Of a DNA stretch of 37,420 bases, positions 1-37,420 are shown one piece after another; position 1 is the stretch's first letter; every line of letters begins with the position of its first letter. The notes under the pieces are model-generated. The model saw only the letters and a list, made by a program, of their open reading frames with translations. It had not been told where the DNA came from and did not search any database. The translations under genes were made by a program, and so were the position numbers. The DNA comes from Betaproteobacteria bacterium (lineage in GTDB: Bacteria; Pseudomonadota; Gammaproteobacteria; Burkholderiales; SG8-41): positions 1-37,420 of the forward strand of contig OMIN01000106.1 of the NCBI GenBank assembly GCA_900299145.1, written 5' to 3'.

Positions 1-330
1 AAAATTCTCGATCTCGCACGCCGCATGGTGCATTTGAGCGGGCTCACCGTGCGCGACGATGATCATCCGAATGGCAATATTGAAATCAAGTTTACCGGGC
101 TGCGGCCCGGGGAAAAACTGTACGAAGAGCTGTTGATCGGCAACAATCCCATGGGCACGCAACACCCGTTGATCATGCGTGCGATGGAAGAATCCATTTC
201 TTGGGAGAAACTCAAGCCGGTGTTGGACGAACTCGAAGCAGCCTGCAGTGAATCCGATGAAGCGAAGGCGCTTTCACTGCTGCGCTCTGTCGTGCCGATG
301 CTGCCATCCGGGATGGCCTTGAACGCGTGA
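1..330 (+). CDS. CapD/WbpM-type polysaccharide biosynthesis protein, C-terminal part
   Basis: This is the 3' end of a gene that begins before the window; the frame is open from base 1 ([15 protein letters not shown]). The segment matches the C-terminal tail of NDP-sugar 4,6-dehydratases of the CapD/WbpM/FlaA1 group, with the hallmarks 'ILDLARRM', '[13 protein letters not shown]' and a closing acidic helical region. These membrane-anchored or soluble SDR-fold enzymes dehydrate UDP-GlcNAc-type sugars for capsule, O-antigen or glycan synthesis. The N-terminal membrane segments and Rossmann fold are outside the window, so soluble and membrane-bound subtypes cannot be separated. The following 52-base spacer has a TAGAAT at 345-350 that could be a -10 box for the next gene, but no convincing -35. 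Confidence 0.9.
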
Positions 331-382
331 TTGCGCGCCTGCGCTAGAATACCCGCTCATTTTTGAATCGGGGATTCACATC

Positions 383-1318
383 ATGTCCACGGAACAGCAG
401 GATCGTCTTCGCGCCAAATATGGGGACGCTGCCTTCGAAGCGGGCAGCAGGTTTCAGGGTGAAGCCTTTGTAACGCGTCTTGCCCAACGCGATTCAATAG
501 ACCAGCACTTTACCCGTGCGTGGCTGGATTATCAGATCAAGGGCCTTTTCAGCCGCCCGGCGCTGGATACCCGCACGCGGCTGCTGGTGCTGGTTGGGCA
601 ATACACCATGGCCAAGGCGCAACCGCTGCTGGATGAAACGGTGCGTGCGGCGATTGCCGCCCGGGTGCCCGTGCGTGAGATCGCGGAAATCATTTTGCAA
701 TGCCTTGTCTATGGCGGCCACGTCACTGTTGATCCGGCGATACGCACATTTCACAGGATTGCCGAAGAACTGAATCTGCTGCCTGAACTCGCGCGCACGC
801 AATTGCCGCTCGATGGTACTGCCGGTGCTCGAAGCCGCGCCGAGGAAGAGAAAAAATGGCACAAGGATGACGTCGCCGATCCACGCACGCTGCCGTTGGT
901 CGACAAGCACGGCTGGCTCGCTGTGAGCACCGGCCTCACCATGCGCCCGCATCACCATATCAACATCCTCGACTGGATCGACCGGATGGACAGCGAATTC
1001 GCCGGGCTTTGGGTGCGGTTCTGCTACGCTGACATGTATACGCGCGGCATTGTCGATAACAAGACGCGCTTGCTGTGCATGGTGGGCGACTGCCTTGCGG
1101 TGGGCGAGACCACCAACGCGCGCGGCCACATGCGTGGCGCCATGCGTCAGGGTGCGAGTCCGCGTGAGGTGATGGAAATTATTTTTATGACCAGCAGCAA
1201 CTTCGGCATGCCGCCAGCGTGGCACGCGCTAGAGAATTTCATCGAGATCATGGCCGAAGACGGGCGCTTGGGTGAAATCGGCAACCCGCCGATGCGCGTC
1301 GAAAGCTATGCAAAATAG
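383..1318 (+). CDS. Carboxymuconolactone decarboxylase (CMD) family protein, two CMD domains
   Basis: A 311-residue protein with two CMD/AhpD-like helical domains, roughly residues 45-130 and 205-295. Single-domain family members are about 100-150 residues, so this is a tandem form. Family members include 4-carboxymuconolactone decarboxylase (protocatechuate pathway) and AhpD peroxidase partners. The first domain keeps a Cys and a His in 'EIILQCLVYGGH'; the second, 'EIIFMTSSNFGM', has lost the Cys, so an AhpD-type CxxC redox activity is unlikely. The exact substrate cannot be told from sequence. No signal peptide is seen, so it should be cytoplasmic. Its stop codon (1316-1318) lies inside an AT-rich intergenic motif. 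The next gene converges on it. Confidence 0.85.
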   Translation: MSTEQQDRLRAKYGDAAFEAGSRFQGEAFVTRLAQRDSIDQHFTRAWLDYQIKGLFSRPALDTRTRLLVLVGQYTMAKAQPLLDETVRAAIAARVPVREIAEIILQCLVYGGHVTVDPAIRTFHRIAEELNLLPELARTQLPLDGTAGARSRAEEEKKWHKDDVADPRTLPLVDKHGWLAVSTGLTMRPHHHINILDWIDRMDSEFAGLWVRFCYADMYTRGIVDNKTRLLCMVGDCLAVGETTNARGHMRGAMRQGASPREVMEIIFMTSSNFGMPPAWHALENFIEIMAEDGRLGEIGNPPMRVESYAK

Positions 1319-1340
1319 TCAATAAAAACAAATGGTTATG
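1312..1340 (+). repeat. AT-rich intergenic motif, copy 1
   Basis: Copy of the dispersed motif, core AAAACAAATGGTTATG. It includes the TAG stop of the CMD gene and lies in a convergent spacer, ending about 80 bases before the stop codon of the opposing TctC gene. There is no downstream gene on this strand for it to serve. Confidence 0.8.
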
Positions 1341-1418
1341 GATTTTCATGCGATCCATCCGAAGGGCGTTGCTTGCGCCGGCTCGAGCGCTCGCATGATC
1401 CCCGGTGGCCTCCAGCGC

Positions 1419-2390
1419 CTACTCCAGCTGTGCGCCGGATTCCTTAACCACTTTCGCCCATTTCACTGTTTCTGCCTTGACGAAGGCCGTCAGTTCATCG
1501 GCCGTGGATGGGCCGACATCAAGCCCCTGCAGCGTCAGGCGATCTTTCAAGTCGTTGCTGTTCAACGCCTTCACCGTTTCGGTGTTCAGCCGCGCGACGA
1601 TCGCTACCGGCGTCTTGGCGGGGGCGAACCAGCCGTACCAGATAGTGACTTCATAACCAGCCATGCCGGATTCGGCGAGGGTTGGAACGTCGGGCAACTG
1701 CGGATTACGTTTGCTGGTGGTGACGCCCAGCGCGCGCACGCGGCCCGATTTGATGTGCGGCAACAGGCCGGCAAGGCTCGAACACAGCGCCTGCAACTGC
1801 CCGCCCAGTACGTCGGCCACAGCAGCACCAGCGCCCTTGTAGGGCACATGCAGCATCGACACGCCGGTCATACTGCTGATCAACGCCATCGACAGATGCG
1901 TTGCGCTACCCACGCCGGATGAGCCATAGCTCACCTTGCCGGGGTTTGCCTTGGCGTAGGCGAGAAACTCTTTCACGCTTTTCACCGGCAGGCTGGCGTG
2001 CACCACCAGCACATTGGGCACGGTGCCGATCATCGAAATTGCCGCAAAGTCGCGGATGTGATCGTAGGGCAGCTTCTTGTATAGCACCGGATTCACCGCG
2101 TTGGTTGTGATCGACCCCATCAGAAGCGTGTACCCATCGGGCGTGGCCTTTGCCACGAGATCGGTGCCGACGATACCGCCGCCACCGCCACGGTTATCGA
2201 TCACCATTTGCTGACCGAGCTGTTCACTCATCTTCGCGGCGACCAGCCGCGCCACGGTATCGGTGCCGCCGCCGGGCGCGAGCGGCACTACTGCACGTAT
2301 CGGGCGCGTGGGATACGCGCTCGTTTGTGCCTGCGCCGCAGAGGTAGCGATCAACAAGAAGCCGGATGCGAACGCCGAAGTAGAGTGCAT
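1419..2390 (-). CDS. TctC/Bug family periplasmic solute-binding protein
   Basis: A 323-residue extracytoplasmic binding protein of the tripartite tricarboxylate transporter (TTT) family. It has a Sec signal peptide (about residues 1-22, ending AAQAQ), then 'YPTRPIRAVVPLAPGGGTDT', 'ATPDGYTLLMG' and 'HVPYKGAGAA'. These are the standard Bug landmarks in the usual order. Bug proteins bind carboxylates or amino acids between two lobes; the ligand here cannot be assigned. The start is placed at the ATG at 2390 because GGAGG sits five bases upstream; an upstream TTG is rejected. No TctA or TctB membrane gene is nearby. A divergent copy of the AT-rich motif precedes it by about 50 bases. Confidence 0.93.
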   Translation of the reverse strand: MHSTSAFASGFLLIATSAAQAQTSAYPTRPIRAVVPLAPGGGTDTVARLVAAKMSEQLGQQMVIDNRGGGGGIVGTDLVAKATPDGYTLLMGSITTNAVNPVLYKKLPYDHIRDFAAISMIGTVPNVLVVHASLPVKSVKEFLAYAKANPGKVSYGSSGVGSATHLSMALISSMTGVSMLHVPYKGAGAAVADVLGGQLQALCSSLAGLLPHIKSGRVRALGVTTSKRNPQLPDVPTLAESGMAGYEVTIWYGWFAPAKTPVAIVARLNTETVKALNSNDLKDRLTLQGLDVGPSTADELTAFVKAETVKWAKVVKESGAQLE

Positions 2391-2438
2391 GAAAGCCTCC
2401 AATGAATGAACCCGCTACGCATTGAGTTTCGGGTTATC

Positions 2439-2466
2439 AAAATTATTAATTAAAACATATACTTAG
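2439..2466 (+). repeat. AT-rich intergenic motif, copy 2
   Basis: Diverged copy with core AAAACATATACTTAGG, lying between the aldo/keto reductase gene and the TctC gene, both on the minus strand. Relative to their transcription it is in the opposite orientation to copy 5. Confidence 0.65.
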
Positions 2467-2519
2467 GTTGATCCTTGCCACGGACGTGCGCCGCGTTTCG
2501 TGCCTCACAGTCGCCGCCG

Positions 2520-3470
2520 CTAAACCGCCTTTGTGATGCGGTCAATTTCCCTTAATTCATCCGTGCTTAACGCCCAGTCAGTGGCTTTCACGTTGGCTTC
2601 AAGCTGTTCCGGCCGCGTCGCGCCTGCAATCACGCACGCAACGATGGGTTGCGCGGCGAGCCAGCTAAAGGCGAGCTCCAGCAGCGTGCGGCCGCGCTGC
2701 TGGCAAAACACCGTAAGTTTTTCGATACGCGTCCAGTTGGCGTCGGTCATGAACATGGCCTGATAACGCGCGTCGTTGGCGAGGCGCGTGCCAGGGGTCG
2801 ACGCGTTACGCTGATACTTGCCGGTGAGAAGGCCGCTGGCGAGCGGGTAGTACGGCAGCAGCACCGCGTCGTGCGCTTTCATCGCGGGAATCAGCTCGCG
2901 TTCCGGGTCACGCGCCAGCAAACTGTATTCGACTTCGCAGGTGGTGAGGCTGTGACTGCCGAGCTGCCGCGCGGTCCACTGCAAATCTGCCAGCCGCCAG
3001 CCACTCACCGAAGATATTCCGGCATAACGAATTTTCCCCTGACGAATCAAATCGTCAAACGCGCGCAGTGTTTCCTCCAGCGGCGTGGTTTCGTCGAAAC
3101 GGTGCAACTGGTAAATGTCGATCCAGTCGGTATTCAGCCGTTTCAAACTTGCTTCCACCGCCGACATCATGTAGCGGCGCGACGCACCTTGCATTTTGCC
3201 AGAACTGTCCATCGGGCTGCCGAATTTCGTGGCGATCACGATGTCCTTGCGCCGCGCGCCGAGGTATTTGCCGAGCGCTGTTTCCGAGCCGCCCTTTTGT
3301 GCAGGATTACCGTAGACATCCGCCGTGTCGAAAAACGTGATGCCCAGGTCGAGTGCGCGATGGATCACCGGTTGCGCGGCGTCGACGTCCATGCGCAGGC
3401 CAAAGTTGTTGCAGCCGAGCCCCACGGTGGAAACTTTTAGTGGCGTCTTGCCGATTTGCCGTGTTTGCAT
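2520..3470 (-). CDS. Aldo/keto reductase
   Basis: A 316-residue NAD(P)H-dependent oxidoreductase with a TIM-barrel AKR fold. The catalytic tetrad is visible: Asp48 and Tyr53 in 'FFDTADVYG', Lys82 in 'IATKFG' and His123 in 'YQLHRFD'. The C-terminal 'VIAGATRPEQLEANVKA' is the cofactor 2'-phosphate/adenine binding strand typical of YajO/Tas/Kvbeta-like members, which reduce aldehydes and ketones. The ATG at 3470 has a GGGAG-type ribosome site about nine bases upstream. The gene is transcribed toward the TctC gene at 1419-2390 and may be co-transcribed with it, which would link a carbonyl reductase with carboxylate uptake (inference). Confidence 0.92.
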   Translation of the reverse strand: MQTRQIGKTPLKVSTVGLGCNNFGLRMDVDAAQPVIHRALDLGITFFDTADVYGNPAQKGGSETALGKYLGARRKDIVIATKFGSPMDSSGKMQGASRRYMMSAVEASLKRLNTDWIDIYQLHRFDETTPLEETLRAFDDLIRQGKIRYAGISSVSGWRLADLQWTARQLGSHSLTTCEVEYSLLARDPERELIPAMKAHDAVLLPYYPLASGLLTGKYQRNASTPGTRLANDARYQAMFMTDANWTRIEKLTVFCQQRGRTLLELAFSWLAAQPIVACVIAGATRPEQLEANVKATDWALSTDELREIDRITKAV

Positions 3471-3671
3471 TGCGCGATACTCCCTTGAGGTTGGTGAGGC
3501 AGGGCACGCGGTCTCGCGCTAGCCGGTAGTGCGGAAGGCCCCTCGCGTGTTGTCGTGTGAGGCGGGCGCGGTTGGTGCGAAAAATTTAACGCGTGCCGAG
3601 TTTACGATAAATTGTGCGGTGTCAAAGCCGGTCGCTGCTACACTCACAACCTGTTTGCGGAGGATTCCCTC

Positions 3672-4628
3672 ATGAATCGATTGATCACGTGCCTGGTGGT
3701 GTGTGCCACAGCGCTGGCTTCCAGCGCCATGGCCCAAACGTGGCCCGCCAAATCGGTACGGGTGATTGTGCCCTTCGCGCCGGGCGGCGGTGCGGATCTC
3801 ACCGCGCGGCCGGTATCGCAGAAATTGTCCGAGGCGCTGGGCCAGCAGTTCGTGGTGGACAATCGTGGCGGCGCCGGCGGCGCCATCGGTATGGAACTCG
3901 CGGCCAAGTCGCCACCGGACGGCTATACGCTCATGAGTATGTCGGGCAGTTTCTCGGCAACAGCCGCCACGCACAAGCTGCCGTACGATCCTCTGGATGC
4001 GCTGATCCCGGTGGTGGAAATCGGCTATGCACCGAATGTGCTGATCGTGCATCCGTCGGTGCCCGCTAAAACGCCAAAGGATCTGATCGCGCTGGTGCGT
4101 GCCAACCCCGGCAAACTGGTGTATGCGTCGACCGGCATCGGCGGCCTCACGCACATGTCCACCGAATTATTCGCGGTCATGGCGGGGCTGAAAATGATCC
4201 ACGTGCCCTACAAGAGCACCGGCGTGGCGATGCCGGAAATCATGGCGGGCCAGACGCAATTGATGGTGGCCGGCATGCTGGGTGCGCAACCGTTTTTCAG
4301 CAATGGCCGGCTGCGTGCATTGGGCGTGACCACGGCAAAGCGCTGGCCCAGCCTGCCGAATTTGCCGGCGATCGCTGAATCGCTGCCCGGCTATGAATCG
4401 GGAACCTATTACGGCATGTTTTTCCCAAAGGGCACGCCGCAGGCCATCATCAGCCGGCTTAACGCAGAGGTGAACAAGATCATGCAGGATGGCGGCATCA
4501 AGAACACACTGGAGGCGCAGGGCATGGCAGCGTCCGGCGGCACGGCGGCGGCGTTTGCCGGGCGCGTGAAAAAAGAATACGACGATTGGGTAAGGGTGGT
4601 GCGCGAGGCGAAGCTAAAGATCGAATAA
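3672..4628 (+). CDS. TctC/Bug family periplasmic solute-binding protein
   Basis: A 318-residue TTT-family binding protein. It has a Sec signal peptide ending 'SSAMAQ', then 'VRVIVPFAPGGGADLTAR', 'PPDGYTLMSM' and 'HVPYKSTG'. The ATG at 3672 is chosen because GGAGGA (3659-3664) lies seven bases upstream and the signal peptide begins directly there. This gene heads a same-strand run continuing with an SDR oxidoreductase, two more TctC genes and both aconitase X subunits, so it may belong to one uptake/catabolism unit. The ligand is unknown. The 201-base spacer before it, divergent from the aldo/keto reductase, should hold its promoter, but I could not place one firmly. Confidence 0.93.
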   Translation: MNRLITCLVVCATALASSAMAQTWPAKSVRVIVPFAPGGGADLTARPVSQKLSEALGQQFVVDNRGGAGGAIGMELAAKSPPDGYTLMSMSGSFSATAATHKLPYDPLDALIPVVEIGYAPNVLIVHPSVPAKTPKDLIALVRANPGKLVYASTGIGGLTHMSTELFAVMAGLKMIHVPYKSTGVAMPEIMAGQTQLMVAGMLGAQPFFSNGRLRALGVTTAKRWPSLPNLPAIAESLPGYESGTYYGMFFPKGTPQAIISRLNAEVNKIMQDGGIKNTLEAQGMAASGGTAAAFAGRVKKEYDDWVRVVREAKLKIE

Positions 4629-4642
4629 TCTTTGTGGCGATA

Positions 4643-4676
4643 ACATAAGTATTTGTTTTTATTGAATTATTTTAAG
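4643..4676 (-). repeat. AT-rich intergenic motif, copy 3 (near-consensus)
   Basis: One of the two best copies; on the minus strand it reads AATAAAAACAAATACTTATG. On the plus strand it is T-rich and ends in TTTTAAGG. The AAGG falls about nine bases before the GTG of the SDR gene, so the motif edge may provide its ribosome-binding site. Confidence 0.85.
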
Positions 4677-4685
4677 GATGGCATC

Positions 4686-5498
4686 GTGGCAAAACTGAAC
4701 GGAAAAGTGGCATTTCTCACCGGCGCTGGGGCTGGCATTGCCAAGGCAACGGCGAAATTGTTTGTCGCCGAAGGCGCGAAAGTGGCGATCATCGAATTGA
4801 ATCGCGAAGCGGGTGAAGCGGCGGAAAAGGAAATCCGTGCCGCGGGCGGTGACGCGCTTTACATCGAAACCGACGTTACCAAAGATGACAGCATGAAACG
4901 TGCGATGGATGCCACCATCGCACGTTTCGGCAGGCTCGATGTGATTTTCAATTGCGCGGGCGGCTCGCTGCAGGAAGACGTGCCAGTGCATGAAATGGAT
5001 CTCGCGGTGTGGCACCACACCATTAACCTGAACCTGTTGCATCCGTTTTTGAGTTGCCGCCACGGCATCCCGCACCTGATCAAGGCGGGCGGCGGCGCAA
5101 TCATCAATGTGACCTCGCATCTGGGCCTGATGGGTTCAATGAAGCCGGCGTACGCGGCCACGAAGGGGGGCATTATTTCGTTCACCAAAACGCTGGCGGC
5201 GCAATACGTGCAGCACAACATCCGCGCCAACGCCATTGCGCCGGGTTCGATACGCACCGAGCGGCAGATCAAGCGCTATGAAAACAAGGATTTCATGCTG
5301 GCCGAAAAGCCCAACGCTGCCGCGCGCGCCCGCATGAAAATGCAAAAGCTCTATCCGTTTTCGCATGGCAGTTCAGAGGACATCGCGGCGGTGGCGCTGT
5401 TTCTCGCCTCGGATGATTCGCGCATGCTGACCGGCAGCACGATTGCAGCCGACGGCGGGCGTTCGACCTATCTCCGAATTGCCGATGAGACGGATTAA
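4686..5498 (+). CDS. SDR family oxidoreductase
   Basis: A 270-residue classical short-chain dehydrogenase/reductase. It has the Rossmann dinucleotide motif TGAGAGIA at residues 12-19, 'NCAGG' after beta-4, and the catalytic Tyr156-x-x-x-Lys160 in 'AYAATKGG'. It ends with 'LTGSTIAADGGRS', typical of FabG-like members. Oxidation of a hydroxy acid or alcohol with NAD(P) is likely, but the substrate is not predictable. The start is taken as GTG at 4686, preceded by AAGGATGG; an upstream in-frame start at 4653 would use codons from the AT-rich motif and give a non-family N-terminus. The 3' end overlaps the next TctC start by 14 bases, implying translational coupling. Confidence 0.9.
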   Translation: MAKLNGKVAFLTGAGAGIAKATAKLFVAEGAKVAIIELNREAGEAAEKEIRAAGGDALYIETDVTKDDSMKRAMDATIARFGRLDVIFNCAGGSLQEDVPVHEMDLAVWHHTINLNLLHPFLSCRHGIPHLIKAGGGAIINVTSHLGLMGSMKPAYAATKGGIISFTKTLAAQYVQHNIRANAIAPGSIRTERQIKRYENKDFMLAEKPNAAARARMKMQKLYPFSHGSSEDIAAVALFLASDDSRMLTGSTIAADGGRSTYLRIADETD

Positions 5499-6462
5499 GA
5501 GCGCAGAACGATGGGCCGCTCCCGTGGTGATGCTTGCGTGCCTGTGGCCGGTGGTGGCGCAATCGTACCCCACCAAGCCCATACGTCTGGTTGTCACGTA
5601 TCCGCCCGGCGGCAACGCTGATCTGGTGGGGCGCGCTGTGGCGGGCAAGCTGGCGGAATTGATGGGGCAGCAGGTGGTGGTGGATAACCGCGGTGGCGCG
5701 GGCGGCGTGATTGGCACGATGATTGCCGCGCAGGCGGCCCCGGACGGTTACACGCTCATGCTTGGCACGTCGGCGGGCATGATGCTCGGCCCGTTGTTGT
5801 CGAGCACGCTGCCGTATGACGCGCTGCGCGATTTTGCGCCGGTAAGCAAGGTGATGGTTCTGCCGCAACTGCTGGTGATCAACCCGCAGTTGCCGGCGAA
5901 AAACGTAAAGGAGCTCGTCGCGCTGGCAAAGGCGAAACCCGGCATGCTCAATGCGGGGTCGAGTGGTGTTGGCACGCCCAACCATCTGGGCATTGAGTTG
6001 TTGAAGAGCATGACCGGCGTCAACATTGTGCACGTGCCGTACAAGGGTGGTGGACAGGCCATCACCGATTTGATCGGTGGGCAGATGCATCTGGCGTTTT
6101 CGAGCGTGCCAGCGGTGCTGCCGCACGTCAAAGCGGGGCGCCTCGCCGCGCTGGCGGTGGGCAGCGCCAAACGTTCGGTGGCGCTGCCGGGCGTGCCGAC
6201 CGTGGCTGAAAGCGGAGTCGCGGGTTTTGAATACAGCGCCTGGAACGGTCTGTTCGCGCCGGCGAGAACGCCGCCGGCCATCGTTGCGCGACTGAATAGC
6301 GAACTCGTCAAGGGCCTCGCCGCGCCCGACATTCATCAGCGCTTCATCGCCAACGGTGGTGAACCTTCGTCCAGTTCGCCGGAGGAATTGCGCCGCTATA
6401 TGATCGAAGAATCGGCGCGTTGGGCGAAAACCATTAAGGTGGCGGGGATCAGAATTGAGTAA
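5485..6462 (+). CDS. TctC/Bug family periplasmic solute-binding protein
   Basis: A 325-residue TTT-family binding protein. Its N-terminus is basic (MRRIKS), followed by a hydrophobic stretch ending 'WPVVAQ', a Sec signal. It then carries 'KPIRLVVTYPPGGNADLVG', 'AAPDGYTLMLG' and 'HVPYKGGGQA'. The ATG at 5485 overlaps the SDR stop and has only a weak ribosome site, consistent with coupled translation. It is followed, with an eight-base overlap, by a second TctC gene. The two are clearly different in sequence, so they are paralogues rather than a recent tandem copy and may bind related ligands. Confidence 0.92.
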   Translation: MRRIKSAERWAAPVVMLACLWPVVAQSYPTKPIRLVVTYPPGGNADLVGRAVAGKLAELMGQQVVVDNRGGAGGVIGTMIAAQAAPDGYTLMLGTSAGMMLGPLLSSTLPYDALRDFAPVSKVMVLPQLLVINPQLPAKNVKELVALAKAKPGMLNAGSSGVGTPNHLGIELLKSMTGVNIVHVPYKGGGQAITDLIGGQMHLAFSSVPAVLPHVKAGRLAALAVGSAKRSVALPGVPTVAESGVAGFEYSAWNGLFAPARTPPAIVARLNSELVKGLAAPDIHQRFIANGGEPSSSSPEELRRYMIEESARWAKTIKVAGIRIE

Positions 6463-7435
6463 GCGACATGTATTGGGTGCGGGCGTGATTTGGTTGTTGG
6501 CCGTTGCCGCGGTATACGCGCAACCTGCGCCAAGGCCGGGTTACCCGGTAAAGCCAGGTCGTGTTGTCGTGGCCTATCCACCTGGCGGTCCGACCGATAT
6601 TCTGGGCCGGCTGGTGGCGCAAAAGCTTTCCGAATACATGGGCCAGCAATTCATCGTTGACAACCGGCCGGGCGCCGCGGGCAACATCGGCGCCGAAATG
6701 GTGGTGAAGTCGCCACCTGACGGTTACACACTATTGACGGTACCCGCGACGCACGCAGTCACGCCGTCCATACAGGCGAAAATGCCGTTCGATACGTTGC
6801 GCGATTTCACCTATCTTGCGCTAATCGCTGAAGCGCCGTTCATTCTGGTGGTGCATCCGGCGCTGCCGGCGAAAAACGTGCGTGAACTGGCAGCACTTGC
6901 GCGCGCGCGTCCCGGCCAGTTGAATTACGGCGCGACAAGTCTCGGCGGCCTGCCGCATCTGGCGGGAGAACTTTTTAACCAGATGAACAACGTGAAAATG
7001 GTTGGCATCCCTTACAAGGGCGGTGCGCCAGCGACCATGGATTTGCTGGCCGGCCACGTGCCTATCATGTTCAACAGCATGCTCGCATCGATGCCGCACG
7101 TGAAAGGCGGCAAGCTGCGCGCGTTGGGCATGACTTCCTTAAAGCGCACGAGTGCCGCCCCGGAAGTGCCGACCATCGCCGAACAGGGCATGCCGGGTTT
7201 TGACGTGACCGGCTGGTACGGCGTGGGCGGGCCTGCGGGCATGCCGGCGGACATCGTGGCGCGGCTTAACTCGGAAATTGCGCGCGGCATGCGCGATCCT
7301 GCCGTGATCAAGCGGCTGGCAGGCGAAGGCGTCGACGCGGTAACGTCATCGCCGGAGGAATTCGCCGCGCGCGTGAAAAGCGAAATGGAGAAGTGGGGCA
7401 AAGTGGTGCGGGCGGCAGGGATTAAACCAGAATGA
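6455..7435 (+). CDS. TctC/Bug family periplasmic solute-binding protein
   Basis: A 326-residue TTT-family binding protein with signal peptide 'MSKRHVLGAGVIWLLAVAAV' ending about residue 23. It continues with 'GRVVVAYPPGGPTDILGR', 'PPDGYTLLTV' and 'GIPYKGGAPA'. The start is a TTG at 6455 inside the end of the previous gene, with GGGG about eight bases upstream; this is the only start that keeps the basic n-region. It is directly followed, after a 42-base gap, by the aconitase X genes, making it the best candidate binding protein for the substrate of that enzyme (inference from position only). Confidence 0.91.
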   Translation: MSKRHVLGAGVIWLLAVAAVYAQPAPRPGYPVKPGRVVVAYPPGGPTDILGRLVAQKLSEYMGQQFIVDNRPGAAGNIGAEMVVKSPPDGYTLLTVPATHAVTPSIQAKMPFDTLRDFTYLALIAEAPFILVVHPALPAKNVRELAALARARPGQLNYGATSLGGLPHLAGELFNQMNNVKMVGIPYKGGAPATMDLLAGHVPIMFNSMLASMPHVKGGKLRALGMTSLKRTSAAPEVPTIAEQGMPGFDVTGWYGVGGPAGMPADIVARLNSEIARGMRDPAVIKRLAGEGVDAVTSSPEEFAARVKSEMEKWGKVVRAAGIKPE

Positions 7436-7477
7436 GGCAGGCGTAAAATCGGCGTCCGGACTAGGAAAAAATCGCTC

Positions 7478-8716
7478 ATGAAACTTAACGAAGAAGAACA
7501 GGACATTCTCGCGGGCAAGCAGGGCCCGGTGCCGAAAAAAGCACTTGAACACCAGATCAAGGTCGGCGATTTTTTCGGTGCGGTGGATTTTGTGCCGGTC
7601 ACGCAGGCGCACATCATGGCCGATACCGAAAGCCTGGGTGAAGCAGGCGTGCAGTGGCTCGAAGGGCTGGCCGCGGAAAAGGCCGGCCGCCGGCGCGTGC
7701 GCATCCCCACCATTACCGATCCGCGCGGCACGGATTTTGCCAAGGCGGCTTTTTTGCGGCATACCAAGGCCATGCTGACGCTGGAGGAACGTGCGATTGC
7801 CGCGTTCGTCAGACTGGGCGTGTTGATGACCAACACCTGCATCAACTATCAGACCGTGCAGCCTGCCACGCGCAATGAGCACGTGGCCTATGGCGACACC
7901 GGTGTGGTGATCTACTCCAATTCGGTGTGCGGCGCGCGGTCCAATTTCGAGGGTGGGCCGTCGGCGTTGTCGGCAGGCATTACCGGGCGAACGCCGCGTT
8001 ACGGCTTTCATTTGCCGCAACAGCGGTTGGCGACGCTGCACGTGCGTGTCGAAGACACACCTGCGACACTCAATGAATGGGGGGCGCTTGGCGGTGTGAT
8101 CGGGCGCATCGCTGGAAACTATTGGGCAGTCCCTGTGATTGAGGGGATCGAAGGCGCGCCGGGTTCCGACGCACTGAAGCACTTTGGTGCGGCGATGGCG
8201 AGCTTCGGTTCCATCGCGCTCTTCCATTTGGTGGGGTTGACGCCGGAAGCGTCGCGTCTTGCCGATGTCGCGCCCGATGTGAAATCATTGCCCTCGCAAC
8301 GCGTATCGCGGGCTGATTTTACGGCGCTGCAGCAGTCCTATCATTCCACCGATGAAGTGGACGTGGTGGTGTTCTCCGCGCCGCAACTTAGCCTGCTGGA
8401 ATTGCGCGATATCGCGGCGCTATGCGACGGCCGCAACTTCAAGAAGCCGTTGATCGCCATCACCAGCCCGCAGATCAAGCCCGACAGCGACCACATGGGC
8501 TTCACGCAAACGATTGAAGACGCGGGGGGGCAGGTGCTCTCCGGCATGTGCTTCTACCAGAGCTACGCGCGCGAGATGGCTGATGCGCACGGCTGGAAAC
8601 GGCTTGCCACCAACAGCGCGAAACTCGTCAATATTCTCGGCGGCTATGGCTATCAGCCGATGCTGGGATCGATGGAGGCGTGCGTGGAAGCGGCTGCGAC
8701 GGGGAGGCTGGTATGA
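7478..8716 (+). CDS. Aconitase X (AcnX) catalytic/large subunit
   Basis: A 412-residue protein of the aconitase X (former DUF521) family, Fe-S dependent hydro-lyases of the aconitase superfamily. Visible family features are the N-terminal 'MKLNEEEQDILAGKQG', 'TCINYQTVQPATRNEHVAYGD' followed by 'SNSVCGARSNFEGG', and a late 'LSGMCFYQS'. Cysteines in these three segments are the expected cluster ligands. Characterised bacterial AcnX enzymes dehydrate cis-3-hydroxy-L-proline, and archaeal ones act on mevalonate 5-phosphate. This one is the two-subunit form, as in bacteria, but its substrate is not proved by sequence. The small subunit follows with an ATGA overlap. Confidence 0.9.
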   Translation: MKLNEEEQDILAGKQGPVPKKALEHQIKVGDFFGAVDFVPVTQAHIMADTESLGEAGVQWLEGLAAEKAGRRRVRIPTITDPRGTDFAKAAFLRHTKAMLTLEERAIAAFVRLGVLMTNTCINYQTVQPATRNEHVAYGDTGVVIYSNSVCGARSNFEGGPSALSAGITGRTPRYGFHLPQQRLATLHVRVEDTPATLNEWGALGGVIGRIAGNYWAVPVIEGIEGAPGSDALKHFGAAMASFGSIALFHLVGLTPEASRLADVAPDVKSLPSQRVSRADFTALQQSYHSTDEVDVVVFSAPQLSLLELRDIAALCDGRNFKKPLIAITSPQIKPDSDHMGFTQTIEDAGGQVLSGMCFYQSYAREMADAHGWKRLATNSAKLVNILGGYGYQPMLGSMEACVEAAATGRLV

Positions 8717-9126
8717 GCGCAAATAAGACCTTCACGGCGCGTCACGCCATGGGGAAAGCCGTGCGCGGCGAGGCACTCGTAGCGAAAGACGGTTTCTCCG
8801 CGCGCTACGATCTGGATCGCATCAACGGCGTGTTTTCGCGGCCCGCGCATAAATTGGTGGGGCAGTCTTACGTTGGCAAAATCCTTGTGCTCGACACTGC
8901 CAAGGGCGGAGTCGCCACTGCGTGGATGTTGCTCGAGATGCAGTCGCGCGGCATCGTGCCACTGGCCATTGTGCTCAACTCGGTAAACCCCATCATCGCG
9001 CAGGGCGCAGCGCTGGGCGATGTACCGTTGCTGGCGGGCTTTGATGTCGATATTACACAGGCCGTGGCGCATGGCTCGACTGTAGAGATTGATCCTGCCC
9101 GCAAAATGCTTGCGGTAAGGTCTTAA
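8713..9126 (+). CDS. Aconitase X swivel-domain/small subunit
   Basis: A 137-residue protein matching the AcnX small (DUF126, swivel) subunit. It begins 'MSANKTFTARHAMGKAVRGEAL', has a central 'FSRPAHKLVGQSYVGKILVLD' and ends 'GSTVEIDPARKML'. The swivel domain closes over the Fe-S active site of the large subunit, so both are needed for dehydratase activity. The ATG at 8713 overlaps the large-subunit stop in an ATGA arrangement, giving coupled 1:1 synthesis. An in-frame start further upstream is discarded because it would run 11 codons into the previous gene. Its TAA stop lies at the left edge of an AT-rich motif. Confidence 0.9.
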   Translation: MSANKTFTARHAMGKAVRGEALVAKDGFSARYDLDRINGVFSRPAHKLVGQSYVGKILVLDTAKGGVATAWMLLEMQSRGIVPLAIVLNSVNPIIAQGAALGDVPLLAGFDVDITQAVAHGSTVEIDPARKMLAVRS

Positions 9127-9153
9127 AAAAGTCAATTAAAACAAATAGTTATG
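9124..9153 (+). repeat. AT-rich intergenic motif, copy 4
   Basis: Core AAAACAAATAGTTATGG. It begins at the TAA stop of the AcnX small subunit and lies in a convergent spacer of 62 bases, so it is downstream of genes on both sides. Confidence 0.8.
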
Positions 9154-9188
9154 GAGATCCTTAACCGGGCATCGAAGCAAATCGTGTT

Positions 9189-10001
9189 TCAGTCCGTGAA
9201 GCGCAGCATCAGTCCCTTAACGCCGGGCAAACCGCTGTAACGCGATTGCCACGTCTCGCCTGGCTTGACGGGCAATGCAGCGGTTAACGTTCCCGTAGTG
9301 ATGATTTCACCGGCCTCGAGGCCATCGAACGCCGGCTGCGTGGCGAGAATGTCTGCGAGAAACGCCAGCGCCAGCGCGGGATGGTCGAGCGCGTTGCTGC
9401 CCTTGCCCTGATCCATCGGCGCGCCGTCGCGGTTTAGGGCAATCGTGCAATCGTGCAGTTGTGCGGCGAACGCGGGGATTATGTCCGCGGTCACCGCCAC
9501 CGGCGTGCCCACCACCAGCCGCCAGTGCAGCGAAAAATCCGCGGCAAATTCCGCCGGCGAGCATTTCCAATCCGCGAAGTGGCAGCACACGATTTCAAAA
9601 CTCGGCGCGTACCATGCGATGGCTTGCAGGATTTTTTCAGGATCCGTGCAATGCACCGGCACAGGCGCGCGCAGGCAAAATGCAATTTCTGGCTCGATCA
9701 GCGGCTGGCAACTGTTGGCGAGCGATAGTGTGGCCGAGCTGTTTTCAGCGCGCACCAGCGTTCGGTCATAAACGTGATGCCAGATCGGCGAGGTTGCGCC
9801 GTACTGCGGCCAGATGTTGCGATTGGTGAAGCCAATTTTTCGCCCCACCGGCTTTTCGCCGCGCGCGCGCCGCAGGCGTATGAGTTCGGCGCTGACGGCG
9901 TAGGCATCATTCCAGTTGAAGGACGTATGCCGCACGGTGATCCGTGGCACGACCGCGCCGTTGTCCCAGGCACTGAGCAATTCATTCGCAATATCATTCA
10001 T
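9189..10001 (-). CDS. 2-keto-4-pentenoate hydratase / fumarylacetoacetate hydrolase family enzyme
   Basis: A 270-residue protein of the MhpD/DmpE/HpcG hydratase family. It shows 'GRKIGFTNRNIW' near residue 54, the metal-ligand motif 'IEPEIAF' (two Glu) and a third ligand in 'SFEIVCC'. The C-terminal part has 'EIITTGTLTAALPVKPGETW', the strand that closes the active site. Members hydrate 2-oxopent-4-enoate or decarboxylate oxalocrotonate in meta-cleavage pathways of aromatic compounds. No other meta-cleavage gene is present here, so the pathway is open. It starts at ATG 10001, directly at the edge of an AT-rich motif, without a visible Shine-Dalgarno sequence. Confidence 0.88.
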   Translation of the reverse strand: MNDIANELLSAWDNGAVVPRITVRHTSFNWNDAYAVSAELIRLRRARGEKPVGRKIGFTNRNIWPQYGATSPIWHHVYDRTLVRAENSSATLSLANSCQPLIEPEIAFCLRAPVPVHCTDPEKILQAIAWYAPSFEIVCCHFADWKCSPAEFAADFSLHWRLVVGTPVAVTADIIPAFAAQLHDCTIALNRDGAPMDQGKGSNALDHPALALAFLADILATQPAFDGLEAGEIITTGTLTAALPVKPGETWQSRYSGLPGVKGLMLRFTD

Positions 10002-10030
10002 AAGGATCTGTTTTTATTGAATTATTTTGC
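9999..10030 (-). repeat. AT-rich intergenic motif, copy 5 (fills stop-to-start gap)
   Basis: On the minus strand the motif contains the TAA stop of the FGE-fold gene (10022-10024) and ends exactly in the ATG of the hydratase gene (9999-10001). The whole 20-base spacer between these two genes is motif. No Shine-Dalgarno sequence is seen, so the A-rich stretch itself may be the translation initiation region. Confidence 0.85.
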
Positions 10031-10810
10031 ACAGCGGAAAGCGATGTTGTGATGTCCCGCGCGCGGGTTGCGCGAAAGGTATCGCCCGCGCTGCGTGGTG
10101 GTAACTTCGTCTGCCGGCGAATCGTGGCCGCCGCCGCGTGTGGCACGAACTGCACCCGGCGTTAAATCTTCTCGGCCATCGTCCGCGCGATACGGGTAGG
10201 GGTGATACGCGCTCGATACCCAGTGCCACGCATTGCCCGCCATGCCGAGCACCCCGTAGGGGCTTGTGCCTGCGTTGAAATTGTCGATAGGGGCGGTGTC
10301 GTTAAAGCGCGCGCCGAATTGCGCATGCGCTTTCGTGGGCGCGGTGTTGCCCCACGGGTAGCGGCGCGCATCGGTGCCACGAGCGGCTTTTTCCCATTCG
10401 GCCTCGTTGGGCAGGCGCTTGCCGCGCCATGCGCAATACTCGCGCGCGCCCAGCCATGACGGTTCAACCGCCGGATGATTTTCAAAGCCGCGGTCGGCGA
10501 TATATTTGCCGTTGGCCTGATGGATGCGCGCATCACCATCGTCGAAATCGTAATAACGTGCGCCGCTGGCGCTGCTGTGTCCACGCGCGTTGAGGAATTC
10601 CGCGAACAGCGCATTGGTCACCGGCAAACGGTCGATCTGAAACGCCGGCAGAGTCACCTGATGCGCCGGGCGTTCATCCTCCGGCCCGTCGTCGCGGCCC
10701 ATGGTGAAGGTGCCGGCGGGGATGGTGATCATCTCCTGTGCAAGCGCGCAGCCGCCCCAAAGGCATGAGAGCCACAGCGCACCGATACCCGCCAGGTGTC
10801 TAACGTTCAC
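10022..10810 (-). CDS. Secreted SUMF1/formylglycine-generating enzyme-fold protein
   Basis: A 262-residue protein with a signal peptide (about residues 1-24, ending CALAQ) and a complete SUMF1 (FGE-sulfatase) domain: 'ITIPAGTFTMGRDDGPEDERP', 'LPVTNALFAEFLNA', 'CAWRGKRLPNEAEWEKAARG', 'RYPWG', 'GMAGNAWHWV' and the closing 'RCAK'. True formylglycine-generating enzymes need a reactive Cys pair near the C-terminus. In the mature protein I see only the Cys of 'YCAWRG' and that of 'RCAK', so sulfatase activation is doubtful and no sulfatase gene is nearby. A structural or ligand-binding role is possible. The start is a GTG at 10810 with a weak ribosome site. The 51-base spacer upstream contains a heptamer array. 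Confidence 0.85.
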   Translation of the reverse strand: MNVRHLAGIGALWLSCLWGGCALAQEMITIPAGTFTMGRDDGPEDERPAHQVTLPAFQIDRLPVTNALFAEFLNARGHSSASGARYYDFDDGDARIHQANGKYIADRGFENHPAVEPSWLGAREYCAWRGKRLPNEAEWEKAARGTDARRYPWGNTAPTKAHAQFGARFNDTAPIDNFNAGTSPYGVLGMAGNAWHWVSSAYHPYPYRADDGREDLTPGAVRATRGGGHDSPADEVTTTQRGRYLSRNPRAGHHNIAFRCAK

Positions 10811-10816
10811 TATTTA

Positions 10817-10861
10817 CGCTCATTGTTTTGCGCCTCACCCCTCACGTTTTACGCCTCACGG
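10817..10861 (-). repeat. Period-7 tandem repeat (GTGAGGC/GTAAAAC units)
   Basis: Read on the minus strand, five consecutive 7-base units occur: GTGAGGC, GTAAAAC, GTGAGGG, GTGAGGC and GCAAAAC. They fill most of the 51-base gap between the TctC gene and the FGE-fold gene. This is the same unit family as the arrays at 19580, 28195, 29417 and 33430. Confidence 0.75.
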
Positions 10862-11863
10862 TCACTCGGGCTTGATCCCCGCCGCCTTAACCACCTTGCC
10901 TATCGTGGCATAGTCGTCGCGAATCATTTTGGCGAATTCCTCTGGTGAGATGCTGGCGGTGGGTGCAAGGCCTTGAGAAGCGAATTGATCCTTCACATCC
11001 GGCATCGCTGCGACCTTGCGCATCACGCCATGCACCTGATTGATGATCGCGCGCGGTGTGCCTGCGGGCGCCAGCACGCCGTTCCAGCTGCCAAAGTCGT
11101 AACCGGGCACGCCCGCCTCGGCGACAGTGGGCAGTTCGGGCAGAATTGACGAACGCTTGCCCGAGGAAATCGCAATGGCGCGCAGGCGCCCGGCGCGAAT
11201 CAGGCCCACCAGCGCCGCCGCCGGCGAGATCGCCCATTGCAACTCGTTGGCGACGATCGCCGCGGCCATCGGCCCGCCGCCTTTGTACGGCACGTGCGTG
11301 CTGTTGATGCCGATAAAACTCACAAACAGCAGCCCGGCGAGATGACTGGACGAGCCCACGCCCGCAGAACCCATGTGGAGTTTGCCCGGCTGCGCTTTGG
11401 CGAGCGCGAGAAAATCTTTCACGCCTTTGATGGGCAACGAAGGATTCACCACAAACACTGCTTCAACGTTGGCGAACAGTGAAATCGGTGCGAAGTCTTT
11501 CAGCGTGTCGAAGGGCAGCTTTTTGTAAGTGTAGCTGGAGACGATCATTGAACTCGATGCGCCCGCCAGCAGCGTATAGCCGTCGGCGGGCGAACGCGCG
11601 GCGAGTTCCACACCGATGGTGCCACCGGCGCCGCCGCGATTGTCGACGACGATTTGCTGGCCCAGCACGTCAGTCATTTTCTGCGCGAAAATGCGCAATA
11701 TGGTGTCGAGCGACGAGCCTGCAGACTGAGCGGCGATCATGCGGATGGGCCGCTCAGGGTAGGCGCCGCCCGCCGGCTGTGCGTGCGTGCACGGAGCCAC
11801 AGCCCACAGTGCCACCACAGCTCCGAGGCTGTGCGTATTTAAGTATATGATTTTATTGAACAT
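10862..11863 (-). CDS. TctC/Bug family protein whose first codons lie in the AT-rich motif
   Basis: A 333-residue TTT-family binding protein: 'RPIRMIAAQSAGSSLDTI', 'SPADGYTLLAG', 'HVPYKGGGPM' and 'TVAEAGVPGYD'. The glycine-rich loop usual in the family (PGGG.D) is replaced by 'AQSAGSSLD', so ligand contacts may differ. The ATG at 11863 has a strong GGAGG seven bases upstream, and the first eight or so residues (MFNKIIYLN) are translated from a diverged copy of the AT-rich motif. The signal peptide is therefore partly motif-encoded and ends near 'CTHAQ'. Transcription continues toward the FGE-fold and hydratase genes. Confidence 0.92.
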   Translation of the reverse strand: MFNKIIYLNTHSLGAVVALWAVAPCTHAQPAGGAYPERPIRMIAAQSAGSSLDTILRIFAQKMTDVLGQQIVVDNRGGAGGTIGVELAARSPADGYTLLAGASSSMIVSSYTYKKLPFDTLKDFAPISLFANVEAVFVVNPSLPIKGVKDFLALAKAQPGKLHMGSAGVGSSSHLAGLLFVSFIGINSTHVPYKGGGPMAAAIVANELQWAISPAAALVGLIRAGRLRAIAISSGKRSSILPELPTVAEAGVPGYDFGSWNGVLAPAGTPRAIINQVHGVMRKVAAMPDVKDQFASQGLAPTASISPEEFAKMIRDDYATIGKVVKAAGIKPE

Positions 11864-11871
11864 TATTTTTC
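11838..11871 (-). repeat. AT-rich intergenic motif, copy 6 (overlaps start of a TctC gene)
   Basis: Diverged copy with core AAATCATATACTTAAA, preceded by AATAATGTTCAAT. The ATG within it is the start codon of the TctC gene at 10862-11863, so this copy is translated as MFNKIIYLN. It is the one copy in the window that clearly contributes more than a start or stop codon to a protein. Confidence 0.7.
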
Positions 11872-12007
11872 CTCCTCGGCGTGCCTGCCACTATTCTTGC
11901 ACGCGGTGCACGCCGCTACCAAACCCCTTTCCAAGCAGGGGGTATCGGGTGCACAATCCGGTGCATATCATTCGTCGACTTCAGTCCACTTTTAACCGGA
12001 GACCGTC

Positions 12008-12526
12008 ATGGGCAACATGGAGCACGTAGGACACACGCTGGAAACTTTCGCGGCACAGTGCCACGATTTCATCAAGGCCGAGCCGGGACCGGCGGGCCGC
12101 AAGAAGGTGTGCGGTCTGCTATCGCAGGTGCTGGCTGACGAAAAATTTGTCGCCAAGTATGTTGATCCGAACACCAAGGAACGGAACATTCTGTATCAGG
12201 ATCCCGACTTCGGTTTTTGCATCATCGCGCATAACTATGAAGGTCCGAAGACCAGTGATCCGCATGATCACGGCCCGTCGTGGGCGATTTACGGGCAGGC
12301 GCGCGGCGAAACTGCGATGAACGACTGGTCGCTGCTGGAAGCCGCCTCCGAGCAAAAGCCCGGCAAGGTCAAACACGTGCGCACCTATAAACTGACGCCG
12401 GGTGTCGCGCACCTGTATAACGAGGGTGATCTGCATTCGCCCACGCGCGACGCCTCGACCAAGTTGATCCGCATTGAAGGCATGGACATGACCACCGTGA
12501 AGCGGTTTAAATACGTGGCAGTGTGA
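12008..12526 (+). CDS. RmlC-like cupin family protein
   Basis: A 172-residue cytoplasmic protein resembling small cupins related to cysteine/thiol dioxygenases. The candidate first metal motif is 'DPHDHGPSWAIYGQARGE' at about residues 89-106, with His residues spaced as in cupin motif 1; a later 'GVAHLYNEGDLHSP' can supply the third His. This suggests a mononuclear metal site. The substrate is unknown and the family call rests on these motifs only. The start has GGAGA seven bases upstream. The spacer before it (11872-12007) carries three GGTGCA(C/T) heptamers at 11905, 11948 and 11960, possible operator sites. A perfect terminator hairpin follows. Confidence 0.65.
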   Translation: MGNMEHVGHTLETFAAQCHDFIKAEPGPAGRKKVCGLLSQVLADEKFVAKYVDPNTKERNILYQDPDFGFCIIAHNYEGPKTSDPHDHGPSWAIYGQARGETAMNDWSLLEAASEQKPGKVKHVRTYKLTPGVAHLYNEGDLHSPTRDASTKLIRIEGMDMTTVKRFKYVAV

Positions 12527-12547
12527 TCGATTGAGTTTGTCAGCTCC

Positions 12548-12581
12548 AACAAAAAAGGCCGCATCAGCGGCCTTTTTTGTT
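12548..12581. terminator. Bidirectional Rho-independent terminator
   Basis: A perfect 15-base-pair inverted repeat: AACAAAAAAGGCCGC, loop ATCA, GCGGCCTTTTTTGTT. It has a GC-rich core with A tract on one side and T tract on the other, so it can terminate both the cupin gene (plus) and lplT (minus), which converge here. It is the only clear intrinsic terminator found in the window. Confidence 0.93.
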
Positions 12582-12597
12582 GATGGGCTTAGAACCG

Positions 12598-13893
12598 TTA
12601 ATGCCCGGTCCCCTCTGGAATCGCTGGCAACGGGCCTTGCGTCAGGTTGTACTGATGGCGTTTACGCACCAGCCACATCGAGCCTGACACGAAGGCGCCG
12701 AATAGCGCGATGACGATGTAAATGGACAGATCAAGGCTGATCAGCAGTGCGTAAATGCCGATCATGCACAGAATCGACAGATTCTCATTGAAGTTCTGCA
12801 CCGCGATGGAGTGGCCCGCGCCCATCAGGATGTGCCCACGATGCTGCAACAGCGCATTCATCGGTACTACAAAGTATCCCGCCAGCCCGCCGATCAGGAT
12901 AATCAGCGGCGCGGCGATCCAGACGGATTTTGCCACCACCATCAATATCACCACCGCACCCATGAGGATACCCAGTGGAATCACGGTGACCGCGCGGTTG
13001 AGCGGTACCATTTTCGCCGCCATTACCGCGCCGATGGCGATGCCCAGTGCGCACACGCCCTGCAAATAAGTGCCTTGCGAAAGCGTATAGCCGAGTGCGA
13101 CTTCTGCCCATTTGAGGACGATGAATTGCAGCGTGGCACCGGCGCCCCAGAAGAGGGTGGTAGTGGCAAGCGAAATCTGGCCGAGCTTGTCGGTCCACAA
13201 GAGCTTCATGCAATGCGCGAATTCGCGGATCAGGTGCACCGGGTTGCGGTTCACCATTTTGTGATCGACGCCAGTGTTCGGAATGTAGAGATTGAAAATC
13301 GCTGCGATCAGATAAAGCATCGCGATGAAGGCAATGGCGATCTCGACGGGCGTGTCGATGCCGGCCAGAAAGTGCGGCAACTCGACGGCCAACAGGCGGT
13401 CGGATACCCGTTCGCTCACCAGTGCGCCGCCCAGGAGCGTGCCGAGAATGATCGAACTCACCGTCAGCCCCTCGATCCAGCCATTGGCGACCACCAGTTT
13501 ATGGTGTGGCAGGTATTCGGTGAGAATGCCGTACTTCGCAGGCGAATAGGCCGCCGCGCCCAGCCCCACCACCGCGTAGCCGAACAGCACGGTAAAGTAA
13601 TCGTCGAGCCCCGGCACCGACCACAGTTCATGGAAAAAAATCATCATGCAGCCGATGATTTTTATGGTGTTGGTAATGAACATCACGCGGCCTTTGGGCA
13701 TGGAATCGGCGAACGCGCCGACCACCGCCGCGAACAGCACATAAGACACCGTGAAAAAAAACTTCAGCATCGGTGTCATCCACTCCGGCGCATACAGCTG
13801 CATCAGCAATGCAATAGCGGCGACCAGCAACGCGTTATCCGCCAGCGACGAAAAAAATTGCGCCGCCATGATGATGTAAAAGCCGAATGGCAT
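12598..13893 (-). CDS. lplT: Lysophospholipid transporter LplT (MFS)
   Basis: A 431-residue major facilitator family protein with about 11-12 hydrophobic segments. LplT landmarks are the N-terminal 'MPFGFYIIMAAQFFSSLADNAL', 'SPAKYGILTEYLPHHKLVVANGWIEGLTV' and the long 'GYFVVPMNALLQHRGH' near the C-terminus. LplT flips lysophospholipids, mainly lyso-PE, across the inner membrane for re-acylation. In Enterobacteria it is next to the acyltransferase gene aas; here no acyltransferase is adjacent. In related betaproteobacteria it sits next to alr and radA, and the order here is the same except that a TctC gene lies between. The ATG at 13893 follows an AT-rich stretch. Confidence 0.93.
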   Translation of the reverse strand: MPFGFYIIMAAQFFSSLADNALLVAAIALLMQLYAPEWMTPMLKFFFTVSYVLFAAVVGAFADSMPKGRVMFITNTIKIIGCMMIFFHELWSVPGLDDYFTVLFGYAVVGLGAAAYSPAKYGILTEYLPHHKLVVANGWIEGLTVSSIILGTLLGGALVSERVSDRLLAVELPHFLAGIDTPVEIAIAFIAMLYLIAAIFNLYIPNTGVDHKMVNRNPVHLIREFAHCMKLLWTDKLGQISLATTTLFWGAGATLQFIVLKWAEVALGYTLSQGTYLQGVCALGIAIGAVMAAKMVPLNRAVTVIPLGILMGAVVILMVVAKSVWIAAPLIILIGGLAGYFVVPMNALLQHRGHILMGAGHSIAVQNFNENLSILCMIGIYALLISLDLSIYIVIALFGAFVSGSMWLVRKRHQYNLTQGPLPAIPEGTGH

Positions 13894-13918
13894 GTTATTG
13901 ATTTATAAGAATAATTTT
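13891..13918 (-). repeat. Possible degenerate AT-rich motif, upstream of lplT
   Basis: A strongly AT-rich stretch ending in the lplT ATG (minus strand, ...AATCAATAACATG). It resembles the motif in composition and position, but the core AAAACARATR is not conserved, so membership is doubtful. Confidence 0.3.
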
Positions 13919-14200
13919 GATTCCGGTGCCGAGCCGGTCATGCAACGGCGACGTTTATACCACAGATTGAATACCGCTACCGGGCGTGGGTTGCCGGGTC
14001 TCTTCGCAAAGCAACTGAGCGGACCATCGCTGCTCCACCTGGGCATCGAGGCCGGGTGGCCTGTCGCACAGGCCGGCGGCAGGCCCTGCGGGGAAATCTG
14101 TCTACAAGCCCGGGCGGAATTATGGTTGAATAGCCCGCGCTCGTTTGAAGTACCGTTGCACGCGCGCCTCAGCGGGGCGCGGGATATTTCTGGAGATGGC
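13919..14200. other. Spacer between lplT and a divergent TctC gene
   Basis: About 280 bases without a supported gene. The plus frame of the downstream TctC gene is open through it, but the translation (for example 'GRGLPGLFAKQLSGP') looks unlike any binding-protein N-terminus and precedes a good signal peptide. It should contain divergent promoters, but I see no clear -35/-10 pair. It contains none of the repeats found in most other spacers, apart from the AT-rich edge at lplT. Confidence 0.5.
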
Positions 14201-15232
14201 GTGAATTATTTGCTGAAAAAATGGCTGAAAACTCTGCGGCGGGATTTGTTGGCGGGTGCTGTGGCAGGGGTGGCAGGGCCCACATTCGCGACCTGCATGA
14301 CGCTGCTGGTGGCGCCAGCGGCCATGGCGCAAAACTGGCCAGCACGGACCATACGGTTCATCGCGCCATTTCCGCCGGGCGGAGGAACGGACCTCAATGC
14401 GCGCATGATCGCACCACGCCTTGCTTCAGCGCTGGGCCAACAGGTCATTGTTGAAAACCGCCCCGGCGCCGGCGGCATGCTCGGTACCGAGATCGTTGCT
14501 AAATCACCGCCGGATGGCTACAACATGGTGATTGCCACCATCGGGCCGATAGCGATCAATCCGAGCCTGTATTCGAAAATGCCCTACGACCCGGTGAAGG
14601 ACCTGGCGCCGGTGACCATCACCGGTGAAGTGCCCAACGGGCTGGTGGTGCATCCCGCGCTGCCGGTGAAATCGATCAAGGAACTGATCGCTTTGGCCAA
14701 ACAGCGGCCGCGAGAGCTGAATTTCGGTTCGTCGGGCAATGGCGCGGGAGATCATCTTGCCGGCGAAATGCTCAATGTCATGGCGGGTATACGCATGACC
14801 CATGTGCCGTACAAGGGCGGTGCGCCGGCGATGGTGGATTTGCTGGCCGGCAACATCCAGTTGATTTTTGCCACGCTGGCCACGGGCATCCCGTATATCA
14901 AGAGTGGACGCGTGCGCGCGCTGGCGATGGCGGCGCCCACGCGCTTTGCCTTGCTGCCGGATGTGCCGACAGTGGCCGAGGCCGGCGTGCCGGGTTTCGC
15001 GGTGACCAATTGGGCGGGCATTTTTGTCGCCGCCGGCACGGCGCGGCCGATAATTGACCGGCTCAATAGTGAAGTGGTGAAGGCGCTGGGCGCGGCAGAG
15101 GTCAAACAGAAGCTGCTGGAAATGGGCCTGGTTGCCTCGACCAATTCGCCCGAGCAGTTCGCCGCGTTTATCCAGTCGGAAACTGTGAAGTGGGCGAAAG
15201 TCATCAAAGACGCCAATATCCGGATCGAGTAG
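14201..15232 (+). CDS. TctC/Bug family periplasmic solute-binding protein
   Basis: A 343-residue TTT-family binding protein. Landmarks are 'RTIRFIAPFPPGGGTDLNAR', 'PPDGYNMVIA' and 'HVPYKGGAPA'. The start is put at GTG 14201, with GGAGATG five to six bases upstream; the frame is open much further upstream but without family similarity. The export signal is long, about 45 residues, with an 'LRRDLLAG' segment that resembles a twin-arginine motif, followed by a second hydrophobic stretch ending 'PAAMAQ'. Tat export is possible but unproven. It interrupts the lplT-alr neighbourhood. Confidence 0.9.
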   Translation: MNYLLKKWLKTLRRDLLAGAVAGVAGPTFATCMTLLVAPAAMAQNWPARTIRFIAPFPPGGGTDLNARMIAPRLASALGQQVIVENRPGAGGMLGTEIVAKSPPDGYNMVIATIGPIAINPSLYSKMPYDPVKDLAPVTITGEVPNGLVVHPALPVKSIKELIALAKQRPRELNFGSSGNGAGDHLAGEMLNVMAGIRMTHVPYKGGAPAMVDLLAGNIQLIFATLATGIPYIKSGRVRALAMAAPTRFALLPDVPTVAEAGVPGFAVTNWAGIFVAAGTARPIIDRLNSEVVKALGAAEVKQKLLEMGLVASTNSPEQFAAFIQSETVKWAKVIKDANIRIE

Positions 15233-15262
15233 AGACCGAATGGAATCAACGTAAAGAATAAA

Positions 15263-15292
15263 CGTAAGTATCTGTTTTTAAATAATATTTTG
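15263..15292 (-). repeat. AT-rich intergenic motif, copy 8
   Basis: Core AAAACAGATACTTACG on the minus strand. On the plus strand its T-rich end runs into the TTG start codon of alr at 15290-15292. Confidence 0.8.
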
Positions 15293-16366
15293 TCTAGACC
15301 GATACGGGCTGTCATTGATCTGAACGCGCTGCGCCACAACCTTGGCGTGGTGCGCCGTTTTGCCCCCGCCGCGCGCGTGCTGGGCGTGGTCAAGGCCAAC
15401 GCCTATGGGCATGGCGTGCTGCGCGTGGCGCGTGCGTTGGCGCAGGCTGGTGTGGATGGCTTTGCCTTGCTGGAACTTGACGCCGCAGTCGCGCTACGCG
15501 AAGCCGGTGTCACGCAACGCATTGTGCTGCTGGAGGGTTTTTTCGAGCCTGACGAATTGGCCGTGTTGGCGCGGCATGGCATCGACAGCGCAATACATCA
15601 CGCTGCACAAATTCAGATGCTGGCGCATGCGCCTGCTGGTACGACGCTCAACCTGCTGTTGAAACTTAACAGCGGCATGAACCGGCTGGGCTTTACCGAG
15701 GCTAACTTCGCTGGCGCGCTCACGTCGCTGCGTGAGTGTCGCTCAGCGGGCGATCTCTCGCTGATGACGCACTTCGCCAATGCTGACGACGCGCTCGGCG
15801 TGGATTGGCAGCTCGCCGCGTTTAACCGCATGACGGCAGGCGTGGCGCTGCCGCGCACATTGGCCAACTCGGCAGCGCTCATTCGCTATCCGCAAACACA
15901 GGGTGACTGCGTACGGCCGGGCATCATGCTGTATGGTGCTTCGCCGTTTCCCGACGTCAGTGCGGCGGAACTGGGTCTGAAGCCGGTGATGACGCTTGCC
16001 TCGCAAATCATCGCTGTACAACACCTGAAAGTGGGCGACAGCGTGGGCTACGGCGGCACATTCAAGGCCGCGCACGACATGCGCATCGGTGTCGTCGCCT
16101 GCGGTTACGCCGACGGCTACCCGCGCCTTGCGCCCAGCGGCACGCCGGTGCGCGTGGGGGATGTGATGACCACCACCGTGGGGCGTGTGTCGATGGACAT
16201 GCTGTGTGTGGACATTACAGCATTGCCGCAGGCGGGTGTCGGTACGGCGGTGACCTTGTGGGGCGAAGGTATGCCGGTGGACGACGTGGCCACGGCGGCG
16301 GGTACGGTGGGCTACGAGTTATTGTGCGCGCTGACGCCGCGCGTGCCGGTGGTGGAGCATGGCTAA
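15290..16366 (+). CDS. alr: Alanine racemase
   Basis: A 358-residue fold-type III PLP enzyme interconverting L- and D-alanine for peptidoglycan. Lys35 in 'VVKANAYGHG' is the PLP lysine and Tyr254 in 'VGYGGTFKA' is the second catalytic base. 'RVSMDMLCVDIT' and 'WGEG' are the usual C-terminal beta-domain motifs. The N-terminus 'MSRPIRAVIDLNALRHNL' matches family starts exactly, which fixes the start at TTG 15290 even though no Shine-Dalgarno sequence precedes it; the AT-rich motif abuts this codon. The end overlaps the next gene by eight bases. Confidence 0.95.
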   Translation: MSRPIRAVIDLNALRHNLGVVRRFAPAARVLGVVKANAYGHGVLRVARALAQAGVDGFALLELDAAVALREAGVTQRIVLLEGFFEPDELAVLARHGIDSAIHHAAQIQMLAHAPAGTTLNLLLKLNSGMNRLGFTEANFAGALTSLRECRSAGDLSLMTHFANADDALGVDWQLAAFNRMTAGVALPRTLANSAALIRYPQTQGDCVRPGIMLYGASPFPDVSAAELGLKPVMTLASQIIAVQHLKVGDSVGYGGTFKAAHDMRIGVVACGYADGYPRLAPSGTPVRVGDVMTTTVGRVSMDMLCVDITALPQAGVGTAVTLWGEGMPVDDVATAAGTVGYELLCALTPRVPVVEHG

Positions 16367-17309
16367 AGCCTCCGTAAGTTCCGCGAGAAGAGATACGAGG
16401 CGCACTGACGTTTTTGCGCCATCGCGACGTGGTAATTTTGCTGCAATGATGCGCAAGCGCTTTGGCTTGCGCATTCACACCTCGATTCTACTGCTGTGGT
16501 CGTTCAGCGCCGGGTTACTGGTGACCAAGGGGTTGCTGGCGCTCGGCGTGCATTCGATGTTTTGGCGCTACACGTTTGCCGTGGTGGTGGCGTATGGCGC
16601 CTTTCTGATCGGTGTTCGTATCTGGCTCGCGTATGTCGGCGTGCCGGTAGACAGTGGCGGCGGCGGCAGTGACATGGGCGGCAGCCGTTCGGCGCGGCAG
16701 TCTGACAACAGGGGCAGTTCGGGGTCTTTTGATCTTCCGGATATTTCGCTGGGCCGCGGTTCAGGCGGGCCGGTGTTCAGCGGGCAGGGCGGCGGCAGCG
16801 GTGGCGGCGGCGCCAGCAGCAGCTTCGATGCGTCAGATGCGCAACCCTCGAGCCTGTTGGCGCTGGAGGGCGGTGGCGTCACACCGGGTGGTGGTGATGG
16901 GATCACTGGTAGCCTTAGCGGATTGGGAGACGCCGCCAAGGGTCTGGGTGATATTGGGGACTTTGGCGGAGACGGCGATGGTTGCCTGATTGCGCTCGCT
17001 GTCATGATCGTGGCGGGGTTGCTGCTTTTTGCCATCGGCGCGGCGTTCTTTGTCATCAGCCTGGGGCCGGAAATTCTGATCGATGCTGCGTTTAGCGCAT
17101 TGCTCGCAGGCGGGCTGGTCAAGGCAGGCCGGCGCATGGATCAGCCCGGCTGGGTGGGCAGCGTGTTTAAGGCGACGTGGTTGCCGCTCTCCATTGTGCT
17201 GGTGTCGTTGTGGATATTCACCGCTGTTGCCGCGGTATTGACGCCGCAGGCTCACACCTTCCCGGAAGTGTGGCGTATCGTGTGGCCCAAATTGCTGGAG
17301 GCGATCTGA
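16359..17309 (+). CDS. Gly/Ser-rich membrane protein of unknown function
   Basis: A 316-residue protein not assigned to a characterised family. Two transmembrane segments lie at about residues 40-60 and 65-88, and further hydrophobic segments at about 205-235, 240-260 and 275-298. Between them (about 97-200) is a low-complexity loop rich in Gly, Ser and Asp, for example 'SGGGGSDMGGS' and 'GQGGGSGGGGASSS'. The gene overlaps alr by eight bases and radA by one (TGATG), so it is translationally coupled to both, which suggests a conserved operon. A later start at 16446 (MMRKRF) is possible, since residues 1-29 are not hydrophobic. Confidence 0.75.
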   Translation: MAKASVSSARRDTRRTDVFAPSRRGNFAAMMRKRFGLRIHTSILLLWSFSAGLLVTKGLLALGVHSMFWRYTFAVVVAYGAFLIGVRIWLAYVGVPVDSGGGGSDMGGSRSARQSDNRGSSGSFDLPDISLGRGSGGPVFSGQGGGSGGGGASSSFDASDAQPSSLLALEGGGVTPGGGDGITGSLSGLGDAAKGLGDIGDFGGDGDGCLIALAVMIVAGLLLFAIGAAFFVISLGPEILIDAAFSALLAGGLVKAGRRMDQPGWVGSVFKATWLPLSIVLVSLWIFTAVAAVLTPQAHTFPEVWRIVWPKLLEAI

Positions 17310-18685
17310 TGGCCAAAGTCACCAAAGCCAAAACCCTCTACGTCTGCACCGAATGCGGCGGCCAGTCAGCGAAATGGCAGGGGCAGTGCCCGGCGTGCCA
17401 GCAGTGGAATACGCTGGTGGAAAGCGTTGCAGAAGCCGCCACGGGCGGCAATCGGTTCGGATTGATTGCCGAGGCCGGCAAGTTGCAACGCCTGTCGGAA
17501 GTGGAAGCGCGCGAGGAGGCGCGGATTCCGTCGGGAGTGTCGGAATTCGACCGTGTTCTGGGCGGCGGGTTGGTGGCCGGGGGCGTGGTGCTGATCGGCG
17601 GCGATCCGGGTATCGGCAAGTCGACGCTGTTGCTGCAATCGCTGTCGGCCATGGGTTCCACGCGCCAGGTGTTATATGTGAGTGGCGAGGAATCGGCGCA
17701 GCAGATCGCACTGCGCGCGAAGCGGCTGGATGCCGACGCAAAGCAGGTGCACGTGCTGGCCGAAATTAACCTCGAAAAAATTCAGGCCACGATCCAGTCG
17801 GAAAAGCCCGAAGTGGTGGTGATTGATTCGATTCAGACGCTATATTCATCCGCGCTGACCTCGGCGCCAGGCTCGGTGGCGCAGGTGCGCGAGTGTGCGG
17901 CGCAGTTGACGCGGGTGGCGAAGTCGGGCGGCGCCACCATTATTCTTGTTGGCCACGTCACCAAGGAAGGCGCGCTTGCCGGGCCGCGCGTGCTGGAACA
18001 CATGGTCGATACAGTGCTGTATTTCGAGGGCGACACGCATTCGAGTTTTCGCCTGATACGCGCGTTCAAAAACCGCTATGGCGCGGTGAACGAACTGGGT
18101 GTGTTCGCGATGAGCGAAAAGGGGCTGAAGGGTGTGTCGAATCCGTCGGCCCTCTTTTTGTCGCAGCACAGCGGCGAGGTGGCGGGCTCATGCGTGATGG
18201 TGACGCAGGAGGGCACGCGGCCGATATTGGTTGAAATTCAGGCGCTGGTCGACGAGGCGCATGCGCCCAATCCCCGGCGGCTGTCGGTGGGGCTGGAGCA
18301 GAATCGTCTGGCGCTGCTGCTCGCTGTGTTGCACCGGCATTCGGGCATTGTGTGTTTCGATCAGGACGTGTTTATCAATGCGGTGGGCGGCGTGCGCATT
18401 ACTGAACCGGCGGCGGATCTTGCGGTGATGATGGCGGTGGTGTCGTCGTTGAAAAGTAAACCCCTGCCGGCGAAGCTGGTGGTGTTCGGCGAGGTGGGGC
18501 TGGCAGGCGAGGTGCGGCCGGTGCAGCGGGGGCAGGAACGATTGCGTGAGGCGGCCAAGTTGGGTTTCACGCACGCGTTGATTCCCGCAGCGAATCAACC
18601 CAAGCAACCGATCAACGGACTGACGGTGATTGCAGTGGAGCGGATTGAAGACGCGGTGGTGCGTTTTCGCGACGGGTTTCGCTAG
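17309..18685 (+). CDS. radA: DNA repair/branch-migration protein RadA
   Basis: A 458-residue RecA-like ATPase that promotes branch migration in recombinational repair. It begins with a four-cysteine zinc finger (Cys13, Cys16, Cys27, Cys30), then Walker A 'GGDPGIGKST' at 97-106, Walker B 'VVVIDSIQT', the RadA-specific 'KNRYG' motif and a C-terminal Lon-like domain containing 'GGVRITEPAADLA'. The ATG at 17309 overlaps the upstream stop, with GGAGG eight bases before it; an earlier in-frame start lies inside the preceding gene. Length is as expected for the family. Confidence 0.96.
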   Translation: MAKVTKAKTLYVCTECGGQSAKWQGQCPACQQWNTLVESVAEAATGGNRFGLIAEAGKLQRLSEVEAREEARIPSGVSEFDRVLGGGLVAGGVVLIGGDPGIGKSTLLLQSLSAMGSTRQVLYVSGEESAQQIALRAKRLDADAKQVHVLAEINLEKIQATIQSEKPEVVVIDSIQTLYSSALTSAPGSVAQVRECAAQLTRVAKSGGATIILVGHVTKEGALAGPRVLEHMVDTVLYFEGDTHSSFRLIRAFKNRYGAVNELGVFAMSEKGLKGVSNPSALFLSQHSGEVAGSCVMVTQEGTRPILVEIQALVDEAHAPNPRRLSVGLEQNRLALLLAVLHRHSGIVCFDQDVFINAVGGVRITEPAADLAVMMAVVSSLKSKPLPAKLVVFGEVGLAGEVRPVQRGQERLREAAKLGFTHALIPAANQPKQPINGLTVIAVERIEDAVVRFRDGFR

Positions 18686-18750
18686 GCGCTTGCGTAATCG
18701 CTCACGTAGTCACTTATGAAATCATAGCCGCGCTTTCAGCCTTGGCGTTA

Positions 18751-19569
18751 CTACCGCGCCTTTAGCGCGGGTGTCATGAACGGCGCGAGTTCCTGCAGCA
18801 GTTCGTGCAGCACCTTCAGATTGCCGGCGGCAATGTCGCCGGATTTCATGTAGCCGTCCTTGCCTTGCAGATCGGTGATTGCGCCGCCCGCTTCGGTAAT
18901 GAGCAGCGATCCGGCGGCGATGTCCCATGGCGCAAGGCCAAACGCCCATACGCCGTCGAGCCGGCCAGCGGCAACGTAGGCCAGATCCAGCACGGCGGAA
19001 CCAGCGCGCCGCAAGCCGCTGGTGGTTTCCATGACGCGGCGCTGCATGCCAAGGTAGGCGTCAATGTGCTGATGTTCCTTGAACGGGAAGCTGGTGCCGA
19101 TCAGCGTGCCCTTCAACTGTTGGCGCTTGCCCACACGCAGGCGCGTATCGTTGAGGAACGCGCCGGCGCCCTTGGTGGCGGTAAACAGATCGTTGTTGCA
19201 CGGATCGTAAACGACAGCCTGCGTGATCACGCCCTTGTGCGCGAGTGCAATCGACACCGCGTATTGCGGAAAGCCGTGTACGAAATTGGTGGTGCCGTCG
19301 AGCGGATCAATGATCCACTGATAGTCGGATTTTTTGTCGCCGCTGCCGGCATTAATCGCGCCGGACTCCTCTGCTAAAATCGAATGCTTGGGATACGCTT
19401 CGAGCAGCGTGCGGATGATGGTTTGCTCGGACTCCTTGTCCACTTCCGACACGTAATCATTGGCGGCTTTTTCGCGCACGGCAAGCGCATCAAGATTGCG
19501 CGCGCCGCGGTTGATGACGCCACCGGCGCGGCGCGCGGCCTTGATGGCGATGGTGAGCATGGGGTGCAT
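18751..19569 (-). CDS. suhB: Inositol-1-monophosphatase SuhB
   Basis: A 272-residue Mg-dependent phosphatase of the inositol monophosphatase family. Metal ligands are seen in 'LAEESG' (Glu67/Glu68) and 'DPLDGTTNF' (Asp88 and Asp91), with the late 'WDIAAG' motif supplying a further Asp. SuhB also acts as a component of the rRNA antitermination complex in E. coli. The N-terminus 'MHPMLTIAIKAARRAG' matches betaproteobacterial SuhB, so the first ATG is kept. It is divergent from trmJ, an arrangement common in this class, with a heptamer repeat array in the 96-base spacer. Confidence 0.95.
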   Translation of the reverse strand: MHPMLTIAIKAARRAGGVINRGARNLDALAVREKAANDYVSEVDKESEQTIIRTLLEAYPKHSILAEESGAINAGSGDKKSDYQWIIDPLDGTTNFVHGFPQYAVSIALAHKGVITQAVVYDPCNNDLFTATKGAGAFLNDTRLRVGKRQQLKGTLIGTSFPFKEHQHIDAYLGMQRRVMETTSGLRRAGSAVLDLAYVAAGRLDGVWAFGLAPWDIAAGSLLITEAGGAITDLQGKDGYMKSGDIAAGNLKVLHELLQELAPFMTPALKAR

Positions 19570-19579
19570 GTTTTTGACC

Positions 19580-19614
19580 GTGAAATTTGAAACGTGAATG
19601 GTGAAACGTGTGGC
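19580..19614 (+). repeat. Period-7 tandem repeat (GTGAAAC units) between suhB and trmJ
   Basis: Five contiguous 7-base units: GTGAAAT, TTGAAAC, GTGAATG, GTGAAAC and GTGTGGC. They sit in the divergent suhB-trmJ spacer, immediately upstream of suhB. The register is exact over 35 bases. Confidence 0.75.
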
Positions 19615-19665
19615 GTTTCGCTGTGCCGTGGATTGTACGTGATATGACTTGATTGTGACCGGCCA

Positions 19666-20403
19666 GTGACTGACCCCTTAAAAAACATCCGCATCGTGCT
19701 GTGTGAAACGCAGCACCCGGGCAATATCGGTTCGGCGGCGCGCGCGATGAAGACCATGGGCTTAAGCGAGTTGTATCTGGTGAATCCGCGGCAGTTCCCC
19801 GACAAGCAGGCGGACTGGATGGCCACACGTGCGGTGGATGTGCTGCAAGGGGCCAAGGTTTGCAGCGATCTGGATACGGCGCTGCAGGGCGTGGGACTTG
19901 CTGCCGCCTGTACTGCGCGCAGTCGTGAGATTGCGGCGCCCGCCGAACCTGCACGCAACGTGGCGCGGCAACTGGTGGATGTGGCGCGCACGCAGCCGGC
20001 GGCGCTGGTGTTCGGCAACGAAGTGAGCGGACTCTCCACGGAGCAGGTCAAGCGCTGCCAGCGGGTGACCATGATCCCGGCAGATGCCAGCCACAATTCA
20101 TTGAATCTAGCGGCTGCAGTACAGGTGTACGCCTATGAGTGCCGCCTGCATGCCGTGGACGAGCCGCTGCCCAACAAGGCGCGTGAACTGGCCTCGCATG
20201 AGGAGCTGGAACGCTTTTATGCGCATTTGGAGCGGGAACTGATTGAGGTAGGCTTCCTGAGTGCTAAGGTGAACACTCAAGTGCCACAGCGTTTGATGCA
20301 GCGCGTGCGCCGGTTGTTTTCACGCACGGCGTTGGATGCGGAGGAGGTGCGCATTCTGCGCGGCATTGTGCGTACGTTGCGCCAGCCGAAAAAACGTGAC
20401 TGA
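19666..20403 (+). CDS. trmJ: tRNA (cytidine/uridine-2'-O-)-methyltransferase TrmJ
   Basis: A 245-residue SPOUT methyltransferase that 2'-O-methylates position 32 of several tRNAs using SAM. The knot motifs are clear: 'IVLCETQHPGNIGSAARAMKTMG' at the start, 'ALVFGNEVSGLS' in the middle and 'NSLNLAAAVQVYAYE', which forms the SAM-binding knot. The C-terminal helix extension carries a basic 'RLMQRVRRLFSR'. The start is a GTG at 19666; upstream there is no better in-frame choice. An AT-rich motif follows its stop within about 12 bases. Confidence 0.94.
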   Translation: MTDPLKNIRIVLCETQHPGNIGSAARAMKTMGLSELYLVNPRQFPDKQADWMATRAVDVLQGAKVCSDLDTALQGVGLAAACTARSREIAAPAEPARNVARQLVDVARTQPAALVFGNEVSGLSTEQVKRCQRVTMIPADASHNSLNLAAAVQVYAYECRLHAVDEPLPNKARELASHEELERFYAHLERELIEVGFLSAKVNTQVPQRLMQRVRRLFSRTALDAEEVRILRGIVRTLRQPKKRD

Positions 20404-20414
20404 AGTAGGGTTTT

Positions 20415-20444
20415 ATGTAAGTATTTGTTTTTATTGAATTATTC
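20415..20444 (-). repeat. AT-rich intergenic motif, copy 9 (near-consensus)
   Basis: Reads AATAAAAACAAATACTTAC on the minus strand, nearly identical to copy 3. It lies between trmJ and the predicted cysE promoter, just upstream of the -35 box. Confidence 0.85.
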
Positions 20445-20451
20445 GTAATAC

Positions 20452-20480
20452 TCGGCAATACCCCATAATTTTAGTATACT
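20452..20480 (+). promoter_or_regulatory. Predicted sigma-70 promoter of cysE
   Basis: -35 TCGGCA (20452-20457), a spacer of exactly 17 bases and -10 TATACT (20475-20480). A transcript would start near 20487, shortly before the cysE coding region. The -10 is strong and the -35 moderate (four of six). Confidence 0.6.
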
Positions 20481-20482
20481 AT
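20458..20482 (+). promoter_or_regulatory. Candidate IscR type-1 site overlapping the cysE promoter
   Basis: A 25-base imperfect palindrome, ATACCCCATA / ATTTTAGTATACTAT, compared with the E. coli type-1 IscR consensus ATASYYGACT / RWWWYAGTCRRSTAT. I count 20 of 25 positions as matches, including both outer ATA/TAT ends and the central A/T block. The mismatches fall in the GACT/AGTC half-sites, which weakens the case. It covers the spacer and -10 box, so bound IscR would block RNA polymerase. Confidence 0.45.
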
Positions 20483-20533
20483 TGACCTGAAAACCCTTGC
20501 TGGACGTTGCTGGATAAAGCGCCATTCATTGCC

Positions 20534-21235
20534 GTGATTTCCCTGTTCTCCCGTATCCAAGAAGAGATCGCCGTGGTGTTCGAACGCGACCCCGCCGCGC
20601 GCAATACTTGGGAAGTGATCACCTGTTATCCGGGCTTTCACGCCATGATGACGCATCGCCTCGCGCATGCGCTATGGGGCGCGGGCGCCAAGTGGCTGGC
20701 GCGTTTTGTGTCGCACTTCGGGCGGTGGGCGACGGGCATCGAAATTCATCCCGGCGCCACCATCGGCCGGCGTTTTTTCATCGATCACGGCATGGGTGTG
20801 GTCATCGGTGAAACCGCGGAAATCGGAGACGATTGCACGTTGTACCACGGGGTCACGCTCGGCGGCACGTCGTGGAACAAGGGTAAGCGCCACCCGACGC
20901 TGGGCAAGGGCGTGGTCATCGGCGCCGGCGCCAAGGTGCTTGGGCCGATTACCGTGGGCGATCAGGCCAAAATCGGCTCCAATGCGGTGGTGGTGAAGGA
21001 TGTGCCGCCGGGGGCGACGGCAGTTGGCATCCCGGCCCGCGTGGTGCAGGCGGCGGATACCAACGGGAGATTCGCCGCTTACGCCGTCGGGCGTGACGAA
21101 AACGATCCGCTCACCGGCGCCATCAATGAACTCATCAACCACAGCGGCGATACCGACAAGCGCATTGAGGAATTGACCGCGGCGATGGAGCAACTGAGCC
21201 AGATGCTGCTGGCGCAGGAGAAAAAGCGCGCGTGA
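20534..21235 (+). CDS. cysE: Serine O-acetyltransferase
   Basis: A protein of about 233 residues that acetylates L-serine with acetyl-CoA, the first step of cysteine synthesis. It has a short alpha-helical N-terminal region, then a left-handed beta-helix: '[18 protein letters not shown]', '[32 protein letters not shown]' and '[20 protein letters not shown]'. Family members start at 'MFSR'; here the equivalent codon is CTG (20543), so the true start is either GTG at 20534, chosen here, or TTG at 20507. Neither has a clear ribosome site. It sits directly before iscR and the suf operon, matching its job of supplying cysteine as sulfur source. Confidence 0.93.
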
Positions 21236-21269
21236 GGGTAGGTGGCGTGCCCTGCGGCTTTCTGAAATC

Positions 21270-21294
21270 TTACTTGACTAATTCTGTCGGAATA
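21270..21294 (+). promoter_or_regulatory. IscR type-1 binding site, proximal suf operon promoter
   Basis: TTGACTAATTCTGTCGG with flanks agrees with the type-1 IscR consensus in the half-sites GACT (21276-21279) and GTC, and in the central A/T block. It covers the -35 box TTGACT, as expected for autorepression by [2Fe-2S]-IscR. Confidence 0.65.
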
Positions 21295-21302
21295 GGTAAA
21301 GT
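21274..21302 (+). promoter_or_regulatory. Predicted iscR promoter
   Basis: -35 TTGACT (21274-21279), 17-base spacer and -10 TAAAGT (21297-21302). A second pair, TTGACA (21302-21307) and CATAAA (21325-21330), again with a 17-base spacer, is an alternative; its -10 would lie inside the AT-rich motif. Confidence 0.55.
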
Positions 21303-21320
21303 TGACAGGATTAGTGGGTA
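21300..21320 (+). promoter_or_regulatory. Possible second IscR site
   Basis: GTTGACAGGATTAGTGGGTAT resembles the first site in half-sites GACA and AGT and in the terminal GGGTAT, but has one base fewer between them. A tandem arrangement of two sites would fit strong autoregulation. Confidence 0.4.
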
Positions 21321-21323
21321 TTT

Positions 21324-21354
21324 TCATAAACATCTGTTTTAAAACACTTTTTAG
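21324..21354 (-). repeat. AT-rich intergenic motif, copy 10
   Basis: Diverged copy with core AAAACAGATGTTTATGA on the minus strand, in the iscR leader. On the plus strand it ends TTTTTAGG, and AGGTG lies six bases before the iscR ATG, so the motif edge again provides a ribosome-binding sequence. Confidence 0.7.
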
Positions 21355-21362
21355 GTGTCGCC

Positions 21363-21836
21363 ATGCGGCTTACAACCAAGGGCAGATTCGCGGTAACAGC
21401 GATGGTCGATTTGGGCCTGCGCCACGGCAAAGGGCCGGTGACGCTCGCCGAAATCAGCGCGAGGCAGAAGATATCGCTGTCTTACCTGGAACAGCTGTTT
21501 GGCAAACTGCGCCGCAAGGAAATTGTCGAAAGCGTGCGCGGGCCGGGCGGCGGTTACCTGATGGGCAAAGACATGCGCCAGCTGACCGTGTCCGAAATCA
21601 TACTGGCGGTGGACGAACCGATTGATGCCACGCAATGCGGCGGCAAGGAAAACTGCCACGATGACGGCAAGTGCATCACACACGATCTGTGGGCTTCGCT
21701 CAACGCGCGCATTTTTGAATACCTGGGTTCGGTGACGTTGCAGCAACTGGTGGATAACCACCGCGCGAAGGAAGCCGGTGTGTCGCCCATGCTGGATATG
21801 CGTGGCCTGGGCAAGACTGAGACGGTTTCGGTATAG
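21363..21836 (+). CDS. iscR: Fe-S cluster regulator IscR (Rrf2 family)
   Basis: A 157-residue Rrf2-type winged-helix regulator that senses [2Fe-2S] status. The ligands Cys92, Cys98, Cys104 and His107 are at the same numbers as in E. coli IscR ('CGGKENCHDDGKCITH'). The DNA-binding helix includes 'LSYLEQLFGKLRR' and the wing 'VRGPGGGYLM'. It heads the Fe-S operon and is preceded by one or two IscR-like sites, so autoregulation is expected. The ATG at 21363 is the only family-consistent start. Confidence 0.96.
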   Translation: MRLTTKGRFAVTAMVDLGLRHGKGPVTLAEISARQKISLSYLEQLFGKLRRKEIVESVRGPGGGYLMGKDMRQLTVSEIILAVDEPIDATQCGGKENCHDDGKCITHDLWASLNARIFEYLGSVTLQQLVDNHRAKEAGVSPMLDMRGLGKTETVSV

Positions 21837-21894
21837 GAGAGCGGTGCGGAGTTTGCCGCGCCAGAGCGAAGCACTATTCCCAATCCCGCCAACG

Positions 21895-23037
21895 ATGTTC
21901 ACCTACTTCGACCACAACGCCACCACGCCGCTGGAGCCGCGCGTGCTTGATGCGATGCTGCCGTTTCTGCGCGAGCAGTACGGCAATGCGTCAAGCCGCC
22001 ACGACATGGGCATCACCGCGCGCCGGGCGATTGATGCGGCGCGCGAGCAGGTGGCGGCACTGGTGAACGTGCGGCCGCAGCAAGTAGTGTTTACCTCCGG
22101 CGGCACCGAAGCGAACAACCTTTTTATCAAGGGCGCGGCGGAGATTTTGAAGCCCGCGCAAGTTGCGGTGAGTGCCATCGAGCACCCGTGCGTGGCACGG
22201 CCCGCGGAGGCGTTGGCCAGGCGTGGCTGGAGCGTGCGCAAGCTCGCGGTGACGGGCGAAGGCGTGGTGAATCTCGCAGATGTGGATGCTGCGCTGCAGG
22301 TCAGGACTGGCATCGTCTCGGTGATGCTGGCGAACAACGAAACCGGTGTGATTCAGCCGGTGGCGGCAGTTGCTGAACGTGCGCGCGCCGCAAAAGCATG
22401 GATGCACACGGATGCGGTGCAGGCGTTGGGCAAGATTCCCGTGGATTTCGAAGCGCTGGGTGTGCAGGCCATGACCGTTTCCGCACACAAGATCTACGGC
22501 CCCAAGGGCAGTGGTGCGCTGATCCTCGACAAGCGCATTGAACTCGCGCCGCTGCTCTCTGGCGGCGGGCATGAATTCGGCATGCGCTCCGGCACGGAGA
22601 ATGTCGCTGCCATCGTGGGCTTTGGCGTGGCGGCAGAGATTGCGGCAGAACGCATGGACAAACTTGCGTCTCGATTGGAAGGCTTGCGCGCGCGTTTGGA
22701 GGCCGGACTGACCCAACTGGGCGCGGTGATATTCGGCGCGAAGGCAGCGCGTGTGCCCAACACCAGTTACTTTGCCTTCGAGGGCATCGACGGCGAAACA
22801 CTGATCATCGAGCTCGACAAAATGGGCTTTGGCGTGGCGGCGGGTGCGGCGTGTTCGAGTACGAATCCGGAACCGTCCGCGACGTTGACAGCGATGGGCG
22901 TCGTGCCGGAAATCGCACGCGGCGCGGTGCGTTTTTCGCTCGGTGTTGCGAATACCGCCAGCGATGTAGATGCTTTTCTGGTGGCGCTTAACAGCGTGGT
23001 CCAACGATTCCGTGGTTTAACAGCGATGGTGGCGTGA
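21895..23037 (+). CDS. Cysteine desulfurase, NifS/IscS group (class I)
   Basis: A 380-residue PLP enzyme that releases sulfur from cysteine as a persulfide. Lys199 in 'VSAHKIYGPKG' binds PLP and Cys320 in 'GAACSSTNPEPS' is the catalytic cysteine on the extended mobile loop of class I enzymes. The N-terminus 'FTYFDHNATTP' sets the start at 21895. It lacks the IscS C-terminal tail that docks IscU, in keeping with the absence of an IscU/HscAB/Fdx set here. It may be a NifS-like provider for SUF or other thiolation pathways. Its stop overlaps the sufA start by one base. Confidence 0.92.
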   Translation: MFTYFDHNATTPLEPRVLDAMLPFLREQYGNASSRHDMGITARRAIDAAREQVAALVNVRPQQVVFTSGGTEANNLFIKGAAEILKPAQVAVSAIEHPCVARPAEALARRGWSVRKLAVTGEGVVNLADVDAALQVRTGIVSVMLANNETGVIQPVAAVAERARAAKAWMHTDAVQALGKIPVDFEALGVQAMTVSAHKIYGPKGSGALILDKRIELAPLLSGGGHEFGMRSGTENVAAIVGFGVAAEIAAERMDKLASRLEGLRARLEAGLTQLGAVIFGAKAARVPNTSYFAFEGIDGETLIIELDKMGFGVAAGAACSSTNPEPSATLTAMGVVPEIARGAVRFSLGVANTASDVDAFLVALNSVVQRFRGLTAMVA

Positions 23038-23372
23038 TGATTCAATTGACGGAAAACGCAGCAAAACAGATCAAGACCCAGTTAAGCAAGCGCGGCAAAG
23101 GCTTGGGCCTGCGCGTGGGCATAAAGAAAAACGGCTGTTCCGGTTGGGCTTACACCTATGATTACGCCGACGAAGTGCGTGCGGGCGACCAGGTGTTTGA
23201 AGCCTATGACTCGAAACTGGTGGTGGATGAAAAGAGTCTTGAGTTCATCGACGGCTCGAAGCTTGATTTCGTCAAAGACGGCCTGAAGCAGGTATTCAAG
23301 TTTGACAATCCGAACGTGGATGCCACCTGCGGCTGCGGCGAGAGTTTCAGTGTCAAAGAAAAAACACAATAA
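23037..23372 (+). CDS. sufA: A-type Fe-S carrier (SufA/IscA family)
   Basis: A 111-residue A-type carrier with the three conserved cysteines: Cys34 in 'KKNGCSGWAY' and Cys98/Cys100 in 'ATCGCGESF'. These proteins receive clusters from the SufBCD scaffold and pass them to apo-targets. The one-base stop/start overlap (TGATG) with the desulfurase fixes the start. SufA and IscA are hard to separate by sequence; position immediately before sufB supports SufA. Its TAA stop is formed by the AT-rich motif. Confidence 0.92.
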   Translation: MIQLTENAAKQIKTQLSKRGKGLGLRVGIKKNGCSGWAYTYDYADEVRAGDQVFEAYDSKLVVDEKSLEFIDGSKLDFVKDGLKQVFKFDNPNVDATCGCGESFSVKEKTQ

Positions 23373-23388
23373 AAACAAATAGTTGTGG
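23359..23388 (+). repeat. AT-rich intergenic motif, copy 11
   Basis: Core AAAACAAATAGTTGTGG. It bridges the sufA stop (23370-23372) and the sufB start (23392), an 18-base gap filled almost wholly by motif. No Shine-Dalgarno sequence is apparent for sufB. Confidence 0.8.
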
Positions 23389-23391
23389 CGT

Positions 23392-24828
23392 ATGAGCACT
23401 GTCCTGGAAAATCTCGTCAACCAGCCTTACCAGCACGGCTTTGTCACGGCCATAGAAGCCGAGACGGCACCGAAGGGGCTGAACGAGGACATCATCCGGC
23501 TGATTTCGTCGAAGAAGGGCGAGCCGGAGTGGCTGCTCGAATTCCGCTTGAAGGCGTACCAGCATTGGCTGACGATGACGCCGCCGCAATGGGCGAATGT
23601 GCAGCATACGCCGGTGGATTTTCAGGCGATTACGTATTACGCCGCCCCCAAGCAGAAGAAAAAGCTCAAGAGCATGGATGAAGTCGATCCCGAGCTTCTT
23701 AAGACCTTCGAGAAGCTGGGCGTGCCGATGAACGAGCGCGCGGCGCTGGCGGGCGTTGCGGTCGATGTGATTTTCGATTCAGTGTCGGTGGCCACCACGT
23801 ACAAACAAAAGCTGGCGGACGTGGGCATCATCTTTTGCTCTATCAGCGAAGCCGTGCGCGAGCACCCGGAGCTGGTACGCAAATATCTGGGCAGCGTGGT
23901 GCCGGTGGGCGACAACTACTACGCCGCTTTGAATGCGGCAGTGTTTACCGACGGCTCGTTCTGCTTTATCCCCAAAGGCGTGAAGTGCCCGATGGAGTTG
24001 TCCACCTACTTTCGCATCAACACGCAGGACTCCGGCCAGTTTGAGCGAACGTTGATCGTGGCGGAAGATGGTGCTTCGGTGTCTTACCTCGAAGGCTGCA
24101 CTGCCCCTAAATTCGATACCAACCAGTTGCACGCAGCCGTGGTGGAGCTGGTGGCGATGGACAATGCGGATATCAAATATTCGACGGTGCAAAACTGGTA
24201 TGCGGGTGATGAGAAGGGCGTTGGTGGCATCTACAACTTCGTCACCAAGCGCGGGTTGTGCCGTGGCGTGAACTCGCGCATTTCATGGACGCAGGTGGAG
24301 ACCGGTTCTGCAATTACCTGGAAGTATCCGTCGTGTGTGCTGCGTGGTGACAATTCCGTGGGCGAGTTTTATTCGGTGGCGTTGACCAATCACTATCAGC
24401 AGGCCGACACCGGCACCAAGATGGTCCACATCGGCAAGAACACGGGCTCCACCATTGTGAGCAAGGGCATCTCGGCGGGGCACTCGAACAACAGTTATCG
24501 CGGACTGGTGCGCATTGCACCCACGGCCAGTGGTGCGCGCAATTATTCGCAGTGCGATTCGATGCTGATCGGGCAAAAGTGCAGCGCGAATACGTTTCCG
24601 TATATCGATGTGCGCAACCCGAGCGGAACAGTCGAGCACGAAGCGACGACTTCCAAGATCGGCGAAGACCAGTTGTTTTATTTTCAGAGCCGTGGCATCG
24701 GCGCCGAAGAAGCTATCTCCATGATTATTAATGGTTTTTGCAAGGATGTCTTTCAGCAGTTGCCAATGGAGTTTGCGGTAGAAGCCACCAAGCTGCTGGG
24801 ATTGAAGCTGGAAGGCAGTGTGGGCTAG
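23392..24828 (+). CDS. sufB: Fe-S cluster assembly scaffold SufB
   Basis: A 478-residue scaffold subunit of the SufBC2D complex. The core beta-helix and C-terminal block are clear: '[26 protein letters not shown]' with its conserved Cys, '[26 protein letters not shown]' with the Glu implicated in cluster building, and '[13 protein letters not shown]'. The N-terminal region holds '[24 protein letters not shown]'. The start is placed at ATG 23392 (MSTVLENL); a TTG nine bases upstream would come from the AT-rich motif. Length matches the family. Confidence 0.96.
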
Positions 24829-24830
24829 TC

Positions 24831-25625
24831 ATGAAAAACACAAACGCAAAAACTTTGCTGGAAGCGCGCGGCCTCACTGCTACTGTGGCTGGCGTCGAGA
24901 TTCTGAAAGGCATCAACCTCACCGTACGCGCGGGCGAGGTGCACGCCATCATGGGGCCGAATGGCTCGGGTAAGAGTACGTTGTCCAAGGTGCTGGCGGG
25001 GCATCCCGCTTACGCGGTGACAGGCGGCAAGGTCTTGCTGGATGGCGCAGATTTGTTCGCGCTAAGCGCCGAGGAGCGCGCGCGCGCCGGTTTGTTCCTG
25101 GGTTTTCAGTATCCCGTGGAAATTCCTGGTGTGTCCAATAGTGGTTTCCTGCGTCTGGCCTATAACACCGTGCAGGGCGCGCGCGGCAAGGATGAACTCG
25201 ATCCGCTGGAATTCGACGACTACGTGCGCGAAAAGATGAAGCTGCTGGAGATGGACGAGGGCTTTCTCGATCGCAGCGTGAACGATGGTTTCTCTGGCGG
25301 CGAAAAAAAGCGCAATGAAATCCTGCAGATGGCGATACTCGAACCCAAGCTCGCCATCCTTGATGAAACGGATTCGGGTCTGGACATTGATGCGCTGCGC
25401 ATTGTTGCTGGCGGCGTGAATGCATTGCTCACGCCCGACAATGCCTGTGTGCTGGTGACCCACTACCAGCGCCTGCTCAACTACATCACGCCGGATTACG
25501 TGCATGTGATGGAGTCAGGCCGCATCATCAAGACTGGCGGGCGCGAATTGGCGCTGGAGCTGGAAACGCGCGGCTACGACTGGGTGGTTGAAGAAACACG
25601 GAACGCCACTGAGGTCAGCGCATGA
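24831..25625 (+). CDS. sufC: Fe-S cluster assembly ATPase SufC
   Basis: A 264-residue ABC-type ATPase that drives conformational changes in SufB/SufD. Walker A is 'GPNGSGKST', the Q-loop '[10 protein letters not shown]', the signature '[10 protein letters not shown]', Walker B '[15 protein letters not shown]' and the switch His is in 'VTHYQRLL', all standard for SufC. The start ATG at 24831 lies two bases after the sufB stop. The end overlaps sufD by four bases (ATGA). Confidence 0.96.
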
Positions 25626-26959
25626 CCACGGTGGTGGATACCCCGCAGTGGCTGGCTACGCTGCGGGCGGATGGCCACGCGTTGCCGCAAAGCCCGCTGG
25701 CCTGGCTGAACGAACGTCGCGCGCAGGCGCTGGAGCGTGCCAATGCATTGAGCGTGCCGACCACGCGCGACGAGGAATGGCGCTTTACCGATCTGGCGCC
25801 GCTGCGTCAGTTTTCTCTGCAACGGCCGCCCGCCGCGCGCACCATCACCGAGGCTGACATTGCCCTGTTTAACCTGCCCGAAGCCGGCGCGCGGATGGTG
25901 TTTGTCGACGGCCAGTTTGCGCCGTCGTTGTCGCATGGCGTTGGTGCGTTGATCGGTACGTCAGGCGGCACGTCAACTGGCACGTCAGTGAGCACGCTGA
26001 CCGATGGCCTGAAATCACACGGTGCTTTGTTGCAGCAACATCTGGGCGTGCATGCTGGCTTTGAGCAACAGGTATTTCCCGCATTGAATACGGCCTGGTT
26101 GCACGGTAATAACGGCGCGCTGGTGGTGTTGGGCAGAAACGCCGTGCTTGAGCAGCCGCTGCATGTGCTGTTTGTCGCCACGCAAGCCAACATCGCTTTG
26201 TGTCCGCGCGTGCTGGTGGTAGCCGAGTCCGGGGCGCAAGGCAAGCTGATCGAAGACTATGTTTCGCTGACGAACGGCGCCTATCTGGCCAATGCCGTGT
26301 GCGAAGTGTCAATCGCTGGCAATGCTGAAGTGCATCACGTGCGGCTGCAACGAGAATCTCTTGCCGCAACACATATCGCCACCACGGCGGTGTCGTTGGC
26401 GAAAGATGCGCGTTACCGCTCGCAGTCCGTCGCACTCGGTGCGCGGCTGTCACGCGTGAATCTGGATATCCGGCAGGCTGGCGAAGGTGCGGATGTCGAA
26501 CTGGATGGCCTGGCGTTGATTGGTGGTGAACAGGTGGCGGACACGCACAGTAGCGTTGACCACGCCTTTGCGCACGGGCGCTGCAGACAAATGCACAAGA
26601 CCATCGTCGGCGGCGCTGCGCACGCGGTGTTCAACGGCAAAGTGCTGGTGCGCGAGGGCGCGCAGTTGACCAATTCCGCGCAGCAGAGCCGTAACCTGCT
26701 GGTATCGCCGCGTGCGCGTGTGGACACCAAACCGCAACTGGAGATTTTCGCCGATGACGTGAAGTGCGCTCATGGTGCCACGGTCGGCCAACTCGATGCG
26801 GAGCATCTGTTTTATCTCAAGAGCCGCGGCCTGCCGGAGCAGCAGGCGCGCAATCTGCTGACCTATGCGTTTGGAGCGGAAGTCATTCAGCGCATTCCGG
26901 TGAAATCGCTGGTCAATCGATTGCAGCAAACGGTGCTGGCGCGGGTAGACGCAAAATGA
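25622..26959 (+). CDS. sufD: Fe-S cluster assembly protein SufD
   Basis: A 445-residue partner of SufB. The N-terminal helical part has '[18 protein letters not shown]', and the C-terminal beta-helix ends '[26 protein letters not shown]', with the His-containing motif used at the SufB-SufD interface, then '[11 protein letters not shown]'. SufD is needed for iron supply to the scaffold. Translation is coupled to sufC by the ATGA overlap. The first 60 residues and an internal Thr/Ser/Gly-rich segment (about residues 112-125) are variable. Confidence 0.95.
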
Positions 26960-26977
26960 TTGCGAAATGAGCGCGCG

Positions 26978-28198
26978 ATGAGTCTCGATATTGCCAAAAT
27001 TCGCGCGGATTTTCCGATACTTGACTTGAAGATCAATGGTAAGCCATTGATTTTTCTGGATAATGCGGCATCCAGTCAAATGCCGCTCGCGGTCATCGAA
27101 CGCTGGAACAAGTATCAAACCAGCCAGCACGCGAATATTCACCGCGCGGTGCACTACCTGTCCGAAACCGCGACCGCTGAGTACGAATCCGCACGCCGCA
27201 AGTTGCAGGCGTTTATCAATGCCAGGGAAGAGCGCGAAGTCATTTTCACCAGTGGCACGACGGAGAGCATCAACCTCGTTGCGCACGCGTGGGGGCGCAA
27301 GTTCCTGAAGGCCGGCGACGAGATCATCCTCACCACGCTGGAGCATCACTCCAACATCGTGCCGTGGCAGATGGTGGCCGACGAGAAGGGCGCGAAGATA
27401 CGCGTGGTGCCCATCACCGACAGCGGCGAACTGCGTCTGGATGAATACGAGAAGCTTTTTAACGCCAATACCAAGATCGCCTGCTTCACACACGTATCGA
27501 ATGCGCTGGGTACCATCAACCCGGTAAAGGCCATGGTGGCCGCTGCACGCAAACATGGCGTGGTGACGCTGGTGGATGGCGCGCAGGCGGCGCCGCACCT
27601 GACGGTGGATGTGCAGGCTATCGACTGCGATTTCTACGCCTTCTCTGGCCACAAGCTGTGCGGCCCGACCGGCATTGGCATTCTGTACGGCAAGGCAGCC
27701 CTGCTGGAGGCAATGAACCCGTTCAAGGGTGGTGGCGACATGATTTTGTCGGTGACTTTCGAGAAAACCACTTACGCTCCCATTCCTGCGAAATTCGAGG
27801 CTGGCACGCCGCCCATCGCGGCGGCGATTACGCTGGGTGCGGCGGTGGATTATTTGACGGATGTGGGTATGCACAACATTGCCGCGCACGAAACGGAACT
27901 GCTCAATTACGCCACGGAAAAATTCAATGCGCTTGAGGGCGTGTCCATCATCGGCACGGCGGAAAAAAAGGCAGCGGTGTTGAGCTTCAAAATCGAAGGC
28001 GTACATCCGCATGACGTGGGTACACTGCTTAACGAAGATGGCGTGGCGATTCGCACTGGCCACCACTGCGCACAGCCGGTGATGCAGCGCTTCAAGGTGC
28101 CGGCGACGTCGCGCGCATCGTTTGCGTTTTACAACACAATAGCGGAAGTGGACGCGCTGGTGGCGTCGGTGCAGCGCGTTCAAAAAGTGTTTACGTGA
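26978..28198 (+). CDS. sufS: Cysteine desulfurase SufS (class II)
   Basis: A 406-residue class II PLP desulfurase. Features are 'LDNAASSQMP', 'TSGTTESINLVAHAWG', the PLP lysine in 'FSGHKLCGPTGIGILYG' and the catalytic Cys in 'IRTGHHCAQPVMQRF', on the shorter loop of class II enzymes. SufS passes sulfur to SufU or SufE; sufU follows and no sufE is present. The start chosen is ATG 26978 (MSLDIAKIRADFP); a TTG at 26960 would add six residues. The stop (28196-28198) lies inside the first unit of a heptamer repeat array. Confidence 0.95.
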   Translation: MSLDIAKIRADFPILDLKINGKPLIFLDNAASSQMPLAVIERWNKYQTSQHANIHRAVHYLSETATAEYESARRKLQAFINAREEREVIFTSGTTESINLVAHAWGRKFLKAGDEIILTTLEHHSNIVPWQMVADEKGAKIRVVPITDSGELRLDEYEKLFNANTKIACFTHVSNALGTINPVKAMVAAARKHGVVTLVDGAQAAPHLTVDVQAIDCDFYAFSGHKLCGPTGIGILYGKAALLEAMNPFKGGGDMILSVTFEKTTYAPIPAKFEAGTPPIAAAITLGAAVDYLTDVGMHNIAAHETELLNYATEKFNALEGVSIIGTAEKKAAVLSFKIEGVHPHDVGTLLNEDGVAIRTGHHCAQPVMQRFKVPATSRASFAFYNTIAEVDALVASVQRVQKVFT

Positions 28199-28288
28199 GG
28201 CGTGAGGCGTGAGGCGTGAGGAGCGAGATTCGTGGACGTGCCAATGGGCATTTCACGCCTGACCCCTCACGCTTCTCGCCTCGCGAAA
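28195..28288 (+). repeat. Heptamer array with inverted second half between sufS and sufU
   Basis: Four exact-register units GTGAGGC, GTGAGGC, GTGAGGC, GTGAGGA (28195-28222), then GCGAGAT. After a short unique stretch the same units recur in inverse orientation (28249-28288: for example CCTCACGC at 28265-28272). GCGTGAGG (28207-28214) can pair with CCTCACGC to form a stem across the sufS-sufU spacer. The array begins inside the sufS stop region and ends just before the sufU ATG. Confidence 0.8.
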
Positions 28289-28291
28289 GAA

Positions 28292-28789
28292 ATGGCTGAC
28301 AGCAGAAATCTGTATCAGGAAGTGATCCTCGATCACAACAAGAAGCCGCGCAACTGGGGCGTGCTGGCGGATGCCACCCACAAATCCGAGGGGCTGAATC
28401 CGCTGTGTGGCGATCACATCTGGGTGTCGCTCAAGGTGAGTGGGGATGCCGCCGGGACTGTAGAGGCCGTGGGCTTCGAAGGCGAATCTTGCGCCATCTG
28501 CAAGGCATCCGCGTCGATGATGACAACCGTGGTGAAAGGCAAGCCACGCGCACTGGCTGAACAACTGGTCAACGAGTTTCGTGACATGGCCACAGGTAAA
28601 CTGGATACCGCAACTTCGCCGCATCAACTCGGGCGGCTGACGGTGTTTGCCGGTGTACGCGATTTGCCGACACGCGTGAAGTGCGCGATTCTGCCCTGGC
28701 ATACGTTGCACGCAGCGTTGAATGCGCAAGCCAGCACGTCGACGGAAGCCGACGCTGATCCGGTGCCGGGCTCTGGCAATCTTGCCTGA
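28292..28789 (+). CDS. sufU: SUF sulfur-transfer protein SufU (NifU/IscU-like)
   Basis: A 165-residue IscU-fold protein. Cys39 with Asp41 ('PLCGDHI'), Cys67 ('SCAIC') and Cys131 ('VKCAILPWHTL') are the metal/sulfur ligands. The long insertion between the second and third ligands (62 residues) and 'SCAICKASASMM' mark it as SufU, the zinc-dependent partner of SufS, rather than IscU. An extra Cys70 in 'CAIC' is present. The start is ATG 28292, after GAAAG; an earlier in-frame start would place about 20 residues from the heptamer array at the N-terminus. Confidence 0.92.
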   Translation: MADSRNLYQEVILDHNKKPRNWGVLADATHKSEGLNPLCGDHIWVSLKVSGDAAGTVEAVGFEGESCAICKASASMMTTVVKGKPRALAEQLVNEFRDMATGKLDTATSPHQLGRLTVFAGVRDLPTRVKCAILPWHTLHAALNAQASTSTEADADPVPGSGNLA

Positions 28790-28799
28790 TGCCTAAACT

Positions 28800-28830
28800 C
28801 TAAAATATTAATAAAAACAAATACTTACGA
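28800..28830 (+). repeat. AT-rich intergenic motif, copy 12 (near-consensus)
   Basis: Reads AATAAAAACAAATACTTACG, ending two bases before the ATG of the Nfu gene at 28833. Again no Shine-Dalgarno sequence is visible between motif and start codon. Confidence 0.85.
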
Positions 28831-28832
28831 TA

Positions 28833-29405
28833 ATGCCGAAGATCGCTGAAATCGAGCCGACGCCCAATCCGAACGCGATGAAGTTCATCCTCAAGGAGCC
28901 GCTGACCTGGGGCATCACGCGTTCGTACGATGAGGCTTCGCAGGCGGACGCTAAAGGTGACAAGCTTGCACAAGACCTCTTCGCCATCGAGCACGTAACC
29001 AGCGTGTTTTATGTGGATCACTGGATTACCGTGACACAAAATGGCAAGGCCGACTGGAATGACTTGAAGCGCAAGTTGGCCGTGCCGATACGCGAGGCGC
29101 CGGCGGCGGATGAAAACTCCGCGAATTTGATCGAAGACGCCATGGCGAATTTCGATCCCGCAAAACTGAGCGATGAAGACCGGGTGCGCCTTGATAAAAT
29201 CAACGAATTGCTCGACGATCAAATACGCCCGTTTTTGCAGAACGATGGCGGTGACGTTTATATCGTCGGCCTGGAAGGCAACAAGCTATCGGTGCATTAC
29301 CAGGGCGCTTGCGGCAGTTGTCCCAGTTCGCTGTCGGGCACGCTGACTGGTATCGAAAACCTGGTGCGGCAAATCGAGCCGGACATGGAAGTCGTGGCGG
29401 TGTAG
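28833..29405 (+). CDS. Nfu-type Fe-S carrier (Nfu_N plus NifU C-terminal domain)
   Basis: A 190-residue protein with an N-terminal Nfu_N domain ('EPTPNPNAMKFIL', residues 8-20) and a C-terminal NifU-like domain carrying the cluster-binding Cys160-x-x-Cys163 in 'GACGSCPSS'. Such proteins carry [4Fe-4S] clusters from the scaffold to targets. The two-domain layout resembles mitochondrial NFU1 and alphaproteobacterial Nfu, unlike E. coli NfuA, which has an A-type N-domain. It closes the suf operon. About 50 bases separate it from the following TctC gene. Confidence 0.92.
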   Translation: MPKIAEIEPTPNPNAMKFILKEPLTWGITRSYDEASQADAKGDKLAQDLFAIEHVTSVFYVDHWITVTQNGKADWNDLKRKLAVPIREAPAADENSANLIEDAMANFDPAKLSDEDRVRLDKINELLDDQIRPFLQNDGGDVYIVGLEGNKLSVHYQGACGSCPSSLSGTLTGIENLVRQIEPDMEVVAV

Positions 29406-29416
29406 TGCCGCAAATC

Positions 29417-29437
29417 GGGAAATGTGAAACTTGAATC
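29417..29437 (+). repeat. Short heptamer array (GTGAAAC units)
   Basis: Three units in register, GGGAAAT, GTGAAAC and TTGAATC, in the 48-base gap between the Nfu gene and the TctC gene. A weak member of the GTGAAAC family on its own; it gains support from the similar 19580 array. Confidence 0.5.
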
Positions 29438-29453
29438 GTCTGGAGGGAGTCTC

Positions 29454-30407
29454 GTGTTCCGAGCTTGTTTGACCGGTTTTGTTGCCACTGCGGCATTCAG
29501 CGTCTCTGCACAGCAGTACCCCACCAAATCCATACGACTTGTGGTGCCCTTCGCGGCGGGTTCCACCACGGACATCGTTGCGCGCATCCTTGCGCCGGGC
29601 GCCGCGCAGGCGCTGGGGCAGCAGATCATTATCGACAATCGCGCGGGCGGCGATGGCGCGATTGCAGGTGAACTGGTGGCCAAGGCGCCGGGCGATGGCT
29701 ACACACTGATCATGTCCACCAACAGCCCGCACTCGGCTGTGCCACACCTTCGCAAGAAGCCGCCCTACGATGCCGTGCGTGATTTCACGCCGATCACCCT
29801 GGTGGGCCGGTATACCTTTGTGCTGGCGGCGCACCCGTCCGTGCCGGCGAAAACCATGGGGCAGCTGTTTGATCTCGCACGCAAGCAACCGGACAAGCTG
29901 GCGTACGCATCCGGCAACACCAGCAGTATCGTCATCACGGCCATGTTGAACTCCATGGCCGGCACGAAAATGCTGCACGTGCCGTATAAGAGCGAACCGC
30001 CGGCCGTGGTGGATCTGATCTCCGGCCAGGTGCAGGTGATGGTGAGCTCCTATTCCACCATTGCGGGCCACCTGAAAGGCGGGCGCCTGCGTGCGCTGGC
30101 CACCGCGCTGCCAAATCGAAGCCCACTGTTGCCCGATGTGCCGACGGTGGCTGAAGCGGGCATGCCCAAGTTCTCCATCATTCCGTGGGCGGGCCTGCTG
30201 GGCCCGGCCAACATGCCGCGCCCCGTGGTCGAGCGTCTCAATCGTGAATTCAACGCGCAAATCAAGCGCCCGGAAGTCCGCTCACAATTCGAGCAAAACG
30301 CCTTTGCCGGCGAGGGCACTACGCCAGAATTCTTTGGCGACTGGGTGCGCACGCAGCTCGATGTGTGGGGCAAAATCATGCGCGAGGCCGGGATTCAGCC
30401 GGAGTAA
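29454..30407 (+). CDS. TctC/Bug family periplasmic solute-binding protein
   Basis: A 317-residue TTT-family binding protein with a Sec signal 'MFRACLTGFVATAAFSVSAQ'. It continues 'KSIRLVVPFAAGSTTDIVAR', 'APGDGYTLIMS' and 'HVPYKSEPPA'. The start is GTG 29454, with GGAGGGAG about five bases upstream. The loop usually written PGG is AGS here. It follows the suf operon on the same strand and may be read through from it, but has no functional link to Fe-S assembly. Confidence 0.92.
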   Translation: MFRACLTGFVATAAFSVSAQQYPTKSIRLVVPFAAGSTTDIVARILAPGAAQALGQQIIIDNRAGGDGAIAGELVAKAPGDGYTLIMSTNSPHSAVPHLRKKPPYDAVRDFTPITLVGRYTFVLAAHPSVPAKTMGQLFDLARKQPDKLAYASGNTSSIVITAMLNSMAGTKMLHVPYKSEPPAVVDLISGQVQVMVSSYSTIAGHLKGGRLRALATALPNRSPLLPDVPTVAEAGMPKFSIIPWAGLLGPANMPRPVVERLNREFNAQIKRPEVRSQFEQNAFAGEGTTPEFFGDWVRTQLDVWGKIMREAGIQPE

Positions 30408-30467
30408 GACCAAGTGGGGCGAGCCCGGTAAGTCAGGCGAATTGTTTATTCTGAATCTGGCTCGTCG

Positions 30468-31562
30468 ATGGACACTTTGACCCACGCGCTTTCCGGCGCG
30501 CTGCTCGCCCGAGCCACTGCACCTGCGAAGGCCTCGCAAAGCATGCTGCCGCTGCGCCGCCGCGTTGCGTTGGGGGCCTTGGCTGCTGCGTTTCCCGATT
30601 GCGATGTGGTGGTGTCGTGGATGTCACCGCTCGCGTATCTTTATCACCATCGCGGCGTCACGCATTCGCTGGTGATGCTAGCGCTGTGGACGCTGGTGCT
30701 GGCGTGGTTGTGTGCGAAACTGTGGCGCGGCACGGAGAACAACGGTCCATGCTGGCGCGCCTACGCAGGCGTGATCGGCATGGGTATTGCCGCGCATATT
30801 GCCGGCGACTGGATCACGTCATTCGGTACCATGGTGTTTGCGCCCTTGCTGGATTTTCGCGCGGCGTTGTCGACGACGTTCATTATCGACTTATGGTTTA
30901 GCGGCATCATCATTGTTGGCCTTGCGGCAAGCTGGGTGTGGCGCAGGTCGCGGCATGCCCGCTGGCCTGCGGTGGCCGGGTTAGGCGTGTTGTGCGGCTA
31001 CGTGGTGTTTCAGTTTGCCATGCAACAGCGCGCGATCGATTTCGGCCGGCAGTATGCGCTTGCCAATGGGTTGCGAGTGTCGGAAGTCACCGCACTGCCG
31101 CGGCCCCTGTCGCCGTTTAACTGGATGGTGGTGGTTGATACGTATTCGCAGTTTCACTACAGTCTTATCAGCCTCAACGCGAAAGAGGCGCCCGCGCCGC
31201 TGCCGCCGGATGCCGGGTTTTTTGCGAAATTGGGCGCGCCCTATTTGCCCCTGTCACAGGCAAAATGGCAGCGCGCCGACCGGCTGGGCAACGACAATGA
31301 GTTACCGCTGGCGCGCGAGGTGATGCTGCATCCGAAGTTTGAATTTTTCCGCTGGTTTGCGGCCTATCCTGTGCTGTATCGTATTGATCAGGGAAACCCG
31401 TCCACCTGTGTGTGGTTTCAGGACCTGCGCTTTTTTACGCCGGGCCGCGCGGCATGGCCGTTTCGCTATGGCATGTGCCGGGAGGTGGGGAACGGCGCGG
31501 GGGAGTGGCGTCCGTACGAACTCCTGAGTGACAATAGCGATTCGAAAATTCCGGTTTACTGA
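30468..31562 (+). CDS. YdjM/DUF457-type membrane-bound metal-dependent hydrolase
   Basis: A 364-residue integral membrane protein. The N-terminal 'MDTLTHALSGALLARA' and 'FPDCDVV', followed by 'YHHRGVTHSLVMLAL', are the His/Asp motifs of the LexA-regulated YdjM/DUF457 family. Several hydrophobic segments follow (about residues 67-85, 100-118, 140-160 and 168-185), then a soluble C-terminal part of about 170 residues. Family members are described as putative metal-dependent hydrolases of the inner membrane; no substrate is established. It lies close upstream of an M48 lipoprotein peptidase, 13 bases apart, suggesting an envelope-linked pair. Confidence 0.82.
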   Translation: MDTLTHALSGALLARATAPAKASQSMLPLRRRVALGALAAAFPDCDVVVSWMSPLAYLYHHRGVTHSLVMLALWTLVLAWLCAKLWRGTENNGPCWRAYAGVIGMGIAAHIAGDWITSFGTMVFAPLLDFRAALSTTFIIDLWFSGIIIVGLAASWVWRRSRHARWPAVAGLGVLCGYVVFQFAMQQRAIDFGRQYALANGLRVSEVTALPRPLSPFNWMVVVDTYSQFHYSLISLNAKEAPAPLPPDAGFFAKLGAPYLPLSQAKWQRADRLGNDNELPLAREVMLHPKFEFFRWFAAYPVLYRIDQGNPSTCVWFQDLRFFTPGRAAWPFRYGMCREVGNGAGEWRPYELLSDNSDSKIPVY

Positions 31563-31575
31563 CGGGAGTCCAGGT

Positions 31576-32385
31576 ATGAAATTGCGTACGGCCCTTTTGT
31601 TGATCGTGATGTCGGTGCTTGCCGGTTGCGAGACGGTGCAGACCACCCAGGGCGGCGCGGTGGGCGTCGAGCGTACTCAGCGCATGTCAATTTCCGCTGA
31701 GCAGATCAACGCTGCGGCGGCGCAGTCCTATCAGCAAACCATGCAGCAGGCGCAGGCCAAGGGGCTGCTGAATCGCGACGCCAATCAGCTGAACCGCGTG
31801 CGCGCGGTGGCGACCCGGCTGATTCCGGCGGCGGGGGTGTTTCGTGCGGATGCGCTGAAATGGGTGTGGGAGGTCAATGTCATCAGTTCGAAGGAGATCA
31901 ACGCGTGGTGCATGCCCGGCGGCAAGATCGCTGTGTACACCGGCCTTATGGAAAGCCTGCAACTGACCGACGCGGAGCTTGCCGCGGTGATGGGCCACGA
32001 AATCGCACATGCGCTGCGCGAACACGGGCGCGAAAAGGCCTCGCAGCAGGCGGCGCAAAATGCGGTAATCGGTATAGGCGCGGCGGTGCTGGGCGTAGGG
32101 CAGGGCGCGGCCAGTCTGGCGAATCTTGCCGCGCAAGTCACGTATGGCCTGCCTAACTCGCGCGAGTTCGAGCGCGAGGCTGACCGTATCGGCATTGAAC
32201 TCGCCGCGCGCGCCGGTTATGACCCCAACGCGGCTGTGACCTTGTGGCAGAAAATGGGCCGCGCCAGCGGCGGCAGCGGCCCGGCGTTTTTGAGCACCCA
32301 TCCGACTGCGTCAGATCGCATCAGCGACTTGCAAAAGTACGCGGTGCAGGTGATGCCACTGTATCAGGCGACGCAGCGCCGGTAG
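31576..32385 (+). CDS. M48 family metalloprotease, lipoprotein
   Basis: A 269-residue zinc protease related to LoiP/YcaL. The lipoprotein signal peptide ends in 'VLAGC', with the lipidated residue Cys18. The zinc motif HEIAH occurs in 'MGHEIAHALREH', and the third ligand Glu is in 'REFEREADRIG'. No transmembrane segments follow, unlike HtpX. The likely site is the periplasmic face of the outer membrane, degrading misfolded envelope proteins. The start ATG 31576 follows CCAGGT and begins directly at the signal; the frame is open upstream into the preceding gene but without signal-like sequence. Confidence 0.93.
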   Translation: MKLRTALLLIVMSVLAGCETVQTTQGGAVGVERTQRMSISAEQINAAAAQSYQQTMQQAQAKGLLNRDANQLNRVRAVATRLIPAAGVFRADALKWVWEVNVISSKEINAWCMPGGKIAVYTGLMESLQLTDAELAAVMGHEIAHALREHGREKASQQAAQNAVIGIGAAVLGVGQGAASLANLAAQVTYGLPNSREFEREADRIGIELAARAGYDPNAAVTLWQKMGRASGGSGPAFLSTHPTASDRISDLQKYAVQVMPLYQATQRR

Positions 32386-32396
32386 CTGTGGGTTCG

Positions 32397-32431
32397 TATA
32401 ATAAGTATCTGTTTTTATTGAATAATTCTTC
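32397..32431 (-). repeat. AT-rich intergenic motif, copy 13
   Basis: Minus-strand core AAAACAGATACTTATTA with TTATTCAATA before it. It fills the gap between the M48 peptidase and the next TctC gene, ending one base before that gene's ATG. The TctC gene has no visible Shine-Dalgarno sequence. Confidence 0.82.
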
Positions 32432-33400
32432 ATGCTGAATCTCGCGCCAAAGCTGTTGGCTGCCGCACTCTGCGTAGGCTGCGCGCCGCTGTACGCACAA
32501 CCCGCTTTCCCGGTGAAGCCGATACGGTTGGTCGTGCCGTTCCCGCCCGGCGGTGGCAACGACCTGCTCGCGCGTGCGATCGGCCAGCGGCTTGCGGAGG
32601 TCGTCAATCAGCAAGTTATTGTTGATAACCGTGGCGGTGCGGGCGGTGCATTGGGTGCGCAGATCGCGGCCACGGCCGCGCCCGACGGCTATACGCTTTT
32701 TCTCGGCAGTCTCGGCAACCTTGCGCAAAACCCGCTGCTGCAGGAAAAGCCCATTTACGACCCGGTGCGTGATTTTGCCGCGGTGACACTGCTTGCGACA
32801 TCGGTGTTCGTGCTGGTGGTGAACAACAGCGTGCCGGCGAAAACCATTCCGGAATTCATTGCACTAGCCAAGGCGAAGCCCGGCACGCTGAATTACGGAT
32901 CCGCTGGCGTGGGCTCGTCCGTGCATCTTGCACCGGAAATTTTCAAATACAGCACGGGCACGAACATCGTGCACGTGGCGTACAAGGGCGCGGGCGCTGC
33001 GTTTATTGACCTCATCGCAGGTCAGGTGCACATGATGCTGACGACCCTGCCCGCGGGCTTGCCGCACGTGCGTGCCGGCAAGGTGCGCGCGCTGGGCACG
33101 TCGGGCAAAAAGCGCGTGGCGACACTGCCCGATGTGCCGACCATCGCGGAAACCGTGCCGGGGTTTGAGATTCTCAACTGGCAGGGCATTACCGCACCTG
33201 CTAAAACGCCGGTGGCCACCGTGCGCATGCTGCATGATCACCTAAAAGCGTCGTTAAAGCGCCCCGGCATGAACGAAGCACTGGCGCATCAGGGGTTGGA
33301 TGCGGCGGGCGCGGGGCCGGAGGAATTCGGCGCGTTGATCAAATCCGAAATTGCCAAATACGGCAAGGTGGTCAAGGCGGCGGGGATCAAGGTGGATTAA
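32432..33400 (+). CDS. TctC/Bug family periplasmic solute-binding protein
   Basis: A 322-residue TTT-family binding protein. A Sec signal 'MLNLAPKLLAAALCVGCAPL' ends near 'YAQ', then 'KPIRLVVPFPPGGGNDLLAR', 'AAPDGYTLFLG' and 'HVAYKGAGAA'. The ATG at 32432 directly follows the AT-rich motif. It is followed after 45 bases by a D-2-hydroxyacid dehydrogenase gene, suggesting that the bound ligand might be a hydroxy or keto acid; this rests only on proximity. Confidence 0.93.
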   Translation: MLNLAPKLLAAALCVGCAPLYAQPAFPVKPIRLVVPFPPGGGNDLLARAIGQRLAEVVNQQVIVDNRGGAGGALGAQIAATAAPDGYTLFLGSLGNLAQNPLLQEKPIYDPVRDFAAVTLLATSVFVLVVNNSVPAKTIPEFIALAKAKPGTLNYGSAGVGSSVHLAPEIFKYSTGTNIVHVAYKGAGAAFIDLIAGQVHMMLTTLPAGLPHVRAGKVRALGTSGKKRVATLPDVPTIAETVPGFEILNWQGITAPAKTPVATVRMLHDHLKASLKRPGMNEALAHQGLDAAGAGPEEFGALIKSEIAKYGKVVKAAGIKVD

Positions 33401-33429
33401 GTAGTGAACAAGAATCAAACAACATTAGC

Positions 33430-33443
33430 GTGAGGAGCAAGGC
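33430..33443 (+). repeat. Two heptamer units upstream of the dehydrogenase
   Basis: GTGAGGA and GCAAGGC in register, in the 45-base spacer before the hydroxyacid dehydrogenase gene. They supply AGGAG and AAGG just upstream of the ATG at 33446, so ribosome-site function can explain them by itself. Confidence 0.3.
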
Positions 33444-33445
33444 CC

Positions 33446-34393
33446 ATGAGCACACCGGATAACAAAGCGCTGATCGTAGTGCCCGATGATTTCACCACGG
33501 TGTTCGAGGGCAGCGCCGCGCACGATGAGGCGCGCGCGCTCGGTACCGTGCGTGTGTTCAGCGAACGCGGCGCGGAAGATTCCGCTGAACTCGCACGGCG
33601 CATCGGCAACGCCCAGGTCGCGGTCAATATCCGCGCATACGCCCACTTTACCGATGCGGTGTTCGCCGCGTGCCCCAATCTCAAGATGGTTTCGATCTGG
33701 GGGGTGGGCACAGACAATATCGACCTCGAAGCGGCCAAGCGGCGCGGCGTTACCGTGTGCAACACGCCGGGCGCGAATGCCATTGCCGTGGCGGAGCACG
33801 CCATCGCCTTAATGATGGCGGTGGCACGCAAAATCCCGCAAATCGACAGTGCCATGCGCAAGGGCGAATGGCCGCGCGAAATGCTGGGGCAGCTGCACGG
33901 CAAAACACTGGCGCTGCTCGGCACCGGCGCCATCGGTTCGCACGTGGGCAAACTCGCGCGCGCCTTCGGCATGAACGTGCTGGCGTGGAGCGCGCAACGC
34001 AACAGCCTCACCGAGCGCGACGATATGCTAAAGCGCGCCGATTTCGTGTCGCTGCACGTGCGCCTGACGCCACAAACGCGCGGCTTCATCGGCGCGCGCG
34101 AGTTCGCCTTGATGAAGTCCGAAGCGATATTGGTCAACACCGGGCGCGGCGCGCTGGTCGACCGCGAGGCGCTGCACGACGTGCTCGCCAAACAGCGCAT
34201 CGCGGGAGCGGGGCTGGATGTGTTTCACGATGAACCGCTGAAGGCGGGCGACCCGATACTGAGCTTCGCCAACACTGTGCTGTCACCGCACAACGCCGGG
34301 CAGACGCCTGAGGTGCGGCGCGATGGGTTGCTGCTGACGATACAGAACGTGAAGAAGTTTCTGGCGGGGGCGCCGCAGAATGTGGTGGTGTGA
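33446..34393 (+). CDS. D-2-hydroxyacid dehydrogenase (SerA-like)
   Basis: A 315-residue NAD-dependent dehydrogenase of the D-isomer-specific 2-hydroxyacid family. The Rossmann motif GTGAIG is at residues 159-164, 'VNTGRGALVDREAL' has the conserved catalytic-region Arg/Gly, and 'SPHNAGQTPE' contains the catalytic His. 'WGVGTDNID' is the usual substrate-side loop. The enzyme lacks the regulatory C-terminal domain of long SerA forms, so it may be a phosphoglycerate, glyoxylate or related hydroxyacid dehydrogenase. The start has AGGAGCAAGG close upstream. Confidence 0.9.
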   Translation: MSTPDNKALIVVPDDFTTVFEGSAAHDEARALGTVRVFSERGAEDSAELARRIGNAQVAVNIRAYAHFTDAVFAACPNLKMVSIWGVGTDNIDLEAAKRRGVTVCNTPGANAIAVAEHAIALMMAVARKIPQIDSAMRKGEWPREMLGQLHGKTLALLGTGAIGSHVGKLARAFGMNVLAWSAQRNSLTERDDMLKRADFVSLHVRLTPQTRGFIGAREFALMKSEAILVNTGRGALVDREALHDVLAKQRIAGAGLDVFHDEPLKAGDPILSFANTVLSPHNAGQTPEVRRDGLLLTIQNVKKFLAGAPQNVVV

Positions 34394-34408
34394 GTGCAGC
34401 TCATAGGG

Positions 34409-34438
34409 GAAATAATTTTTTAAAACAAATAGTTATGT
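34409..34438 (+). repeat. AT-rich intergenic motif, copy 14 (last copy)
   Basis: Core AAAACAAATAGTTATG downstream of the hydroxyacid dehydrogenase. The ATG in it opens only four codons before a stop, so it starts no gene. No further copies are seen to the end of the window. Confidence 0.8.
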
Positions 34439-34690
34439 GTAAGCATTAGGTTTCGATCTGGCATTCCGTGTAAGAACATACGGCTGAAAATGGTTGGCGG
34501 CTCCCGGCCATAAGGCGACATTCGCCGTTACGTTTAAATTACGTCGCTAACGATCATAAGACCGAGAGTTGTGCTGCGTTAGGGACTCACTTACTATGCT
34601 TCTTGGATGACTGCAGGTGCGCGTCCAGAACGTACCACAGCTCCGTTACTTTGGCGAAAACCGGTGTGCATTTGCAGAAAGGTAGCGGAT

Positions 34691-34990
34691 ATGGACACGA
34701 CGGTGAAATCAGTCTTTGCCTTTTTTGTTGTGGCGGGCAGCATAGTCGCTGCCGGGCCGACCATTGCACAATGCTTCCCGACCAAGCCGCTGTCGATGGT
34801 GGTGTCGTAGTCCGCGGGCGGGCCCACCGACACGCTGGCGCGCATACTTGCAGAGCGCATGCGCCGCTCGCTTGGACAGACGGTCGTGGTCGAAAACATC
34901 GTGGGTGCATCCGGCTCGCTGGGAACGGGCCGCGTGGCGCGTGCACCACCCGGTAGAGCGGCGTTTGTTCGGGACGGTGGCGTTGGTAGT
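34691..34990 (+). pseudogene. Decayed TctC/Bug gene
   Basis: From ATG 34691 the frame encodes a signal peptide ('VVAGSIVAAGPTIAQC') and 'FPTKPLSMVVS', then an in-frame TAG at 34808-34810. Beyond it the same frame resumes family sequence: 'SAGGPTDTLARILAERM', 'LGQTVVVENIVGASGSLGTG' and 'VARAPPG'. After that the expected DGYTL motif is missing, consistent with a frameshift or deletion, and the remaining two thirds of the gene is absent. It is a broken paralogue of the eight intact TctC genes. The preceding 34439-34690 holds no other gene or repeat I can support. Confidence 0.85.
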
Positions 34991-35069
34991 GCGGCGGGCG
35001 GGTGGCAGCGGCGCGCAATTGCTGCGCGCATAGGGCGATGGGCGTATGAAGGAACGATGAACTGGAAGA

Positions 35070-35837
35070 TCAGGTCGCCATCATGATGAGAGCGGTACAA
35101 ATCAAAATCGCGTACGTGATGTTTTTGAACCAATCTGCCGGCGCAATTCGAAAGAGATACTGACCTAAATAAACCCCGACGGTGAAGACGGGTGTCAATA
35201 TGGCCGCTTGAATCAATAAGGAAACATTGTAGATGCCGTTCAGGCCCAACATGATCAAATATACTGTCAGGATGCAACAAATCGCTGCGAGAACATTCGC
35301 TCTGATGGCTCCTGGTGAGTGACCGGAGTTATGCAGATAGATGACAGAGAGCGGGAAGGCGGGCACGCCAAAAAACCCGCTGATCGCACCAGCTGCCGCA
35401 CCAGTGGCAATGCCGACCAGGATCCGCCTCTTTCCTGCATACCTGTAGCCGAACATCATGACGATGGTTATGAGCAGTATCAGCACGCCCATGCCGCGCC
35501 GAATGAAAGTCGGATCTGCAGCCACGAAAAACGAGACCCCGAGCGGCATGGTTACGGCGCTGGAAACAGCGAGAGGGGCAACCTCTTTCCAGTCGGCTTT
35601 GCGCAACGCCTCAGGATACAGTGGCGCCTGGCTGAACAGCATGAGAATAACCAGGATACTGAACCCGGTTACCGGACCCAACAACAGCGCAAAGAGCGGG
35701 GCTGCAAATAAGGCGCCGCCAAAGCCGGCATAACCTTGGATGATGCCACTCGGCAGCGCGAGACATGCGGCAAGCAGCAAGCTCAACGTCCAAACATGTA
35801 TCAGAGGTTGGAAGAATGTATCCAACTGAAATGCCAA
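35070..35837 (-). CDS. TauE/SafE family sulfite exporter-like permease
   Basis: A 255-residue integral membrane protein with about seven or eight hydrophobic segments. The family signature is seen near the N-terminus ('LPSGIIQGYAGFGGALFAAPLFALLLGP') and repeated in the second half ('ISGFFGVPAFPLSVIYL'). TauE/SafE proteins move sulfite, sulfoacetate or other organic anions; the substrate here is open. The start is uncertain: TTG 35837 lies directly next to GGAGGA, which leaves no spacing, and TTG 35825 is an alternative. It is transcribed in the same direction as the periplasmic hydratase-like gene 82 bases upstream. Confidence 0.85.
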   Translation of the reverse strand: MAFQLDTFFQPLIHVWTLSLLLAACLALPSGIIQGYAGFGGALFAAPLFALLLGPVTGFSILVILMLFSQAPLYPEALRKADWKEVAPLAVSSAVTMPLGVSFFVAADPTFIRRGMGVLILLITIVMMFGYRYAGKRRILVGIATGAAAGAISGFFGVPAFPLSVIYLHNSGHSPGAIRANVLAAICCILTVYLIMLGLNGIYNVSLLIQAAILTPVFTVGVYLGQYLFRIAPADWFKNITYAILICTALIMMAT

Positions 35838-35919
35838 TCCTCCAGCCTGCGTCGAAATCGCGGGCTCAATATATGATCCCTGTCAGCATGGTCCGAACGC
35901 AAACGCACTTTGTCGCGGC

Positions 35920-36789
35920 TCAACGAAAAGTGACAACGGCCTCGGAATCGCCACCCGGTAAACCGGTATAGCGAATCTTGATGGTGCGACCGGCCTCCAC
36001 GGCGTAGAACCTCCCCATTGCGCCCAGACTGAGAACGTCTCCGGCCCGCAGCCGGTAGCCCTGAGCATTGGCGAATCTGGTGAGCCACAACACCACGTTG
36101 AGGGGGTTGCCGAGGATGTCCGAGCCCTTGGCAATCTGGATGACTCGACCCGTATCGTCGGTCGTCGTCGATTCCATGTTCGCGAGTGCCTCGACGAACT
36201 CTGCCGTAGCCTGGACGGGAATGCCTTTGCCCATCACACCCGAACGAGACACGATGTCGTAGGCGGCAATGGTCGCGAGGTTCAGCGACTTTACTTCCGC
36301 CGGGAGATCGAGGATCTCGATGTACGGGAACACCTCGCTCAGGGAGCGCAGAGCCTCCACCGGAGTGCGCGCCTCGTTGATCCGTTCGTCCTTGACCGTA
36401 ACAATCAGGTCCGCCTCATACTGGGGCCGCACGCCCAACCACTGTGTGTCTACTGAAATCCCTGACGCGAGAAACTGCTGCGCGAACATCACACCAAAGA
36501 GCGGTTCCTTAGCGCCGAAGCGTTCCTGCAGTGGCTTGTTGGTCAAACCGGCCTTGTACCCCACCACCTTGCCGAGATCGCGACTTAGCAGTGCCACGTA
36601 TTTCTTCTGGGCGCAGTACGCATCGTCCAAGCTCGCGTCGCTGGGGAGGAGGGGGGCTGGCGTCTTCTTAAAAAATGCTTGGGCCATTGCATCGATCGTC
36701 TTTGCATCGGGACATGCTGCTGCCGCAATGGTAGGAAGCAGGGTGAGGGCGGCGGCGACAACGGGCACTAGGCGCATTCGATAAGTCAT
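35920..36789 (-). CDS. Periplasmic 2-keto-4-pentenoate hydratase-fold protein
   Basis: A 289-residue protein of the MhpD/fumarylacetoacetate hydrolase family that begins with a Sec signal peptide ('VVAAALTLLPTIAAA', cleavage near residue 25). The fold motifs are 'GKVVGYKAGLTN', 'QYEADLIVTV', where one Glu of the usual ExE metal motif is Asp, 'YIEILDLP', and the closing 'RAGDVLSLGAMGRFYAVEAG'. The start is ATG 36789 with AGGAG eight bases upstream, and the hydrophobic stretch begins just after it. Enzymes of this family are normally cytoplasmic, so an exported form is unusual. Activity is unproven. Confidence 0.85.
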   Translation of the reverse strand: MTYRMRLVPVVAAALTLLPTIAAAACPDAKTIDAMAQAFFKKTPAPLLPSDASLDDAYCAQKKYVALLSRDLGKVVGYKAGLTNKPLQERFGAKEPLFGVMFAQQFLASGISVDTQWLGVRPQYEADLIVTVKDERINEARTPVEALRSLSEVFPYIEILDLPAEVKSLNLATIAAYDIVSRSGVMGKGIPVQATAEFVEALANMESTTTDDTGRVIQIAKGSDILGNPLNVVLWLTRFANAQGYRLRAGDVLSLGAMGRFYAVEAGRTIKIRYTGLPGGDSEAVVTFR

Positions 36790-36905
36790 GGTGGTCACTC
36801 CTTGGTGAGTTGGACAGAGATTGGGGTTGGAGATGGTCTTGTCAGGCAGATAGTGATTTCTTCGCACATGCCGTCCTGCCTCGCGGCGAAGCATATCCAT
36901 CGAAT

Positions 36906-37420
36906 TTAATGCACTCGCACCACCACCTTGCCCATCTGCGCATCGGATTCAACATATTTTTTGGCATCGTCAATCTTGTCGAATGCAAACACTTTATCCA
37001 CCACCGGCACGATGCGTCCGTCGTTCAGCATGGGCGCCACGTCGCGGATGAAGCAGCGCATGGCTTCGGCTTTTTCTTCGACCGTGGCGCGGCTGCCGGA
37101 AATGCCGAACACTTCGAAGCGGTTGGCGTGAAGCGCATTGAGGTCGATCTCGGCTTTCAGCACGCCATCGACGTAACCGACGATGCCGATGCGGCCCTTG
37201 CGTGCAAGCGAACGCATGAGTTCGGCGAAGATGGAGCCACCGACCAGGTTGATCGCGAGGTCCACGCCCTTGCCGCCGGTGAGCTCCTTGCACTTCGTGG
37301 CGAAGTCGGGCTTGCGCGTGTGAATGCCGTGATCCATGCCGAGCGTCTTCAGTTTTGCGAGCTTGGCCTCGGAACCCGAGGTGCCAATCACGGTTGCCCC
37401 CAATGCCTTGCCGATCTGCA
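36906..37420 (-). CDS. Zinc-type alcohol dehydrogenase / quinone oxidoreductase (MDR), partial
   Basis: The C-terminal 171 or so residues of a medium-chain dehydrogenase/reductase; the gene continues past the right edge. The visible part opens in the NAD(P)-binding domain ('QIGKALGATVIGTSGSEAK'), then 'GGKGVDLAINLVGG', 'GRIGIVGYVDG' and the C-terminal 'GRIVPVVDKVFAFDKIDDAKKYVES' and 'GKVVVRV'. The lack of cysteine-rich structural-zinc sequence in this part and the typical QOR-like ending favour a zinc-independent quinone or enoyl reductase. The N-terminal catalytic domain is not available. Confidence 0.88.
   Translation of the reverse strand, partial: QIGKALGATVIGTSGSEAKLAKLKTLGMDHGIHTRKPDFATKCKELTGGKGVDLAINLVGGSIFAELMRSLARKGRIGIVGYVDGVLKAEIDLNALHANRFEVFGISGSRATVEEKAEAMRCFIRDVAPMLNDGRIVPVVDKVFAFDKIDDAKKYVESDAQMGKVVVRVH

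Follow-up and report, generated by a model that had tools for sequence, protein, structure and literature searches.

What is the short AT-rich motif that recurs at gene boundaries along contig OMIN01000106.1 of a betaproteobacterial genome (GCA_900299145.1, hereafter G000; the "betaproteobacterial" placement rests on RadA)? An initial annotation of this contig, a 37,420-nucleotide stretch analysed whole and called the window below, had listed thirteen copies of a dispersed element, suggested that it might be a small spreading repeat or a conserved RNA-level element, and recognised no named family.

A 29-bp AT-rich element is abundant in G000

All thirteen copies lie where they had been placed; a 30-column weight matrix trained on 166 own-genome copies, window copies included, gives them scores of 32.6 to 53.4 bits. 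Own-genome copies give a full element of 29 bp, AAAWWANTCAATWAAAACARATASTTAYR, in which A/T tracts with centres ~10 bp apart lie beside a conserved core that reads YRTAASTATYTG on the opposite strand. Comparison of G000 copies revealed no unit longer than 29 bp.

Core and matrix searches confirmed a real, dispersed element. The 5.51-Mb G000 genome holds 1,248 core matches with at most two mismatches (629 forward and 619 reverse), versus 24 for the reversed pattern (13 and 11). We also scanned an 803-kb sample (14.6% of G000) composed of long contigs holding exact copies, among the matches listed; its 166 core matches correspond to a density not above the genome mean. Here the matrix found 214 hits of at least 20 bits versus none in the reversed control, and 223 versus 3 at a threshold of at least 16 bits. 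Copies occur once per 2.9 kb in the window and on average once per 4.4 kb in the genome.

The annotation had seen no hairpin, and folding agreed: the thirteen window copies, each taken as RNA in the motif's own orientation and flanked by 10 nt at either end, gave z-scores from -1.53 to 1.29. Neither did a family name emerge, as the window had no Rfam hits at gathering thresholds. A search of open-licence PMC papers for the motif string returned only an unrelated Plasmodium match; among the matches listed from such papers (preprints excluded), there was no report of the motif or of any uptake sequence in Burkholderiales.

Copies occupy gene borders in both orientations

Copy 1 (1311..1340, + strand, 45.8 bits) overlaps the stop codon of a CMD-family gene (383-1318), and copy 2 (2438..2467, +, 41.2 bits) is flanked by the start (called at 2390 or 2402) of a minus-strand TctC gene and by the end of an aldo/keto reductase gene. 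Copy 3 (4644..4673, -), with 53.4 bits the top score in the window, separates a TctC gene from an SDR gene. Two copies are in convergent spacers, namely copy 4 (9124..9153, +, 50.6 bits), past an AcnX swivel-domain gene, and copy 13 (34408..34437, +, 41.7 bits), past a 2-hydroxyacid dehydrogenase gene and with no comparable relative. Copy 5 (9999..10028, -, 44.1 bits) reaches from the stop codon of an FGE-sulfatase-domain gene to the start codon of an FAA-hydrolase gene, both on the minus strand, and copy 6 (11838..11867, -, 36.8 bits) is at the called start of a minus-strand gene (10862-11863).

The same preference was seen more widely. Of the 201 G000 copies that score at least 22 bits and are flanked by genes on both sides, 35 are entirely intragenic, although genes, as called by a home-made script, make up 88% of bases; 17 of the 35 fall no further than 60 nt from a called start, a region in which start calls are uncertain. 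In the 803-kb sample, copies in tandem gene pairs run along transcription in 65 cases and against it in 49, a further 31 copies are in convergent spacers and 21 in divergent spacers. The orientations of successive copies in G000 split 61/45/44/43. Near-equal orientations in tandem pairs, together with convergent and divergent copies, point to an element of double-stranded DNA, and they uphold the earlier remark that a plain promoter role does not fit.

Positions are conserved among relatives

We then compared orthologous spacers of the window and 11 relatives, leaving G009, which has no copies, out of the counts. A copy was present on both sides in 33 comparisons, in the window only in 8, in the relative only in none, and on neither side in 72 (34 with own spacers of at least 33 bp and 38 with own spacers under 20 bp). 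Hence 33 of 41 comparisons show an occupied spacer, with identical orientation in all 33 and diverged flanks; relatives' matrix scores are biased low because the matrix was trained on own-genome copies. One of the 41 comparisons concerns the only further matrix site in the window (13889..13918, -, 17.3 bits), which has no match of at least 16 bits in its sole comparable relative (G002) and is probably a relic or a chance match.

Copy 9 (21325..21354, -, 32.6 bits), directly upstream of the start codon of an iscR-like (Rrf2) gene, is present in 10/10 comparable relatives, including G018 (genus g6) and G019 (g7). Copy 8 (20416..20445, -, 46.6 bits), in a trmJ-like/cysE-like spacer, is found in 6/7, copy 11 (28800..28829, +, 47.8 bits), in a NifU-N/Nfu spacer, in 7/8, and copy 10 (23358..23387, +, 42.0 bits), which overlaps the stop codon in an IscA-type/sufB spacer, in 4/8; G009, which has none of these four, is left out each time. 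Copy 12 (32400..32429, -, 43.1 bits), upstream of a TctC gene (32432-33400), recurs in 4/5 comparable relatives, and copy 7 (15263..15292, -, 43.9 bits), upstream of an alanine racemase gene, in 2/2. Overall, place and orientation are kept among members of the genus, as they are in two further genera, each represented by one genome. The NifU-like/Nfu spacer measures 30 bp both in G008, where the copy is present, and in G009, where it is absent, and the cysE spacer of G005 seemingly retains a degraded copy in place. Since in this one case spacers of equal length occur with and without a copy, and a seemingly degraded copy was seen, gain and loss of copies would seem to involve substitution, at least in part. 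The element does not look mobile.

Spacing is more even than expected in three of four genomes

In G000, 193 gaps between copies (mean 3.70 kb) had a coefficient of variation of 0.586, compared with a mean of 0.848 for random gene borders (spacers of at least 20 bp; the observed set includes some gene-internal copies), and none of 500 simulations was as low. Matching the null for spacer class and length, with copies in spacers only, gave 0.642 versus 0.884 over 163 gaps (p<=0.001). The matched null gave a similar picture in G002 (51 gaps, 0.601 versus 0.844, p=0.003), as did random gene borders, again in spacers of at least 20 bp, in G019 (51 gaps, 0.526 versus 0.901, p=0.001); all null models were home-made. 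Spacing in G013, with 8 copies only, was not even (p=0.55). Thus, three of the four genomes tested place their copies at more regular intervals than random gene borders would give, the fourth having too few copies, and mean gaps range from 3.7 to 8.2 kb across genomes.

The two largest copy-free gaps in the 803-kb sample, of 13.6 and 12.5 kb, were considered as possible foreign DNA. They showed no sign of this: the genes scanned in them (8/8 in the first and 10/12 in the second, one of these ten without a Pfam match) are of chromosomal type, with no signs of mobile DNA.

The element is confined to part of one family

The element is specific to a lineage: two genera of one family carry it densely and a third at intermediate density, and the 387 genomes sampled from other families are at background level. 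Eighty RadA loci (1.29 Mb), a set that may omit records close to the window, contained three matrix hits, all within a single locus (L065). Copies in G019 are well matched (median 41.7 bits, the same as in G000); decay of copies in g7, expected had this genus lost competence, was thereby rejected. G009, which the RadA tree places inside genus g1, is the only member of that genus without the motif. Over-represented 11-mers revealed no replacement motif in 280 kb of G009 or in 100 kb each of G021, G033, and G015. The same screen was blind to the motif already known in G018 (84 kb) and G019 (100 kb), so that its outcome carries little weight outside the 280 kb of G009.

Next, we looked at competence and pilus genes. 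G000 has ComEC, ComEA, and minor-pilin family matches, with minor pilins encoded at about 42.1-45.0 kb of its contig C69. ComEC is found in 34 of the 36 family genomes examined, the two without it being G009 and G027, a member of the same family that also lacks the motif; ComEC is common in motif-free genera too. ComEA scored above the cut-off in 12/14 motif-dense genomes, the two misses being 62% and 84% complete, and in 1/22 other family genomes, namely G009. At the locus that it occupies in G000, ComEA was absent from the seven g7 genomes examined, and the HHH_3 domain scored above the cut-off in only 2 of the 21 g7 genomes sampled, weakly and in a short frame. A strict requirement for ComEA is contradicted by these genomes: their copies are well matched without ComEA at the usual locus, so ComEA is not needed for upkeep of the motif. 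Its association with motif density may reflect shared descent only. The ComP_DUS pilin family (PF16732) was rejected as a marker, since 51/60 genomes match it, motif-bearing or motif-free, without discrimination.

A DNA uptake signal, a nucleoid site, or something else?

Strand symmetry, even spacing, stable positions, a layout like that of Pasteurellaceae uptake signal sequences (USS), and confinement to one family together make an uptake sequence peculiar to this lineage, comparable to USS and to the Neisseriaceae DNA uptake sequence (DUS), the most likely reading of the element; we put the chances of this at about even. The proposal also draws on the joint absence of motif and ComEC in G009, and likewise in G027, and on the skew of ComEA towards motif-dense genomes. 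The motif would mark own-kind DNA for preference during natural transformation. A type IV pilus surface protein, most naturally a minor pilin, would bind the core, assisted by the two A/T tracts, which lie roughly a helical turn from each other. Marked fragments would enter more often, such that matches would be kept or restored at tolerant sites, that is, gene borders; a second copy near a first would gain little, which would produce even spacing.

Several findings weigh against such a role. Good copies persist in g7 without ComEA at its usual locus, the joint loss of motif and ComEC is one event whereas motif-free genera have ComEC, and the ComP-type pilin is common to motif-bearing and motif-free genomes. 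DUS are reported to be absent from recently acquired genes (PMC2397512), whereas the two largest copy-free gaps here hold genes of chromosomal type. The same paper argues that many DUS arise via recombination rather than point mutation, which also counts against an uptake role here.

Spacing cuts both ways. PMC1939737 credits Karlin et al. with the observation of significant even spacing of known uptake sequences, and holds these sequences to be less evenly placed than a packing role would need; on that account, the strong evenness here also fits packing. The element might alternatively be where a nucleoid or topology protein peculiar to this lineage binds, anchoring or bending the DNA at intervals of 4-9 kb; its sites would persist at gene borders since GC-rich coding sequence leaves little room for the motif. 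Even spacing in three genomes, strand symmetry, gene-border placement, and retention in g7 without ComEA are all compatible with this, and the A/T tracts about one turn apart would suggest bent DNA. However, copy number varies about fourfold among motif-bearing members of the genus (296 to 1,248), with none in G009, which would be unexpected of a structural requirement, and G009 also lacks ComEC. We regard such a site as the main rival to an uptake role, if rather unlikely.

A transcription or RNA element at operon borders, whether a terminator, a processing signal, or an anti-terminator, would account for the fact that 24 of the 65 forward tandem-spacer copies start no more than 5 nt before the end of the upstream gene, at its stop codon, and for the iscR copy, which we take to sit between a promoter-like sequence and the start codon. 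Yet the near-balance of tandem orientations, the divergent and convergent copies, the lack of a stable RNA fold in any window copy, and the empty Rfam search do not favour the RNA-level element put forward by the initial annotation, and the mutual avoidance of copies over kilobases would be left unexplained; we consider it improbable. Positions conserved near some gene starts, such as those of iscR and cysE, might hint at the regulon of a transcription factor, but more than 1,000 sites, the mixed functions of neighbouring genes in the window, and the lack of enrichment in divergent spacers, which hold two promoters (19/102 with a copy, versus 31/106 convergent and 114/508 tandem), make this very improbable. 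Finally, a spreading non-coding repeat of REP or MITE type would explain a high, dispersed copy number but is scarcely credible given the spacers and orientations shared with relatives, the lack of any copy in all 72 comparisons empty in the window, the 29-bp limit of the unit, and the even spacing.

Comparison with known systems

If the element were an uptake sequence, it might represent a third, independently evolved system of self-recognition in DNA uptake, this time in a betaproteobacterial family other than the Neisseriaceae. The signal would be AT-rich and 29 bp long, and the system would operate in some genera that lack the usual ComEA and collapse upon loss of ComEC; this fuller proposal is tentative, and we hold it at slightly below even chances. 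A 2025 paper (PMC12616744) names the Neisseriaceae and Pasteurellaceae as the only families known to discriminate own DNA at the binding step via short motifs. Were a third and unrelated signal to join them, self-recognition would be shown to evolve repeatedly, and whether uptake sequences serve sex, drive, or chromosome packing would become testable by comparison, for which this family, with the motif dense, intermediate, weak, or absent, offers a natural series. Were it a packing site instead, a signal of 29 bp recurring at intervals of 4-9 kb would amount to a new code for chromosome organisation.

REP and BIME sequences are dispersed intergenic repeats, palindromic and with an insertion pattern. 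The element here is likewise dispersed and intergenic, but it has no palindrome and no insertion pattern, and its positions are fixed. USS are closer in kind, with many copies in both orientations, reported even spacing, and a short core with A/T tracts (PMC1939737 and PMC7811141). They differ in sequence, the USS inner core being GCGG (PMC12616744) and unrelated to the element here; in density, with USS about 1 kb apart (PMC7811141) versus mean gaps of 3.7 to 8.2 kb here; and in placement, with 65% of Haemophilus influenzae USS counted in genes (as we read PMC1939737) versus mostly gene borders here. DUS, as described in PMC2397512, are mostly intergenic and conserved amid more divergent regions, as is the element here. 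They are 10-12 bp long with a CTG core (sources including PMC12616744), in contrast to 29 AT-rich base pairs. In both cases the host is betaproteobacterial, and G000 too has a ComP_DUS-family pilin gene. Neisseriaceae DUS have dialects, which were not found here, and ComP is a dedicated DUS receptor in Neisseriaceae, whereas here genomes without the motif have the pilin family as well.

Results

The 13 window copies listed in the initial annotation were found at the positions assigned to them. Across the whole source genome (5,508,723 bases, 158 contigs), AAAACARATRSTTAYG had 1,248 matches with at most two mismatches, against 24 for the reversed pattern, our control. Alignment of 166 copies from 803 kb of this genome gave a conserved part of 29 bp, AAAWWANTCAATWAAAACARATASTTAYR; the columns beyond it were nearly flat, hence there is no larger repeat unit. 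With a threshold of 20 bits, a 30-column weight matrix built from these copies gave 214 hits in the 803 kb and none in the reversed sequence. The absence of a hairpin was borne out, since RNA folding showed no marked stability relative to shuffled sequence in any of the 13 window copies (z from -1.53 to 1.29).

Genes predicted by a home-made caller (757 genes) covered 88% of bases, yet 35 of 201 copies lay wholly within them, 17 of these no more than 60 nt from a called start. Copies occurred in both orientations and in convergent spacers, as first described: 65 ran along transcription in tandem spacers and 49 opposed it; convergent spacers contained a further 31 and divergent ones 21. In 24 of the 65 forward tandem copies, the matrix window started no more than 5 nt before the upstream gene ended, and spacers under 20 bp held a copy in 5 of 184 cases. 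Neighboring genes in the window were of many kinds, among them iron-sulphur genes, alanine racemase, TctC receptors and dehydrogenases; the gene names iscR, sufB, cysE and trmJ are in part our presumption. Six TctC-family solute receptor genes lie in 37 kb of the window (1419-2402, 3612-4628, 5443-6462, 6455-7435, 13892-15232 and 32432-33400).

Spacing was compared with equal numbers of gene borders drawn at random. The coefficient of variation (CV) of gaps in the source genome was 0.586 versus 0.848 (0 of 500 draws as low), or 0.642 versus 0.884 after matching spacer class and length (p<=0.001). Gaps were likewise even in G002 (0.601 versus 0.844, p=0.003) and in the more distant G019 (0.526 versus 0.901, p=0.001), where 2 gaps under 2 kb were observed versus 9.5 expected; G013, with 8 copies only, was not more even than the null (p=0.55). 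In the source genome, 10 of 193 gaps were under 1 kb and no pair lay within 150 bp; G019 had a single pair, 84 bp apart.

We then compared orthologous spacers in syntenic DNA of 11 relatives at a 16-bit cut-off, leaving the motif-less G009 out of the counts. Where a window spacer held a copy, the relative had one in 33 of 41 comparisons (33 of 40 without a weak 17-bit window site), and its orientation always agreed. Where the window spacer was empty, so was the relative's (72/72), although 38 of these spacers were under 20 bp, with hardly room for a copy; the other 34 were 33 to 96 bp. The copy ahead of iscR was retained in 10 of 10 relatives, two from other genera, while adjacent bases varied. 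The missing copy in the cysE spacer of G005 seems to have degraded in place, and DNA seems to have been replaced in the IscA-type/sufB spacers of G007 and G010. Judged from these alignments, the motif does not look mobile; matching occupancy and orientation and the lack of a larger unit speak against the proposed small spreading repeat.

Spacers at window 10835-10862 and 19580-19615, and the IscA-type/sufB spacers of G007, G010 and G013, are filled by short repeat-like sequence of another kind (CGTGAGGCGTGAG / AACGTGAA type), which in some relatives occupies the place that the AT-rich motif has in the source genome. Relatives including G009 conserve, upstream of the iscR-like gene (window 21265-21345), sequences reminiscent of a TTGACT-17-TATAGT-like promoter and of the type-1 boxes bound by IscR.

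Among 74 family genomes in nine genera (g1 to g9), the motif was dense in 13 of 14 genomes of its own genus, g1 (296-1,248 matches), and in the single g6 genome (679). It was intermediate in the 21 g7 genomes (61-264; the lowest, G075, 61 versus 40 in the control). Three g8 genomes (36-75 versus 11-19) carried it weakly, as did G014 alone among the 15 g2 genomes (81 versus 28); all remaining family genomes were at background. In 387 genomes sampled from other families of the order, matches with at most one mismatch did not exceed 13 per genome (G452, 13 versus 2). A RadA tree (25 family genomes, five others) joined g1 and g6 (95/88), with G009 nested inside on a long branch, and placed g7, g8 and g4 as sister (86/81). 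G009 (L179-L192), though filed in g1, has low G+C (48% over 280 kb read, versus 60% in the source genome), and neither a ComEC match nor the motif. In G015 (L214-L218), units resembling AACCTTGAACC and others resembling ACCGCTTACCG recur, probably as local arrays.

Of 36 family genomes scanned for ComEC (PF03772), 34 had it, including most motif-free ones. The two lacking it, G009 and G027, are both motif-free, and the link between ComEC and the motif rests on one loss event. ComEA (TIGR00426, above cut-off) was found in 12 of 14 motif-dense genomes and one of 22 others (G009), an association that may reflect shared descent. In the source genome and G018 (g6), and in diverged form in G009, ComEA lies between an epimerase gene, presumably hldD-like, and a PLP-enzyme gene, presumably cysM-like. 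No comEA lay between these genes in 11 of 11 further genomes (L281-L291; seven g7, two g8, one g9, one g2); ComEC was retained in all seven of them that the ComEC scan covered. Since g7 copies are intact and evenly spaced with ComEA missing at this locus, ComEA is tied to motif density only. The ComEA-like protein of the source genome (L233:7660-8331, contig C97) has a tail of ~120 residues after its HHH domain, mostly Lys, Ala, Asp and Glu. The ComP_DUS match of the source genome belongs to a cluster of minor-pilin genes that also includes PilW and a Tt1218-like pilin; matches to the ComP_DUS family are common, occurring in 51 of 60 genomes.

Discussion

We put at about even the chance that the motif is a DNA uptake sequence, because its abundance, symmetry, fixed border positions, even spacing and family limits jointly match known ones. 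Gene borders that hold fixed copies change fast. A pilin would bind the motif, and DNA carrying it would be preferred. Against this reading count g7, without ComEA at the usual locus, a pilin family that fails to discriminate, and the lack of any indication that foreign DNA is devoid of copies. A binding site for a chromosome-organising protein is the main alternative, though less likely. Even spacing has been reported for known uptake sequences, which were also argued to be less even than a packing role would need (both from portions of PMC1939737). An RNA or transcription element is improbable, as promoters, terminators and factor sites would have no evident reason to avoid one another over kilobases; remaining readings are less probable still.

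Returning to uptake, no report of this motif was found among the open-licence PMC papers listed in our literature searches, and the excerpt of PMC12616744 names only Neisseriaceae and Pasteurellaceae as having such recognition. Neisserial DUS, in the portion of PMC2397512 available, are mostly intergenic and conserved within more divergent regions, and the motif shares this border location and conservation amid divergence. Its core and A/T tracts also recall the USS of Pasteurellaceae, as described in part of PMC7811141.
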